Source: Litorilituus sediminis
Lineage (GTDB): Bacteria > Pseudomonadota > Gammaproteobacteria > Enterobacterales > Alteromonadaceae
Direction: 5' to 3'
NCBI RefSeq assembly: GCF_004295665.1
Contig: NZ_CP034759.1
Location: 3,410,001 to 3,474,000, forward strand
DNA: 64,000 bases
This document shows, piece after piece, positions 1 through 64,000 of the stretch (the first letter of the stretch is position 1; each line of letters begins with the position of its first letter). A program made the translations under genes and the position numbers. The notes below the pieces were generated by a model. The model was not told the origin of the DNA and ran no database searches. It saw only the letters and a list, made by a program, of their open reading frames with translations.

Positions 1-230
1 TGGATAAACTCTATGATCGCGGCGATCGCACAATGATCTTTACCTTGATAATTTAATGCACTTGCCGCTAAAACTGTCAGCATGGGGCGCATTCTTTTAC
101 CGCCGCCGTTAACGATATAAATACCTAACTGGTTGATTAAAGCGACATCTGATTGTAATTGATCATAAATAAGATCATTAACCACGCTCATATCATTTTG
201 TGCTAATGCTTGTATTGCTTTTACATCCAT
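1..230 (-). CDS. ispB: Octaprenyl diphosphate synthase, N-terminal part (partial)
   Basis: Reading the minus strand from the ATG at 228-230 gives about 76 residues beginning MDVKAIQALA, running off the left edge of the window. The segment contains GGGKRMRP, the substrate-binding GGKRxRP signature near the N-terminus of trans-isoprenyl diphosphate synthases. IspB adds isopentenyl units to farnesyl diphosphate to make the octaprenyl tail of ubiquinone and menaquinone. It is divergent from rplU-rpmA-obgE, the usual gammaproteobacterial arrangement, which supports IspB over other prenyl synthases. The aspartate-rich motifs lie outside the window. Confidence 0.93.
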   Translation of the reverse strand, partial: MDVKAIQALAQNDMSVVNDLIYDQLQSDVALINQLGIYIVNGGGKRMRPMLTVLAASALNYQGKDHCAIAAIIEFI

Positions 231-386
231 AACGATTAAATAGAAACCAACTTCTTTAAACTGTATAATATGAGGCAAAGTGTACACTAAAATTACTCTG
301 AGAGAAGTTTTGTCGACGCTTTGTTTTAATTCTGTTAAGGAAAATAATAAAAATTGGAAAAAACAGAAAAATCATCGTATTTGTAC

Positions 387-415
387 TTGCCCTATCTGCC
401 ATCTTCGCGTAGAAT
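387..415 (+). promoter_or_regulatory. Sigma70 promoter for rplU-rpmA
   Basis: A TTGCCC -35 element (387-392) and a TAGAAT -10 element (410-415) are separated by exactly 17 bp. The bases after the -10 are GC-rich (CGCGCCC), the kind of discriminator seen at stringently controlled ribosomal promoters. Transcription would start near 422, leaving a leader of about 70 nt before rplU. Confidence 0.7.
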
Positions 416-489
416 TCGCGCCCTATATTTTTAAATTTAGCGTCAAAAAACTTTATATTTATAAGTAAACGACGCATTACGGAGTAGCT

Positions 490-801
490 ATGTACGCGGT
501 ATTCCAAAGCGGTGGTAAACAACATCGTGTAACCGAAGGGCAAACAGTTCGTCTTGAAAAGCTAGAGCTTGAAGTAGGCGCAACAGTAGAATTTGATAAC
601 GTATTAATGATCGCTAATGGCGATAACATCAACGTAGGTGCACCTTACGTTGCTGGTGGTAAAGTAGTAGCTGAGGTGGTAAACCAAGGTCGTGCAGACA
701 AAGTTACTATTGTTAAGTTCAAACGTCGTAAGCATTCACGCAAGCAAGCGGGCCATCGTCAATGGTTCACTGAAGTGAAAATTACTGGTATTAACGGCTA
801 A
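490..801 (+). CDS. rplU: 50S ribosomal protein L21
   Basis: 103 residues, the normal length for bacterial L21, starting [14 protein letters not shown], the hallmark N-terminus of the family. The C-terminal half carries the basic [15 protein letters not shown] segment that contacts 23S rRNA. The start is supported by a GGAG Shine-Dalgarno 7 nt upstream. It lies 16 bp before rpmA and is co-transcribed with it. L21 is a structural protein of the large subunit. Confidence 0.99.
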
Positions 802-817
802 TTAGGAGCATTTTGAC

Positions 818-1075
818 ATGGCACATAAGAAGGCTGCAGGTAGTACACGAAATGGTCGCGATTCAGAAAGCAAACGCCTAGGTGTTAAGCGTTTCGGTGG
901 CGAATCAGTTCTAGCTGGTAACATCATTGTTCGTCAACGTGGTACTAAGTTCCACGCTGGTAACAACATGGGTATCGGTAAAGATCACACTTTATTTGCT
1001 TTATCTGACGGTAAAGTTCAATTTGAAGTAAAAGGTCCAAAGAATCGTAAATACGTTAGCATCATCGCTGACTAA
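818..1075 (+). CDS. rpmA: 50S ribosomal protein L27
   Basis: 85 residues starting [20 protein letters not shown], the classic L27 N-terminus, whose flexible tail reaches toward the peptidyl-transferase centre. Length matches the family. There is no Firmicutes-type cleavable leader peptide. An AGGAG sequence lies upstream of the ATG. It is the second gene of the rplU-rpmA unit and is followed 19 bp later by a strong intrinsic terminator. Confidence 0.99.
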
Positions 1076-1093
1076 TATTTAGATAGATTTGAT

Positions 1094-1125
1094 AAAAACC
1101 TCGCTTCTTAGCGAGGTTTTTTTTT
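1094..1125 (+). terminator. Intrinsic terminator of rplU-rpmA
   Basis: Arms AAAACCTCGC and GCGAGGTTTT (10 bp, perfect) surround a 6-nt loop and are followed by a run of U residues. It separates the ribosomal pair from obgE. Confidence 0.93.
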
Positions 1126-1230
1126 GCATATAAGATCATTTAAGTTTGGCTTGTGATTAATTAATTTAGATCATTTGGTATCAGATCTAAATCGTTTATA
1201 CTAGTACAGGTTAATGTACTAACAAATTAA

Positions 1231-2403
<1,173 letters not shown>

Positions 2404-2417
2404 CCGCAAGATATAAT

Positions 2418-2453
2418 AAAAAGGCTGTGATTTTCTTAATCGCAGCCTTTTTT
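2418..2453 (+). terminator. Intrinsic terminator after obgE
   Basis: GGCTGTGA pairs with TCGCAGCC (one G-U), flanked by A-rich and T-rich tracts, 15 bp after the obgE stop. Confidence 0.85.
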
Positions 2454-2480
2454 AATGAAAAGAATAACTAGGGAGTAACC

Positions 2481-2969
2481 ATGACCATTTTATCCATGAT
2501 AGTGGCAACTGCAGATGATAACGTGATTGGTAAAGACAATGATATGCCGTGGCACTTACCTGCTGATTTAGCTTATTTTAAGAAGGTTACCTTAGGTAAG
2601 CCGGTTATTATGGGCAGAAAGACCTATGAATCAATCGGCAGACCACTACCGGGGCGTAGAAATATTGTTATCTCACGCGATGAAAACTATCAAAAAGAGG
2701 GGATTGATACGGTAACCTCAGTCGAGCAAGCTTTGGCACTAGTGCAAGATGTTGAAGAGATCATGGTTATTGGTGGCGGTGCTATTTATAAGCATTGTTT
2801 ACCTGCGGCGACAAGGCTCTACATCACCCATATTAAAGCAAGCATTGAGGGGGATACCCGTTTTCCTGATTATGATGATGGCAGCTGGCAAAAAGTTAGC
2901 AGCGAAGTGCGCGATAGCGATGAGAAAAATGCTTACCAACTAGATTTTTGTGTTTATGAACGTAAATAG
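2481..2969 (+). CDS. folA: Dihydrofolate reductase
   Basis: 162 residues, typical for bacterial DHFR. The start MTILSMIVATADDNVIGKDNDMPWHLPADL contains the Met-20-loop region and the catalytic acid (D in LPADL). PVIMGRKTYESIGRPLPGR is the NADPH-binding motif, and VIGGGAIY the second cofactor loop. It reduces dihydrofolate to tetrahydrofolate with NADPH. A GGGAG Shine-Dalgarno supports the start. It stands alone between terminators. Confidence 0.98.
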   Translation: MTILSMIVATADDNVIGKDNDMPWHLPADLAYFKKVTLGKPVIMGRKTYESIGRPLPGRRNIVISRDENYQKEGIDTVTSVEQALALVQDVEEIMVIGGGAIYKHCLPAATRLYITHIKASIEGDTRFPDYDDGSWQKVSSEVRDSDEKNAYQLDFCVYERK

Positions 2970-2988
2970 AAAGTAGATTATTTTCATT

Positions 2989-3041
2989 AAAAAAGCTGAT
3001 AATTAATTCACTTGGTATAAGTTTTAATTATCAGCTTTTTA
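2989..3041. terminator. Bidirectional terminator between folA and gltD
   Basis: AAAAAGCTGATAATTA and TAATTATCAGCTTTTT form a long stem around a 20-nt loop in the convergent gap. A tract on one side and T tract on the other mean it can serve both folA and gltBD. Confidence 0.85.
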
Positions 3042-3059
3042 TTTTATCCGTATTCTAGG

Positions 3060-4508
<1,449 letters not shown>

Positions 4509-4520
4509 TCAACTTACCAA

Positions 4521-7500
4521 TTACTGTGCTTGAACGCGAAGTTCAGCACTTGAGCGGCTACGATGGCCCAATAAGGTTTTCACATCGGTAGCTGTTGGCT
4601 TAATTAGCTTAAATTGCGGCGCGAATTTATCAAAATCATGCAAGATTTCTTGCGCGCGTAAACTACCCGTTTCTTCAAAGTGCTGATTGATAATTCCACG
4701 CAGGTGCTCCTGGTGAATAGCAAGTTCATCAATAGGCAAGATTTCAATAGATTCTTTATTTAAGCGCACATCTAAATCACCTAATTCATCCAGTACGTAA
4801 GCGAAACCACCTGTCATACCTGCGCCAAAGTTAACGCCGATTTTACCTAAGATAGTTACCACACCACCTGTCATATATTCACAAGCGTGATCACCTGTAC
4901 CTTCAACAACGGCGTGACAGCCAGAGTTACGCACAGCAAAACGTTCACCAGCGCGACCACAAGCATATAATTTTCCGCCTGTTGCACCGTATAAACAGGT
5001 GTTACCCATAATCATGGTTTTATGGCTTTGATACTCAACACCGCGTGGTGGCTTGATGGTTAGCTTACCGCCAGTCATGCCTTTACCTACATAGTCGTTG
5101 GCATCACCCGTTAAGATCATATGTAAGCCGCCAGCATTCCAAACACCAAAGCTTTGTCCGGCGGTGCCGTTAAAGTGTAAGGTAATAGGGAAGGCCGCCA
5201 TACCTTGGTCGCCATGATGTCGGGCAATTTCACCTGATAAAGTAGCGCCAACAGAGCGATCGGTATTTTGAATCGTGAACCTATATTCGCCACCGCTGCT
5301 GTGTGCTACGGCATCGCTCGTAGCGGATAAAATTTGTTGATTTAACTGGCCTTCATCAAAAGCAGTGTTTTCTTCTGTTTGATGTAAAGCGGTATTTTCA
5401 CCGGCAACAACTGGTGCAATCACAGGTGATAAATCTAGTTTTTGTTGTTTAGCGCTAATGCCATCAACTTGTTCAAGTAAATCCACTCTACCAATAATAT
5501 CCGTTAGGCTTTCAACACCTAGCTTAGCAAGAATTTCACGGACATCGCGGGCAATAAACTTAAAGTAGTTCATTACTTGATCAGGCAAGCCTTTAAAGAA
5601 TTGCTCACGTAAGACATCATCTTGCGTGGCAACTCCTGTTGCACAGTTATTTAAGTGACAAATTCGTAAGAATTTACAGCCTAGCGCAACCATAGGCGCA
5701 GTACCAAAACCAAAGCTTTCCGCACCTAAAATTGCCGCTTTAACTATATCGACACCGGTTTTTAAACCGCCATCAACTTGTAAGCGAACTTTATGGCGAA
5801 GACCATTGGCCACTAATGATTGATGTGCTTCTGCTAAACCTAATTCCCAAGGACAACCTGCGTATTTTACTGATGTTAATGGGCTAGCAGCAGTACCACC
5901 GTCGTAACCTGATATGGTAATAAAATCAGCATAAGCTTTCGCGACGCCAGATGCTATGGTGCCAACGCCTGGGCCTGATACCAGTTTGACTGAAATAACC
6001 GCTTTTGGGTTGACCTGTTTTAAATCGAAAATTAGCTGAGCTAAATCTTCAATTGAATAAATATCATGATGTGGCGGTGGCGAAATTAAGGTGACGCCAG
6101 GTACAGAGTAACGTAGCTTAGCAATTAACGGCGATACTTTATCTCCCGGTAATTGGCCACCTTCACCTGGTTTTGCCCCTTGCGCGACTTTAATTTGCAA
6201 GACATCAGCATTAACTAAGTAGTGTGGTGTCACACCAAAACGACCTGAGGCAATTTGTTTGATACGAGAGTTTTTCACCGTACCGAAGCGGCGCTCATCT
6301 TCACCACCTTCACCTGAATTGGAAAAACCACCTAAACGGTTCATGGCAATAGCTAAGGCTTCGTGTGCTTCTGGGCTTAATGCACCAATTGACATAGCGG
6401 CAGAGTCAAAGCGTTTAAACATGTCGCTTTCACTTTCAACCTGATTAATATTGATGGCTTTGGTATCTGCTTTAAATTTAAGTAAATCACGCAGCATAGC
6501 GATAGGGCGCTCATTTACCTCAGCGGCATACTTTTGATAGTCGCTGTATTCACCATTTTGTACCGCACGCTGTAAATAGTTAACCACGTCTGGGTTAAAG
6601 GCATGGTACTCGCCACCATGGACATATTTTAATAGACCGCCATGGCTCATCTTTTGGTGAGGTAAGAAAGCTTTGCGCGCTAGGTTAATGTTATCTTGCT
6701 CGATATCTTTAAAGTTTGCGCCTTTAATACGACTTGGTAAATCGCTAAAACACAGCTCCATAATGTCATCGTTTAAGCCTACTACTTCAAAAAGACCGGC
6801 ACAGCGGTAACTTGCTATGGTTGAGATACCCATTTTTGACAGTATTTTTAATAAGCCTTTGTTAATACCTTCACGGTAATTGACGATAGCATCACGGGCG
6901 CTGATGGTAATTTGCCCTTGATCTACGAGTTGTTCAATAGTTTCAAAAGCAAGGTATGGATAAATTGCGGTTGCACCTAAGCCAAGTAATACCGCATATT
7001 GATGTGAATCACGCACTGATGCGGTTTCAACAATAATATTTGAATCACAACGAAGTTGCTGATCAACTAAGCGTTTTTGTACCGCACCAACGGCCATAGC
7101 CGCTGGAATCACCAATAAGCCCGGATGAATTTGTCTATCAGATAGCACCAGTATTACCGTGCCTTTGTTACGCACCAGATCTTCTGCTTCATTACAAAGT
7201 CGACGTATGGCGGCTTCTAAACCTTCTTCAGCATCATAGTTGAGTGTCAGCGTGTCTGAGCGGTAATGTTCAGGATCTAAATCACGTAATTGCTTCAAGC
7301 CTGTGTACATTAGTACAGGCGTTGAAAATAGCATACGATCAGCATGACCAGAGGTTTCATTAAAGACATTATGCTCACGGCCAATACAGGTGCCTAATGA
7401 CATAACATAACGCTCACGCAATGGATCGATTGGTGGGTTAGTTACTTGAGCAAACTGCTGACGGAAGTAGTCATATAAAGTGCGCGGCTGGGAAGAAAGT

Positions 7501-8981
7501 ACTGCCATTGGCGTATCATCACCCATAGAGCCAGTCGCTTCTTGACCATTTTCTGCCAAGGTTTTAATAACTTGGTTTATTTCTTCATAGCTATAGTTAA
7601 ACATTTTATGGAACTGCGCCATTTCTTCATCAGTAAAGACGCGGGTACCAATAAGGTTTGCTTCTAACTCATCAAACGGAATGAGACGGCGAATGTTTTT
7701 GTTTAACCAATCTCGATAAGGGTGACGCTCTTTTAAGTCATTATCTATATCGTTAGAGTTAAATAGCTTGCCGGTATAAGTGTCGATTGCCAGCATTTCG
7801 CCTGGGCCAACACGACCTTTTTCCACGACTTCATCTTCGCCGTAATCCCAAATACCGACCTCAGAGGCTAAGGTGATAAAGCCGTCACGGGTAATAACAT
7901 AACGTGCCGGACGCAGGCCGTTTCTATCTAAGTTACAGGCTACGTGGCGACCATTGGTCATTACCACACCGGCTGGGCCATCCCACGGCTCCATGTGCAT
8001 AGAGTTAAACTCGTAAAAGGCACGTAAATCATCATCCATTAGTGGGTTATTTTGCCAAGCAGGTGGCATTAATAAACGCATGGCGCGGTATAAATCCATG
8101 CCGCCAGCTAAAAATAGCTCTAACATATTATCTAATGAAGAGGAGTCTGAGCCAGTTTGACCAACAAAAGGAGCGGCATCTTGTAAATCGGGTAATAAAG
8201 GTGATTTAAAGCGATAGGTACGGGCACGACTCCACTGGCGGTTACCATTAATGGTATTGATTTCACCATTGTGCGCTAGATAGCGGAATGGTTGTGCCAA
8301 ATGCCACTGTGGTGAAGTATTGGTTGAAAACCTTTGGTGGAATACACAAATAGCCGTTTGCATGCGAATATCAGCTAAATCTAGGTAAAAGTTTGGTAAG
8401 TCTACTGGCATCATTAGGCCTTTGTAGATGGTTACCAAGCAAGATAAACTCGCGACATAGAATTTTTCATCTGTAATGCGGTTTTCAGCGCGACGACGTG
8501 CCATATATAAGCGGCGCTCTAAATCACGATTACGCCAACCCGGAGGAGCATCAACGAATACTTGCTCTATTTTAGGTAAATTACCTAAGGCTATTTCACC
8601 TAACACTGAGGTGTCTACTGGCACTTCGCGCCAGCCAATTAATGTTAGGCTTTCGCTGGCTAATTCTTCTTCAAGTATTTTTTTTGATAAAGCAGCTTCA
8701 ATGGGATCTGTATTTAAGAAAACCATGCCTACAGCGTATTTCTTACCTAGCTTCCAGCCGTTGTCTTCGGCAACTGCGCGGAAAAAGCTATCAGGCTTTT
8801 GCAGCAATAAACCGCAACCATCACCAGTTTTGCCATCTGCGGCAATACCACCACGGTGTTGCATGCGATCAAGCGCTGAAATAGCGGTTTTTACTAGCTT
8901 ATGGCTGGTTTCTCCATGTTGATGGGCAATCAAACCAAAACCACAGTTGTCTTTTTGGACGCTATGATCATAAAGCTGCAT
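4521..8981 (-). CDS. gltB: Glutamate synthase (NADPH) large subunit
   Basis: 1486 residues from the ATG at 8979-8981, which has a strong GAGAGGAG Shine-Dalgarno. A 37-residue upstream extension is possible but lacks such a site. The product starts [16 protein letters not shown], so the class-II amidotransferase nucleophile is Cys13 after removal of a short propeptide. Later come the central domain, the FMN-binding synthase domain with Cys ligands in [12 protein letters not shown], and the C-terminal GXGXG beta-helix. It makes two glutamates from glutamine and 2-oxoglutarate. Operon order is gltB-gltD. Confidence 0.97.
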
Positions 8982-9757
8982 TGTAATCTCCTCTCTAGGC
9001 TCACTTACCGTACAAAGTGAGTCGATGGATGCCGATATTAAACTGCATGAGGCATCGCTTTGTATTAATGGTGCTCCCCAATACACAGGCAAAGATGAGT
9101 AGGATAACTCGTAGCCTGAGAAGGGTGGTTTAACAAGGGGCTAGGTTGTGCTTATTATGTTGTTTTTAGCATTGCCTAACACTGTATTAGTTACCTTGCT
9201 CTTTCCTTATTGAAACTAGCTATTTAGTTCTAGTTTCTTATGCCATTTATAGCTACAGGACAGAGAAAGAAGAATAAAGGCTCGATAAAAGTGCATAATT
9301 AATCTTCTTTGCTATAAGTGGAAATTTCAACATTACCCAGTTATTAATAAAAGGTCAATTAAAATAGAGCTTTTGCTCGTAATTTATTTTCATGTTTTTT
9401 GGTGTCTTTATCAAAATAAAAAATATCCAACAGCTTTAATTGTATGATTTATAATGGTTATGATATTTTTTAGGAGTATTTGATGATAATAAAGTGAAAA
9501 GGTTTTGGAATTTTATTACATTTTGCTTGCTGATATAAATAAATGGAATATTCAATATTTATTCATTTTATGATGTGTGAGCAGTGATATTGTTTAACAG
9601 GTAAGATAAACAACAGTGTTGTTCTTATTAGGCCATGTTTATCTTTGCTTAATATTAGTAGAAGCCGATACTACTGGCAAAATTTAGGTATAAAAAAACC
9701 AACAGCAGATGCCGTTGGTTTTAGATAAATTTGTTTAAACGTTAAATCACTTAGATA
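8982..9757. other. Long intergenic region upstream of gltB, no gene seen
   Basis: This AT-rich stretch has no convincing ORF or RNA gene. It holds the gltB leader, which has a 7-bp hairpin (CTCACTT 9000-9006 with AAGTGAG 9015-9021) just ahead of the Shine-Dalgarno. It also holds a perfect 8-bp inverted repeat (GAAACTAG 9212-9219 / CTAGTTTC 9230-9237), a 9-bp inverted repeat (AAGATAAAC 9603-9611 / GTTTATCTT 9647-9655), and at its right end the folE2 terminator. Function of the middle repeats is unknown. Confidence 0.5.
9692..9722 (-). terminator. Intrinsic terminator of folE2
   Basis: Read on the minus strand, AAAACCAAC and GTTGGTTTT form a 9-bp stem around a 10-nt loop, followed by a run of U. 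It lies 36 bp past the folE2 stop. Confidence 0.88.
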
Positions 9758-10684
9758 TTAGGGCTGATATCCGCCTGAAATGCCTTTAGTGGTGATGCTT
9801 ACCGCATCATGTGCGTGCAGAGATTCTAAATGATTTATTCGTAGCCAGAAATCATCATATTGTTCATTTTGATTTAGGCAATGCTGAACCCGACGGGCAG
9901 CATCTTCACAAAACATTAAGTTCTGACCGTTTAAGCGTGCAAACTCCTGCTCATCTTCACGTTTAACAGCTGCTTGTACTGGGGTTTGTAATGCGTCTTC
10001 AAGTAAATTAACTAATTCTGTAATAGGAAACTCATTTAGGCTGTTGTTAAGCTTTACTTTTACTTCAGCAATTGAGCGTTGTGAATGTGGGGTTGCAACA
10101 ATACCTTCACTGGTTCCTAGCCATTCATGGACATCATTTAAAGCAACTTGCTCACTGCCTGAAAACTTTTGCTGAAACGCTTGTTGGATCAATTGTCGTG
10201 ATAGGGCAGCAGAACATGGACAAGTAGATGAATAGCGCACCTCAACACTAAGCTCAATAGTGAGCTTACCTTGATTTAATAAACCCGTTAGCTTAACTGG
10301 GTATGCTTTCCAACCTTCTTTACCACTTATAAGTGATTTACGTCTTAAGTGATACTCAAAGTTAAATTCCACTTTGGCTTGATCACTTAAATCATCATGG
10401 CTAGAAACAAAGCTATCAAGCACACTGACTAGCGTTTGATAGCTTAAGGTATTGCTGGTGGAAAGCTCATCTAGTATAAGATACAAGCGAGACATATGTA
10501 TGCCTTTTGCTTGCGGGTCTTTTAGATTAACAAAGGCATCAATGTGAGTCGAAACCATACGATCATTTTCACCTTTTGACGCAAGCATAATTGGCATTTC
10601 AATTTTACTCATGCCGACCCAATCAAGTGCTCCCTCTGTTTGGGCTGTGGTATGGTTGGCAATATCTGGCATTGATGTCGGCAT
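9758..10684 (-). CDS. folE2: GTP cyclohydrolase FolE2 (type IB)
   Basis: 308 residues with family landmarks: MPDIAN near the N-terminus, [23 protein letters not shown] (Cys155 and Cys157) and TPHSQRS. FolE2 converts GTP to dihydroneopterin triphosphate for folate (and queuosine precursor) synthesis. It can use metals other than zinc, and many bacteria induce it when zinc is scarce. GGAG lies 5 nt before the ATG. The gene is monocistronic with its own terminator. A putative zinc-uptake receptor gene lies 13 kb away. Confidence 0.95.
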
Positions 10685-10809
10685 TACGACTCCGCTTTAA
10701 ACTAAATAATATTAATATATTGCTGGTTGAGTCGCTTGAAATTGACTAAGAATCAGCAATACGTAAATCTAAGGGCGCATATTCTAGCCTATTTTTTGAT
10801 GCGGATCAT

Positions 10810-10842
10810 TATCGTTATAATTATTGTTGACGTATAACGATA
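10810..10842. promoter_or_regulatory. Perfect inverted repeat upstream of folE2, candidate operator
   Basis: TATCGTTATA (10810-10819) and TATAACGATA (10833-10842) are perfect 10-bp arms 13 bp apart, about 125 bp upstream of the folE2 start. Each arm contains GTTATA, half of the usual gammaproteobacterial Zur core. The wide spacer is not the usual Zur geometry, so zinc control is only a suggestion. It also lies about 200 bp upstream of the divergent hpt gene. Confidence 0.35.
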
Positions 10843-11042
10843 GTAAAAACAATTTAACGGGTTAAAAACATCAGTACCCCTACAAAGCTTATGGGTTAAA
10901 GGCTATGAAGTTAACAAGTGATTTTATCTCTTAGCTGCATAATTAAATAAAGATAAACACGCCCGCTAAGATAAGTGTGCTTGTTGTTGTCAGTGATTTT
11001 ATGTACAGTGTTTGCTTATTTCGTCGTTGTTAAGAGGTGATT

Positions 11043-11399
11043 ATGACAGCACAAACTGTAGTTTTGCTTGATGTTGAATTATTGCAGGGATATCTAGATA
11101 GCTTAGGAAAAGCGACCGTTGAGAAAATGTTTGCGTTGTACTCACAACAAGTGGCGATTTATTTGGCGGATATTGAAAAAGCGCAATTAGCAGATAATGC
11201 AAAAGATTGGCAAGAGCACTGCCACAAAATGAAAGGTGCAGCAGCAAGTGTCGGTTTAGTCGAGCTTCATAAGCAGCTGGTTGTACTAGAAAAAATTACA
11301 GCTACGCAGCAGGAAAAAGCGCAATTGTTGCAGGATTTGCAAGCAGGTAATCAACAAGCTATGACAGCATTTAGCCAATGGTTAGCTGAGCAATCATAG
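11043..11399 (+). CDS. Stand-alone Hpt phosphotransfer protein, HptA-like
   Basis: 118 residues from the ATG at 11043, which has GAGGTGA just upstream. An in-frame GTG at 11037 overlaps that ribosome-binding site and is less likely. The whole protein is a single Hpt four-helix domain, and the phosphoacceptor is His61 in HCHKMKGAAASVG. It has no kinase or receiver domain. In Shewanella a separate HptA relays phosphate to ArcA because the sensor ArcS lacks this domain. Being convergent with arcA here, it is the likely equivalent; other partners are possible. Confidence 0.85.
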   Translation: MTAQTVVLLDVELLQGYLDSLGKATVEKMFALYSQQVAIYLADIEKAQLADNAKDWQEHCHKMKGAAASVGLVELHKQLVVLEKITATQQEKAQLLQDLQAGNQQAMTAFSQWLAEQS

Positions 11400-11414
11400 C
11401 GAACTTGAATTAAT

Positions 11415-11440
11415 TTAAGGTAGCTTGCGAGCTACCTTAA
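11415..11440. terminator. Inverted repeat between hpt gene and arcA
   Basis: TTAAGGTAGC and GCTACCTTAA are perfect 10-bp arms around a 6-nt loop, 16 bp after the hpt stop and 19 bp from the arcA stop. Its position suggests a shared terminator, but U tracts are poor on both strands. Confidence 0.6.
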
Positions 11441-11458
11441 TGGTTAGGTGGTTAGGTG

Positions 11459-12160
11459 TTAATCTAAGGTGCCAACAAAGCGGTAACCTTCACCATGAAT
11501 GGTGTTAATTAGCTCTGGCGAGTTCTCAACAGATTCAAAGTGTTTACGCAGTCTTCTAATGGTTACGTCTACCGTTCTATCATTTGAGCGTAAATCTCTA
11601 CCTGTCATTTCTTTAATTAACTCTTGGCGAGAAATAATTTTGCCGGCATTTTGAATCAGTAAATTTAATGCGCGGTATTCGCCGCGAGGAATGGCAATCA
11701 CTTCACCTGTAGGACTGGTCATTTGACGCGAGTTACCATCGAGAGTCCACTGATTGAAAGTAATGATACTTTGTGGTGCTTCGGTTTTATTTTGACCAAT
11801 GCGGCTTAAAATATTGCGCGCTCTAATGGTTAATTCACGCGGATTAAAAGGTTTAGTTAAGTAGTCATCTGCACCTATTTCTAAACCTAAGATCTTATCA
11901 ATATCACTGTCTCTACCTGTTAGGAAGATTAAGCCTAAATCTTTGTTTTTTGTCAGCTCTCGAGCAAGTAAAAGACCATTCTTGCCGGGTAAATTGATAT
12001 CCATAATGACCAGGTTGATGTTGTTTTTTTCAAGCTCACTTTCCATGGTGTCACCATCAGTCGCTTCAAAGACCTGATAGCCTTCAGCTTCAAATAGATT
12101 GCGTAAGTTAAAGCGTGTTACATCTTCATCTTCAACAACAAGAATTTGGTAAGTTTCCAT
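11459..12160 (-). CDS. arcA: Aerobic/anaerobic response regulator ArcA
   Basis: 233 residues, OmpR family. The receiver domain has the acidic pocket EDED near residue 10, phosphoacceptor Asp54 in [21 protein letters not shown], and [39 protein letters not shown]. These segments are close to E. coli ArcA. The C-terminal winged helix includes [17 protein letters not shown] and HGEGYRFVG. ArcA controls respiratory and TCA genes according to quinone redox state. It lies 113 bp downstream of a histidine kinase gene on the same strand, and a separate Hpt gene is convergent. Confidence 0.96.
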
Positions 12161-12273
12161 TTTGACAGTTCACCTGGGTTAGTCTGGCTGTGCCAGTACT
12201 TATTAACATTTATTTAACTATGGTAGCTAAGTCATGTTAAAAAAACAATTAAGTCAGTAGATTAGTTATGGCT

Positions 12274-13932
12274 TTATTGATCTGAAACGAGCTCTACAGG
12301 GAAGGTAATATCAAACTTAACACCTTGTCCTAACTCACTGTCGACGCTGATATGACCATCAAGCGCTTGTGTTACTAGGTTATATACTAAGTGCATACCT
12401 AAGCCACTACCGCCTGAGCCACGCTTGGTTGTGGTAAAGGGCTCAAAAATTCTGCTTTTGATACCTTCATCTATACCTACACCGTTATCACTATAGTTTA
12501 AATGTAGCTGATCACTTAAGCTCATCACTTTAATATCAACAGCACCATTGTCTACACCTTCAAAGGCATGGTAAATAGAGTTGAGGATCAGGTTAATCAA
12601 TATTTGGTTTATTGGTCCGGGTTTACTGGTAACCACTAAGTCACTAGGGCAGTCTAAGTGATAGGTGACATTGGCAGACTTTAACTTCGCTGCTAGGGTA
12701 AGTAAGATCTCTTCCATTAATTCGCGAACATTAAAGGTTCTAGTTTCTGCGCTGGATTGATCTACCGCTACTTTTTTAAAACTAGAAATGAGTTTGGCTG
12801 CTCTTTCTAGGTTACGAAAAATAATGGCAACGTTTTCTTCACCATCATTTAAGAACTTCTTCAATTGGCTAGATTTGAGTGTTTTACTTTCAAAGGCTGC
12901 TTTAATTTCATTGAGTTTATCAGAGAGCAAACTCGAGGCGGTAACACCTAAACCAATAGGAGTGTTTACTTCATGGGCAATGCCGGCAACCATATCACCA
13001 AGCGATGCCATCTTTTCAGTTTCAACCAATTGCCCCTGGAATTGGTGCAGCTTCTCGAGTGTTGACAGCAACTCCTGATTCGACTCTTTTAAAGCATCAG
13101 TTCGCGAGTTTACTTTTTCCTTCAGCTCATCGTTTTGTAGCAAGGCGTGCTGGTGTGCATCTTCGATTTTGTTAATGTGTTTTTGTGTTCTGCTCAGTAA
13201 TATATTGATATTTTGAGCTAAGATATCAAATTCTTTATATATCTGATTATTAACACGAATATTGTAGTCTTTGCTTTGTGACACTTGCTGAATTGATTCA
13301 ATTACTTCAACAACGGGTTCGTGCATTTTTCTATGCAGCCACATTGCCCATAACAAGGCAATAATTAACGCGGCGACAGTTAAAGAAATGGCTAAATAAC
13401 TTAATCGGTTTACCAGTGATTTGCTGCTATTTAAGCTTGCTTGAATATATAGATAACCTAATAGCTTATCTTGACTGGTTATTTTTACCATCAATTCTAA
13501 GTAGGTTTCTTGGTAGCGAAATTGGCTTAGCTGGTCAATTTCATCGGTTTTATCTTTGATGGCCGGGAAATTATGATTCTTGTTGTAACTGGTGAAAAAT
13601 TCAGCGCTGTTATCTTCGCTTATGCTGTATACATGCACACGATTAATCAGTGGCGTGATGATGAGACTTTTTAAATCTTCTTTGAGTTCGCTGTGGGTTT
13701 TATCATTGTTATCTTGTAAAAAAGGCGCACTTTGCTTAGCAAGGTAATTAGCCCAAGATAAGGTTTCTTGCTCAATAAATTTATTTTCATGCTGCTGACT
13801 TTTTTGAATTAAGACAATTGAGGTAATTAGTAGTGATAACACGACTAACCCAATAATTGAGTTAAGCAATAAACTGCGCAGAGATTTAATTTTGGCTAAT
13901 TGTGGCATTATTTGCTTTGACCAAGGCAACAT
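12274..13932 (-). CDS. Membrane sensor histidine kinase next to arcA
   Basis: 552 residues: TM1 about 24-44, a periplasmic sensor segment about 45-177, TM2 about 178-199, a HAMP-like region, a coiled coil (about 250-310), phosphoacceptor His320 in GIAHEVNTPIG, then an ATPase domain with an N box (NLILNSIYHAF), G1 DNGVGID and G2 GSGGSGLGMHLV. There is no receiver or Hpt domain and no obvious PAS domain. It lies directly upstream of arcA on the same strand, so it may feed ArcA, but it is not a canonical ArcB. No Shine-Dalgarno is clear; MPQLAKIK at residue 9 is an alternative start. Confidence 0.88.
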   Translation of the reverse strand: MLPWSKQIMPQLAKIKSLRSLLLNSIIGLVVLSLLITSIVLIQKSQQHENKFIEQETLSWANYLAKQSAPFLQDNNDKTHSELKEDLKSLIITPLINRVHVYSISEDNSAEFFTSYNKNHNFPAIKDKTDEIDQLSQFRYQETYLELMVKITSQDKLLGYLYIQASLNSSKSLVNRLSYLAISLTVAALIIALLWAMWLHRKMHEPVVEVIESIQQVSQSKDYNIRVNNQIYKEFDILAQNINILLSRTQKHINKIEDAHQHALLQNDELKEKVNSRTDALKESNQELLSTLEKLHQFQGQLVETEKMASLGDMVAGIAHEVNTPIGLGVTASSLLSDKLNEIKAAFESKTLKSSQLKKFLNDGEENVAIIFRNLERAAKLISSFKKVAVDQSSAETRTFNVRELMEEILLTLAAKLKSANVTYHLDCPSDLVVTSKPGPINQILINLILNSIYHAFEGVDNGAVDIKVMSLSDQLHLNYSDNGVGIDEGIKSRIFEPFTTTKRGSGGSGLGMHLVYNLVTQALDGHISVDSELGQGVKFDITFPVELVSDQ

Positions 13933-14111
13933 TGTGAGAAATAAGTCATACCTTGATGATTGTTGAAAAAGCTCAATAATTCAACCTTTATCTTTAGTTT
14001 ATCGTTAAGATAAGTTGATTTTTTGAGATTGCTTTTCCGCTAATTTAATGCGCATTTATACAAGGCCAAGACATTTGTGAACACGTCACCAGCCTAGAAG
14101 TTAAACCCGTC

Positions 14112-15182
14112 TTAACACTTCACCTGATAAATGCTAAAGCCGTTTGCTTTAGCTTGAGTGCTTGTTTTGCCAATATGCTGCTCCATGATAGGTGGATATT
14201 GTAAAAAGCTATTAGCAACAATAGTGATATCGCTTGGTTTAGCCATATAATTTTTAATACCCGCTAAAAATTGTTCCGTTGCCTGATAATGGGTTTTCAA
14301 GCCTTGGTGAAATGGTGGGTTTGAAACTATATGTTGGTATTTTTCTGTTACATTGGACAGGCTATTGGATGCAAAGACATTTCCTGTAAGGTCGTTTAAT
14401 TGCAGTGTTTTTTCTGCCGAAGTCAGCGCTAGTGCACTGACATCTAATAAGGATAACTTGGTATCAGTGAATTTTTTGCCGATAAAGCAACTGATAACCC
14501 CAGCACCACAACCAAAATCAAGCACTTTTCCGCACATATCTTCAGGTAAATTGTTAAGCAATAACTGAGTGCCAACATCCAGTTTTTGTTGACTAAATAC
14601 TCCGGGCAAAGAGGCGATAGTAAGCTTTATATCATCTATTTCTAGCGGGTATTTTTTAAACCAATCATCTAAGTTAAATGGTTTTTCTAATGCTTCAGCT
14701 TGAGCAAAACCCGCAAAAAGCATGCAATGGCGTGCGGCATCGATTTTTTGGCCATTAGTTATAAAGTGTTGTGTCAGTTTTAGGGTCGATTGTATGCCGC
14801 CTTTTTTCTCGCCAACAAATAATATCCTTGTTTGTTCTGTGATATGTGGCGCTATCATTGCCAAGGTAAAAGCCAGCTCAGCTTTACTTTTAGGAAAAGC
14901 GATAATGACTAAATCATGTGTTATATCACTTTGATAAACCGCTGAAAATTGTGAGCTCACCTTGTTTTGCGGCTTACTTTGATGCTTATGCTGAATAGCT
15001 TGATAATCAATAAAGTTGCTATTAAAGCAACTGATATGGCTTTGGGGATTTAATTGCAGATAAGCATCAATAAAGCCATCTTCAGGCATATTGACAAAAA
15101 GCGGCTTTTGCCCTGCTAGCCATTGTGTATTTCGCATTAAAACTTGACTTGCATTACTCATGCTAGCTGAAAAATTAGCCAT
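14112..15182 (-). CDS. rsmC: 16S rRNA (guanine1207-N2)-methyltransferase RsmC
   Basis: 356 residues. The N-terminal domain (about 1-190) is the degenerate methyltransferase-like half. The C-terminal catalytic domain has the SAM motif VLDFGCGAGVISCFIG and the N2-guanine methylase signature NPPFHQG. Other stretches shared with E. coli RsmC include LPGVFSQQKLDVGTQLLL and FASN. It methylates G1207 of 16S rRNA in the 30S subunit. It is divergent from the lysine operon, and nothing suggests shared control. Confidence 0.95.
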   Translation of the reverse strand: MANFSASMSNASQVLMRNTQWLAGQKPLFVNMPEDGFIDAYLQLNPQSHISCFNSNFIDYQAIQHKHQSKPQNKVSSQFSAVYQSDITHDLVIIAFPKSKAELAFTLAMIAPHITEQTRILFVGEKKGGIQSTLKLTQHFITNGQKIDAARHCMLFAGFAQAEALEKPFNLDDWFKKYPLEIDDIKLTIASLPGVFSQQKLDVGTQLLLNNLPEDMCGKVLDFGCGAGVISCFIGKKFTDTKLSLLDVSALALTSAEKTLQLNDLTGNVFASNSLSNVTEKYQHIVSNPPFHQGLKTHYQATEQFLAGIKNYMAKPSDITIVANSFLQYPPIMEQHIGKTSTQAKANGFSIYQVKC

Positions 15183-15400
15183 ACCAAACCTAGAAATTCA
15201 TTGAGGTAAACGCATTCGCGTTCATCATAAGATAGAAGAAAGCATTCTACCTGAAAGCGACTTTACTAAACAAGCCGCGTGAACTTTTAACGTAAATGAC
15301 ATTGAACTTGTATGCAAAAAGTGATTAAATAGCGCTCGTCCCTATTATTACTTATTTGTTGGTTAGCTAAGTTACTTAGTTAAATAACGAATAAGCTAAA

Positions 15401-15635
15401 AGGGGTCAGAAGAGGAGCGTTAACCAGGTAGTTATTGCTGTTTTCTCTAAGGAGAAAACACAGAGATCAAACTCTGTTAGTGATAATGAGGGGGATTAAC
15501 GCCGAGGCAAAAGCAAGGTTTGATACTGTTTTTGTCGGTTGTTTATTCTTAAGTAAGTTAAGAATAGTGGGCTGAATCCCAACAATTGTCACCTATTGCC
15601 TGTTGAGGCATTTGAGTGGAGAGCTTCTGGCCTTT
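15401..15635 (+). ncRNA. Lysine riboswitch aptamer (L box)
   Basis: The leader matches the E. coli lysC lysine riboswitch at its conserved blocks, in order: CAGAAGAGGAGCGTT, the GTA after it, GAGGGGG, CGCCGAGG, GGCTGAATCCC, TTGTCACC and GTGGAGAGCTTCTGG. P1 forms between 15404-15412 (GGTCAGAAG) and 15624-15632 (CTTCTGGCC), 9 bp with one G-U, extendable outward. Peripheral stems such as TTTTCTC/GAGAAAA and the TTCTTAA/TTAAGAA arm are clear. It senses lysine and should turn the downstream dap operon off. A promoter could be TTGAAC (15302-15307), 17 bp, TTAAAT (15325-15330). Confidence 0.96.
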
Positions 15636-15693
15636 GCATTATCAGGCAGCCTTCGCTCTTCTGTGGCGATGTTGCTCTTCTTTGTAAACGCCT

Positions 15694-15753
15694 AGAACTC
15701 TCCGAACTAACGCAACTACAACTAGCCGTTGTGGTTTTATTTGAGTTCGAGAG
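15694..15753 (+). promoter_or_regulatory. Riboswitch expression platform: terminator and RBS-sequestering helix
   Basis: AACTACAAC (15714-15722) pairs with GTTGTGGTT (15728-15736), followed by a U-rich run: an intrinsic terminator 14 bp before the dapA start. Around it, CTCTCCGAACT (15698-15708) can pair with AGTTCGAGAG (15744-15753, containing the GAGAG ribosome-binding site), with one bulge. The same segment, AGAACTCTCC (15694-15703), is also complementary to GGAGAGCTTCT (15618-15628), which overlaps the 3' strand of P1. The two pairings exclude each other, giving a plausible lysine-off switch. Confidence 0.75.
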
Positions 15754-15755
15754 TA

Positions 15756-16739
15756 ATGAATCAAAATAATTCAATCTCTGCTCGTATTGTACGAGCAAAT
15801 CAATGTGCTTTATGGACAGCATTAGTTACGCCCTTTAATCAAGACGGTGAAATTGACTATGCTAGCTTGAAAGCTATTGCTTCTGAACAAGCGCAAGCTG
15901 GCAATGGTATATTGTTATTAGGTAGCACAGGCGAAGGTTTGGCGCTTAATTATGATGAGCAGTTAGCCATTGTCAGTTTTGTCTGTCAATTAGGGCTAAA
16001 CACACCCATCATGGTGGCTGTAGGTGGTTATAACTTAGCTGAACAAGTTCGCTGGATAGAACAGTGTAACGAGCTTACCATTGATGCCTATCTACTTGGC
16101 AGTCCGCTATATGCCAAGCCTGGCGCTTTAGGTCAGCAGCAGTGGTTTGAGCGCTTACTTGATACTGCCAACTTCCCATGTATGCTCTATAACGTACCTT
16201 CACGTAGTGGTGTCGATATTCCAATCAGCACTATCAAACAACTACAGCATCATGAAAATTGTTGGGCCATGAAAGAAGCCAGTGGTGATATCAATACCTT
16301 TTTGGCTTACCAGCAGCACTGTCCAGATATCGCATTGTTTAGCGGTGAAGATGCCATGATGCCTTATTTAGCGCCGGCTGGCGTTAAAGGGCTAGTTTCT
16401 GTTTGCGCTAATGCTTGGCCGCAAGCGACGAATCGCTATGTCGATATTTGTTTAAACCGTAAACCTGAACAGGTTTATCAGCTATTTCCTTTATGGAATA
16501 ACGCGGTAGCGGCGCTTTTTTCTGTAGCAAATCCTATTCCTGTCAAAGTGCTTATGCACCAACAAGGCGTGATCAATAGCCCTGTTTTGCGCGCACCTTT
16601 GACGCACGAAGAGCTGACGGAGACAGCAGCCTTGCTTGACTTTGACAAGCAAATTAATCAATGGCTAGCAAGCGAGCAAACCAACAACCCTCATTTATCT
16701 GTGCCGACAACAGCAGGCTCAGAAGCTTTATTAAATTAA
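15756..16739 (+). CDS. dapA: 4-hydroxy-tetrahydrodipicolinate synthase
   Basis: 327 residues from the ATG at 15756; an upstream in-frame TTG lies inside the terminator hairpin and is rejected. The TIM barrel carries the DapA active site: GSTGEG (Ser57, Thr58), Tyr145 in LYNVPSRSG, Arg150 and the Schiff-base Lys173 in WAMKEASGD. It condenses pyruvate with aspartate semialdehyde, the first committed step to diaminopimelate and lysine. The riboswitch directly ahead fits this. The N-terminus is about 13 residues longer than E. coli DapA. First gene of a four-gene operon. Confidence 0.93.
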   Translation: MNQNNSISARIVRANQCALWTALVTPFNQDGEIDYASLKAIASEQAQAGNGILLLGSTGEGLALNYDEQLAIVSFVCQLGLNTPIMVAVGGYNLAEQVRWIEQCNELTIDAYLLGSPLYAKPGALGQQQWFERLLDTANFPCMLYNVPSRSGVDIPISTIKQLQHHENCWAMKEASGDINTFLAYQQHCPDIALFSGEDAMMPYLAPAGVKGLVSVCANAWPQATNRYVDICLNRKPEQVYQLFPLWNNAVAALFSVANPIPVKVLMHQQGVINSPVLRAPLTHEELTETAALLDFDKQINQWLASEQTNNPHLSVPTTAGSEALLN

Positions 16740-16762
16740 GAAATTGAATATTGGAGTATTTT

Positions 16763-17512
16763 ATGAACTGGCAAGATGTATTAGCACAGTTAGAAGCAGG
16801 CACATTACGCGCGGCTAACCAAGATGAATCAGGCAATTGGCAAGCAAATGTTGCCGTAAAAGAAGGCATATTAGCGGCATTTAAAGCAGGTGAAAATGTC
16901 GCATTTTCTGAAAACTACCAAGGCTTTGTTGATAAAAACAACTTACCGGCAAGGCAGTTTACACCAAGCGATAATGTACGACTTGTTCCTGGTGGTTCTT
17001 CAGTAAGAGCTGGTGCTTACGTAGCACCTGGCGTCATTATTATGCCGCCTGCTTATATCAATGTTGGTGCCTATGTAGATAGCGGTACTATGGTTGATAG
17101 CCATGCTCTGATTGGCTCATGTGCGCAAGTGGGTAAGAATGTTCATGTGTCTGCTGCTGTGCAAATTGGTGGTGTGTTAGAGCCGGTAGGCGCTAGCCCA
17201 GTGATTATTGAAGATAATGCCTTTTTAAGTGCTGGTGTTGTCGTTGTTGAAGGTATTGTTGTTAAGAAAGGCGCCGTGTTAGCTCCGGGCGTATCGCTAT
17301 CTAAATCTGTGCCTGTTTATGACTGTGTTAACCAGGAGATGCGCCCTAAAGGTGCTGAAATTCCTGAAAATGCCATTGTTGTTCCGGGCACACGACCAGT
17401 ACAAGGTGACTGGGCTCAAGGCCAAGGTTTAAATATGGCTTGTGCTCTAATTGTTAAGTATCGCGATGAAAAAAGTGATGCCGCATTAGAGTTAGAATCA
17501 ATTTTACGTTAG
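16763..17512 (+). CDS. dapD: Tetrahydrodipicolinate N-succinyltransferase
   Basis: 249 residues from the ATG at 16763, with GGAG 8 nt upstream. The centre is a left-handed beta-helix of hexapeptide repeats. RAGAYVAPGVIIMPPAYINVGAYVDSGTMVDSHALIGSCAQVGKNVHVS and IGGVLEPVGASPVIIEDNAF match the DapD core. It transfers succinyl from succinyl-CoA to tetrahydrodipicolinate. The protein is about 25 residues shorter than E. coli DapD, mainly at the N-terminus. Acyl donor preference cannot be read from sequence, but a deacylase of the succinylglutamate desuccinylase family in the same operon favours succinyl. Confidence 0.9.
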   Translation: MNWQDVLAQLEAGTLRAANQDESGNWQANVAVKEGILAAFKAGENVAFSENYQGFVDKNNLPARQFTPSDNVRLVPGGSSVRAGAYVAPGVIIMPPAYINVGAYVDSGTMVDSHALIGSCAQVGKNVHVSAAVQIGGVLEPVGASPVIIEDNAFLSAGVVVVEGIVVKKGAVLAPGVSLSKSVPVYDCVNQEMRPKGAEIPENAIVVPGTRPVQGDWAQGQGLNMACALIVKYRDEKSDAALELESILR

Positions 17513-17565
17513 TTGACTAACGCTGATTCTTATTGGTTTGCACGATAGAAGAGGTTAACAATACC

Positions 17566-18804
17566 ATGACAACAACTCCAGATTGGTTAGACAAGAGCAT
17601 ATTGCCATTATTGGCTGCGCATGACTCTCCAGAGCATGAGCAGGCTTATTTTGTGTATCAACTTGATGCATTAAAAGCGCACTTAGCCAAACTACAACAG
17701 CAAGATGTGGTGAAGTTATGGTTCGCTGTTAAAGCAAATCCGCTTTCAAAGATAATTCAAACCTTGGACAGTGAAGGCTTTGACTTTGATGTAGCAAGCT
17801 CGGGTGAATTGTCACAAGTATTGGCTCAAGGCGTGCCAGCTAATAGAGTATTAAATACTGGGCCGGCAAAATCTAAGGCCCAGTTAACTGACTTTGTTAA
17901 CCAAGGTGTGCAAACTTTTGTTGTTGAAAGTTTAAACCAGCTCATTTGGTTACATGAAGTAGTGCAAGACTATAACCGTAGTCATAACACGGCTTTGCCA
18001 ATTAAGGTCTTGCTTCGCGTGCAGCTTCAGTGGCAAGAAGGCGAGAAAAACCCGTTAGGCGGTAATAGTCTGACGCCATTTGGCTTGTCAGTTGAGCAGT
18101 GGCAAAGCGTGCAGGTTAAAGACTTCCCTGCGTTAGATATCTGTGGTTTACATATTTTTCAATGGGGCAATATGCTCAGTAATGAAAAAATGTTTTCACT
18201 GTGGTCGCAAATGGTACCGCCTTTAGTGGCTTTAGCGAATGACATAGGTATGTCACTAAAAGTTTTAGACCTAGGTGGTGGCTTAGGCATTGATTATTTA
18301 GGTGAAGGTAAAACGCTTTCATGGCAACAAATTGTCGATGATTTAGCCAAGATTAAATCAGAAGCTGGCGTGGAAGAGTTGTGGCTTGAGCTAGGGCGTT
18401 TTGCCGTGGCTGAATGTGGTTATTATGTTGTTCCTGTTGTTGATAGAAAAGTGAATTACCAGCAAGAGCAGCTGGTGTTAGCAGCAGGTATCAATCATTT
18501 ATTACGCCCAGCAATAACTGATCAGCCATTCCCTGTGCAGTTGCTTCGACAATCCAGTGCTGAGCTTGAGCACTTTGATTTGCATGGCCCGCTTTGTACC
18601 AGTATGGATAAACTGGGTCACTTGGCATTGCCACAAGATGTTGTTGTTGGTGATCAATTAGTTTTTGGTTATTGCGGTGCTTATGGCTTTACAGAAAGTA
18701 TGCCGTTTTTCTTATGTCATCAGTTAGCCGCTGAATATGTCATTGAAAATGAGCAGCTGTCCGTAGTGAGAGTCGCGCAATCGGCAACAAGCTATTTAGC
18801 TTAG
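17566..18804 (+). CDS. PLP fold-III decarboxylase, LysA-like
   Basis: 412 residues from the ATG at 17566 (AGAGG 11 nt upstream; an in-frame TTG at 17533 is the alternative). Fold-type-III motifs are present: PLP lysine Lys56 in WFAVKANP, FDVASSGE, GGGLG at 238-242, ELGRFAVAECG, the catalytic Cys344 in HGPLCTSMD, and GAYGF. The HxHxGS motif of standard diaminopimelate decarboxylase reads HIFQWGN here. It therefore belongs to a divergent branch, possibly acting on an acylated or different amino acid. Operon context suggests diaminopimelate or N-succinyl-diaminopimelate as substrate; that is inference. Confidence 0.82.
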   Translation: MTTTPDWLDKSILPLLAAHDSPEHEQAYFVYQLDALKAHLAKLQQQDVVKLWFAVKANPLSKIIQTLDSEGFDFDVASSGELSQVLAQGVPANRVLNTGPAKSKAQLTDFVNQGVQTFVVESLNQLIWLHEVVQDYNRSHNTALPIKVLLRVQLQWQEGEKNPLGGNSLTPFGLSVEQWQSVQVKDFPALDICGLHIFQWGNMLSNEKMFSLWSQMVPPLVALANDIGMSLKVLDLGGGLGIDYLGEGKTLSWQQIVDDLAKIKSEAGVEELWLELGRFAVAECGYYVVPVVDRKVNYQQEQLVLAAGINHLLRPAITDQPFPVQLLRQSSAELEHFDLHGPLCTSMDKLGHLALPQDVVVGDQLVFGYCGAYGFTESMPFFLCHQLAAEYVIENEQLSVVRVAQSATSYLA

Positions 18805-18837
18805 TTATAACCCTGTAAGATGTAGTGGAAATTTACC

Positions 18838-19977
18838 ATGAGTATTAATAATAATTTTACTAAAACTGTTATGTCAGTAGGTGAAATGGCCAGTGGCGCT
18901 AAGCTTACCGTACCTGTGTACTCCTTTAAAGCAGAGCAATCTGAGGGGCCGAGTGTCTATATTCAAGCAAATATGCATGGCGCTGAAGTACAAGGCAATG
19001 CGGTAATATTTCAATTACTGGAGCTACTTAAACGCTGTGATATTAACAGCAATATAACCTTAGTGCCTTATGCCAATCCCGTTGCTTGTAATCATAAAAA
19101 TGGTGAGTACACCTTAGGCCGATTTGACCCAATTACAGGGGTGAATTGGAATAGAATGTACCATTTTGATCAAGGGGTTATTGAGCCTTTTGCGCAAGAA
19201 AATATTGATGAAAGTGACGAGGCTATTGAAGCTAAATTCAAACAGCTTATGCTGGATGAGATTGAGCAAAAGTTAGATCACAATATTTACGGTCTAACCA
19301 CGGGGCAACGTATTGCTTATCAGTTGCAACGTTTAGCCCATCAAGCGGATCTGGTGCTAGATTTACACACGGGGCCAATATCGAGTAAGCATTTATACTG
19401 CCCTGAATATGCACAAGCAAGCGCTAGTTATTTTGATATTCCTCATACGATTTTAATACCGAATATTTTTGACGGCGCTATGGATGAAGCAACATTTTGT
19501 CCTTGGTGGCAGTTGCAGCAAGCTTATCAAAACTTAGGTCGTCCTTTTACTATGGGGCAGGGCTTATTTAATAAAGAGAGCTTTACCGTCGAATTAGGCT
19601 CACAAGAGCAAATTGATTTAGATGTAGCTCACCAAGATGCCTTAGGTATCTTAAGTTATTTGAAATATAAGGGCGTGGTAGCAGATACTGAGTTTACACC
19701 GCAACAAATGACTCGCTATGCTTGCTATTTAAAAGACTATAAGGCGTTATACTCGCCAATGGGGGGCATGATTGATTTTCTCGCACCTTTTGGTGAGCCA
19801 TTAACTGCTGGTCAGCCATTAGCGCGGATTTTACGTATGGATAATTATGGTGATGGCGACCCTTTACATTACATATCACTAGATGATGATGTTATCCCTA
19901 TTTTGCATTTTGCTTCAGCAAGCGTAAATCAAGGGACGGAATTATATAAAGTGTTTACCAATTACTTTAAGCTGTAA
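18838..19977 (+). CDS. Zinc deacylase, succinylglutamate desuccinylase/aspartoacylase family
   Basis: 379 residues of the M14-like AstE/AspA family. Zinc ligands His47 and Glu50 (NMHGAE) and His177 (LDLHTG) are visible, as is a catalytic Glu252 in FTVELGS. The C-terminal part (about 285-370) resembles the barrel-sandwich domain of this family. Members remove acyl groups from N-acyl amino acids. As the last gene of a lysine-riboswitch operon with DapD, it may desuccinylate a lysine-pathway intermediate in place of or beside DapE. No other pathway gene in the operon explains it. Confidence 0.85.
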   Translation: MSINNNFTKTVMSVGEMASGAKLTVPVYSFKAEQSEGPSVYIQANMHGAEVQGNAVIFQLLELLKRCDINSNITLVPYANPVACNHKNGEYTLGRFDPITGVNWNRMYHFDQGVIEPFAQENIDESDEAIEAKFKQLMLDEIEQKLDHNIYGLTTGQRIAYQLQRLAHQADLVLDLHTGPISSKHLYCPEYAQASASYFDIPHTILIPNIFDGAMDEATFCPWWQLQQAYQNLGRPFTMGQGLFNKESFTVELGSQEQIDLDVAHQDALGILSYLKYKGVVADTEFTPQQMTRYACYLKDYKALYSPMGGMIDFLAPFGEPLTAGQPLARILRMDNYGDGDPLHYISLDDDVIPILHFASASVNQGTELYKVFTNYFKL

Positions 19978-20000
19978 TGACACTTGTATGTTAAAGCAAT

Positions 20001-20019
20001 AAAAGCACGCGATTAGCGT
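20001..20019. terminator. Left part of a palindromic terminator split by the IS insertion
   Basis: Left arm AAAAGCACGC, loop GATTA and the first four bases of the right arm (GCGT) remain here. The rest of the right arm (GCTTTT) is at 21468-21473. Removing the IS and one target copy restores perfect 10-bp arms AAAAGCACGC / GCGTGCTTTT around GATTA. Confidence 0.85.
20007..20019 (+). repeat. Left target-site duplication of the IS (13 bp)
   Basis: ACGCGATTAGCGT, identical to 21455-21467 on the other side of the element. IS4-family elements commonly make duplications of about 9-13 bp. Confidence 0.95.
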
Positions 20020-20052
20020 AATGCCAGTCAGTTAAGCTGATTGGCATTTTTT
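20020..20052 (+). terminator. Hairpin terminator formed by the left end of the IS
   Basis: AATGCCAGTCAG pairs with CTGATTGGCATT (12 bp, one G-U) around TTAAG and is followed by six T. It overlaps the left inverted repeat. It would stop transcription coming from the lysine operon, replacing the terminator the IS destroyed. Confidence 0.8.
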
Positions 20053-21359
20053 GTATTCCTTGGATACCTTTGGGGTTTTGCCTTAACCCACCTTGGGTAT
20101 TGCCTCTCTTCACGCCGCTCTGGTAATTTAAAATAAGTCATTTGTGTCAGTAAAGCTTCATAGTGTTTGGGAATATTGCCAGGGCTAGACAGAGGCAATG
20201 TGGCAAAGAACTGAGTAATTGCCATTGAGCAACTCGTGAAGCTAAGCTGATTAGGCCAAGTGCTATTAAGCTTTCTTGCTGCCGCTGTCATCCCTTGCCT
20301 TATCAAGTTGTAGCACAGAAGGAGTCCCCATAACTCCTGTTCAATCATATCTGGTCGCTTGCTTCTTAAAGTATAAGCGCTGTTAAGTAGCGATTGTTTC
20401 ATCTCTCGATAGCCTAATTCTATTTCCCAGCGATACCGGTATAACTCAACCATTTCTTCGCTTGGAAAGCGTATTGGGTCGACCATTGAGGTCAGAATAC
20501 GGTACTCTTTACCTTTAATTTTTTTACTCACTAATCTGGCTTCAATATGTTCTGGTAGGTCATTAAATTTTTTACGAGCTTGAGGCGTTGTTGTTAACCG
20601 AATACGTTTATCATTCTTGCCCAAACTCTGGATGACATCGTAATTTAAGTCTTTACGAGCTGGTATCATCCAGTGTCTTTGTTCTCCTGCTTGATGCCAT
20701 CGATTGAGCAAACCAAGCGAGTAATAGCCTTTATCGAAGATAGTTAATGTATTATCTGGTGTCGTTTCTATTAGCCCTTCTGCTAATTTCATTTCATTAG
20801 TTCGGTAACCTGAAAATACGCTGTTGATTAGCTGGTGGCTCGTAATTTCCATGTGACAAACCATACGGATTTGAGGATAAATATTTTCTCTATGCTGGTT
20901 ACTTTGCGTTTCAAATACTTTGTGGTTTTCAGCAGTATCGGCGACTCGCCATACGACACCATCAACGGCTAGCAGGTTCAAGCCCGCCCATGTTTCAAAC
21001 TGGTTCGATTCATAACCATGCTGTGCCATCACTTTAAACACTTCTTTAACGGCATCTGCGCCTAACCTTTGTCTTGCTTGAACCAGTGCGCTTGGTGCCA
21101 CTAATGGCTTTTTATCAGGCAACATGATATCCATCTGAGTGGCTATATCCCAAACCGACTTCTGACGATATAGTGCCATACCGATAATTGACCAAAGCAC
21201 GGTTTCAAGTGGTAGGCGCCTTTTTCTAATTGTGGCGACGCCAGCTTGTTTAAAGCCTTGTTTAATCAACTCAGGGGAGAGCAACTCTGCGTATTTCTCA
21301 AAGGTGTGGAAGGTATTACAAGAACTAAAGGCTGTAGCAAGTTCACTTTCAAAGCGCAT
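20028..21359 (-). CDS. IS4-family transposase
   Basis: 443 residues. The N-terminal region (about 20-110) resembles the IS4 transposase N-terminal domain. The DDE core shows Asp in [11 protein letters not shown], Asp in [13 protein letters not shown] and Glu in the family signature [16 protein letters not shown] (Y-(2)R-(3)E-(6)K). It cuts and joins the IS ends at a target. No frameshift or stop interrupts it. The ATG is preceded by seven T residues that are the tail of a hairpin, so there is no Shine-Dalgarno and translation should be poor. Confidence 0.95.
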
Positions 21360-21391
21360 AAAAAAATCCGATAAACTTTATTTATCGGATT
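21360..21391 (-). terminator. Hairpin with U tract immediately before the transposase start
   Basis: AATCCGATAAA (21365-21375) and TTTATCGGATT (21381-21391) are perfect 11-bp arms around 5 nt. On the minus strand the stem is followed by T residues that touch the transposase ATG. It looks like a guard against transposase expression from outside transcription. Confidence 0.75.
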
Positions 21392-21454
21392 CTTACATAT
21401 TGTAGGGATCGTTCAATTGATCCCCAAACTTTTTTGCCTTAACTGATCGGCATT

Positions 21455-21467
21455 ACGCGATTAGCGT
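21455..21467 (+). repeat. Right target-site duplication of the IS (13 bp)
   Basis: ACGCGATTAGCGT, identical to 20007-20019; followed by GCTTTT, the missing end of the split terminator. Confidence 0.95.
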
Positions 21468-21492
21468 GCTTTTGTTTAGGTCGCTAACGTTT

Positions 21493-22746
21493 TTAGATTT
21501 TTAGACCAAACTCAATGGCTGCACCATAGGTGTCTTTTTCGCCGATAAAGCCAGCGATATCCACAGAAAACACATCCCAAGGTGAAACGCCAATACCGGC
21601 GGTAATAATGTTGGCATCAACATCATTTAAATCAGCGCGATAACCTAATCTAAGTTGAAAGTCTTCTCCTGCGCGAAACTCTGCGCCAACACTGGCATAC
21701 TTTGATGCGGCTAAGCTGGCAAAGTGTTCCCTATCGGTTAGGTCGATTTCCGTAGCCACTGTTAGCCAGTCAACTTGATAACTAAAGCCTAAGGTTGAGC
21801 TGGTTTCTAATGAAAAAGTCAGATTATTTTCTTGGTGTACTACTTGTTGCGACATAATATTATTGGTCACGATGGCGCCATGCCATTGACGTTCATCACC
21901 CCAACTAATATAGAGACCAAGATCAAAATTAGTAACTGATTTTTTAGTTAAGTTTTCTTCATTGTCTAAATCAAATTCATCTTCATCAAACTCACTGATA
22001 TTCACTCTGTTATAGAATAAGTCGATGCGCTGGTATTTTACTTTCATGCCTGCGTTGACATCATAGTGCTTGTTGCTTGCAACTGAGCCGCCAGTCATGA
22101 TGCCTGCCTCAACAATGGAGTAGCCAATACCTCGTGCTGAAGATTTCACATCATTGAGATCTAAGTAGCCTTTGTTGATAGCTTCACGTAACAAAATTTC
22201 ATCGGTTTCAACATAATCAACCGCACCGCCAACGCGACCATATTGGTTGGTGAATAAACCAAAGCTTAGATATTTATTTGGAATAATCACTTGAAAGTTA
22301 ATGCCATTTTGCGTGTTAACTACCTTTTGGTCTATGGCGGTTAAATCAGTCACAATTTTATCTACTTGCTGATTTAAATCATCGCTGTGATGAGCAAAGT
22401 CATCCAAACTTATTGCTTGGTCGATATTTAGACTGTTGATGTCATCAGCAAGTTGCTGCAAATTCATGGCAATATTTTCACTGTTATCAATAACCTCATA
22501 TTTATCAGAACCCATAATGCCTAAGTTAAGTGAAAAGAAGGCATCGTCATCACGATCGAACTTAGGTAAAAGTGCCGGATTACTTAAAGATGAGGTGAAA
22601 TCTTGAGTGATATTAGTAAAGCCTTGACCTGCACGTTTAGCGCTAAAGCTTTCAGCAAAACACGATTTGTTGATAAAAAAGGTAAAAATTATTGCATTTA
22701 CTGCTAATAATTTTGCCAGCTTGAGCTTATTAGTATTAGTTATCAT
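21493..22746 (-). CDS. TraF-like outer-membrane beta-barrel protein
   Basis: 417 residues. A signal peptide (about 1-31, ending CFAES) is followed by AKRAGQGFTNITQDFTSSLSNPALL, the start typical of proteins annotated conjugal transfer protein TraF in marine gammaproteobacteria. The rest is rich in alternating polar and aromatic strands, ending IEFGLKI, which suggests a barrel of the FadL/PorV type. No conjugation gene is near, so a transfer role is unlikely. Start has AGGA 6 nt upstream. Its 3' terminator was split by the IS. Confidence 0.75.
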   Translation of the reverse strand: MITNTNKLKLAKLLAVNAIIFTFFINKSCFAESFSAKRAGQGFTNITQDFTSSLSNPALLPKFDRDDDAFFSLNLGIMGSDKYEVIDNSENIAMNLQQLADDINSLNIDQAISLDDFAHHSDDLNQQVDKIVTDLTAIDQKVVNTQNGINFQVIIPNKYLSFGLFTNQYGRVGGAVDYVETDEILLREAINKGYLDLNDVKSSARGIGYSIVEAGIMTGGSVASNKHYDVNAGMKVKYQRIDLFYNRVNISEFDEDEFDLDNEENLTKKSVTNFDLGLYISWGDERQWHGAIVTNNIMSQQVVHQENNLTFSLETSSTLGFSYQVDWLTVATEIDLTDREHFASLAASKYASVGAEFRAGEDFQLRLGYRADLNDVDANIITAGIGVSPWDVFSVDIAGFIGEKDTYGAAIEFGLKI

Positions 22747-22884
22747 AGCTGATCCTAGTAAAGTCCATGAGTAAATTAGGGTATGATTTTATTGATAATT
22801 TAAGGCTATCAACAGTTATAAGCTTAGCGCTAATTGTGGTTTTATGCGAAGACTAGCTTAGAAAACTTAAGCATATAAAGACTA

Positions 22885-22919
22885 TTGAATACGCTAAGGT
22901 GGTGTTATATTATCACACC
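22885..22919 (+). promoter_or_regulatory. Promoter with overlapping Zur-like operator
   Basis: TTGAAT (22885-22890), 17 bp, TATTAT (22908-22913) make a good sigma70 promoter. Over its -10 lies GGTGTTATATTATCACACC (22901-22919), a near-perfect palindrome whose core GTTATATTATCAC differs only at the centre from the Zur site I recall upstream of E. coli znuC. Zinc-loaded Zur bound there would block RNA polymerase, giving expression only under zinc shortage. Confidence 0.7.
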
Positions 22920-22923
22920 CGTT

Positions 22924-23235
22924 ATGATGACTATCAGCCTAAGAGAGAGTAAGGGTTTTAAAATCATTAGTGTATTCACACTGATGATGTTTTTCTGTGC
23001 CTTTTTACTCCATAGCCATCATGTATCTGAATATTCTGCTGGTAATGGCTTACAAGAGTGTCATGTTTGCCATCAAGGGTTAGATTCTGCAGTCACTTCT
23101 TCAAGCATAGCATTAGCTGTGGTTATCGTTAGTTTTGATAGCAGTGAAACAGCGTTAAGTGAAGTATTTCAATCACCTTATTATGGTTTAGCCCAACTTA
23201 GAGCACCACCGGTCAATAATTTTCTTGTTATCTAA
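22924..23235 (+). CDS. Small membrane-anchored His/Cys protein of zinc locus
   Basis: 103 residues from ATG 22924 (or 102 from 22927). An N-terminal hydrophobic helix (VFTLMMFFCAFLL) is followed by HSHHVSEYSAG and CHVCHQGLD, likely metal-binding residues, then a second hydrophobic stretch and LRAPPVNNF at the end. Small proteins of this shape, DUF2946-like, often sit before metal TonB receptors; that match is by impression. The predicted start of transcription is only a few bases before the ATG, so the mRNA would be nearly leaderless. Confidence 0.65.
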   Translation: MMTISLRESKGFKIISVFTLMMFFCAFLLHSHHVSEYSAGNGLQECHVCHQGLDSAVTSSSIALAVVIVSFDSSETALSEVFQSPYYGLAQLRAPPVNNFLVI

Positions 23236-23330
23236 CCTCAGGTTTGCATAAGAAATAGCGCCAAACCTAATCAATAGGCTACCTATCTTTTTTGATTTCT
23301 AGCTAGATATTTTTGTCTGAATTCAAGGCT

Positions 23331-23367
23331 TTTTGAAGTAGGAATAGCTAGCTATTTCACTTCAAAA
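23331..23367. repeat. Long inverted repeat between the small protein and the TonB receptor gene
   Basis: TTTTGAAGT (23331-23339) and ACTTCAAAA (23359-23367) enclose a perfect 14-bp palindrome AATAGCTAGCTATT (23343-23356). It sits about 140 bp before the receptor start. It could be a terminator, a processing site or an attenuator; there is no long U tract. Confidence 0.5.
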
Positions 23368-23504
23368 TAACGAAGAAGTCAGTAAAAATAGCTGCTAGAA
23401 ACGCATGGCTTATGTGAAGCTGAGGTTATTTAAATTTACTCACTCCTTAAGCTAAGTGTCTTTAGGAGGGGTTGCTGTACTATTTGAAAATTATTGGAAC
23501 AATC

Positions 23505-26057
23505 ATGTTTTTATCGTCAAAAAATACTGCTGCGATGAGCAGTGTCGCTCCTATGAGAGCAAAAAAGAATATTATTACTCAGTTACTTCGTTCTAGCGCG
23601 GTGACTTTATCGGCTGCCAGTGTGCTATTTACGCAAGCAGTTATGGCCCAGCAAGTTTCGGGTAAAGTGGTCGATAGACAGGGACAAGCTATTAGTAACG
23701 CTGTTGTTAGCATTGATGGCAACAAAATACAGCTTGTAACGGATAAAAATGGACGTTTTGTTTTTGATAACTTAGCAAAAGGACAGCTAGAGCTACATAC
23801 CAGCGCGCAAAATTATAGTCATAAAAATACTGAATTAACTATTGGCAGTGATGATATTGATAATGTCACCATTGTCTTGGCACCTTCGGTTATGGAAGTA
23901 ATTGATGTGCATGCGACGCCATTACATTCATCATCAATTGAATCGGCTTTGCCGGTAAATGTTATTGCCGCTGATGAATTAAAAATGAAGCAAGCATCAA
24001 CTTTAGGTGACACCTTAAAAAATGAAGTGGGTGTTCACTCTAGTGCCTATGGTGGTGTAGCTAGCACACCAATTATTCGTGGTTTAGATGGTCCTCGCGT
24101 TTTAATTACTCAAAATGGTTTAGATGTTGGGGATGCCTCACGTGTTGGCCCAGATCACGCAGTGGCGGCAGAGGCAAGTACTGCTAGCCAAATTGAAGTG
24201 TTACGCGGCCCGGCAACCTTATTTTATGGTAGCGGTGCTATAGGCGGCGTGGTTAACGTGGTTGATGAACGCGTACCAACGAGCAATGATTTCCAAGCAG
24301 ATTGGCTGTTACAGTATAACGATGCTGCCAATGAAAATCAGGGCGCTATTAATTTAACAACTGGTCAAGATAACTTTGCATTTCATGTAGATGGCTTCTG
24401 GCGAGACAGCAAAGACTACAAGCTAGCAGGCCCAGCAGAGCTAGAGCATCACGATGAAGAACATCATGACGAGGAACATGAAGAACACGAAGAGCATGAG
24501 GCTTCTTCTAACCGTTTAGAAAATAGCGCATCGCAATCGCATGGTTTTACCTTAGGTGGCAGCTATTTACTTGATAATGGCTTTGTTGGCTTATCTTACG
24601 GCCGCATGGAAAGAGAATATGGCATTCCAGGTCATAGTCATGGCGGCCATGAAGAGCACGATGAAGACGAGCATGATGAACACGAAGGCCATGAGGAACA
24701 TGAAGAAAGTGTTTATGCCAAAATGGAACAAGACAGATTACAGCTATTAAGTGAGCTGAACTTTGATGGTAATTTTATTAATAAACTCGCGACTAAGCTG
24801 GCCTATACCGATTATCAGCACCAAGAAATTGAAGCTGGCCTTGTTGGTACAACCTTCACAAATCAAAGCTATGAAGCTAGAGCAGATATCTATCATAGAG
24901 ATTTTAATGCCTGGCAGGGGGCTTGGACCCTTCACTTTAAACAGTCAGACTTTAAAGCTTTAGGTGATGAGGCATTTACGCCACCATCTAAATCGCAAAC
25001 AGTCGCATTGGCTTGGTTAGAGGAGCGCCATTTTGGCCCTGTGTTATTGCAATTGGGTGCACGTGTTGAACAAGTAGATATTGAAGCTGATGATACGCTA
25101 ATCGGCTTTGAAGAAGAGCATGACGGCCACGGACATGATGAAGTGGATGTTCATCATCAAGAGTTAGTATCATTTGATAAGCAATCATTTACACCGATTA
25201 GTGGCTCTGTTGGTTTAGTGTGGGATTACGCGCCGGGCTATAACATTGGCTTATCAACCGCATTTTCTCAACGGGCACCATCTGCGGCAGAGTTATTCTC
25301 ATTTGGCCCGCATATCGGGGCAAATACCTTTGAAGTTGGTGCTATGTTCACGGTTGAGCAAGAAGGTGATGAAATTCATGTTGAATTAGCAGAGCAAGAG
25401 CCTGCGATTGAAACCTCGGTAAACTTTGATATTACTTGGCGTAAATTTGAAGGGGACTTTGGTTTTGTTGTTAGTGCTTTTTATAATCAGGTTGATGATT
25501 ATTACTACCAAAAAGACACTGGATTAACCTTTGTTGATGAGCATGACCATGAGGCAGGTCACGAAGACGAGCATGAAGGTGAAGAAGAAGGTTTACCAAT
25601 TTTAAGCTATCAGCAAGATGATGCTAAGTTATATGGTGTTGAAGCAGAATTGGTTTACCAAATTTCATCACCACTTAAAGCAACTATTTTTGCTGATTAT
25701 ATTCGCGCCAAACTTACCGATGTAGAAGCAGGTGAAAATGCTAACTTACCGCGCATTCCACCAATGCGCTTAGGGGCGCTATTAAATTATCAAGCAGAAA
25801 GCTATGATGCCGAGCTCAGTGTTAGTCAGTACTTTAAACAAGATGATGTGGCTTCATTGGAAACTGAAACCGACGGTTATACTATGGTTGATGCTCATTT
25901 TAACTATTATGTTGATGGTTTAGGTGATGACTTTGTTGTTTACCTAAAAGGCTTAAACTTGGCTGATGAGAACGCGCGCGTTCACTCATCATTTTTAAAA
26001 GATGTTGCGCCATTGCCGGGTAGAAGCTTTAGTATAGGTATTCGAGGCAGCTTTTAA
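23505..26057 (+). CDS. TonB-dependent receptor with His/Glu-rich loops, ZnuD-like zinc receptor
   Basis: 850 residues from ATG 23505. After an extended signal peptide ending VMAQQ comes a carboxypeptidase-regulatory-like domain (about 50-130, VSGKVVDRQGQ). The plug follows (GLDGPRVLITQNGL, VLRGPATLFYGSGAIGGVVNVV), then the barrel ending in aromatic SIGIRGSF. Four acidic His-rich stretches lie at about 314-332, 376-402, 535-552 and 680-696, placed as extracellular loops that would capture zinc. This pattern is known from ZnuD-type receptors. The Zur-like site upstream of the preceding gene supports zinc uptake. Confidence 0.88.
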   Translation: MFLSSKNTAAMSSVAPMRAKKNIITQLLRSSAVTLSAASVLFTQAVMAQQVSGKVVDRQGQAISNAVVSIDGNKIQLVTDKNGRFVFDNLAKGQLELHTSAQNYSHKNTELTIGSDDIDNVTIVLAPSVMEVIDVHATPLHSSSIESALPVNVIAADELKMKQASTLGDTLKNEVGVHSSAYGGVASTPIIRGLDGPRVLITQNGLDVGDASRVGPDHAVAAEASTASQIEVLRGPATLFYGSGAIGGVVNVVDERVPTSNDFQADWLLQYNDAANENQGAINLTTGQDNFAFHVDGFWRDSKDYKLAGPAELEHHDEEHHDEEHEEHEEHEASSNRLENSASQSHGFTLGGSYLLDNGFVGLSYGRMEREYGIPGHSHGGHEEHDEDEHDEHEGHEEHEESVYAKMEQDRLQLLSELNFDGNFINKLATKLAYTDYQHQEIEAGLVGTTFTNQSYEARADIYHRDFNAWQGAWTLHFKQSDFKALGDEAFTPPSKSQTVALAWLEERHFGPVLLQLGARVEQVDIEADDTLIGFEEEHDGHGHDEVDVHHQELVSFDKQSFTPISGSVGLVWDYAPGYNIGLSTAFSQRAPSAAELFSFGPHIGANTFEVGAMFTVEQEGDEIHVELAEQEPAIETSVNFDITWRKFEGDFGFVVSAFYNQVDDYYYQKDTGLTFVDEHDHEAGHEDEHEGEEEGLPILSYQQDDAKLYGVEAELVYQISSPLKATIFADYIRAKLTDVEAGENANLPRIPPMRLGALLNYQAESYDAELSVSQYFKQDDVASLETETDGYTMVDAHFNYYVDGLGDDFVVYLKGLNLADENARVHSSFLKDVAPLPGRSFSIGIRGSF

Positions 26058-26078
26058 TTTAATTGCGATACTTCGTGA

Positions 26079-27221
26079 TTACTCGCTTTTACTTACGCAG
26101 TTAGCATTCGATGTTCTTGCTAATTGCGTGAGTAGCGCGTTAACTGAGAAGTTATATTCAGCTTGTTGAGTATAGGTTTTACTGAAGCAGTAGAAATTGA
26201 TTTTATCTAAGTCAGTTTCGTAGGCTAATGGTTCAAATGCTTGTAGATTTTTAAAATTGATAATATCAAATTGGCTACTTGGTTTTTGCTTGCCTGAATA
26301 AAACACAGCATGATGATTAAAGTGATCATATATTTTTACTAACAACCAAGCCACGCTAAACATATGGCCACCTGCTGATGCAGCTAACTGCTCATGCTTT
26401 ATTGCTCTCATTGCGCGAGTGTTCCAATCAAAACCCGCGATAAAAATATCTTGATTCGGGGTTAAACCTAACTCTTTGGCGCCTTCCATTGCGGCAATCG
26501 CCATGGTATCAGATGCGGCTAAAACAATGTCTACGCCTTTATGACGCTGATATAGCGCCTTAAAATGTGATTTAGCGGTAGTGTATTGCCAGTAAGAGAC
26601 GATTTCTTGTACCAATATCACTTGATTTTCTTTGGCTAATCTTTGTTGTATGCCTTGGTGCTTTTGCCGCGCTTGAGAGCTGAAATCACCTTGTATGGCA
26701 AGTACTTTAAGTGGTTTTTCTGGCTGTACTTTTCGTGCCTGCTTAATGAGTTCATCAAGTAATTTATAGGCTCCTTGGGCATGATCATCGTAATGCTCCG
26801 CTAGCCAGTATTTGAAAGTTTCTTGAGGAAAGCCCACCTTATTACCTTGGTTGTTTTCATTGCTAGCTTCAAAGTTTGATAAGGTAATAAAGGGGATTTT
26901 TGCTTGCTCTAATAGCGCAAAGGTTTGTCGGGCGTTTTCTTGATGGCCCATAAAAACCAACATATCTGGCTTGTTGGTTTGTTTGCTAATTTCTTCGATT
27001 ATTTTTGCTTGTAATATACGATGACCCTGACCTTCAATTAAAGTCAGCTCTATATCTAAGTCTTGTGCGGCGGCATTAGCAATGTCGTAGACTTTTTGCC
27101 AATAACTGGTTAGCTGGTTGGTATCGGCAATATAAGTGACCTTAACTGCCCATGCCTGTTGAGGTATCTGTACAACTAAACAACTAAATAAAAGTAAAGG
27201 TAAAAGTAAATTGCGTAGCAT
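26079..27221 (-). CDS. Periplasmic sugar-binding-like protein (type-1 PBP)
   Basis: 380 residues with a clear signal peptide (ends QQAWA, about residue 25). VKVTYIADTNQLTSYWQKVYDIANAAAQDLDIELTLIEGQGH and the later VDIVLAASDTMAIAAMEGAKELGL are typical of the LacI/ribose-binding fold. No ABC permease, ATPase or histidine kinase is next to it, so it may serve a distant transporter or sensor. Its ATG directly abuts the cvfB stop codon, so the two are translationally coupled. Confidence 0.8.
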   Translation of the reverse strand: MLRNLLLPLLLFSCLVVQIPQQAWAVKVTYIADTNQLTSYWQKVYDIANAAAQDLDIELTLIEGQGHRILQAKIIEEISKQTNKPDMLVFMGHQENARQTFALLEQAKIPFITLSNFEASNENNQGNKVGFPQETFKYWLAEHYDDHAQGAYKLLDELIKQARKVQPEKPLKVLAIQGDFSSQARQKHQGIQQRLAKENQVILVQEIVSYWQYTTAKSHFKALYQRHKGVDIVLAASDTMAIAAMEGAKELGLTPNQDIFIAGFDWNTRAMRAIKHEQLAASAGGHMFSVAWLLVKIYDHFNHHAVFYSGKQKPSSQFDIINFKNLQAFEPLAYETDLDKINFYCFSKTYTQQAEYNFSVNALLTQLARTSNANCVSKSE

Positions 27222-28076
27222 TTATTTCAGTTTAATACCGTTTTTCTCTATTTGCAGAATTCCTTTTTTCATTAAATTACCAACCGTGGCTTTAAAGGTC
27301 TTTTTACTTACCCCTAAAATTTGTTTTATTTGCTCTGGAGAGCTTTTATCGTGCAATGGGCTAAAACCATTATTGTCTTGTAAGTATGCAATAAGCTTAT
27401 CACTGAAGTCGATAACTTTTCCTTTACCGGGGCGGGTGAGCATCAGATCTAAGCGTCCATCTTCTCGAACTCGTTTTATATAGCCGGTAATTTGCCTACC
27501 AACTCTAAGTGGCTGAAATATTTCATTGTCATATAACAAGCCCCAGTGTAAATCATTGACAATGGCTTTAAAGCCAAGGTCTGTTTTGCCGCCAATAGTA
27601 AGCTTAACTTGCTGACCTTCTTGATATTCGCCAGGCCAGATGTCAATAAACTTATCAATTTTGCTCGATGCGGCAATACGCTCAGTGCGCTGATCTAAAA
27701 ACACTCGAACAAGATAGTATTTGCCTACTTCCATCTTTTTGTGTTGTTGATTAAATGGTACTAGTAGGTCTTTTGGTAAGCCCCAATCTAAAAAGGCGCC
27801 CATTTTGTTTACTTGCACGACTTTAAGAGAGATAAATTCTCCCACTTGAGCTAAAGGCTTTTGTGTTGTCGCCACTAAGCGATCAGCAGAGTCGAGATAA
27901 AGAAACACATCAACAGGGTCATTAACTTGGCAGTTTTCAGGCACATAACGATTTGGTAGTAAGATTTCACCTAAATTACCTGCATCTAGGTAAGCACCAT
28001 TATCTGCTATTGCGACTACGCTTAATGTACAGGTTTTACCAATTTCAGGATTTGTTGTTGCGATAGAATGTGTCAT
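27222..28076 (-). CDS. cvfB: S1-domain RNA-binding protein of the CvfB/YitL family
   Basis: 284 residues from the ATG at 28074-28076; an in-frame TTG adds four residues. The N-terminal half has S1-like beta-barrels (GKTCTLSVVAIADNGAYLDAG, GEFISLKVVQVNKMGAFLDWGLPKDLLVPF, GRQITGYIKRVREDGRLDLML). The C-terminal winged helix (DKSSPEQIKQILGVSKKTFKATVGNLMKKGIL) binds nucleic acid. The family acts in RNA metabolism and virulence-factor expression in Staphylococcus; its role here is unknown. It overlaps no gene but its stop touches the ATG of the binding-protein gene. Confidence 0.88.
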   Translation of the reverse strand: MTHSIATTNPEIGKTCTLSVVAIADNGAYLDAGNLGEILLPNRYVPENCQVNDPVDVFLYLDSADRLVATTQKPLAQVGEFISLKVVQVNKMGAFLDWGLPKDLLVPFNQQHKKMEVGKYYLVRVFLDQRTERIAASSKIDKFIDIWPGEYQEGQQVKLTIGGKTDLGFKAIVNDLHWGLLYDNEIFQPLRVGRQITGYIKRVREDGRLDLMLTRPGKGKVIDFSDKLIAYLQDNNGFSPLHDKSSPEQIKQILGVSKKTFKATVGNLMKKGILQIEKNGIKLK

Positions 28077-28148
28077 GGATACAGCCAAAGAAGAAAATCT
28101 AGCGTTATTGTAACTTAAATTGACATGCGAGCGATAAGCAAAAGCGAG

Positions 28149-28607
28149 TTATTTTCTTTCATAGTGCGATTGAGCGCTGATTTTGGTGGCAATATACTCG
28201 CTGTGGCGAAGATGCAGTAAATCAGCTATTTTGCGAATAATGTGTTCTTCAATACTGGCAAGCTCACCATCAGCATAAGCAACTTGCCAAAGTAAGCTAA
28301 CAATTTCAATACGTTGCTCTAAAGTGTAATGTTGATTTACTTGCGAAGTGAATTGGTAGAAATCACTGGCGTTTTCACTCAACTTGACTGCTTGTTGCAG
28401 TATTTCATCAACTTCATGCTCAGTTAAGGAAAACTGTTTTATTAGTAATTGCGCGACTTTATTTTGCTCACTTTCAGTAAATGCACTGTCTGCGCGCATC
28501 ACTTCACATAAAAGCACGGCACACGCTATTTCTAATGAGACTTCATTTTGCTTAGGCTGAGAGTCGGCGGCTAGTTGACTAAAAAATTGATTTAACTTGG
28601 TAAACAT
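28149..28607 (-). CDS. TerB-family helical protein
   Basis: 152 residues from the ATG with GAGGTGATT upstream. All-helical, with paired acidic motifs RADSAFTESE and YADGELASIEEHIIRKIADLL, the two metal-binding-like loops of the TerB family. No other tellurite (ter) genes are present, so this is the housekeeping TerB type common in marine gammaproteobacteria, of unknown function. It stands alone. Confidence 0.8.
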   Translation of the reverse strand: MFTKLNQFFSQLAADSQPKQNEVSLEIACAVLLCEVMRADSAFTESEQNKVAQLLIKQFSLTEHEVDEILQQAVKLSENASDFYQFTSQVNQHYTLEQRIEIVSLLWQVAYADGELASIEEHIIRKIADLLHLRHSEYIATKISAQSHYERK

Positions 28608-28976
28608 AATCACCTCGGTTGAAAGCTTAATTATTAGCTTATTGCTATTCGATTGAAATACAAGTGCGAGTGGTTAAATTAACAAAGAACTAAGATAAAA
28701 AGTGTAATTAATTGGTCAAATCGACTAATTTCACATTTATTTCACCTTAGTGGTGAAATAATCCTGCAAAATGTTTCAAAATAAATATTATTTAAGTTTA
28801 TGATTTTTATGTGAATATTGTGAGGATTCTAGGTTAGAAAAATAACGGTCTTAGTTTTGGCCTATATTTTGTAATACTGCGTTACATCTTTGTTAATACA
28901 TGTAACTAATAATTCGTTATTCTACACAGTATTAATATGACACTCTTGTCTAAACTTTGTCTTGGGAATTAGAAAA
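28608..28976. promoter_or_regulatory. Divergent control region of terB and the RND operon, with two dyads
   Basis: TTATTTCACC (28737-28746) and GGTGAAATAA (28752-28761) are perfect 10-bp arms around 5 nt. GTTACAT (28881-28887) and ATGTAAC (28900-28906) are perfect 7-bp arms around 12 nt, about 75 bp before the pump start. Either could be an operator for the regulator of the efflux genes. No regulator gene is adjacent. Confidence 0.45.
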
Positions 28977-30182
28977 GTGGCTCGAAAAAAACAAATAATT
29001 ATACCTATTGTCATTTTAAGCGTCGGTGTTGCCGCCATGATTGGTTTCTCTAGTATGAGAAAACCACCAGAAGAAAAGCCTAAAGTAGATAATACACCTA
29101 TCGTTGCTGTTGAAAATATTTCAGTAGCGCCAATGACCTTAGAGGTTAGTTCATACGGTATTGTTAAACCTAAATATGAAACCCAGTTGGTTGCGCAAGT
29201 GAGTGGCCAAATTGTTGAATTGAGCGATGTTTTTGTTCGCGGTGGTTTTGTTAAAAAAGGTGAACTCTTAGCACGTATTGATCCGAGTGATTATCAAGCT
29301 GCCTTGATTGATGCTCAAGCAACTATGGCTACGGCAAGAGCGGCATTAGAAACTGAGGTTGCACAAGGTAAGGTTGCTGAACGTGAGTGGAAGCAAATTA
29401 CTGATAGCTCGCCAACTGAATTGAGTTTACGTAAGCCACAATTAGCACAAGAGTTAGCACGTGTTAAGGCAGCGCAAGCGGCAATTTTAAGAGCTGAGCG
29501 TAATTTAGAAAGAACGGAAATTAAAGCGCCATATGATGCCATGATTGATAGCCGAGATATTGGTTTAGGCTCATTTGTAACTACTGGCACACGCATTGGT
29601 CATGTGTTAGGAACCGCAGTTGCTGAAGTGCGTTTACCGGTTGCCGATAACCAATTGCAATTTTTGGTGAATAAAGGCGAACAAGCTAATGTGCATTTAA
29701 ATGGTGTTTTTGCTGGTAAAGCAACCCAGTGGCAAGCACAAATTGCTCGCAGCGAAGGTGTTGTTGATAACAAGAGCCGTATGAGTTATCTGGTTGCTGA
29801 AATTAATGATCCTTATCGATTACAAGCCTCAAACAGTGACATTGCGCCAATTCGTTTTGGTAGTTACGTTAATGCTGAAATTGTTGGCACTCAAGTGGCA
29901 CGAGCAAGTGTTATTCCTCGTTACTTAGTGGTTGATGGTAAGGTTGCCTTATTAGATGCTGAATCAAAATTACATTATGCGCCGATTGATGTTATTCGCC
30001 AGCAAGGTAGTAATGTTATTGTTGCTAATGGTTTAGCTGATGGTGATCAGTTAATTATATCAGCATTAGATTACCCTATTGATGGCATGAAACTAGCGTT
30101 AGCAGGTGAAGAAACACAACAAGAAAGCTCTGAAGAGCAATCAAGTGAAACACAAGTCGCTAACAATGATTCAGGAGAGTAG
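28977..30182 (+). CDS. RND efflux periplasmic adaptor (membrane fusion) protein
   Basis: 401 residues from GTG 28977 (a TTG at 28962 is possible). One N-terminal membrane anchor (IIIPIVILSVGVAAMIGF), then the lipoyl half YETQLVAQVSGQIVELSDVFVRGGFVKKGELLARIDPSDYQAAL, a helical hairpin (about 110-185), the second lipoyl half KAPYDAMIDSRDIGLGSFVTTGTRIG and beta-barrel and membrane-proximal domains. It links the inner-membrane pump to an outer-membrane channel. The pump gene follows after 2 bp. No outer-membrane factor is in this window. Confidence 0.92.
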   Translation: MARKKQIIIPIVILSVGVAAMIGFSSMRKPPEEKPKVDNTPIVAVENISVAPMTLEVSSYGIVKPKYETQLVAQVSGQIVELSDVFVRGGFVKKGELLARIDPSDYQAALIDAQATMATARAALETEVAQGKVAEREWKQITDSSPTELSLRKPQLAQELARVKAAQAAILRAERNLERTEIKAPYDAMIDSRDIGLGSFVTTGTRIGHVLGTAVAEVRLPVADNQLQFLVNKGEQANVHLNGVFAGKATQWQAQIARSEGVVDNKSRMSYLVAEINDPYRLQASNSDIAPIRFGSYVNAEIVGTQVARASVIPRYLVVDGKVALLDAESKLHYAPIDVIRQQGSNVIVANGLADGDQLIISALDYPIDGMKLALAGEETQQESSEEQSSETQVANNDSGE

Positions 30183-30184
30183 GG

Positions 30185-33100
30185 ATGAGCACTTCTGATA
30201 AATCACAGCATGATTTAAATGATGCTGAAAATTTAAATCGCAATAATATTGATAATATAGATACCAATAAAGGCCTTATCGCTTGGTTTACTCGCAATAG
30301 TATTGCGGCAAACTTATTAATGGTATTTATTTTGGTGGGTGGCTTTTTAACCATTAACACCATTAATAAACAAATGTTCCCGCAGGTTAAAATTAACTGG
30401 ATTTCTTATGCTGCGCCTTATCCTGGCGCTGCACCACAAGAGGTGGAAGAAGGGATCACCATAAAAATTGAAGAAGCGTTAGAGTCTATTCAAGGCTTAA
30501 AGCGAGTAATCACCTATTCAAATCGTGGCTACTCTAATGGCTGGTTTGAGGTTGATACTGATTATGATCCTCAGTTAGTGCTAGAGGAAGTCAAATCGGC
30601 GATCGATTCAATTTCAACCTTCCCTGAAGGTATGGAACGTATCAAGGTTGAGCGCGAAAAGTATCGTCAGGAAGTCATGTATATTAGTTTATATGGCGAC
30701 TTATCTAATATAGAGCTTAAGGAATTAGGGCGTAAGATTCATGATGAAATTCAACAATTACCCTTAATTAATGTTTCAGAGTTTTTTAGTGGCTTAAGCT
30801 ATGAAATCTCAGTTGAAGTGAGTAAAGATAAGCTACGTGAGTACGATCTTAGCTTTAGGGATGTTGCTGAAGCGGTACGAGGTCACTCGCGTAATATGTC
30901 AGCAGGGCAAATTCGCGCGGAAAATGGCTATATTAACTTACGTGTTGAAGAGCAAGCTTATCGCGGTCATGAATTTGAACAGATCCCAGTAGTGACCTTA
31001 GAAGATGGTACTAAAATCTTATTAGGTGATTTAGCAACCATCATAGATGGTTTCGAAGAAGGCCTACAGTATTCTAAATTTAATGGTAAGAACTCAGTAA
31101 CTTTCTTTATTGGCGCGGCGGAAAACCAAAGCATCACTGATGTTGCTGCTGTTGTTAATAAGTTTGTCGAAAAGAAATCTGAAGCATTACCACAAGGTGT
31201 CAAGTTAGAGACTTGGGTTGATATGACCTACTACCTTGAAGGTCGTCTCGATATGATGATGGATAACATGAAAAGTGGTGCTGTGCTGGTTTTCTTAATG
31301 TTAGCGTTATTCTTACGTGTGCGATTAGCCTTCTGGGTAATGATGGGCTTACCTGTTTGTTTCTTAGGTACTTTATTGGTTATGCCAATGGAGTTCGTTA
31401 ATGTCACCATTAATATTACCAGCTTGTTTGCCTTTATCTTAGTACTAGGTATTGTTGTTGATGATGCCATAGTTATGGGGGAAAGTGCCCATGATGAAAT
31501 CGAGCAACGTGGTCATAGTGTCGATAATGTTATTCGTGGTGTAAAGCGTGTCGCTATGCCGGCAACCTTTGGCGTATTAACTACTATCGCGGTATTTTTA
31601 CCATTTGTGCTTGATAATGATCCCGGAGCAGCCTTTAGTAAATCCATTGGTTTTGTTGTGGTATTTTGTCTGATCTTCTCACTAATAGAGTCAAAATTAA
31701 TTTTGCCGGCGCATTTAGCGCAAATGAAGGTGAAAAAATTCAACCCTAAAAATCCATTAGATAGATTACGTGCCGTAGTTGATGGTTCATTAAAACGTTT
31801 CATTGATAATGTTTATCGTCCAAGTTTAACTGTGTGTATTAAATATCGTTATGGTGTATTGATGTTCTTTATTAGCATCATGCTGTTAAGTGCCGGACTT
31901 TTCCAAGGTGGAATGGTGCGCTTTATCGGTCAACCTAAAATTCCACACGATTTCCCTCGTATTTCAGTGGAAATGAACATAGATGCCTCAGAAAAGGCGA
32001 CTTTAGCTGCGGTATTAAATATTCAAAATGTACTATATCGCATTGACCAAGAAATTGAAGCTGAGCATGGTAATGGCATGATCTCTGATATGCAGGTGGA
32101 CTTACAAAGTCGCACCAGTGGTCAGGTAATGGTGAAGTTAGTTGATCCTGAATTACGTGCTATGGATACTTTCCAGTTAGCGGATAAATGGCGTAATGCG
32201 ATACCTAATTACCCGGGCGTTAAGTCATTAACCATCAGTGATAATTTATTTGGTGGTGGTCGTGATGATGGTGATATTGCCTTTAGACTAGAGTCTCAAA
32301 ACGATGCCCAGTTACTTGCAGCAGCGAAAGAGCTTAAAGCTAAGCTTAACTCACTAAAAGGGGTGGGTGATGTTAATGACTCACGTCAAACTAGCGCTAA
32401 AGAAGTACAGTTTGAGTTAAAACCATTGGCTTATTCAATGGGCTTAACTTTAGCGGATATCGCATCACAAGTTAGTTACAGCTTCTATGGTTTAGAGGCG
32501 CAACGTATTTTACGTGATACCGAAGAAATTAAAGTTATGGTACGTTACCCGCAAGCTGAGCGTAGCTCTGTCGGTCATGTTGACGATGTCATGATTCAAG
32601 CGCCAAATGGTGCTGAACTACCGCTGTCTGAGTTGGCCGATATTATCTTAACCGATGGTGTTACGCGTATTCGACGTGAAAATGGTAACCGTACCATTAA
32701 TGTTTGGGCGAGTGTTGACGCTGAACAAGTAGAGCCATTTAAAGTGGCTAACGATATTCGTGATAACTTTATTCCGCAATTACTGCGTCAATTCCCGCTG
32801 GTTAAGAGTGAAGTTACAGGTAGCATCCAAGAGGAAATGGATAGCATTAACAATCAATTGCGTGATTTTGCTATTTCCTTGATGGTGATATTCTCGTTAT
32901 TGGCGATTCCATTAAAGTCTTACTCACAAGCTGTGATGATTATGGTGGTTATTCCATTTGGTATTATTGGCTCAGTATTTGGTCACCTAATTTTAGGCAT
33001 GGATTTAAATGCCCTTTCTGTGATGGGGATACTGGCGGCGGCAGGTGTTGTCGTAAATGATTCCCTGGTTATGGTGGATTATGTCAATAATGCCAGAAAA

Positions 33101-33403
33101 CGGGGAGAAACCATAAAGGATGCCGTTATTCATGCCGGTACTAAGCGTTTTCGTGCGATATTGCTCACCTCATTAACCACCTTTATTGGTTTAGTGCCTA
33201 TCATCTTCTTTGAAACCAGTATGCAGGCGCAAATTGTTATTCCTATGGCGGTGTCATTATCTTTCGGGGTATTGTTTGCCACTATAGTGACTTTAGGCTT
33301 GATCCCTTGCTTGTACTTGATTATTGAAGATATACGCTCTTTGTTTTCTCGGAAAAAGAAAAAACAAGTTGAGCAAGATAAGGCTGAAACAGTCACTGCT
33401 TAG
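30185..33403 (+). CDS. RND multidrug-type efflux permease (AcrB family)
   Basis: 1072 residues with twelve-TM RND architecture: TM1 after SIAANLLMVFILVGGFL, a large periplasmic loop with PYPGAAPQEVEEGITIKIEEAL, the TM4 proton-relay segment VLGIVVDDAIVMGESAHDEIE (two adjacent Asp), a second loop, and the repeat VMGILAAAGVVVNDSLVMVDYVN. Length is typical. Drug versus other substrates cannot be read from sequence. It forms an operon with the adaptor and is followed by a strong terminator. Confidence 0.94.
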   Translation: MSTSDKSQHDLNDAENLNRNNIDNIDTNKGLIAWFTRNSIAANLLMVFILVGGFLTINTINKQMFPQVKINWISYAAPYPGAAPQEVEEGITIKIEEALESIQGLKRVITYSNRGYSNGWFEVDTDYDPQLVLEEVKSAIDSISTFPEGMERIKVEREKYRQEVMYISLYGDLSNIELKELGRKIHDEIQQLPLINVSEFFSGLSYEISVEVSKDKLREYDLSFRDVAEAVRGHSRNMSAGQIRAENGYINLRVEEQAYRGHEFEQIPVVTLEDGTKILLGDLATIIDGFEEGLQYSKFNGKNSVTFFIGAAENQSITDVAAVVNKFVEKKSEALPQGVKLETWVDMTYYLEGRLDMMMDNMKSGAVLVFLMLALFLRVRLAFWVMMGLPVCFLGTLLVMPMEFVNVTINITSLFAFILVLGIVVDDAIVMGESAHDEIEQRGHSVDNVIRGVKRVAMPATFGVLTTIAVFLPFVLDNDPGAAFSKSIGFVVVFCLIFSLIESKLILPAHLAQMKVKKFNPKNPLDRLRAVVDGSLKRFIDNVYRPSLTVCIKYRYGVLMFFISIMLLSAGLFQGGMVRFIGQPKIPHDFPRISVEMNIDASEKATLAAVLNIQNVLYRIDQEIEAEHGNGMISDMQVDLQSRTSGQVMVKLVDPELRAMDTFQLADKWRNAIPNYPGVKSLTISDNLFGGGRDDGDIAFRLESQNDAQLLAAAKELKAKLNSLKGVGDVNDSRQTSAKEVQFELKPLAYSMGLTLADIASQVSYSFYGLEAQRILRDTEEIKVMVRYPQAERSSVGHVDDVMIQAPNGAELPLSELADIILTDGVTRIRRENGNRTINVWASVDAEQVEPFKVANDIRDNFIPQLLRQFPLVKSEVTGSIQEEMDSINNQLRDFAISLMVIFSLLAIPLKSYSQAVMIMVVIPFGIIGSVFGHLILGMDLNALSVMGILAAAGVVVNDSLVMVDYVNNARKRGETIKDAVIHAGTKRFRAILLTSLTTFIGLVPIIFFETSMQAQIVIPMAVSLSFGVLFATIVTLGLIPCLYLIIEDIRSLFSRKKKKQVEQDKAETVTA

Positions 33404-33427
33404 TTATTGTCTTCGTTAAGATAAATT

Positions 33428-33458
33428 AAAAACCACCTGCTTATAGGTGGTTTTTTTT
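33428..33458 (+). terminator. Intrinsic terminator of the RND operon
   Basis: AAACCACCT pairs with AGGTGGTTT around GCTTAT, then eight T residues, 25 bp after the permease stop. Confidence 0.92.
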
Positions 33459-33507
33459 GCTTAAAAAAACTAAGCTAGGCACACTAATTAGATAAGCAGC
33501 TACCCCT

Positions 33508-34287
33508 TTGCAGCAGATAACTTTAGCGAATACATTAGCCATTGACGCTAGCTTTCAAGATCTTGAAAGCTTAATGAAAGCGCAACAAACCATGTGTTTG
33601 TTGGTTAATGCCAACACGCTTAGCATCAGCCAAGCAAATGCATTAGCACAGCAGCACTTGCAAGCAGCAGAATATGCAACATTTTCAGCTCGCAGGGCGA
33701 TTCAGGCGAAAAAGGAGTTTGTCACCAGCCGTTTATTGATAAAATCTTTTGCTTTGTGTTTTTTACGACAGCATAAGTCACTGGCTAACCATCTAACATT
33801 AAGCGATTTTCAGGTTTACTTTGATGAACAAACATTAAGCTTACAGCTTGTTTACGCTAAGCAAGCATTACCGCTTAATATCTGCCTTAGTCATAGCGGA
33901 GGTTATGTTCTGTTATATTTGTCAACTCAGTCGTTTGCTGTCGGGGTTGATATTGAAAAATATAAGGCTAAGCGAGATATATTGACCTTGGCTGAGCATT
34001 TTTATCATCCCCTTGAAAGCGCTTTAGTTAAGCAAGCCGGTGATAGTGCCTTTTATCGTTTATGGACATTAAAAGAAGCATTAGCGAAAGCAAGTAAGCA
34101 AGGGGTGGCAGATTTATTGGCGCAAAATACCGCATCAAGGCTAATGCTTTATCAGACCTGCAGTGGAGTGTTTTCACTGCCAGATGAGGATGCCTTATAT
34201 GATATCAGTATTGTCGCCAGTCAAGCAGGAAGCATTAACTCAGTATATTTATGTCACTGGGCTGATATTGCTGATTTATTTTCATAA
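33508..34287 (+). CDS. 4'-phosphopantetheinyl transferase (Sfp type)
   Basis: 259 residues if the TTG at 33508 is the start; no strong ribosome-binding site is visible and Met23 is an alternative. The C-terminal half carries the Sfp signature GVDIE (Asp148, Glu150, magnesium ligands) and FYRLWTLKEALAKA (Trp186, Lys189, Glu190, Lys194). It loads the coenzyme A arm onto carrier proteins. It is at the left end of a region containing an acyl carrier protein (46817-47101), two ketosynthase-type genes and DarA, so it is the probable activator of that system. Confidence 0.88.
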   Translation: MQQITLANTLAIDASFQDLESLMKAQQTMCLLVNANTLSISQANALAQQHLQAAEYATFSARRAIQAKKEFVTSRLLIKSFALCFLRQHKSLANHLTLSDFQVYFDEQTLSLQLVYAKQALPLNICLSHSGGYVLLYLSTQSFAVGVDIEKYKAKRDILTLAEHFYHPLESALVKQAGDSAFYRLWTLKEALAKASKQGVADLLAQNTASRLMLYQTCSGVFSLPDEDALYDISIVASQAGSINSVYLCHWADIADLFS

Positions 34288-34385
34288 GCTATGATTAATC
34301 ATTTGCTTAGCCTAGCTATTTAGGTAGTATATTCAGCCATTGCGGTAAGCACCTTGTTTTATAATAAAAATTCTTAAGTAATCCT

Positions 34386-35168
34386 ATGTTGAAAACTCTA
34401 AATCATCTCTGGCGTATATTAGCGACAGGTTTTTGTTTTGCCATGTTTGGTTTAGGTGGCGTGTTTTTAACCCTGTTTGTTTTCCCGCTGCAAAAATTAC
34501 TTATTCGCGATCAAGATAAAAAAAAGCAGCTTGCCCGTAAAACGGTGCACTATACCTTTAAATTTTTTATTGGCTTGATGGCTTGGTGTCGCATATTTGA
34601 ATTTGATTTAGCCAAGGCACAACAACTTAAAGCGCTAAATGGCCATCTGGTCTTGGCAAATCACCCGTCCTTAATTGATGTTGTTGTGCTGATTTCTATT
34701 ATTCCAAATGCTGACTGTGTGGTGAAAGCGCATTTATTTAAAAACCCATTTTTACGTGGCGTGGTGAAAAATACTGGCTATATTAGTAATGCTGATCCTG
34801 AGGGCTTATTGGTGGATTGCCAAGCATCACTGGCAGCAGGTAATAACTTAATTATTTTCCCCGAAGGTACCCGTACTACACCAGGCAAAAAGTTAAAGTT
34901 CCAACGTGGCGCCGCTAATATTGCCTTGCGTTGTAATGCTAATGAAAATCAGCCTTTGCAGTTAACCACAGTGTTACTTACCTTAGTTCCATCAACCTTA
35001 ACCAAGTCTGAATCTTGGTATCAAGTGCCAGAGAGAAAGGCGCAATTTGCCGCTGAAATTATGGCAAATGAGATTGAAATTCCGCCCTTACAGCCAGAAA
35101 ACGTGTCAAAGCAAGTACGAGAGTTAAATAACACTTTAGAGTCATTCTTTCTTCAGGCAAGTAGTTAA
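34386..35168 (+). CDS. 1-acyl-glycerol-3-phosphate acyltransferase-like protein (PlsC family)
   Basis: 260 residues with one N-terminal membrane helix (GFCFAMFGLGGVFLTLFVF). The acyltransferase motifs are intact: NHPSLID with His93 and Asp98, and FPEGTRTTPG at 159-168. Family members move acyl chains from acyl-ACP or acyl-CoA to a lysophosphatidate or similar acceptor. Next to a phosphopantetheinyl transferase and near carrier-protein genes it may handle an unusual acyl chain. General phospholipid PlsC is the alternative. Confidence 0.88.
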   Translation: MLKTLNHLWRILATGFCFAMFGLGGVFLTLFVFPLQKLLIRDQDKKKQLARKTVHYTFKFFIGLMAWCRIFEFDLAKAQQLKALNGHLVLANHPSLIDVVVLISIIPNADCVVKAHLFKNPFLRGVVKNTGYISNADPEGLLVDCQASLAAGNNLIIFPEGTRTTPGKKLKFQRGAANIALRCNANENQPLQLTTVLLTLVPSTLTKSESWYQVPERKAQFAAEIMANEIEIPPLQPENVSKQVRELNNTLESFFLQASS

Positions 35169-35298
35169 AGCAAAAGGTATTGAGAAGCTTTTACCTAAAA
35201 GAGTATTTGTAAGCAAAATTTACAGCCGCTAAATTACTCATTGAGCTGATAGGTTATTATGTCAGATAATGCAGAGAAATTTTGACTAATACATAAAT

Positions 35299-35925
35299 AT
35301 GATGAAAAAACACTTAGGCTTCTTTTTAAATCTTGTCGCCATTGGGCTTTTTATTCCGGGTATCTTACTGCCAATGTTTTCCTTGAGCATGGATATGACA
35401 GCACAAGTGGCTAATGCCAGTTTAAATACTGATTTATTTGCTAAGCAATTGTCTTTACTGCAAACAGTAGAAGAACTTTATAAAGATGAGAGAATACTGG
35501 TTGCTGCTTTGATATTTCTATTCTCTATTTGTATTCCAATATTTAAATCTATGCTGATCACATTGGCTTATTTTAAGCGTAATACTCAGCTTGAACGCAG
35601 CATTTATCGCTTTGTTAGTGCCATTGGTAAATGGTCAATGGCTGATGTCTTTGTCGTGGCGGTATTGTTGGCTGTGCTGTCAACAAATCATGCGGAAACC
35701 GCTTCAAGTCAGCAGCTGGTATTATTTGGTTTTAAAATTGATTTACTGATATCAAGTCAAACATTATCAGCAATAGGACAAGGCTTTTATTACTTTGTTG
35801 GTTATTGTTTATTATCGATTTTTGCTACTCAGCTTGGTTACTCAGGTGTTAAATCGAGTTACAGAGCATCACAGCCTGATGGTGAAACTAAGTTAACTAA
35901 TGCAAATAGCAGCGCTAGCATCTAG
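35299..35925 (+). CDS. PqiA-family integral membrane protein
   Basis: 208 residues with about four TM segments. GKWSMADVFVVAVLLAVLS is the hallmark of paraquat-inducible protein A halves, and ILLPMFSLSMDM resembles the segment after TM1. E. coli PqiA has two such halves plus zinc-ribbon cysteines; this is a single half without them. No pqiB/MCE gene is adjacent. Exact role unknown; PqiA works with PqiBC in lipid transport across the envelope. Confidence 0.8.
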   Translation: MMKKHLGFFLNLVAIGLFIPGILLPMFSLSMDMTAQVANASLNTDLFAKQLSLLQTVEELYKDERILVAALIFLFSICIPIFKSMLITLAYFKRNTQLERSIYRFVSAIGKWSMADVFVVAVLLAVLSTNHAETASSQQLVLFGFKIDLLISSQTLSAIGQGFYYFVGYCLLSIFATQLGYSGVKSSYRASQPDGETKLTNANSSASI

Positions 35926-35940
35926 GTGTAAACCATCACA

Positions 35941-36969
35941 ATGACTATCAATAGCCAGTTGTTACTGATGTTGAGCGCGCTTGGTGCGCTTAATGGCTTT
36001 TTAATATCAGCGTACTTTTTTTTCACTAAACCGGTGAACTTAGCGAATCGTTTTCTAGCGCTGATGTTATTAATGTTCAGTGTTAGGATATTGAAGTCAG
36101 TACTGTTTTATTTTAATCCAGAAATAGACAAGGTGATTTTGCAAGTTGGTTTAACGGCATGCTTTTTTATCGGACCATTTCTATTTCTCTATTGTGCTAG
36201 CAAGATGCAGCAATTGGCTAAGCAGCCGCTACCTTGGCAGCTGCACATAGCTTTATTAGCCAGCACTAGTTTGCTTATTGGTTTTATTTACCCCTACCAA
36301 GATAATGAAGCCTTATGGGGCGTATTTTATCGGTTCATTAATTACATTTGGCTGCTTTATATTTTATTGTCTGCCAGGCTGTTAATGCCATTTTTTAAAG
36401 GCTTAACGGCTAAAAAAGCGCGTAATAAACAAGATATTTGGTTGTTGAGTGTTTTTATCGGTAACATCATTATTTGGCTGGCTTATTTTACCGCGTCTTA
36501 TACCTCATACATTGTTGGTGCTTTATCATTTTCATTTATTCTTTATTTAACTGGGTTATTAACCTTTACCATTAAAAGTAAAGCGGTAGAGCAACAAACA
36601 AAGAAGTATGCAAATAAGGAAATATCGGCCAACGAAGCCGAGCAAAAATTGCAACAATTAGATGCTATGATGCAAGAGCAGCAGTTGTTCAAAAATGCCA
36701 ATTTGACCTTGCCTATGCTAGCGAAACGCTTAGGGGTATCGGTGCCTTATTTGTCGCAGTTACTCAATGATAATGTTAAATCATCGTTTGCTGACTATAT
36801 AAATAGCTTTCGTATTGAAGAGGCAAAAAATTTATTAATCAGTGAACACCGATTAACGATGGAGTTAATTGCTGAGCGTTGTGGCTTTAATTCTCAATCA
36901 ACCTTTTATAGCACCTTCAAAAAATTTACGGAAAAAACACCTGCTAAATATCGTAAGGAAAATCAGTAA
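35941..36969 (+). CDS. AraC-family regulator with membrane-spanning N-terminus
   Basis: 342 residues. About seven hydrophobic helices fill residues 1-215 (for example LLLMLSALGALNGFLISAYFFF and LLYILLSARLLMPFF). The C-terminal AraC/XylS helix-turn-helix pair follows: LTLPMLAKRLGVSVPYLSQLLND and MELIAERCGFNSQSTFYSTFKKFTEKTPAKYRK. The sensor half is thus in the membrane. It lies 15 bp after the pqiA-like gene and directly before the DJ-1-like gene, whose upstream DNA has two 21-bp-spaced direct repeats that could be its binding sites. Confidence 0.9.
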   Translation: MTINSQLLLMLSALGALNGFLISAYFFFTKPVNLANRFLALMLLMFSVRILKSVLFYFNPEIDKVILQVGLTACFFIGPFLFLYCASKMQQLAKQPLPWQLHIALLASTSLLIGFIYPYQDNEALWGVFYRFINYIWLLYILLSARLLMPFFKGLTAKKARNKQDIWLLSVFIGNIIIWLAYFTASYTSYIVGALSFSFILYLTGLLTFTIKSKAVEQQTKKYANKEISANEAEQKLQQLDAMMQEQQLFKNANLTLPMLAKRLGVSVPYLSQLLNDNVKSSFADYINSFRIEEAKNLLISEHRLTMELIAERCGFNSQSTFYSTFKKFTEKTPAKYRKENQ

Positions 36970-36985
36970 ATTAAAAGATGTGTTA

Positions 36986-37021
36986 TGCGAAATTATAATT
37001 TCGTAGTGCGAGATTATAATT
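36986..37021 (+). promoter_or_regulatory. Two direct repeats 21 bp apart, candidate AraC-type operator
   Basis: TGCGAAATTATAATT (36986-37000) and TGCGAGATTATAATT (37007-37021) differ at one base and have a period of exactly 21 bp, two helical turns. The first lies within a 16-bp palindrome (36988-37003). They end 70 bp before the DJ-1-like gene, just after the AraC-family regulator gene. Confidence 0.65.
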
Positions 37022-37090
37022 GCTGGCTGTTTAGCAAAGTGTAGCAGGTTAGGCTTGCTGCAAATTAAAGAAAATTAATTTGGAGTACCA

Positions 37091-38221
37091 ATGAAAGCTA
37101 AACTTAAACTGCTAATTTTTATTGCTGGAATAATGAATTTTTTATCCATTTTTTCAGCTTACGGTCAGTCACACGACAAAGCGATACGTGTCGCCCTGAA
37201 TGATTATCTAAATGGCTCTTCTTATAATCAAGCTGCGCAAATTAAGCGCGCCTTCCATCCTAAGGCTCATTTATTACTGGCAAAAGCTGATGTGCCTTTT
37301 TGGCAAGTGCCAGTAGATGAATATGCCAGTTGGTTTACTAAAGCCCAAGCGGGCAAGTTTAATGGCCGTATTGGTGAGATTTTGGCAATTGATTATGTTG
37401 GCGATGTTGCCACCGCCAAGGCTGAGATTTTAATACCGACAAAAGGTCTTCGTTATGTCGATTTATTTTTGCTGAAAAACATTGATAACAAATGGCAAAT
37501 TATCAGCAAAACAGCGACGAGCGAAACCAGTAATCATCACGGTAAGCGGATACTATTCATCTTATCGAATGCTCATTTTCATGGTAATTTGAATAAGCCA
37601 GCAGGGGCTAGCTTTTCAGAAATTGTTAATGCCTTTGATACCTTTAAAGCGGCAGGATATACGGTTGATTTTGTTAGTCCGCAAGGTGGCGCGGTACCGC
37701 TAGCTTACATTAATACCTCTGAGCCACTTCATAAAAAGTATATTTATGATCAGGATTTTATGTATGCCTTAGCCAATACTCAAAAGCCAGAGGATATTGA
37801 GCCTGCTAAGTATCGAGCAGTGCATTATGTTGGTGGTAGTAGCGCCATGTATGGTGTTGCTGATAATAAGCTGATACAGCAAATATCCATGGAAATATAC
37901 GAACAGCACAAGGGCATTATTTCATCTGTGTGTCATGGTACGGCAGGCATTGCGCATCTAAAAACTAAAGATGGTCAATATTTGGTTGCCGGTAAGCGCA
38001 TTAGTGGCTACCCAGATGAGTATGAAAACAAAGAGGCGGCATACTTTAAGCAATTTCCATTTTGGATCCAAAAAACCATTGAAGACAGAGGCGGTGATTT
38101 TCGCTTTAGCGCTCGAAACAAAGTGCATGTTGAAGTGGATGGTCGGGTGATCACAGGACAAAATTATGTGTCGTCAGCGGCAGTAGCAGAAAAGATTATC
38201 GAGCAGTTAAAAGCGGGTTAG
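37091..38221 (+). CDS. Secreted DJ-1/PfpI-family protein with N-terminal NTF2-like domain
   Basis: 376 residues. Signal peptide (about 1-26, ending AYGQS); residues 28-140 form an NTF2/lumazine-binding-like domain (ALNDYLNGSSYNQAAQIKRAFHPKAHLLL). Residues 150-374 form a DJ-1/PfpI domain with nucleophile Cys281 in SSVCHGTAGI and GGSSAMYG. Relatives include Hsp31-like glyoxalases and chaperones. GGAG precedes the ATG. Likely controlled by the AraC-type gene upstream; substrate unknown. Confidence 0.85.
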   Translation: MKAKLKLLIFIAGIMNFLSIFSAYGQSHDKAIRVALNDYLNGSSYNQAAQIKRAFHPKAHLLLAKADVPFWQVPVDEYASWFTKAQAGKFNGRIGEILAIDYVGDVATAKAEILIPTKGLRYVDLFLLKNIDNKWQIISKTATSETSNHHGKRILFILSNAHFHGNLNKPAGASFSEIVNAFDTFKAAGYTVDFVSPQGGAVPLAYINTSEPLHKKYIYDQDFMYALANTQKPEDIEPAKYRAVHYVGGSSAMYGVADNKLIQQISMEIYEQHKGIISSVCHGTAGIAHLKTKDGQYLVAGKRISGYPDEYENKEAAYFKQFPFWIQKTIEDRGGDFRFSARNKVHVEVDGRVITGQNYVSSAAVAEKIIEQLKAG

Positions 38222-38231
38222 CAATAACAAT

Positions 38232-38262
38232 AAAAAAAGCTCAGTGCAACGACACTGAGCTT
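38232..38262 (-). terminator. Terminator of the darAB-btrH operon
   Basis: AAGCTCAGTG and CACTGAGCTT form a perfect 10-bp stem; read on the minus strand it is followed by a run of U. It lies 30 bp past the end of the leftward operon and may also stop the convergent DJ-1-like gene weakly. Confidence 0.85.
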
Positions 38263-38291
38263 AGCTGTTATTGTTAATTGTTTACTGAAGC

Positions 38292-39299
38292 CTAAGCTGC
38301 TTTTATTGATAGCAGCTTTTCTCTTAGCGATTTTTCTTGGTCGGCACAGCTAATAAGCTTTTCAGAGACTTGAGTTAAGCTTAAATCTTTACGCTTTTTA
38401 CAAAATAATACCGCATCCATAGCAAATTCACGCCAATTATCACCTACCTCAGTGCCTTGCTTAGCCGCGGCTTGAAGTTGTTTATCACCAGTTAGCTTGG
38501 CTGCTTCATCAAGAAAGCTGGCAAACATAAAGCGAAAACCTGCGCCGCCAGTACCAATTTCTTCTTGCATACGCACGATATTACCAAGAAAAAGCTTTTG
38601 ATATTTAGGCTTTTCTTTTGTAAGTTTATTGATTTTCTTCGCTAAGTGTCTGATGCCTTTGTTACCAAAGAAAGGTAATAATAAACCATTCATCATTTTG
38701 GCTGTTTTGTTAACGGCAGCATAAATGTGCGGTGTTAAATCAACTTGCTTAGGTACATTACGCACTACGTACATTAAGCCTTTAGCAGCTAATGCGCCTT
38801 TAGCAAAACGGGCGCGTTGTAAGTCTTCTGCCGGGCATTCTACTACATGTTCAAATACAGGGTCGCTGATTAAGTAGTTACCTTGCGCTGTTTTACCGTA
38901 AACAATCAGGTTATGAGCATTAAAATGAAAACGCATATCTTCAGGAAAATACGGCAACCAATACACTGAGGTTTGCAGGCCAACTAAGTTACCCTTGGCT
39001 AATTCATCATCTAAGGCTTGCATGCCTTTTGCTTGATCAGAAAACTTACGGGTTTCCAGCTCAATATTAAGTTTTTTACATACAGACTTTATAATGGCCT
39101 TTGGCGGCATACGATAAGCAATTAACGGTAAGCCACCAATTTTTACCATAGGAAGGTAAACAAAGGTCATTGCAGAGGATAAACCAAACGCCATAGGCTC
39201 AGAAATATCTAAACCTTTGCTACGCAATAAAGTGGAAACAACACCGGTTTCACAGTGTGATGATTGCTGGTGTTTAATATCAATAATTATATCTTTCAT
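38292..39299 (-). CDS. BtrH N-terminal domain protein, putative acyltransferase
   Basis: 335 residues. The N-terminal half has a papain-like triad pattern: Cys16 in SSHCETGVVSTLL, His129 in HFNAHNLIVYG and Asp146 in LISDP. This is the BtrH-type fold; BtrH moves an acyl group from a carrier protein to an amine in butirosin synthesis. The C-terminal half is helical (the companion domain of this family). It is the last gene of a leftward unit with DarA, DarB and a small unknown protein, so it may release or transfer a carrier-bound product. Acceptor unknown. Confidence 0.8.
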   Translation of the reverse strand: MKDIIIDIKHQQSSHCETGVVSTLLRSKGLDISEPMAFGLSSAMTFVYLPMVKIGGLPLIAYRMPPKAIIKSVCKKLNIELETRKFSDQAKGMQALDDELAKGNLVGLQTSVYWLPYFPEDMRFHFNAHNLIVYGKTAQGNYLISDPVFEHVVECPAEDLQRARFAKGALAAKGLMYVVRNVPKQVDLTPHIYAAVNKTAKMMNGLLLPFFGNKGIRHLAKKINKLTKEKPKYQKLFLGNIVRMQEEIGTGGAGFRFMFASFLDEAAKLTGDKQLQAAAKQGTEVGDNWREFAMDAVLFCKKRKDLSLTQVSEKLISCADQEKSLREKLLSIKAA

Positions 39300-39334
39300 A
39301 GGCTGTTAGCTTAGGCGTGGCTCAGTTAGTTGAG

Positions 39335-39751
39335 TTAGTTAGTTGAATCATTATGGTTTGGCAGGCTTTTAAGCTCAGCTATGGTCATTTTCATGACATC
39401 ACCATAGATGGCAAGCTTTTTATCTGAAAGCTTAGCAAACACTTTTGGCGTTAAATGACGCTTAATTTGCCATTGAAAAAAGCCAGTAGTTTGTGCAAGC
39501 GATACTAGGTCAAAGCGAAGTCTTAACATATGGTAAGCTAACGATGATACTTCACCATTTTGTGCTTTGATTAAGGCTTCATCACTTTGCTGTTGCAGCT
39601 CGTCTACTGCCATTTGCGTGGCAAAACTTTCAACTTCCCAACCAGTTGAGGTTACGCCTTGATAATGCCCTGATTCATCAACCGCATAAATGAGCTTTTT
39701 TTGCCCTTGGTAGGTAGCACTGTTATCTTGTGGAACGTCTTTTTTATCCAT
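39335..39751 (-). CDS. Uncharacterised protein between DarB-like and BtrH-like genes
   Basis: 138 residues, soluble, no signal peptide. It has a beta-rich N-terminus (KKLIYAVDESGHYQGVTSTGWEVESFATQMAVDELQQ) and a helical C-terminus (MLRLRFDLVSLAQTTGFFQWQIKRHLTPKVFAKLSDKKLAIYGDVMKMTI). I do not recognise the family. It starts 2 bp after the DarB-like stop, so it is translated as part of the unit and probably serves the same pathway as an accessory or regulatory subunit. Confidence 0.8.
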   Translation of the reverse strand: MDKKDVPQDNSATYQGQKKLIYAVDESGHYQGVTSTGWEVESFATQMAVDELQQQSDEALIKAQNGEVSSLAYHMLRLRFDLVSLAQTTGFFQWQIKRHLTPKVFAKLSDKKLAIYGDVMKMTIAELKSLPNHNDSTN

Positions 39752-39753
39752 AA

Positions 39754-40923
39754 TTACACCACGCTAAGTTGCATAAAGGCGCTTGAAAAGCGACCGCTTT
39801 CAGGAATGTAACACAGTAGCTTTTGTCCTTGCTTTAAGTTACCACTGTGGAAAAGCTCATCAAGCATAATAAAAATAGAGGCTGAGCCGGTATTGCCTTT
39901 ATTTGGTAAATTGGTAAACCATTTTTCAAATGGAATTTCAAAATCAATATTTTGCAGGCCTTGGAATAAGCGCTCGCGGAAATAGCCTGATGAATAATGC
40001 GGTAGGAAGAAATCATAATCTTCCGGCTTAATATCTCGTTTAGCAGCGATTTGGCTAAGGGCTTTTTCTACAGTGACTTTAACAATGTTTTCATTAAGCA
40101 ATTTTACATCTTGTTTAATCGCTGATAATGACAATTGCTCACGTTCTTGGCTCGAATAAAAAGCACTACCTTTTAATTGTCCGTTTTCTTTTTCTGCACC
40201 TGCGTACATACAGGCTTCTAGTTCGTTAGCAAACGAGAGTACGTCTATCCAATCAATTTTTAGTGATAAGCCTGTGGCCGATGGCTCGTTAGAGAGTAAT
40301 GCAGCACCTGCGCCATCTGATAACATCCAACGCAAAAAATCTTTTTCAAAAGCAAGCTCTGGCTTAGCTTCCAGTTGCTTGATTTTATAGTCGCTCTCGC
40401 CGGTAAAATTTCGGGCGTGCATCACGCTTGAAGCCAGCTCACTGGCAACCACCACACCTTTTTTGCTTTCACCTGCTTTGATTGCCATGTAACCATACTT
40501 CAATGCTGTAACACCGCATAAGCAAATACCTGAGGTTGAAATGACTTCACAAGGCGGATTTTTTAGTTCGCCATGTACCATAACGCCGTGGTTTGGCAGG
40601 CTTTGATCAGGGAGTGAAGTACTGGCTACTAAGGTATCAATTTGCGCCAATTCTGATGCTGAAGGTAACAGCTTTTCTACCGCTTCTGCGGCAAGCTGAG
40701 CATTGGTATAATTGAATTCACCCGTTTCTGGGTCTATACCGTAATGACGCGATTTAATTTGGTTACTACGAAGAATAATTGATTTAGCTCGAGAGCGTTG
40801 TCCGCCTACTTGACCTAAAACCTTTTCCATATCAGCATTGCTGACAGGATCATTGGGCATAACAGCACTTAAATTATTAATATAAACAGCGTTTTCTAAG
40901 GCTTTGAATTCCATGGTGTACAA
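39754..40923 (-). CDS. 3-oxoacyl-ACP synthase III-like enzyme, DarB-like
   Basis: 389 residues in the thiolase fold. The triad is visible: Cys134 in STSGICLCGVTALKYG, His309 in FLPHYSSGYFRERL and Asn344 in NKGNTGSASIF. Sequence around the cysteine differs from FabH (ACAG) and matches resorcinol-type synthases such as DarB. These join two acyl chains before ring closure. TTG 40923 has GGAG 5 nt upstream and overlaps the DarA stop region; ATG 40914 is the alternative. Cotranscribed with DarA. Confidence 0.85.
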   Translation of the reverse strand: MYTMEFKALENAVYINNLSAVMPNDPVSNADMEKVLGQVGGQRSRAKSIILRSNQIKSRHYGIDPETGEFNYTNAQLAAEAVEKLLPSASELAQIDTLVASTSLPDQSLPNHGVMVHGELKNPPCEVISTSGICLCGVTALKYGYMAIKAGESKKGVVVASELASSVMHARNFTGESDYKIKQLEAKPELAFEKDFLRWMLSDGAGAALLSNEPSATGLSLKIDWIDVLSFANELEACMYAGAEKENGQLKGSAFYSSQEREQLSLSAIKQDVKLLNENIVKVTVEKALSQIAAKRDIKPEDYDFFLPHYSSGYFRERLFQGLQNIDFEIPFEKWFTNLPNKGNTGSASIFIMLDELFHSGNLKQGQKLLCYIPESGRFSSAFMQLSVV

Positions 40924-41850
40924 CTACTCTCCAGAAGGCTCGGCAAAGTATGCCTTTTGCGCATTGGTGCGCTTTTGGGTAATGGGTTTGATGAGTTTTT
41001 TGATCAGTGCAGAAATTGGCACAACCGTTAAAATCAAGGTCAGCAAAAATAACACATAGACAGTAAGGCCACAACTTCGACGTATTGAGTTTTGTGGCCC
41101 TAGAGCACTAAGTAGTTTACTCCAGATGCGAAAACTGTGACTGCCAACACGTTCACTAGCAATAAGCTTTTCATTGATTTTTACCGCAGACAAACCTTTC
41201 AGCATTGGTTCGGTGATTTTGCTGTTATCACTGAGTAAACGGTTTTTGATGGCATCACCAAAGCGGCTTGAGTTTTCAATATCTTCATCACTCACGCCAG
41301 CTTTAGGTACCCAGCTATAAGATTTTTTGCGGCCAGTAAACATCCAAAGTGGTGTTGCTAAAAAGCTAAATGCTGCGCCACAATCATCAATCAGGGCAAC
41401 ATTATCTACCAGTTTTGCTTGTAATTGATTTAATAACCCTTTTACTTTTTCTTGTGCGTTTAGCCACATACCACGACAGCCAATCACGGTAACAACAGGT
41501 TTGTCTTTAAAAATTTTCTTGGCTTCATCTGATTGTAACAATGAAGAAATAGGCCTTGATGGTGATAAAAACCACACTTGATAACTAAGGATAATTAAAT
41601 CGTAATCATCAGCGTTATTAACAATATTGCTGTCAATTGGCTCTAAGGCTTGTGGGGTCATTTTTACTGTTTCAGGAAAAACATGAAAAAAACGGAAAAA
41701 TGGCCAAGGAAAAGGGTAATCTTCTTTTGGTTTAACCGTTAAGTACTCAAGCTCAATCTCGTCGCTTTTTTGCATGGGCGCTATGATAGCGTTGACGATA
41801 CGTGTTAATTGACCCGTTTGCGAATAATTAATAACAAGAACTTTGCGCAC
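40924..41850 (-). CDS. Dialkylresorcinol condensing enzyme DarA-like, flavodoxin-like fold
   Basis: 308 residues from a GTG. It starts RKVLVINYSQTGQLTRIVNAI, a flavodoxin-like strand and phosphate loop, followed by DYDLIILSYQVWFLSPSRPISSLL and PVVTVIGCRGMWL. Near the C-terminus is a membrane helix (GLTVYVLFLLTLILTVVPISALI). This matches proteins annotated dialkylresorcinol condensing enzyme, which close and aromatise the ring made by DarB. First gene of the leftward unit; it is divergent from a DUF2141 gene. Confidence 0.85.
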   Translation of the reverse strand: MRKVLVINYSQTGQLTRIVNAIIAPMQKSDEIELEYLTVKPKEDYPFPWPFFRFFHVFPETVKMTPQALEPIDSNIVNNADDYDLIILSYQVWFLSPSRPISSLLQSDEAKKIFKDKPVVTVIGCRGMWLNAQEKVKGLLNQLQAKLVDNVALIDDCGAAFSFLATPLWMFTGRKKSYSWVPKAGVSDEDIENSSRFGDAIKNRLLSDNSKITEPMLKGLSAVKINEKLIASERVGSHSFRIWSKLLSALGPQNSIRRSCGLTVYVLFLLTLILTVVPISALIKKLIKPITQKRTNAQKAYFAEPSGE

Positions 41851-41940
41851 TTAAACAATCCAAGTAAAAAAAGAGTGGGGTATTATACGTTATTCCCTTA
41901 AAATGGGAACTATTACCATTACACAAAGTTAGGGTTTTTA

Positions 41941-42423
41941 ATGAAATTTCTCTACGTAACTTTGCTTTTTCTCAACATGTTTCACCAAGCAGCTTTGGCA
42001 AGTACTGAAGAGGAAAAAGTGACTCAGCAAGCACTAATGCAAGTGCAGATTGACAGAATTAAAAATGTTTCAGGGCAATTGCATTACCAACTTTTCGCTT
42101 GCCCAGATGATGATATGCATGGTTGGAATGAGTTGACTTTACTTAGCCAAGGACAAGTAGCTATTACAGACAATACTGTCGACTTGCCTTTAGCTGCTGT
42201 GGCAAGCAGTGAGGTTATTTTTCGCGCCTATCAAGACTTAAACAATAATGGTCAGTTAGATTATGCCAGTAACGGTGTGCCCAAAGAGCCAACGGCCTTT
42301 GCTAATAATCCTAATTTAATGCTAGGTATGCCCAAACCACTAGATGCTTGTGTGAATTGGCAAAATATCAGCACAGTGAAAGTCAAGATGAACAATAAGC
42401 GTCAACGACGAAAACGTGACTAA
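41941..42423 (+). CDS. DUF2141-family secreted protein
   Basis: 160 residues. A signal peptide (about 1-20, ending AALAS) precedes one beta-sandwich with the family signature FRAYQDLNNNGQLDYASNGVPKEPTAFANN and a basic tail. Function of DUF2141 proteins is unknown; in proteobacteria they often lie near carotenoid or lipid-synthesis genes. It lies between the two arms of the biosynthetic locus, divergent from darA. Confidence 0.85.
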   Translation: MKFLYVTLLFLNMFHQAALASTEEEKVTQQALMQVQIDRIKNVSGQLHYQLFACPDDDMHGWNELTLLSQGQVAITDNTVDLPLAAVASSEVIFRAYQDLNNNGQLDYASNGVPKEPTAFANNPNLMLGMPKPLDACVNWQNISTVKVKMNNKRQRRKRD

Positions 42424-42577
42424 AGAGCATTACTTTAGTTTTAAACTGTTGATAGTTTTTGCACCTAACCCCTATATTTGCTAGTCTAGCTCGGTTTTTA
42501 TTCCGTCAATTATAACGCTAGCGTGTTGAGTTATTTTACTTTTATCTAGGCAATACTTTTAAGGTCTGTGTATTTTT

Positions 42578-44605
42578 ATGCCTTTTCCTCATTTACTAAA
42601 ACCACTCAATTTAGGTTTTACCCAGCTAAAAAATAGAGTTGTTATGGGCTCTATGCACACGAGCTTGGAAGAAACTGAACGTGGTTTTGAAAAGGTGGCG
42701 GCTTTCTACCAAGAAAGAGCTAAAGGTGGCGTTGGCTTAATTATTACCGGCGGTATCTCGCCAAATAACAGCGGTATGCTGGCGCCAAACCGTGCAGTAA
42801 TGCAAACAGCACAAGATGTAAAAGATCATCAACTGATCACCCAAGCTGTTCATCAGTATGATTGTAAAATCTGTATGCAGATTTTACATGCGGGTCGTTA
42901 TGCCTATGTGCCAGAGCAGGTTGCGCCCTCAGCTATTCAGGCGCCAATAAGCCCTTACTCACCAAGAGCGCTTGCTCATGACGAAGTCATTGAGCAAATA
43001 AATGATTTTGTCCATAGCGCTAGGCTTGCTAAACAAGCAGGATACGATGGCATTGAGATCATGGGCTCAGAAGGCTATTTGATTAATCAATTTTTAGTTA
43101 AGGCGACTAACCAAAGGCAAGATCAATGGGGCGGTAGTTTTGAAAATCGTATGCGTTTTGCTTTGGAAATTGTCAAACAAACAAGACAAGGCGTGGGCGA
43201 TGATTTTTTGATTATTTTTCGCTTATCACTCATTGATTTAGTTGAACAAGGCGCAAGCCGTGATGAAGTACTGACGTTAGCAAAACAGCTAGAAAAACTC
43301 AGCGTCAATATTATTAATACTGGCATAGGTTGGCATGAATCGCGTGTGCCTACCATAGCAGCAAATGTGCCAGCGGGTTATTTTTCTGGGCTAAGTGAAA
43401 ATTTAAAACAGCAAGTGAGTGTACCCGTTATTACCAGTAACCGCATTAATACCCCTGAGCTTGCCGAGTCGATAATTGCTAGCGATAAAGCGGACTTAGT
43501 CTCTATGGCGCGACCTTTTTTAGCTGATAGCCAATTTGTTAATAAAGCGATAGCGGATAAGTCAGATGAGATTAATACCTGTATTGGCTGTAACCAAGGC
43601 TGCTTAGATAAAATATTTGTTAGAAAAACGGCTACTTGCCTAGTAAATCCAAGAGCTTGTAACGAAACTCAGATGAATTTTGTTAAAGCAAATCGAGTTA
43701 AAAAGCTTGCTGTTGTTGGCGCAGGGCCAGCAGGATTAGCCTTTGCTAAATATGCCGCTGAGCGAGGTCATCAAGTGACCTTATTTGAAAAGTCTAACAA
43801 GCTTGGTGGTCAATTTAATTTAGCAGGCAAAGTGCCTGGTAAAAGTGAGTATTTACATACAATCCGTTATTTTAATAAACGCTTAAGCCAGCTTGGGGTG
43901 ACATTACAGCTAAATAAAGCGGTGTCAGCAGATGACTTAGCAAGCTTTGACGAAGTGATTTTAGCTACGGGCGTTAATCCGCGTATTCCTAATATTTTCG
44001 GTATTGAACAGGCAATAGCTGCAGGTAAGGTGCTGAGCTATGAGCAAGTGTTACAAGGTGAAGTTAAGGTGGGTAATAAAGTTGCCATTATCGGTGCTGG
44101 TGGTATTGGTTTTGATGTTGCCCAGTATTTATCTGATAACAGCCAAGAACCAGCTAGCGTAACTGATGAAAAAGAAAGCTTTACCCAAGAGTGGGGCATT
44201 GATTTGTCTTTATCTCACCCGGGCGGTTTGGTTGCCAAACAAATTACCCCTGCCGCGAGAGAAATTACTATGCTGCAAAGGCGTTTGCGTAAACCCGGTA
44301 CTGACTTAGGTAAAACCACTGGCTGGATTCATCGTCAGCATTTAAAAAATAAACAAGTGAAAATGATGGTTGGCGTCAGCTATGAAAAAATTGATCAACA
44401 AGGTTTACATATTTCAGTCAAAGGTAAGCCGCGCCTATTAGCGGTTGATCATATTATAAATTGCACAGGGCAAACTGAAGAAAATAGTTTAGCGCAGTTT
44501 ATTAACGATAAACCTTGCCATTTAATTGGTGGTGCGCTCGATGCCAGTGGTTTAGATGCAGAGCGCGCTATTTACCAAGCTGCGCAATTAGCACTAATAA
44601 TATAA
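42578..44605 (+). CDS. fadH: 2,4-dienoyl-CoA reductase (NADPH), FadH type
   Basis: 675 residues, the FadH length. The N-terminal Old Yellow Enzyme barrel binds FMN (LLKPLNLGFTQLKNRVVMGSMHT, ILHAGRYAY). The 4Fe-4S ligands are in CIGCNQGCLD plus a later Cys, and FAD/NADPH domains follow ([34 protein letters not shown]). It reduces conjugated double bonds of dienoyl thioesters. It may be the general beta-oxidation enzyme, but it immediately precedes the ABC exporter and carrier-protein genes, so it may also shape the pathway's acyl chain. Confidence 0.92.
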   Translation: MPFPHLLKPLNLGFTQLKNRVVMGSMHTSLEETERGFEKVAAFYQERAKGGVGLIITGGISPNNSGMLAPNRAVMQTAQDVKDHQLITQAVHQYDCKICMQILHAGRYAYVPEQVAPSAIQAPISPYSPRALAHDEVIEQINDFVHSARLAKQAGYDGIEIMGSEGYLINQFLVKATNQRQDQWGGSFENRMRFALEIVKQTRQGVGDDFLIIFRLSLIDLVEQGASRDEVLTLAKQLEKLSVNIINTGIGWHESRVPTIAANVPAGYFSGLSENLKQQVSVPVITSNRINTPELAESIIASDKADLVSMARPFLADSQFVNKAIADKSDEINTCIGCNQGCLDKIFVRKTATCLVNPRACNETQMNFVKANRVKKLAVVGAGPAGLAFAKYAAERGHQVTLFEKSNKLGGQFNLAGKVPGKSEYLHTIRYFNKRLSQLGVTLQLNKAVSADDLASFDEVILATGVNPRIPNIFGIEQAIAAGKVLSYEQVLQGEVKVGNKVAIIGAGGIGFDVAQYLSDNSQEPASVTDEKESFTQEWGIDLSLSHPGGLVAKQITPAAREITMLQRRLRKPGTDLGKTTGWIHRQHLKNKQVKMMVGVSYEKIDQQGLHISVKGKPRLLAVDHIINCTGQTEENSLAQFINDKPCHLIGGALDASGLDAERAIYQAAQLALII

Positions 44606-44613
44606 AGATAAAC

Positions 44614-45618
44614 ATGGACATAAATGTGCAATCAGAAAACAAGCTAAATCACACCAGTATTATTCACGCGAAAGACTTGTCGTTTAAATACCCAAATAAT
44701 GATTATTATTCGGTAAATAAAGTCTCGCTTGATATTAAACGCGGCCAGTGTTTAGGCATTATCGGCCCCAATGGCGCAGGTAAATCAACGTTAATCTCTT
44801 TATTATGTGGTTTATTAAAGGCTGAGCAGGGCCAAGTTGACTTTGCTTCTTTAGCTGATGAAAAGCCGCTATCTTGGCAGGCAAGTATTGAAAAGTATGT
44901 TGCCCTTATTCCACAAGAATATGCCTTTTATCCTGAGCTGAGTATTAAGCAAAATTTAGAGTATTTTATTGCTATTAGCGAGCCTAATCGGAAAAAACAA
45001 AAGCAATTGTTAGAACAGGCATTGAATCAGTGTCAGCTAACGCATGTTGCCAAACAAAAAGCTGACAGTCTTTCCGGTGGTTATAAACGCAGATTAAATA
45101 TTGCCATCGCGTTAAGTAAATCCCCGGAAGTTATTTTTCTTGATGAGCCAACTGTAGGTATAGACCCAGTATCTCGCCAAGATATTGTTGATTTATTAGA
45201 GCAATTAAAAGCACAAGGTAAAACCTTAATTTATACCTCGCATATGTTGAATGAAGTGGAACAGTTATGTGATGACATTATTTTACTTGAGCAAGGTAAG
45301 GCGATTGCCGTAACAGATATTAGCAATAACCAAAGACAGAATATGCAAATTAACCTTGAGTTTTTTGCTGATAAAATCAATGCCAGTTTTATTGCTCAGC
45401 TAAACTCAGCGGCAAGCCCTGCCTCTGAAAAGGATTCATCTAATGAGCAACATTTACGGCTTAAGGTGGCTGATATTAGTCAGTTACAACAGATAATGCA
45501 GATAGTTAGTCAAGATATGAGTAGTATTAAAAGCTTACACTTTGCGCAAAATTCCATTGATCAATTGTACTTTGATGCCTATAAAAACACTCAGTCGAGT
45601 AAGGATGTGGCATGTTAA
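44614..45618 (+). CDS. ABC transporter ATP-binding protein
   Basis: 334 residues from ATG 44614, 8 bp after the FadH stop. Walker A GPNGAGKST (51-59), signature LSGGYKRR (153-160) and Walker B VIFLDEPTVGID (Asp177, Glu178) are intact. The DrrA/NatA-like exporter type is indicated by the GIDP motif and a C-terminal extension of about 100 residues. Its last bases overlap the permease gene by 7 nt, so they work as one exporter. Confidence 0.94.
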   Translation: MDINVQSENKLNHTSIIHAKDLSFKYPNNDYYSVNKVSLDIKRGQCLGIIGPNGAGKSTLISLLCGLLKAEQGQVDFASLADEKPLSWQASIEKYVALIPQEYAFYPELSIKQNLEYFIAISEPNRKKQKQLLEQALNQCQLTHVAKQKADSLSGGYKRRLNIAIALSKSPEVIFLDEPTVGIDPVSRQDIVDLLEQLKAQGKTLIYTSHMLNEVEQLCDDIILLEQGKAIAVTDISNNQRQNMQINLEFFADKINASFIAQLNSAASPASEKDSSNEQHLRLKVADISQLQQIMQIVSQDMSSIKSLHFAQNSIDQLYFDAYKNTQSSKDVAC

Positions 45619-46769
45619 TTCAAAGCGTTAAAAAAGAAGCCATTATCATAGCGAATGACTTGCACTCTTTAGCCGTACTCTTGTTACTGCCAATAACCTT
45701 TATGATTATCATGACCTTAGCTATGGGCGAGCAGCAAGATAATCTGGTGAAGAAAATTAACTTACAGCTTAGCTCTGCTGAAGGTGAAAGCAGCCAAGCC
45801 CTTTTAGCTGCCTATTTAGAGGCCAGTGGTTTTCGGGTCAATCAAGCGGATGCGGTTGATGCCAGTCTTACCATAGAGCAAGGTTTTCAAGATAACCTGT
45901 TAATGCGCCAAGGCAGTGGCGCTATCACCTTAAGCTATAGCGATGAACTATCACCACAAACCCGCGCCATGGTGGTTGAATTAGTTAAGGTGGCTATTTC
46001 AAAATTAAAATTACATGCTTATATGCAAGATGTAGGTGACTTTGATGAAGAGTTATCCTTAGCTGAAAAAGTTACCCTAGTAAATAATAGCGCCAGTGTT
46101 GATCATTTATTAACTCAGCAACAAGAGCAGCAAATCTTTGCGGCACCGACCTTATATAGCATTCCATCTTGGTTGATTTTTGGTATTTATTTTATTGTTT
46201 TACCTATTTCAACCACCTTAATTAAAGAAAAAGATAATGGCACCTTAGTACGTATTCAAACCTACCCGATTACCAACCAAGCCTATTTTTTTAATAAAGC
46301 GTTATCGTACGGTGTCGTTAGTGTTTTTCAGTGGCTGTTGTTATCTGCTGTTGGTTTGTTGTTTGTCCCTTGGTTAACGGAACAGGCCCTATTGGCAATT
46401 CATGGGCCATTACTCTACCTATTTTCAGCACTGTTTATTATTTTTGCAGCCATAGGTTTTGCCTTTTTAATGGCGTCTATTGTTAATACCTATGAACAAG
46501 CCATAGTGCTTGGTGGCGGTATTAATATATTACTGGCAGCCTTAAGTGGTTTTATGGTGCCAATTGATATTATGCCAGAGGCCTTAGCGCAAATAGCAAA
46601 TTACTCCCCTATGTATTGGTCGGCTGAATTACTTAAGCTTGGCCTTGGCGGAGAAAACTTTGCCCAAGCATTACCGTATTTATTGCGATTACTTGGCTTT
46701 GGCGGTTTATGCTATATCGCAGCATTAGCCATTTTTAATCATAAAACCAATAACTTGTCGTGGAGCTAA
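45612..46769 (+). CDS. ABC-2 type transporter permease
   Basis: 385 residues. TM1 (about 17-37) is followed by a large extracytoplasmic domain (about 40-185). A cluster of five TM segments follows, from IPSWLIFGIYFIVLPISTTLI to LLGFGGLCYIAALAIF. LIKEKDNGTLVRIQTYPI is the coupling segment typical of ABC-2 exporters. It overlaps the ATPase gene. In this cluster it probably exports the product or its precursor. Confidence 0.9.
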   Translation: MLIQSVKKEAIIIANDLHSLAVLLLLPITFMIIMTLAMGEQQDNLVKKINLQLSSAEGESSQALLAAYLEASGFRVNQADAVDASLTIEQGFQDNLLMRQGSGAITLSYSDELSPQTRAMVVELVKVAISKLKLHAYMQDVGDFDEELSLAEKVTLVNNSASVDHLLTQQQEQQIFAAPTLYSIPSWLIFGIYFIVLPISTTLIKEKDNGTLVRIQTYPITNQAYFFNKALSYGVVSVFQWLLLSAVGLLFVPWLTEQALLAIHGPLLYLFSALFIIFAAIGFAFLMASIVNTYEQAIVLGGGINILLAALSGFMVPIDIMPEALAQIANYSPMYWSAELLKLGLGGENFAQALPYLLRLLGFGGLCYIAALAIFNHKTNNLSWS

Positions 46770-46816
46770 AGCGAACAAGTTTAGATTGGTAGTATTTTCA
46801 TTATTAGGATGTGATT

Positions 46817-47101
46817 GTGGACATTAATTCATTAAGTAAAGCGCAGTTAACCTTGTTGATAAAGCAGTTAATTGTTGAAGAATGCGATAAAGAAGACGAC
46901 TTTGAGCCAGAAGATATCTTAGACGAAGAGCCATTGTTTGGTCGTAAATCTCGCATTGCGCTTGACTCTTTAGACGCATTGCAACTGTCTTTGGTATTAA
47001 AGAAGCAGTTTGCCATTAGCATTGAAGGCTCAAAGGAGTCACGTAAGCACTTACAGTCGGTTGATACCATAGCGCAATTGATCCTTGCGAAGCAGGCATA
47101 A
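46817..47101 (+). CDS. Acyl carrier protein
   Basis: 94 residues from GTG 46817, with AGGA 7 nt upstream (GTG 46811 is too close to it). Phosphopantetheine attachment site Ser51 in LDSLDALQLSLVLKKQF. It is more divergent than the fatty-acid AcpP and longer at the N-terminus, as expected for a pathway-specific carrier. It starts the ACP-ketosynthase pair; the synthase ATG is 2 bp after its stop. The phosphopantetheinyl transferase at 33508 may activate it. Confidence 0.92.
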   Translation: MDINSLSKAQLTLLIKQLIVEECDKEDDFEPEDILDEEPLFGRKSRIALDSLDALQLSLVLKKQFAISIEGSKESRKHLQSVDTIAQLILAKQA

Positions 47102-47102
47102 T

Positions 47103-48881
47103 ATGACTGCTTCGGCGAATGACACCATGGCGAAAGTTTATGTGAACGCTAGTGCTAGCTTAAGTGCTTTAGGTGAGGAAATTACAGATATAAGTGATTT
47201 TACCAAGGCACAACAGCTTAATCGCCTTAGCGCGCCTTTATCATGTTTTTATCAAGCAATACCGCTAGCACCGCTAAATGAAAGCGAGCAACGTATTTAT
47301 CAATTATTAACGCATGTTATTGATAAGATTATTGCAAAACTTGCCTTGGACGCCGAGCAATTAGCCAATACCTGTCTTTTTTTAGGTTCGTCATCACTCG
47401 ATATAGGTTGTATTGAAAGTGATGCAAGCAAGGCGATTTGGTTAAACCCGCTTGAGCATATTAATCAGCACTTACGGGCTAAGTATGCATTTGCCCAGCT
47501 GCACTACACCTTTAATACCGCTTGTACTTCTAGCGCTAATGCTTTGCTTTATGCGAATCGTTTAATTAAAGCCGATAAAATAAAGCAGGCCTTAGTGATT
47601 GGTTGTGAGTTTTATAATCAACTGACCCTAAAAGGCTTTGATTCATTAGAATTACTCTCCAAGCAAGGATTATTTGCTTTTAGCCCATCTCGTGATGGTA
47701 TGGTGCTCGGCGAAGGTGTTGGCGCAATATTGTTATCGAAAGCTAAAAAAATTAACGCTACGAAAGCAAAGCTTGCCTTACTTGAAGGCTATTCTTCTTG
47801 TGATACCTATAGCTTAACGACAACTCAAGAAGATGGCGATAAAATCGCGCAGGTGATTGAACAAGCTGTCGCTTTAGCTGATGTTAAGTTAAGTGATATA
47901 GACCTAATAAAGGCGCATGGTACAGCATCACCTGCCAGTGATCAGGCAGAAGCACAGGCATTAAATAGCTTATTTCAAAATAGAATCAATACCTTAGCAC
48001 TAAAGCCTTATGTAGGGCATACCTTAGGTGCCTGTGGTGCATTAGAGCTTGCAATTTTAAATCAGCTTATCGATTTAAATATGATGCCTCAAGCGCATTA
48101 TCAACATACCGAGTTAAACCCTTTAGTACCATTAGCTAATAGTGGCCAATCATTTACTGATATTCGTTATATTTTGCTAAACCACTGTGGTTTTGGTGGT
48201 AATAATGCCGCCTTAGTGGTTGAGCATTTAAATGCTGCTACCTGTAATAGCTCTGACCGCGAAAGCACTGACTGTAAAAGCGCGGAAAAAAACAGAGCAA
48301 ATAAACAAGACGCGATAAAGAATAGCGCATCAATTTTAGCGAGCACGTGTGTAAGTTATGCAAGTGATGAAACAAATAAAGCTATTCGCAAACAAGTTAA
48401 AGCGATAACAGGTTTTGAAGTAAGACGCATGGATAGCTTTACCTTAATTGCCTTGCAAGCAGCGGCGCAATTGTTAGCGAGTGAAGAGGTTGAGGTATAT
48501 TTTGCTAATAACAGCAATAGTAATAGCGAACAAGTTAAACCGCTTGCCCAAGCACAGCTAGGGCTTTATGGTGTTGCCGATTACCTTTCTGTTGAGCTGC
48601 TACAATCGCTAGTGGAAACGGTAGAGCAAGGGCACGATATTAGACCGTTTGATTTTATCTCGACCGTAGGTAATGCCGCAAACTTTTATATTGCTAAGCA
48701 ATTTAATGTGGAAGGCGTTAATTTATTTAACGGCGCCAGTGAGCAAGCACTTGAACGTACCCGTTTGCTTATTGAGCAAGACCTTAATTTAAACTTGATT
48801 GATTATGCTTTGTTAGTGCACTGGCAACAGCAAGCAGAGCAGTTTACTTGTCATGCGTATTTAATTGCGCCTCAAGTGTAA
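47103..48881 (+). CDS. Beta-ketoacyl-ACP synthase with extra C-terminal KS-like domain
   Basis: 592 residues from ATG 47103. Residues 1-378 are a KAS-II-type condensing enzyme with the complete triad: Cys141 in FNTACTSSANAL, His272 in KAHGTASPASD and His306 in YVGHTLGACGALEL. A polar linker (about 380-410) leads to an extra domain (about 415-592). Its ISTVGNAANFYIAKQFNVEGVNLFNGASEQAL resembles the N-terminal half of ketosynthases and chain-length factors but has no active-site Cys. So it is a fused active synthase and a degenerate partner half. It likely extends chains on the ACP encoded just upstream. Confidence 0.85.
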   Translation: MTASANDTMAKVYVNASASLSALGEEITDISDFTKAQQLNRLSAPLSCFYQAIPLAPLNESEQRIYQLLTHVIDKIIAKLALDAEQLANTCLFLGSSSLDIGCIESDASKAIWLNPLEHINQHLRAKYAFAQLHYTFNTACTSSANALLYANRLIKADKIKQALVIGCEFYNQLTLKGFDSLELLSKQGLFAFSPSRDGMVLGEGVGAILLSKAKKINATKAKLALLEGYSSCDTYSLTTTQEDGDKIAQVIEQAVALADVKLSDIDLIKAHGTASPASDQAEAQALNSLFQNRINTLALKPYVGHTLGACGALELAILNQLIDLNMMPQAHYQHTELNPLVPLANSGQSFTDIRYILLNHCGFGGNNAALVVEHLNAATCNSSDRESTDCKSAEKNRANKQDAIKNSASILASTCVSYASDETNKAIRKQVKAITGFEVRRMDSFTLIALQAAAQLLASEEVEVYFANNSNSNSEQVKPLAQAQLGLYGVADYLSVELLQSLVETVEQGHDIRPFDFISTVGNAANFYIAKQFNVEGVNLFNGASEQALERTRLLIEQDLNLNLIDYALLVHWQQQAEQFTCHAYLIAPQV

Positions 48882-48909
48882 CTTTCTTGAGTTTAATTTA
48901 AGAGCTGGG

Positions 48910-49896
48910 TTAGTTACTTTGCACTAAAGCAACTAACTCACTGCGGCTATTAATGTTTAACTTATCGTAAATACGGTAAAGGTGGTTTGATACCGTTGAG
49001 GGAGATATTTCAAGTTGCTTGGCAATTTGTTTAAAAGTGCTGCCTTGGCAAATGCCAGCCACCACTTGTTTTTCTCTTGCGGTTAAATCATCTATCAGAC
49101 TTTTACTACGCAGGGTAAGGCGAAATAAATCTGCGTTTTTTTGTACACTTACGTGCAGGTTACCAATGGTGAACTCACTGGCTTTATCCGCTAAGGTAAA
49201 AGGTAACGCTTGCTCATTGCCATCACCTAACGGCTTAACTAAATCGAGAAAGCTCGCCTCAACCGCATGATATATGCCATGGCTATCACATAGCGCACTA
49301 GCAACTCCTTTTTTCTCTGCTACTTGCTTTGCCTCACTACTTGATTCAGTCTCGCTAAGAGCGATAATTTGCCTATGCGAGGCAGCTTTAAGTAAGTGAA
49401 ATAGCAGCTGGTTTTGCTGTAGCTTTTCTTGCTCGGTAAAATTGTGATTGCGATCAAAGCGATATAGGGTGAGCAAGGTGAAGATACCACTGCGCTCATC
49501 TAAGTGAATGGAACTGAGAATTCTTTCAATATCAAAAGGCTTAAAGCAGTGTAAATAGAGCTTAGATTGATAAAAGTCTTTATCTTCAATAACATCTGCC
49601 ATATCAATGGCTTTGCCTTTGTTCTCTAGTAAGGTTGGAAAAATCGGATTAATAGCCAAATGTTGCTTGAGTTTAGTTAATAACTCAGGTGAAACATCAA
49701 CACAGGTATGGGTATGAAATTGCTCGGTGGCAACATGACCTGTTGCCCAAATAGCACCATCAAATGGCACCACTTGCTGTAATAAATCTAATGCCCACAC
49801 GGAGAAGTTTTCTAACGGAATGCTCGCGGCTTTGCAATAAAGTCGGCTGATAAATTCATCTATGCTGAGCTGTTTATTGATCAATGTGTTACTCAC
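48910..49896 (-). CDS. LuxR-family transcriptional regulator
   Basis: 328 residues. The C-terminal GerE/LuxR helix-turn-helix is DDLTAREKQVVAGICQGSTFKQIAKQLEISPSTVSNHLYRIYDKLNI. The N-terminal 250 residues look like a GAF-like sensor domain and are not a clear acyl-homoserine-lactone domain or receiver. It lies between the ACP-KS genes and the FAD dehydrogenase gene, divergent from the latter, so it probably regulates this locus. Confidence 0.88.
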   Translation of the reverse strand: MSNTLINKQLSIDEFISRLYCKAASIPLENFSVWALDLLQQVVPFDGAIWATGHVATEQFHTHTCVDVSPELLTKLKQHLAINPIFPTLLENKGKAIDMADVIEDKDFYQSKLYLHCFKPFDIERILSSIHLDERSGIFTLLTLYRFDRNHNFTEQEKLQQNQLLFHLLKAASHRQIIALSETESSSEAKQVAEKKGVASALCDSHGIYHAVEASFLDLVKPLGDGNEQALPFTLADKASEFTIGNLHVSVQKNADLFRLTLRSKSLIDDLTAREKQVVAGICQGSTFKQIAKQLEISPSTVSNHLYRIYDKLNINSRSELVALVQSN

Positions 49897-49985
49897 AAAG
49901 GAAACGCTATTAGGTAATTTTTACCATGGTCAGGTTGATTTGAATAGCACAAACTCAATTCATTGATAACTATTAGGTGTAGATT

Positions 49986-51626
49986 ATGACAGTGAAACGA
50001 GTCGATACATTAATTGCGGGTGGCGGTATCGCCGGTTTAGTGACAGCACTAGAGTTATTACAAGCGGGTCAACAGGTTTGTATTGTCGATAGAGATACGC
50101 CGCAGCGCATTGGCGGCTTAGCGCGTTGGGCGTTTGGTGGCATGGCACTTTGTCAAACCCAAGAGCAGCAGAAAATGTCGATAGCCGATAACCCGAGTGT
50201 GTTATTAAAAGACTGGCATAGTTTTGCTGAGTTTACTGCTGATGATTTCTGGCCAAAGGCATGGGCGAAAGAATACGCAGATAATAATTATCAAAAGGTT
50301 TATCTGTGGCTAAAAGATTTAGGATTGAGCTTTTTACCGGCAGTAAACTGGGTCGAGCGCGGTTTGTATACCCCAGGTAATTCAATGCCGAGATACCACG
50401 TACTTTGGGGAACGGGCTGGCATTTAATTGAAACCATTTTAGCTAAGCTAGCACCCTATGTAGCAACTAAAAAGCTGCACTTTCTTCATCAGCATAAAGT
50501 TGTTTCATCAATCATTGAGCAAGCGCGTGTTGTTGGCGCACTTATTATGGATGAAAAAAATCAAAGTGATCCCTTTGCTATGCATTGCCAAGACTTAGTC
50601 ATTGCCTGTGGTGGCATTAATGGTAGCACTGAGCGAGTAAAAGCGAATTGGTGTAAAGCTTGGGGTAAAGCACCAGAAAGCTTACTCAATGGTGCTAACC
50701 CGTTATCAGATGGTAAGTTACATGATCATTTAGCATCGATTGGTAGTAACTTAACTCGTCTTGATGATATGTGGAATTATGCTGCGGGAATCAAGCACCC
50801 ACAAGCAGAGTTTGAAGGTCATGGCTTAAGTTTGATCCCGTGTAAATCTGCCTTGTGGTTAGATCATAGCGGTAAACGTATAGGGCCAGTACCGCTTGTT
50901 ACCGGCTTTGATACTAATTACATGTGCCAGCAAGTGGCAAGGCAAGCAAAACCTTGGACTTGGCAAATCCTCAACTGGAAAATTGCCGCGAAAGAGCTAG
51001 CCGTTTCTGGCTCGCAGCATAACCCTGCAATTCGAGATAAAAAATTCTTTACCTTATTAAAAGAGCTATTGCTGGGGAATCATCGCTTAGTGAAGCAACT
51101 GGTCGCTGAATCAGATGATTTTGTTTGTGCCGATAACCTTGAGCTTTTATGTCAGCAGATGAATGCTAAGACTGATGCTAGTTATATTGCTTATGACACC
51201 TTGGCAAATGAAGTAAATCACTATGATCAACAAATCAACTCAGGTTTAGAAAATGACGATCAGTTAAGAAGAATTCGTCATGCCCGCCAGTGGCGACCCG
51301 ATAAATTACGTACTTGTAAACCTAAAGCCATTTTAGCAAAAGAGTCGGAGCCATTAATTGCCATTCGTTTACAGCTTATCAGTCGTAAAAGTCTTGGCGG
51401 TGTGCAAACTAACTTATCGAGCCAAGTACTTAATCAGCAAGGCGAGGTTATCGAGCACTTATATTGTGTTGGTGAAGCCGCAGGCTTTGGCGGAGGCGGC
51501 GCAAGTGGTAAACGCTCATTAGAAGGCACGTTTTTATCTGGCTGTATTTTAACGGCTCAAAATGCCGCCGCAGCTATAATTGAAGCAAAAAGTGAAGCAA
51601 ATAGCCAAGCAAATAAAAACAACTAA
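49986..51626 (+). CDS. FAD-dependent dehydrogenase, ketosteroid-dehydrogenase/fumarate-reductase family
   Basis: 546 residues. The dinucleotide motif LIAGGGIAGLVTALELLQAG is at the N-terminus, and the second FAD segment LYCVGEAAGFGGGGASGKRSLEGTFLSGCIL at the C-terminus, as in FAD dehydrogenases that remove hydrogens next to a ketone (3-ketosteroid Delta1-dehydrogenase). In a cluster with DarAB it could oxidise a cyclohexenone or cyclohexanedione ring. It is divergent from the LuxR gene and 11 bp before the ThDP-enzyme gene. Substrate unknown. Confidence 0.85.
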   Translation: MTVKRVDTLIAGGGIAGLVTALELLQAGQQVCIVDRDTPQRIGGLARWAFGGMALCQTQEQQKMSIADNPSVLLKDWHSFAEFTADDFWPKAWAKEYADNNYQKVYLWLKDLGLSFLPAVNWVERGLYTPGNSMPRYHVLWGTGWHLIETILAKLAPYVATKKLHFLHQHKVVSSIIEQARVVGALIMDEKNQSDPFAMHCQDLVIACGGINGSTERVKANWCKAWGKAPESLLNGANPLSDGKLHDHLASIGSNLTRLDDMWNYAAGIKHPQAEFEGHGLSLIPCKSALWLDHSGKRIGPVPLVTGFDTNYMCQQVARQAKPWTWQILNWKIAAKELAVSGSQHNPAIRDKKFFTLLKELLLGNHRLVKQLVAESDDFVCADNLELLCQQMNAKTDASYIAYDTLANEVNHYDQQINSGLENDDQLRRIRHARQWRPDKLRTCKPKAILAKESEPLIAIRLQLISRKSLGGVQTNLSSQVLNQQGEVIEHLYCVGEAAGFGGGGASGKRSLEGTFLSGCILTAQNAAAAIIEAKSEANSQANKNN

Positions 51627-51637
51627 AAGAGGTCGCT

Positions 51638-53377
51638 ATGAAAAAAACAGCAGCATGGTTAGTAAGATACGCCTTAGAGCAGCTTAATGTCAGTCATACC
51701 TTTGGAATTCCTGGTGTGCATAATACAGAAATTTATGATGAGCTGGAAAATTCAGATTCTATTGAGCCTGTACTTGTAACGCACGAAGGCTATGGCGCTT
51801 TTATGGCAGATGCTATTAGTCGAAGTAGCGATAGCACGGGCACTTTAGTGATTGTACCTGCGGCAGGGGCGACCCATGCCGCTAGTGGGATTGCCGAAGC
51901 ATCGCTTGATGGTATTGCCATGTTGGTGATTACAGGGGGCGTGCGTACAGACTCTCATTTTGATTATCAACTGCACGATATGGATCAACACGCCATGATG
52001 GCGCCAATCACTAAAAAAACCTATAAAGTGACGTCTCACCAAGAGGTTGTTAGTACGCTATTTGAGGCGTATCTGTTAGCCAATTCTGGCGAGCCAGGCC
52101 CTGTATTTGTTGAGATCCCTGTGAATTTGCAACTAGATAAAGGAGAAGTTTCCCATTTACCTATATTTGAGCCTAGTGTGCTGGCTGCTGATGCCAGTGT
52201 GGTAGCGCATTATCAAGCAGAATTAGCTGAGGCTGCTAACTTATTGGCGAGTGCTAAAAATCCGGGCATTTTTCTCGGTTGGGGCGCTGTTGAAGCAAGT
52301 GCTGAAAGTGAGCAAATTGCCAGCTTACTGAATGCGCCTGTTGCTACCACCTTACAAGGGTTAAGTGCTTTTAGCGGCAAACATCCTATGCATACAGGTA
52401 TGGGCTTTGGCCCTGCTGCTGTGCCAGCGGCAAGTAATGCTTTTGCCGAGTGTGATTGCTTGCTTGCTGTTGGTACGCGCTTTGCGGAAATTGCTACGGG
52501 TAGTTTTGGCGTTAAAGTGCCGAAAAACCTGATTCATATTGATATTAACCCGAATGTATTTAATGCCAATTATGCTGCTAAGCTTGCTATGGCTGGTGAT
52601 GCTAAGGTGCTTCTGGCAGAGCTTAATCGCTTATTAGCTGATAGCGATATTGTGAAAAAACCGGCTGATATCGCCAAACAAATTGCCCAAGATAAATTAG
52701 CTTACCAGAAAGAGTGGCTTGAGCACGATAGTAAAGATAAGGTTAATCCGGCGGTATTTTTTAATGAGTTAAGAAACAGTATTGAGGATGATGCTTTTGT
52801 TATTGCTGATGATGGTAATCATACCTTTTTAACTGCAGAGTTAATGCCTTGTTATCAAGCTAAACACTTTTTTAGTCCTACTGATTTTAACTGTATGGGC
52901 TATGCTACCCCAGCGGTTATTGGCACTAAGCTGGCTAACCCTGATAAGCAAGTGATAGGCATTATTGGTGACGGCGCTTTTTTAATGAGTTATACCGAAC
53001 TATTTACCGCGAGCGATAGACAACTGGGCGCTATTTTTACTGTGTTTAGTGATGGCGAGCTTGCGCAAATATCACAAGCACAGCAAACCCCATATAACCG
53101 TAAAACCTGTACTAAGATGGCGAACATTAAAATTAAAGCTATGGTGGAAGCGGCCGGCTGTCATTATTTGATGATAGAAAATAATGAACAAGTTAATGAC
53201 AGAGTAGCGCAAGCCTTAGCCTTAGCAAAACAGAATATTCCTGTTGTATTAGATGTTAATATTGACTACAGCAAACGCACGCGATTTACCCAAGGTATTA
53301 TCAAAACCAACTTATCGCGCATGAAGTTACCGACTAAAGCGCGTATGATCAGTCGAGCGCTGTGGCGACGTATTTAA
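51638..53377 (+). CDS. Thiamine-diphosphate enzyme, acetolactate synthase-like
   Basis: 579 residues in three domains: Pyr (about 1-170, catalytic Glu50 in VTHEGYGAFMADA), central (about 190-325) and PP (about 365-555, IIGDGAFLMSYTELFTA). The usual NN that ends the GDG motif reads SDGEL, so it is outside classical acetolactate synthases. Family members make or break C-C bonds next to a carbonyl. The chemistry here is unknown; candidates are ligation of a keto acid to the product or ring cleavage. Paired with the FAD dehydrogenase. Confidence 0.85.
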   Translation: MKKTAAWLVRYALEQLNVSHTFGIPGVHNTEIYDELENSDSIEPVLVTHEGYGAFMADAISRSSDSTGTLVIVPAAGATHAASGIAEASLDGIAMLVITGGVRTDSHFDYQLHDMDQHAMMAPITKKTYKVTSHQEVVSTLFEAYLLANSGEPGPVFVEIPVNLQLDKGEVSHLPIFEPSVLAADASVVAHYQAELAEAANLLASAKNPGIFLGWGAVEASAESEQIASLLNAPVATTLQGLSAFSGKHPMHTGMGFGPAAVPAASNAFAECDCLLAVGTRFAEIATGSFGVKVPKNLIHIDINPNVFNANYAAKLAMAGDAKVLLAELNRLLADSDIVKKPADIAKQIAQDKLAYQKEWLEHDSKDKVNPAVFFNELRNSIEDDAFVIADDGNHTFLTAELMPCYQAKHFFSPTDFNCMGYATPAVIGTKLANPDKQVIGIIGDGAFLMSYTELFTASDRQLGAIFTVFSDGELAQISQAQQTPYNRKTCTKMANIKIKAMVEAAGCHYLMIENNEQVNDRVAQALALAKQNIPVVLDVNIDYSKRTRFTQGIIKTNLSRMKLPTKARMISRALWRRI

Positions 53378-53438
53378 TTGGCGTTAATACTGCGTTTTTT
53401 GCAGATAAAATGATAACCAACACAGGAGCAAAGGTATT

Positions 53439-54125
53439 GTGACAGCAGCAGGAAAAATAGCAGGATTATTTACAGGAAAAGTTGGTACTCTCGGGCAAAT
53501 AGCAAGTGCCATCAATAAGCAGGCTGTTGCTGAGACCTTGTATTTGTCTAAGCTAGGCTTAGCAGGCGATGAATGTGCTGATAATCGTCATCATGGCGGT
53601 TTAGAAAGAGCGCTGCATCAATATCCAGCTGAGCACTATGAGCATTGGCAAGCACAGTACCCTAATGCTAAACGAGACTGGTTAGCTCCGGGCATGGGAG
53701 AGAATATTAGTAGTTATGGTATGACTGAGGCTAATGTTTATATTGGCGATCAATATCAGTTAGGCGAGGCGATAATTGAGCTAAGCCAACCAAGATCACC
53801 TTGCTTTAAGTTAAATGAGCAATGGGGGCTAGCTGATTTTGCTGAAGCTATTCAGCAGCAAGGTCGTTGTGGCTGGTTGTATCGTGTGTTAAAGCCAGGT
53901 GCAGTGAACCCAGCTACTGATTTAGTACTTATTTCACGTGAAAAGCATGCGCTTTCAGTACAACAAGTGTGTGATTACTTTTTTAATCAACCACTTAACC
54001 GAGAGGGATTGGAAACTTTACTTGCACAAGAGAAGTTATCTGATAATTGGAAAGCACATGTTATTAAACGATTGCAGAATAATCAGGTAGAAAACTGGCA
54101 TTTTCGTTTGTTTGGTACAAAATAG
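53439..54125 (+). CDS. yiiM: MOSC-domain protein YiiM
   Basis: 228 residues from GTG, with GGAG upstream. It contains the MOSC/3-alpha signature KLGLAGDECADNRHHGGLERALHQYP, LAPGMGENISSYGMTEANVYIGDQYQLG and the conserved Cys in QPRSPCFKLNEQWG. YiiM proteins bind molybdenum cofactor and reduce N-hydroxylated bases such as 6-hydroxylaminopurine. It lies 61 bp after the ThDP-enzyme gene and could be read with it, but the function is unrelated as far as can be seen. Confidence 0.92.
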   Translation: MTAAGKIAGLFTGKVGTLGQIASAINKQAVAETLYLSKLGLAGDECADNRHHGGLERALHQYPAEHYEHWQAQYPNAKRDWLAPGMGENISSYGMTEANVYIGDQYQLGEAIIELSQPRSPCFKLNEQWGLADFAEAIQQQGRCGWLYRVLKPGAVNPATDLVLISREKHALSVQQVCDYFFNQPLNREGLETLLAQEKLSDNWKAHVIKRLQNNQVENWHFRLFGTK

Positions 54126-54480
54126 TAACAAGAGCGTGTTGGTCATTAGGGTATAAGTTTTGTTGGAATTTGTCCTAGGCTTTTGTCTTAGGCTTTGCCT
54201 GGTAAGAATCCTCAATGATTTACTGCAAAAGCATACCGGAAGATCAATGTACTTTATCGTTAATTGTAAGTTGATGCTTTGTTAATGAGTTATTGCAGGG
54301 TAACTTATTGTTTAAACTGTTCAAAAAACAGCTTGTTTTAAGCCATGTTGTGCTCAATAATGCCTGAATACAATATGCTATTTTGTCTATGGTAAATTTT
54401 TTTAGTTATATGGAGATAAGCTAAATTAGGTTGTGATTGTAATTTTATCCAGGTCAGTTTTACTGGAGTATAAGGTCGTA
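54126..54480. other. Intergenic region before the TPR-GGDEF gene, no gene seen
   Basis: About 355 bp, AT-rich. It holds only the presumed promoter of the next gene and a weak repeat (CTAGGCTTTTGTCTTAGGCTT) soon after the yiiM stop that may act in termination. No ORF or RNA gene is supported. Confidence 0.4.
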
Positions 54481-56463
54481 ATGATAATTAAACTTTTAAT
54501 TAAGTGGTTTTTAATATTAATTTCTTTTCAGCTTGTGGCGCAGGAACAATATAAGTTTACAGTGCTAGAGTTAGAAATGGATCGTATTGCTAATGAGTAC
54601 TCTGGTGATACATCTACCATCTTAGAAAAAATGGATACCTTGCTGAAAAACACTCCAACAGCAACGGCTGCAGAGCGAGCCTTGTTTATGACTTATGACT
54701 GCGCTTTAAGAGCTGGTCTTGCGTCAACCTTAGCTGAAAGTCGATTGAATGACTTACGCTCTTTTTCTTCAATACACAGCAAGAATAATTCAGTCAGAGC
54801 AGCAACAGCGCTTTGTGAAGCTAATGTTGCCAGCTTTCATGAAAATGACAGTAACTATCAACAAGCCATCTTTAAGGCCTTTCTTTTTGTTGAAAAAGCA
54901 GAGCTGGCAACACTGCGTTATTGGATAAGCTTAAATATTTACAGCATGTTTAGTCAGTTTCATGATTATCAAAATGCTGAAAAAGCACTGAAGGTCGGCT
55001 TAACGGTTGCTAAAGCCAATCAAGACTTTAACAGGCTAGCAACAACACACCAATTATTAGCGGAGCTCTATTATCAAACCAAGCAATACCCGCAGGCATT
55101 AACTCATAATGAATTAGCACAGCAAGCCACAGATAAAATATCAGATAAATGGTATCAGGGAGAGTTATACACCAATAAAGCGAAAACCCTAGTAAAGCTT
55201 GGCCGCTTAGCTGAAGCGAAAACGTATTTTAACCAAGCAGAAGTTGATACCAAACGCATTAATGCACACCGCTCTGTGCAATTTGTCTTACTTGATAAGG
55301 CATATTTGCAGCTTTTGTTGCAAGAATATCAGCAAGCGCTTGCTGTTATCACTAAGGTAGAAACCTATAGTGAAGAATATGATGATGTCTATCTTAAAAA
55401 CCAAGTATTGCTGTTAAAGAGCTATTATCAATTATTAACAGGAGCAATACCTGAAAGTCATACCAACTTTACTCATGCGGTTGATTATCTTAAGGTAAAT
55501 AATTATCAAAATCCTCTATTAGAGGCGTGGCAGCAGCGTATAGAAATTGCAAATCTGGCTAACTTAGCTGAGGTCGGCTATCAAGCTAACCAAAGCTATG
55601 CTCAACTTATTGAAGCGACCTTAACGAGAGATAATAAAGCGATTCAAACTTTGCTTATCTCGACCTATGAGAATATTCGCCAAGATGATGAGGTGATTGC
55701 CGAACAAAAGTTAAGCCAAGCGACCAGTCAAAAAGATCAACTCAGTGAAAATAGACAAATGTTATTAATTGGGGTGTTATTATTAGCAGCCTTACTGATG
55801 ATTATATTGATTAAGTTTGTCTGGACCTTATTAGCAAAATATAAAGAGAAAAAAGCAGAAATTAATAGGCAGCTGTATTTTGACCCGTTAACGCAGTGTT
55901 TTAATCGCCGCTACTTTAATGAAATTATTAGTAAAAAAATTATTGCTAATAGCCTAAATAAAAAAACCAGTTATTTAGTAGCAATCGATATTGATCACTT
56001 TAAATCATTTAACGATACTTTTGGCCATAGTGCTGGTGATAAGGTGTTAAAAGAATTAGTAAAGAACCTGCAAACAGACTCAAGGTTTAACGATAATGTT
56101 GTGCGACTGGGCGGTGAAGAGTTTCTTATTGTGCTACCTCCTAATGAAAACTTACGCGTAGATGTGGTCATTGAGCGTATTTTACGCCTTGTTAGTCAAA
56201 CCCCTGTTGTTATTGAAGATACACCGCAAAAAATCACTATCAGTATTGGCTATGTACCAGTAGATAAAGCGAGCAGTAAAAATGATTTGGACGATTTAAT
56301 GAACTTAGCAGATAAGGCCTTGTATGTTGCTAAAGCGACTGGCAGAAATCGAGCTATAGGGGTGAGTGATTTACAGTGTCCGGCCAATTATATCGATAAG
56401 ATCTTAATTGCTAATGAAAATAAACTATTATCCTTAACCGAGATCACCCCTAAAGAGAATTAA
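54481..56463 (+). CDS. Diguanylate cyclase with periplasmic TPR sensor
   Basis: 660 residues from ATG 54481 (AAGG 5 nt upstream; an earlier in-frame GTG is rejected). Signal peptide (about 1-20), TPR repeats (about 60-420), a TM helix (LLIGVLLLAALLMIILIKFVW), then a GGDEF domain with DPLTQCFNRRYF and active-site GGEEF (about residue 545). The RxxD inhibitory site (RFND) is intact 4 residues before RLGGEEF. It should make cyclic-di-GMP from two GTP in response to an envelope signal. Similar in layout to the protein at 60746-62677. Confidence 0.92.
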   Translation: MIIKLLIKWFLILISFQLVAQEQYKFTVLELEMDRIANEYSGDTSTILEKMDTLLKNTPTATAAERALFMTYDCALRAGLASTLAESRLNDLRSFSSIHSKNNSVRAATALCEANVASFHENDSNYQQAIFKAFLFVEKAELATLRYWISLNIYSMFSQFHDYQNAEKALKVGLTVAKANQDFNRLATTHQLLAELYYQTKQYPQALTHNELAQQATDKISDKWYQGELYTNKAKTLVKLGRLAEAKTYFNQAEVDTKRINAHRSVQFVLLDKAYLQLLLQEYQQALAVITKVETYSEEYDDVYLKNQVLLLKSYYQLLTGAIPESHTNFTHAVDYLKVNNYQNPLLEAWQQRIEIANLANLAEVGYQANQSYAQLIEATLTRDNKAIQTLLISTYENIRQDDEVIAEQKLSQATSQKDQLSENRQMLLIGVLLLAALLMIILIKFVWTLLAKYKEKKAEINRQLYFDPLTQCFNRRYFNEIISKKIIANSLNKKTSYLVAIDIDHFKSFNDTFGHSAGDKVLKELVKNLQTDSRFNDNVVRLGGEEFLIVLPPNENLRVDVVIERILRLVSQTPVVIEDTPQKITISIGYVPVDKASSKNDLDDLMNLADKALYVAKATGRNRAIGVSDLQCPANYIDKILIANENKLLSLTEITPKEN

Positions 56464-56579
56464 TGTTTACAGAAAGTGATATGCTATTATTGGCGGTAAA
56501 ATGATGTAATCGTCAGCGCTTAAGTTACTTATATAGCTTATGTGAAGCTGAGAATATTCACTACAAGGACTTAATATTC

Positions 56580-57017
56580 ATGACAAAAGGACTTCTTTCC
56601 TTATTTATCGTGGCTTTTATTGCCACAGCAACGGCGTTAGCGCATTTATCTTGTATTTATTTTGGCCCACAGTGCTATAGCGCACAAATGGCGCCGCAAC
56701 TTATTGTCGACTCTGCCATAGCGGGCACTTGGCTTGCACCTGTCGCAACAACCATAGTTTCTTTATTATTTGTGCTTGCCGCCTTGTATGCGTTATCTGC
56801 TGCTAACGTGATAAAAAGATTACCCTTTCTTGCCCTTGCCATGTATTGTTTATCTGGTCTTTGCATGGTACGAAGTGGCATGTTTTTAATTGCGCCTATC
56901 ATTGCTCCTGAGATGGTGACAGTAACGAATGCTATAGCGAGTTTACTGTGGGGAGTGACAGGTTTTTTGTGCTTTTATGGTTACTATCAAATACATGTAA
57001 AGCAAGGTGTAGCATAA
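56580..57017 (+). CDS. Four-helix integral membrane protein of unknown function
   Basis: 145 residues with four predicted TM helices (about 4-22, 45-72, 80-107, 112-134). No catalytic motif is seen. Cys residues occur in HLSCIYFGPQCY. I do not recognise the family. It starts a run of short rightward genes (56580-58296) that may be one transcript. Confidence 0.7.
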   Translation: MTKGLLSLFIVAFIATATALAHLSCIYFGPQCYSAQMAPQLIVDSAIAGTWLAPVATTIVSLLFVLAALYALSAANVIKRLPFLALAMYCLSGLCMVRSGMFLIAPIIAPEMVTVTNAIASLLWGVTGFLCFYGYYQIHVKQGVA

Positions 57018-57066
57018 GCTGTGTTGCACAAAAACATACATACAATATAAACAAAAAGGATAAAAT

Positions 57067-57381
57067 ATGAGAGTACAAGCTGATGTTGCCACCATAGATA
57101 TTTTGGGGCATTTGATTATGTGGTTTATACTGGTTGTTATAACGTTTGGTATAGCCTTGTTCTTTTTCCCTTACTCTTTTTCAAAGTTTGTCATTAATCG
57201 TTCATTCATTATCGATGAGCGTGGCGTTGCCCGACAAATGACCTGTCATACTGATATGTTTGGTAATTTAGGTCATGTCATTTTGTGGATGATAATTTCA
57301 TTACTCACCTTTGGTTTAGGTTATGTGTTTTATACCTATAAAGTGTGGAATTACTCTTTAAATCATACCTCAGTTGACTAG
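57067..57381 (+). CDS. Small membrane protein with internal duplication
   Basis: 104 residues made of two similar halves: LGHLIMWFILVVITFGIALFFF-PYSFSKFVINRS (15-49) and LGHVILWMIISLLTFGLGYVFY-TYKVWNYSLNHT (68-102). Each has one TM helix followed by a short basic/aromatic stretch. AAAAGGA lies just before the ATG. It resembles small DUF898-like membrane proteins. Function unknown. Confidence 0.75.
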   Translation: MRVQADVATIDILGHLIMWFILVVITFGIALFFFPYSFSKFVINRSFIIDERGVARQMTCHTDMFGNLGHVILWMIISLLTFGLGYVFYTYKVWNYSLNHTSVD

Positions 57382-57388
57382 CCTAATA

Positions 57389-57883
57389 ATGCGCATTGTA
57401 TTTATTGCTATCTTGCTATTATCACTGTGTTCTTGTGCCAATATTGGTACGGGCAGTGATAAAAACGCGCGAGTAGCTCAACAGTTTTTTCAACATTACG
57501 CTAAGCGTGAAGACTTCGTAACATTTATGAGTTTTTATGCTGAGCATGCTCAATTGATTGATGTTGTTTATGGTCATCACGCTCAATCAAAAACTGAAAT
57601 TAGACAATTTTTAGATTGGCAGCGGGGTGAGTTTGTTTTACTTAAGGGAGATAATATTCTTACTGTAAGTAAGCAAACAAGCCAAGCTAATACGGTTATC
57701 ACACAAGGCTACTTTCATCGCTTTAGTTATAATGGCGAAACGATGGGGCCATGGTTTTTTTCTATCACATTAGAGTTTGATAACAACCATAAGATTATCA
57801 AGCAAACGGATTGGATAAATTACACACCTAGAGAAAATTTTCTCGGTGGTAAGGATGTTAATAGTCTGATACCGGTAAATTAG
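57389..57883 (+). CDS. Putative lipoprotein with NTF2/SnoaL-like domain
   Basis: 164 residues from ATG 57389. The start MRIVFIAILLLSLCSCANIG has a lipobox-like LCSC, with lipidation expected at Cys16. The rest (VAQQFFQHYAKREDFVTFMSFYAEHAQLIDVVYGHHAQSKTEIRQFLDW) is an NTF2-like cone fold, which often binds small hydrophobic ligands. Its start follows the previous gene by 7 bp. Function unknown. Confidence 0.75.
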   Translation: MRIVFIAILLLSLCSCANIGTGSDKNARVAQQFFQHYAKREDFVTFMSFYAEHAQLIDVVYGHHAQSKTEIRQFLDWQRGEFVLLKGDNILTVSKQTSQANTVITQGYFHRFSYNGETMGPWFFSITLEFDNNHKIIKQTDWINYTPRENFLGGKDVNSLIPVN

Positions 57884-57906
57884 GGTGAACAATTGAAGGA
57901 AATACT

Positions 57907-58296
57907 ATGCACAAGAGTCGATTAGCAGCCTTGGTTATTGATAGTAAGGTAGACGATATTGAGCAAGCGAAGCAATTTTGGCAGTCGGCGCTTGGTTATT
58001 CGTGCCTAGAGGCTGATGAAGCATGGCAAGATCGTTATGCCCAGCTTGAGACACCAAATAATCAACCACATATTTTGATTCAAAAAGTAACGCACCCCAG
58101 TCGCGTTCACCTTGATATTGAAACCGATAATATCGAAGCGGAAGTAAAGCGTCTAACTAAGCTAGGTGCTAAAGTGATTAAGGTCATGCCGCGCTGGACG
58201 GTAATGCAGGCGCCAAGTGGTCACAACTTTTGTGTGGTGCAACCTCAGCGTGATGACTTTGCTAGCGATGAACAGGTTAATGTTTGGTCTGAGTAG
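57907..58296 (+). CDS. VOC-family (glyoxalase-like) protein
   Basis: 129 residues with two beta-alpha-beta-beta-beta modules of the vicinal-oxygen-chelate fold: AALVIDSKVDDIEQAKQFWQSALGYSC and VHLDIETDNIEAEVKRLTKLGAKVI. Potential metal ligands include His in RVHLDIET. GAAGGA before the ATG supports the start. Substrate unknown. It ends the short-gene run and is followed by a terminator. Confidence 0.82.
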   Translation: MHKSRLAALVIDSKVDDIEQAKQFWQSALGYSCLEADEAWQDRYAQLETPNNQPHILIQKVTHPSRVHLDIETDNIEAEVKRLTKLGAKVIKVMPRWTVMQAPSGHNFCVVQPQRDDFASDEQVNVWSE

Positions 58297-58332
58297 TAAT
58301 AGCGACAACTTTGCTGTTATTTTTATAAGATT

Positions 58333-58357
58333 AAGCGCTTCATGGCGCTTTTTTTAT
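58333..58357 (+). terminator. Intrinsic terminator after the VOC gene
   Basis: AAGCGC and GCGCTT form a 6-bp stem around TTCATG, followed by seven T residues. Confidence 0.85.
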
Positions 58358-58429
58358 GCCGGATCAAAGTGATAACAGTATTTTTGATTATACTTACATA
58401 AAAACCCCACCAATATTTAGAGAGCGAAT

Positions 58430-59290
58430 ATGCGTTGGTTTTACTTTGTTATTCTACAGCTTATTATTTTGTCACTAGTTGCTGCTGGCGTCTATTTTCA
58501 TCAAGACAAGGTGACACTGGTTAAGACACCGCCTAAAGAGTTGGCTAAATGGTATAAGCCAGAAAACAAACGCCATGAATGGCTACATAATATGTTTAAG
58601 TTACGTCGTGAAATGCAGGCGGTAGAGCACTATGCCAATGTGCAAAACGATAAGAACTTACTTGCTTGGATTGGTCAGTTAAGTGAGCATTACGGCAAAA
58701 TTGCCGACATGGTGCCGCAATGGCAAAGTAAATTAAACATACCCGCGATGACAGCATTAGCAAATGCTGGTTTAGCTCAAGATTATAACGGCGTATTAAC
58801 TCAGCTATCTCAGATTCAAGAAACCTGTGATACTTGCCATAATGATTATCAAGCAATTACTGCACTTATGTATCGAACGCCTGACTTTTCGAATATTACC
58901 TTAGGCGATAATAATACTCTCTTTAAAACGCATATGAACACCTTAACTAAGCAAGTCAATCAAGTGAAAATATTTTCACAAGATGGTTATACAGAGGCTG
59001 CGCTTAGCTCGCTTTCTCAGCTTGAGGGTAATATGAATATATTGGGTGAAGCTTGTGTTGATTGTCATAAACGCGATAGACGCGAATATCCAGATGAAAC
59101 TATGCAGGCAACCATGGCAAGTTTGAAAACCGCAATCAGTAGCGGTAGTGCCAAAGAGCAAGGTAGGCACTTAGGAACGCTAGCCGTGTTAGCTTGTGCT
59201 AGATGTCATGGTACACACCGTATTGTCTTTGGCGCCAAGGAAAAGTTGACCCAAGAGGTAGATTTTAAGGAGCTTATTAAGCACAACTGA
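58430..59290 (+). CDS. Membrane-anchored tri-heme cytochrome c
   Basis: 286 residues. One N-terminal helix (about 4-22) anchors it to the membrane. Three CXXCH haem sites are present: CDTCH (133-137), CVDCH (209-213) and CARCH (256-260). The first two follow helical segments resembling a cytochrome c'-type bundle. I do not recognise a named family. It would carry electrons in the periplasm. No reductase or oxidase gene is adjacent; a carrier gene of the SLC13 family follows. Confidence 0.85.
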   Translation: MRWFYFVILQLIILSLVAAGVYFHQDKVTLVKTPPKELAKWYKPENKRHEWLHNMFKLRREMQAVEHYANVQNDKNLLAWIGQLSEHYGKIADMVPQWQSKLNIPAMTALANAGLAQDYNGVLTQLSQIQETCDTCHNDYQAITALMYRTPDFSNITLGDNNTLFKTHMNTLTKQVNQVKIFSQDGYTEAALSSLSQLEGNMNILGEACVDCHKRDRREYPDETMQATMASLKTAISSGSAKEQGRHLGTLAVLACARCHGTHRIVFGAKEKLTQEVDFKELIKHN

Positions 59291-59305
59291 TGCTTGTAGT
59301 TTGCC

Positions 59306-59333
59306 GGTAAATGGCGCTATAGTGCCGTTTACC
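59306..59333 (+). terminator. Strong hairpin between cytochrome and SLC13 genes
   Basis: GGTAAATGGCGCT (59306-59318) pairs with AGTGCCGTTTACC (59321-59333) along 13 positions with two G-T pairs. A T-rich stretch is short, so termination may be partial; it could also be an mRNA end-protecting stem. Confidence 0.55.
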
Positions 59334-59359
59334 TTAAATTGCTTTACATAATAATAACA

Positions 59360-60736
59360 ATGAGCATAACCCGTCAGCACTTTATTCTAATTGGCCCTTT
59401 GTTGGCCGTTCTTTTTTATATTCTGTTAAATTCATTTGGTTTAGATGCAAAACCCGCAGCAGCGGCGGCAATTACCTTACTGACCGTGGTTTGGTGGATT
59501 AGCGAAGCTATTCCTATTCCGGCAACTTCGTTGGTGCTGTTTGCATTATTGCCCTTGTTTGGCATTGTTGATCATAAAACCGTTGCCTCCTCGTTAGGCA
59601 GTCATGTGATTTTGCTGTTAATGGGCGCATTTATGTTGTCTAAGTCGCTAGAAAAAAGCGGAGCTCATGAGCGTCTTGCCGTTTATATGGTGCGTTTAGT
59701 TGGTGTCTCAAGTGGTCGACGATTAGTGTTGGGTTTTATGTTGGCAGCTGGTTTTTTAAGTATGTGGATTTCCAATACTGCCACCACCTTGATTATGCTG
59801 CCAATGGCTTTAGCTATTTTAAGCCGTATTGATAATGATAAATTGAAAGTGGCGTTAATTTTAGGTATTGCCTATGCTGCAAGTGTTGGTGGCTTAGGCA
59901 CCTTAATAGGTACACCGCCGAATGTTATTTTTGCTGGTATTTATGAAGAACATACTGGACAAGAGTTTGGCTTTTTAAATTGGATGAAAATAGGTGTGCC
60001 TGTGGTGCTTATTTCATTACCTGTTATGGCACTTTGGTTAACGCGACAGGTGAAATTAGAGCATAACATTGAGTTACCTAAATTGGGCGCTTGGCGTATT
60101 GAGGAAAAGCGTACCTTATGGGTCTTTGGTTTGACGGCTTTAGCTTGGATTACCCGTAAAGAGCCGTTTGGTGGCTGGTCTGGTGTATTAGATGTGCCAA
60201 TAGCGGGTGACAGTACAGTGGCACTTTTTGCTGTAGTTGTTATGTTTCTTGTTCCTAATGGCCGAGGTGGTAAGTTACTCGATTGGAATACGGCGAAAAC
60301 GATTCCTTGGGGAATGCTATTATTATTTGCTGGTGGTATCGCGATAGCTAAAGGTTTTACTGCATCTGGCTTAAGTAGTATTTTAGGTGACTGGCTAACC
60401 TCTTTGTCTGATTTATCGCCGATATTGATGATGCTAACAATTTGTTTGGTGGTCACTTATTTAACTGAAATTACCAGTAATACAGCAACCGCGACTTTAT
60501 TAATGCCAATTTTGGCGGTTGCGGCCATCTCTGCTGGTTTAGATCCGGTTATCTTTATGATCCCTGCTGCTATGGCGGCAAGTTGTGCTTTTATGCTGCC
60601 AGTTGCTACTGCGCCAAATGCAATTGCCTATGGTACGGGTGAGGTTGCTATTCAAGATATGGTAAAAGAAGGCGCAATACTAAGTATTTTAGTTTCGAGC
60701 ATAGTCGCAGTAATTTGCTATATTTTGTTAATCTAA
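59360..60736 (+). CDS. SLC13/DASS-family sodium:anion symporter
   Basis: 458 residues from ATG 59360, with about 11-12 TM segments. WISEAIPIPATSLVLFALLPLFGI and MWISNTATTLIMLPMALAIL carry the SNT motif. The second half repeats it in EITSNTATATLLMPILAVAA, and LPVATAPNAIAYGTGEV is typical. These carriers import di- and tricarboxylates (succinate, malate, citrate) with sodium. The substrate here is not certain. Convergent with the next gene after 9 bp. Confidence 0.92.
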   Translation: MSITRQHFILIGPLLAVLFYILLNSFGLDAKPAAAAAITLLTVVWWISEAIPIPATSLVLFALLPLFGIVDHKTVASSLGSHVILLLMGAFMLSKSLEKSGAHERLAVYMVRLVGVSSGRRLVLGFMLAAGFLSMWISNTATTLIMLPMALAILSRIDNDKLKVALILGIAYAASVGGLGTLIGTPPNVIFAGIYEEHTGQEFGFLNWMKIGVPVVLISLPVMALWLTRQVKLEHNIELPKLGAWRIEEKRTLWVFGLTALAWITRKEPFGGWSGVLDVPIAGDSTVALFAVVVMFLVPNGRGGKLLDWNTAKTIPWGMLLLFAGGIAIAKGFTASGLSSILGDWLTSLSDLSPILMMLTICLVVTYLTEITSNTATATLLMPILAVAAISAGLDPVIFMIPAAMAASCAFMLPVATAPNAIAYGTGEVAIQDMVKEGAILSILVSSIVAVICYILLI

Positions 60737-60745
60737 CGTTTGCAG

Positions 60746-62677
60746 CTAGCTAGTTGCAACAACCACTTGATTTCGCCCTTTCTCTTTTGCTTGATAAAGG
60801 GCAATATCAGCATCATAAAATAATTGATTAAAGCTAGCGCGTGTTGCGCTGAGCTCGGCAACACCAAAGCTTGCGGTAATATTGGTTTGTTGCTCATTAA
60901 TTGTTAGCACTTTATTGGCAATTGCTAAGCGTATTCGTTCGGCGATTACTGTTGCTTGTTTAGCAGAGGTATTAGGTAAGACAAGTAAGAATTCTTCACC
61001 GCCAATACGCCCTAAGATATCTTTGTTTCTTACATATTCACTGGCAGTTATGGCGAGGGCTTTCAGTGCTATATCTCCTCCAGCATGACCATACTTATCA
61101 TTAACTTGCTTAAAATGATCAACGTCAAAAACAACAATGGCAAAATCTTCTTGTTCACGAATTGCCAACGACATCATTTTTTCAGCATAAAGAAAGCTAA
61201 AACGTCTGTTGGCTAGCTCAGTTAAAGTATCTGTGTTCGCTAATTTATGTAGTGTTTTACTGGTGCGCACTTGTCGGTAGATAAAAGCACTCAAAATTAT
61301 TACGAAGATAATCGCCACGATAATAATAATGTTCTGTAGCCATTGCTTATTTTGGGCATTCTCTAAGGCAATTTTATCTAATTGCTTATCACGTTCTAAT
61401 AATTGATTTTGAAGTAGCGCTTGGTCGGTATCAAACATGACCTTGTATTTTGAGCGCACTCGTTCACGTTCTTCATTATGATAGAGCGCCTTAATGCGAA
61501 TATATTCAGATTGATACTCATAAGCGGCTTGATAATTGTTTTCCAGCTTAGCCAACTTAGATTTAAGGTCATAGAGAGAAGAGTACCAAGATAGGGCTTT
61601 TTCTTGTTCAAACTTTGTTAATGCTTGCTCAGCTATACTGATAGCTTGCTTGACCTTATCTATATTTTCATCGGCTAATTCAACTTGCGCTACAAAAATT
61701 GCATCATGAATTACCGTATAAGGGGGCGGTGCTTGGTGTCTTTTAGATTCATAGAGTTGGTAGTAATATCTCGCCTTATCATTTTGTTCTAGATGGAAGT
61801 AGACTTTGGCTAAACCAATATAGGCCGTGTAGATTGAATCAGATTTACCAAGCTTTTTAGTTAGCTCAATAACTTTTTTAAATTCTATTTCCGCTTGTTG
61901 ATAATCTTTCATCCTTAAATAGTCATTGGCTAAGCCACTTTGTGCATATAAAGCATCGAAGTAATATTCGTTTGCTAAAAAGTATTGGATAACTTCGGTT
62001 GCAAGCGATATGGCTTTTTCATCATCATTGATAAAAGAGTAAGAGGTTGCCATTTGCGCTTTTAGGTAGGCTAGTTCAAGGTCATCGCCTAACTTTTCCA
62101 ACAGCAAATAAGCTTGGTGAAAATACTTTAGCGCCTCGATATCATTGTGGTTTAATGAATAGGAATTGGCCAAGTATGAGTAGGTATCAGCTAGCATCTT
62201 AGAGTTTTCACTATCTTTTGCCAGTTGTTCCGCTTCAAAGTAGAGGTTTAACGCTTGCTCTGAGTTACCAAGTTCATCGAGAATACTTGCTTGCGATAAC
62301 TTGAGCGAGATACCAATGCTGCTAGCAGGATCCGGTTTTAAAGCAAAACCTTGCTTTATGTACTCTTGTCCTAAAGTGAATTCGCCTAAATAGGTACAAT
62401 AGCGCGCTAAGCGTTCATATAAAGCCGTTTTGTCATAATCGCTCATACTATCACCCTTCTCTGCCAATAACTTTTGCGCAAAGTCTAGGGCGAGCTTAGG
62501 GTCTTTTTTATCTAAAATATCGACTTGATCGAAAGATTGTTGTAACCAGGGCGGGTGAGCATTAATGGCATAACTTGGTATGGCAAACGTTAGGCACAAT
62601 AATAAAGACAACAAAAAGTAAATTCGTTGAGATATGCTGCTTTTACGAACTTTATTTGTCATAGACATAGCTCTCAT
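60746..62677 (-). CDS. Diguanylate cyclase with periplasmic TPR sensor
   Basis: 643 residues from ATG at 62675-62677. Signal peptide (about to residue 38, SYAIN), TPR repeats (about 50-420), one TM helix (IIIIVAIIFVIILSAFIYRQV), then GGDEF with DTLTELANRRF and active-site GGEEF (about residue 560). The RxxD inhibitory site is RNKD. Organisation matches the GGDEF protein at 54481-56463, but the sensor sequences differ. It should produce cyclic-di-GMP in response to an unknown envelope signal. Confidence 0.92.
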   Translation of the reverse strand: MRAMSMTNKVRKSSISQRIYFLLSLLLCLTFAIPSYAINAHPPWLQQSFDQVDILDKKDPKLALDFAQKLLAEKGDSMSDYDKTALYERLARYCTYLGEFTLGQEYIKQGFALKPDPASSIGISLKLSQASILDELGNSEQALNLYFEAEQLAKDSENSKMLADTYSYLANSYSLNHNDIEALKYFHQAYLLLEKLGDDLELAYLKAQMATSYSFINDDEKAISLATEVIQYFLANEYYFDALYAQSGLANDYLRMKDYQQAEIEFKKVIELTKKLGKSDSIYTAYIGLAKVYFHLEQNDKARYYYQLYESKRHQAPPPYTVIHDAIFVAQVELADENIDKVKQAISIAEQALTKFEQEKALSWYSSLYDLKSKLAKLENNYQAAYEYQSEYIRIKALYHNEERERVRSKYKVMFDTDQALLQNQLLERDKQLDKIALENAQNKQWLQNIIIIVAIIFVIILSAFIYRQVRTSKTLHKLANTDTLTELANRRFSFLYAEKMMSLAIREQEDFAIVVFDVDHFKQVNDKYGHAGGDIALKALAITASEYVRNKDILGRIGGEEFLLVLPNTSAKQATVIAERIRLAIANKVLTINEQQTNITASFGVAELSATRASFNQLFYDADIALYQAKEKGRNQVVVATS

Positions 62678-62865
62678 CACGATTTATCTTAACAGGGACA
62701 AATTAGCTAGCTTAGTTAGAGCTAGTCTGTTTTTTTTATATATGTTTGTTATTCATATAAGTACCATAACTGTATTAATTGTAGTAGTAATTAATGGTAA
62801 AAACTGGTTATTTTGAGAGTATTTTATCTTGGTAATCATTTACTAACATAGTTTAAAGAGTGTCT

Positions 62866-64000
62866 ATGTACGATCCTTTACATCATGCTTTTCCTGGTCA
62901 TGGTGAAGCTTACCCAAATAGTTACTGGGCTGAAACCGCTTTACAATCGTCAGCTCCCGATAACGCACCGCCTGAAGATGATGGTGCTATCACAACGGAT
63001 ATCAGTGTTGATGTTGCTATTATCGGCGCTGGTTATACCGGGTTATCCTGTGCTTTGCATTTAGCCAGAGAGCATCATATTAACGCGCATGTACTTGAAG
63101 CGAATCAAACCGCTTGGGGTTGTAGCGGACGAAATGCTGGCTTTATTTTAAAGTCATCGGGTAGAAAAACTTACGCTAGCATGCAGGCTAAGTGGGGTGA
63201 GGAGGTCATGCGCGGTATTTACGCGGAAATGTGTGCCGGTGTTGATACCGTTAATGCCTTGATTGCGGAGGGGATTGATTGCCAAGTTCAAACACCTGGC
63301 TATTTAAAAGTTGCTCATAAACCAAGCATGTATAGAGCATTGCAGGCGCAAGCTAAGCTACAACAGGATATGTTTGCTTACGATATAGAGTGTTTATCAC
63401 AAACGCAGGTACGACAGCAGTACATGGATGATCAAAATGCTTATGGTGCCCTTCGTTTTAACGATGGTTTTGGCTTAAACCCATTAAAATTAGCTTGGGG
63501 TTATCATCAGCTAGCAAGAGCTGCTGGGGCGAAAATACATACCAGCTCTCCTGTTATAGATTGGCAAACCGTTAACAAGAAGCAGAGATTAATAACCCCT
63601 AAAGGTATAGTTACCGCAGATAAGGTGGTGATTGCCACTAATGGTTATACACCAAAAGGCTTTCACTCTTTAACTGAAAGTAAAACCTTACCTGTACTCT
63701 CGCAAATTATTGTTACTGAGCCTTTAACTGATGAGCAAATTGCTGCATGTAATTGGCTCACCGCTAATGTCGTAATGGATACTAGGGCGTTGAAGTATTA
63801 CTATCGCAAGTTGCCTGATAATCGCATTCTTTTTGGTGGTCGGGGCGCGATAACGGGTAAGAAAGCAGATGATCCCTATTATCCAAAACGCTTGTTATCA
63901 GTGCTGAAATCAAGTTTCCCGGCATTAAAAAATCTTAACTATCAATATGCGTGGTCAGGTTGGATTTGTATGTCGTTAGATGATATACCGCATATATATC
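62866..64000 (+). CDS. FAD-dependent amine/amino-acid oxidoreductase, PuuB-like (partial)
   Basis: At least 378 residues, open at the right edge. It starts MYDPLHHAFPGHGEAYPNSYWAETA; AAAGAG lies 5 nt before the ATG. The FAD motif VAIIGAGYTGLSCALHLA (about residue 45) is followed by the family segment AWGCSGRNAGFILKSSGR, the DAO-type active region of gamma-glutamylputrescine oxidase (PuuB) and relatives. A late match is FGGRGAITGKK. Amine or N-methyl amino acid oxidation is likely; the exact substrate is not determined. Confidence 0.85.
   Translation, partial: MYDPLHHAFPGHGEAYPNSYWAETALQSSAPDNAPPEDDGAITTDISVDVAIIGAGYTGLSCALHLAREHHINAHVLEANQTAWGCSGRNAGFILKSSGRKTYASMQAKWGEEVMRGIYAEMCAGVDTVNALIAEGIDCQVQTPGYLKVAHKPSMYRALQAQAKLQQDMFAYDIECLSQTQVRQQYMDDQNAYGALRFNDGFGLNPLKLAWGYHQLARAAGAKIHTSSPVIDWQTVNKKQRLITPKGIVTADKVVIATNGYTPKGFHSLTESKTLPVLSQIIVTEPLTDEQIAACNWLTANVVMDTRALKYYYRKLPDNRILFGGRGAITGKKADDPYYPKRLLSVLKSSFPALKNLNYQYAWSGWICMSLDDIPHIY

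Follow-up and report, generated by a model that had tools for sequence, protein, structure and literature searches.

The dar locus of Litorilituus sediminis is very probably the dialkylresorcinol (DAR) half of one pigment locus of the flexirubin/arcuflavin type, whose other half is the adjacent aryl-polyene (APE) cluster. Judged from gene content, adjacency, homology, and conservation, the product would be an APE acid esterified with a DAR. Most likely, this is a flexirubin-type pigment cluster of the ordinary kind, and its two twists are minor: a fusion of a ketosynthase (KS) to a chain-length-factor (CLF)-like domain and a FadH gene. The locus lies within a 64,000-nucleotide stretch of contig NZ_CP034759.1 (hereafter, the window; all coordinates refer to it), which an initial annotation had read as an undescribed combination of genes. 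That reading is contradicted by the dar cluster of Azoarcus (PMC3949708, Table 1) and by the resorcinol-APE hybrid clusters of Pseudoalteromonas (PMC9966250).

The genes that mark an Azoarcus-type DAR cluster are found here, with a DarA-DarB pair followed by darD and a BtrH-like darE on the minus strand, together with an ABC ATPase, an ABC permease, an acyl carrier protein (ACP), and a KS with darK beside it. DarA (40924..41850), the DAR condensing enzyme (aromatase), is named after close homologues that bear the source name "dialkylresorcinol condensing enzyme"; neither Pfam nor NCBIfam gives a match for it at E 0.001, and relaxing Pfam to E 5 or searching PDB sequences gave chance-level matches only. 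DarB (39754..40923), the ketosynthase/cyclase joining two acyl units, scores 570 bits against NF005293 (StlD/DarB; cut-off 450) and 472 bits against the narrower resorcinol_DarB model, under its cut-off of 550. The neighboring 138-amino-acid ORF, initially annotated as unknown, is indeed present, but it is not anonymous: it is DarD (39335..39751), a member of the NCBIfam family DarG_fam (NF053536; 178 bits, cut-off 70). DarE (38292..39299), the BtrH-like acyltransferase, matches NCBIfam DarH (NF053550; 486 bits, cut-off 300), PF14399, and PF16169, and its Cys16, His129, and Asp146 have a conservation of 1.00 across 74 sequences.

The plus-strand arm begins with a DUF2141 protein (41941..42423; PF09912), probably exported, with a leader peptide judged by eye, and continues with FadH (42578..44605). 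The ABC transporter ATPase DarF (44614..45618; PF00005) and the ABC-2 permease DarI (45612..46769; PF12698) are counterparts of Azoarcus darF and darI; the DarF ORF from 44515 overlaps FadH, and the ATG at 44614 is the likelier start. DarC (46811..47101) is weak as an ACP (Pfam PP-binding, E 0.058; NF006617 and NF052616 both under their cut-offs) and carries the motif DSLD with Ser53. It is followed by the DarJ-DarK fusion (47103..48881), for which the ATG at 47103 is the likelier start. Upstream, also on the plus strand, are a phosphopantetheinyl transferase (33508..34287; PF01648), which likely activates the pathway ACPs, and the PlsC-type acyltransferase of the pigment cluster (34386..35168; PF01553). 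The transferase gene is kept next to PlsC in G025 and next to apeC/PlsC in G021, G034, G003, and G307, and a PlsC homologue lies within the APE block of G021, G034, G035, G003, and G037. All ORFs named in the initial annotation were found at the coordinates given there.

We compared these genes with DarB loci from the best 80 of at least 541 confirmed relatives, a set that leans to close relatives of the window's DarB; 17 of these loci are shorter than 19 kb and 63 are long. The full set of eight core genes is present in 52 of the 63 long loci, an arrangement not due to chance. The gene content bears out the earlier proposal of a pathway of the dialkylresorcinol type that has an ACP, a KS, and an exporter to itself. 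Both arms are present in the same 52 loci, which confirms that they belong together. Within the same best 80 of at least 541, DarA is found in 77 loci, DarD in 73, a darK homologue in 54, and the DUF2141 gene in 31. Gene labels in relatives' loci are best BLASTP hits (E 1e-4 for the comparison with the syntenic G025 locus, above ∼42 to 45 bits elsewhere), so weak labels (ThDP at 26 to 27%, ABC at 29%) are treated as background. One further search gave 18 matches, with G147 left out of the fetched loci, and plasmid records yielded only Streptomyces proteins at ∼30%. The split, divergent layout was rejected as a remarkable feature, with G010, G025, G188, and G400 also divergent; of the 56 loci among the best 80 in which DarB and the KS were both called, 32 have a convergent KS arm, 22 have it on the same strand as DarB, and 2 have a divergent one. 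The AraC and DJ-1 genes, missing in the syntenic G025 locus, were rejected as pathway members.

The usual APE genes had been considered absent, but a full APE cluster, of the kind that makes yellow-orange pigment, lies at 64787-81746, starting 787 bases past the window end, so the apparent absence was an artefact of the window edge. It comprises an ApeC-type gene (PF13723), an ACP, an AMP ligase, an ApeI-type DH, a GT2, an LpxL-like AT, an aromatic lyase, a 4HBT gene, a LolA-like gene, an exporter, a KS, a FabZ/ApeP-type DH, a KR, a second KS, and a MipA-like gene, and it is 15.9 kb from the KS of the dar arm. The lyase belongs to PF00221 and scores under the NCBIfam cut-offs (335 of 700 bits for FlxA, 399 of 539 for HutH); the AMP ligase has an AMP-binding domain and, at 107 of the 335 bits required, is well short of the cut-off for 4-coumarate ligase.

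This gene set has close parallels among known pigment clusters. The dar cluster of Azoarcus sp. BH72 (azo0283-0293; darA, B, D, E, F, I, C, J, K), whose product is arcuflavin (PMC3949708, Table 1), shares with the window darA, darB, a conserved hypothetical, the BtrH-like gene, the ABC ATPase and permease, the ACP, the KS, and a further hypothetical, and both genomes have a partner APE cluster. As listed there, the Azoarcus genes have consecutive locus numbers with PHD/PilT genes in between, separate darJ and darK, and unlinked APE loci, whereas the window has two divergent arms, DarJ fused to DarK, added FadH and DUF2141 genes, and its APE cluster 15.9 kb away. The flexirubin clusters described for Chitinophaga pinensis and Flavobacterium johnsoniae (PMC3992019) likewise combine DAR genes with an aromatic amino acid lyase, a coumarate ligase, KS, KR, DH, LolA, a glycosyltransferase, an acyltransferase, and an exporter; they are from a different phylum, and in comparison the window has a lyase under the FlxA cut-off and no methyltransferase that we noticed. 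Resorcinol-aryl polyene hybrid clusters of Pseudoalteromonas distincta/arctica, described at the level of antiSMASH synteny, coincide with yellow-orange color (PMC9966250; "dienoyl," "DUF2141," and "BtrH" are missing from its main text). Other Pseudoalteromonas dar loci (L049, G400) have the same genes as the window. Among the listed papers on Litorilituus, no title concerns pigment.

From these parallels, we can sketch how the pigment would be made. DarC and the fused DarJ-DarK would build an acyl chain, DarB would join this chain to another acyl unit, and DarA would aromatize the ring to a 2,5-dialkylresorcinol. Ring formation by DarA and DarB includes a cyclohexanedione step. DarA and DarB homologues give a DAR in a foreign host (Fuchs 2013, as reported in citing papers, including PMC3949708). 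The APE cluster would convert an aromatic amino acid, the putative starter, to an aryl-polyene acid via the lyase, AMP ligase, KS-CLF, KR, and DH. An ester bond would then link the acid and the DAR, with the BtrH-like acyltransferase as a possible catalyst. The ABC pair, together with the LolA-like protein and the APE exporter, may carry the pigment to the outer membrane.

The first twist is a 598-amino-acid ORF with a KS up to residue ∼385 and a half-size KS-like, CLF-like domain at ∼408-598. The KS active-site residues Cys147, His278, and His312 (Cys-His-His) are present; the Cys and second His occur in all 57 DarJ rows and the first His in 48. The C-terminal domain, a half-size thiolase-fold partner that lacks the catalytic Cys, was modelled alone because the structure alignment of the whole fused model covered residues 12-383 only. 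In Foldseek, the best match of the modelled fusion was the PfaC KS-CLF (6riw; 14% identity, rmsd 10.4), which we take to be from a polyunsaturated fatty acid synthase. PfaC also holds KS and CLF in one chain, but one that is much longer (923 residues). A profile comparison gave a match to ApeC (probability 97.7). The ApeO-ApeC heterodimer (PMC8358021; PDB 6qsp) resembles DarJ and DarK in having a KS whose CLF partner is half-size, with a single thiolase fold, although it consists of two chains rather than one. In G021 and G052, DarJ and DarK are encoded separately, and the position of the C-terminal domain, as opposed to its sequence, suggests that it is the equivalent of Azoarcus darK. A KS fused to a half-size CLF-like partner goes beyond the described dar cluster.

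The second twist, FadH, is a 2,4-dienoyl-CoA-reductase-like flavoenzyme that aligns over residues 3-674 with 1ps9 (E 1.5e-241). It has an OYE domain, a CxxCxxxC-x11-C motif from residue 335 (4Fe-4S), and Tyr167 and His253, whose active-site roles we assume from E. coli FadH. Such retention of the catalytic and Fe-S residues would suit a housekeeping beta-oxidation gene sitting at the locus by happenstance, as would the lack of FadH in 76 of the 80 DarB stretches (the best 80 of at least 541 relatives) and in 10 of 12 further order-level loci. We consider this rather unlikely. The genome carries another copy (C1:1963093), and 8 of 9 pigment-linked FadH form one clade (support 100/99), with the exception, L085, in favor of the housekeeping reading. 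The tree has 25 unlinked rows, the best copy per genome with a locus assigned; second copies (the one in the window's genome among them) and genomes with no locus assigned (best copies at most 57% identity) are outside the tree and were all scored as falling outside the linked kind. FadH lies near dar in all five dar-positive genomes of the genus, including a broken copy in G009 that is outside the tree and was counted via position and identity. FadH of the linked kind is thus present in 5/5 dar-positive versus 1/32 dar-negative genomes of the genus (P = 1.4e-5, uncorrected for kinship). That one genome, G030, has an intact FadH beside APE genes and has lost the dar genes that surround FadH in its sister G010.

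The pigment-linked FadH clade also goes beyond the described dar cluster, and the paralogue may have a role in the pathway. In a mostly open-access literature, we found no joint report of dialkylresorcinol with dienoyl-CoA reductase, or of dialkylresorcinol with aryl polyene and FadH; the FadH link may still be published. We tentatively suggest that the DAR KS of some Colwelliaceae is a naturally occurring one-chain KS-CLF whose CLF is half-size, and that a dedicated FadH paralogue joined the pathway in several Alteromonadales. Given G030, it would act on the aryl-polyene side, where reduction of a conjugated dienoyl thioester would determine chromophore length or saturation.

Could the end product instead be a free, exported dialkylresorcinol or cyclohexanedione, with the neighboring APE cluster an independent pigment? 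An ABC exporter belongs to the dar arm itself, and the two halves can occur apart: APE clusters without DarB are found in G030, G034, G035, G003, G024, and G037, and dar is present with no convincing APE gene in the 37- to 70-kb stretches covered in G049, G138, G164, G211, G225, and G397. In those six genomes, dar may occur by itself, or the APE cluster may be unlinked to it; in G049, a lyase of this type (58%) is encoded elsewhere in the genome. However, APE genes lie close to dar in each of the five dar-positive genomes of the genus, the four same-genus relatives included (broken in one). In G010 and G025 the two sets are neighbors, and in G021 and, within the stretch covered, G188 they form one block; in G021, KR and MipA come right after DarA-B-D-E in a single run. 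An APE-type lyase (≥70% identity) occurs in 5/5 dar-positive versus 9/32 dar-negative genomes of the genus (Fisher P = 0.0046, uncorrected for kinship). In addition, Azoarcus extracts are described as holding no free DAR, the DAR being inside the pigment (PMC3949708). A free DAR is therefore improbable as the end product, and we favor a single ester-linked pigment.

The LuxR regulator (minus strand), FAD dehydrogenase (plus), and ThDP enzyme (plus) at 48910..53377 are a local insertion and bystanders to the pathway. All three are missing in the syntenic G025 locus, where the flanks are kept. Among the best 80 of at least 541 DarB relatives, LuxR and FAD relatives occur in no locus and a ThDP relative in one (27% identity); none of the three has a relative in the dar loci of G010, G025, G021, G009, G043, and G049, and the sole match in 12 further order-level loci is a 26% ThDP in G185. 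The FAD-ThDP pair moves independently of dar: it lies away from the dar genes in G025 and G009 and is also present in dar-less genomes (e.g., G034, G019, and G015). ThDP and dar are unassociated (Fisher P = 0.30). The initial proposal, in which the FAD and ThDP enzymes tailor a new acylated resorcinol, is therefore unsupported and extremely unlikely, even though the three genes come directly after the KS in this genome and 3/5 dar-positive genomes of the genus have a ThDP gene somewhere.

Altogether, the claim of a new pathway is corrected, and the locus takes its place among the known flexirubin-type pigments, here in marine Colwelliaceae. If the two twists function as suggested, a one-chain KS-CLF could set the alkyl chain of the resorcinol, and a dienoyl reductase would tune the aryl-polyene chromophore.

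The locus very probably represents the dialkylresorcinol (DAR) half of an already known type of pigment cluster, the aryl-polyene (APE)-DAR hybrid, and its product is a predicted one. Every gene of the initial annotation was found in its place, and both the gene calls and the resorcinol inference were correct. Family matches were obtained for the phosphopantetheinyl transferase (PPT; PF01648), the PlsC-type acyltransferase (PF01553), the BtrH protein (PF14399/PF16169; above the cut-off for NCBIfam DarH), a 138-aa protein (above the cut-off for NCBIfam DarG), the DUF2141 protein (PF09912) and FadH (PF00724 plus a pyridine-nucleotide domain), and for each of the ABC ATPase, ABC-2 permease, ketosynthase (KS), LuxR regulator, FAD dehydrogenase and ThDP enzyme. 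Starts are better placed at ATG 44614 for the ABC ATPase and ATG 47103 for the KS. DarB scores above the NCBIfam StlD/DarB cut-off; for resorcinol_DarB, a narrower model, its 472 bits fall short of the required 550. DarA matched no Pfam or NCBIfam family; among the 120 matches listed, informative source names of its homologues were mostly "dialkylresorcinol condensing enzyme."

This combination had been called undescribed, which is wrong, as the gene set already appears in Table 1 of PMC3949708. As tabulated there, the Azoarcus cluster azo0283-0293 holds darA, darB, darD (conserved hypothetical), darE (BtrH-like), darF (ABC ATPase), darI (ABC permease), darC (ACP), darJ (ketosynthase) and darK (hypothetical), and each gene except a PHD/PilT pair (darG/darH of that paper) has a counterpart in the window. 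Matched by position, NCBIfam DarG and DarH are darD and darE of that table.

The initial annotation would have been refuted had the two arms of the locus never co-occurred; they belong together. We scanned with eight DarB sequences and kept the best 80 of 541 confirmed relatives as named loci. Among these 80, DarA was found in 77, DarD and BtrH in 73 each, the ABC ATPase in 66, the permease in 64, ACP in 60, KS in 56, DarK (a half-size partner resembling a chain-length factor, CLF) in 54, DUF2141 in 31 and FadH in 4. All eight core genes occur together in 52 of the 63 loci of at least 19 kb.

The LuxR regulator, FAD dehydrogenase and ThDP enzyme (48910..53377) are bystanders. The latter two had been proposed as tailoring enzymes, a role that their distribution does not support: among the best 80 of 541 DarB loci, LuxR and FAD dehydrogenase occur in none and ThDP in one (27% identity), and the pair is found apart from dar, about 129 kb away in G025 and on a different contig in G009 (both dar-positive congeners). 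ThDP matches at E 1e-100 occur in 14/61 genomes; of the 12 loci listed, 11 have FAD dehydrogenase next to ThDP, and 8 of these 11 genomes are without DarB. Within the genus, ThDP is not associated with dar (3/5 dar-positive vs. 9/32 dar-negative genomes, p 0.30). FAD dehydrogenase-ThDP (49986-53377) is a two-gene unit conserved in several relatives independently of dar.

The usual APE genes had been reported absent, which is wrong: an ORF scan past the window found a full APE cluster at window coordinates 64787-81746. It starts 787 bases past the window end and was missed because its start falls outside. The window itself spans C1:3410001-3474000 of the genome. The cluster encodes an ApeC-type Ketoacyl-synt_2 protein (C1:3474847-3475533), ACP, membrane protein, AMP ligase, ApeI-type dehydratase, GT2, LpxL-like acyltransferase, aromatic amino acid lyase, 4HBT thioesterase, LolA-like protein, large exporter, lipoprotein, KS (above the NF006618 cut-off), FabZ/ApeP-type dehydratase, FabG-type reductase, KS (above the NF006587 cut-off) and MipA/OmpV-like protein. 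The LolA-like (no Pfam match), exporter and lipoprotein (no NCBIfam match) labels are based on size, position and look of sequence, and ApeP is named from a homologue in G021 (PF22817). A 1.1-kb gap between the reductase and the last KS (78560-79638) holds short reading-frame pieces and no ORF of at least 75 aa.

DarH scores above cut-off in 8/61 genomes and, own genome counted, 5/37 in the genus; APE genes lie near dar in all four other dar-positive congeners (G010, G025, G021 and G009). G025 reads MFP-RND-PPT-PlsC-PqiA, BtrH-D-B-A, DUF2141-FadH-ABC-ABC-ACP-KS, MOSC, GGDEF, APE, and its dar locus is without AraC, DJ-1, LuxR, FAD and ThDP. G021 has a single block, beginning ABC-ABC-ACP-KS-DarK-PPT-ApeC-PlsC-ACP and later holding KS, FadH, DUF2141, DarA-B-D-E, KR and MipA. 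An APE-type lyase is present in 5/5 dar-positive vs. 9/32 dar-negative congeners (p 0.0046); this p value and the one for linked FadH below count kin genomes as independent and hence overstate the support. The G009 dar/APE locus (G009:C1:679946-707331) looks broken, with aromatic lyase, exporter and FadH each as two ORFs and no ABC-ABC-ACP-KS arm seen within 70 kb, which may reflect decay or assembly error. At order level, DarH occurs in 18/394 genomes; 5 had been analysed before, G147 was left out, and 12 loci were inspected. Several APE genes were seen in the stretch in six (G307, G400, G075, G185, G188, G393) and none in five (G138, G164, G211, G225, G397), and the G310 contig is only 11 kb. 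G188 has the same divergent order as the window, continuing directly into APE genes; FadH occurs there and in G400 (2/12). No aromatic lyase was seen in the stretches fetched for the APE-DAR loci of G043, G185 and G393, each of which has two AMP-ligase-like genes; this suggests a different aryl starter.

The 598-aa KS carries about 190 additional C-terminal residues. The two parts are separate adjacent genes in G021 (384 + 206 aa) and G052 (384 + 287 aa), and full-length fusions (560-605 aa) make up 24 of the 120 database matches listed (P0001-P0024). G010 and G025 carry the fusion; it was found in 0/80 named DarB loci (best 80 of 541) and 0/12 order-level loci. In single profile-profile comparisons rather than database searches, the DarK profile (53 sequences) matched ApeC (8 sequences) at 97.7% probability, the DarJ ketosynthase at 94.3% and ApeR at only 37.8%. 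ApeO-ApeC is described as a KS-CLF heterodimer whose half-size CLF has one thiolase fold (PMC8358021). The fused model (pLDDT 78.6, pTM 0.86) has the PfaC KS-CLF 6riw as top Foldseek match, with an rmsd of 10.4 over 780 columns, and the relative placing of the two halves is therefore unmatched. Modelled alone (pLDDT 90.2), the C-terminal domain matched 7f28_C/A first and ApeC (6qsp_B) sixth, and ordinary ketosynthase chains scored equally well. Cys147, His278 and His312 are kept. Given the separate-gene homologues, the DarK-ApeC match, the models and these KS residues, the protein is read as a predicted one-chain KS-CLF.

FadH aligns along its length with 2,4-dienoyl-CoA reductase 1ps9, and the genome has a second copy. 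Linked FadH is found in 5/5 dar-positive vs. 1/32 dar-negative congeners (p 1.4e-5, kin counted as independent). In a 34-row tree, 8/9 pigment-linked FadH form one clade (support 100/99); the ninth, beside dar in L085 (Aliivibrio MAG), falls outside. On this tree, one shared origin of the pigment-linked label for all nine is rejected, and L085 may have recruited its FadH independently. Within the tree, G030 is sister to G010, where dar genes flank FadH on both sides. G030 has PlsC-FadH-APE (G030:C11:88165-113506) with FadH in one open frame, no DarB or DarH match in the genome and no dar gene called at the locus. With FadH intact beside APE and dar missing, this one genome suggests a polyene-side role for FadH. 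The KS-CLF fusion and the FadH paralogue are the window locus's own traits within this known kind of pigment cluster.
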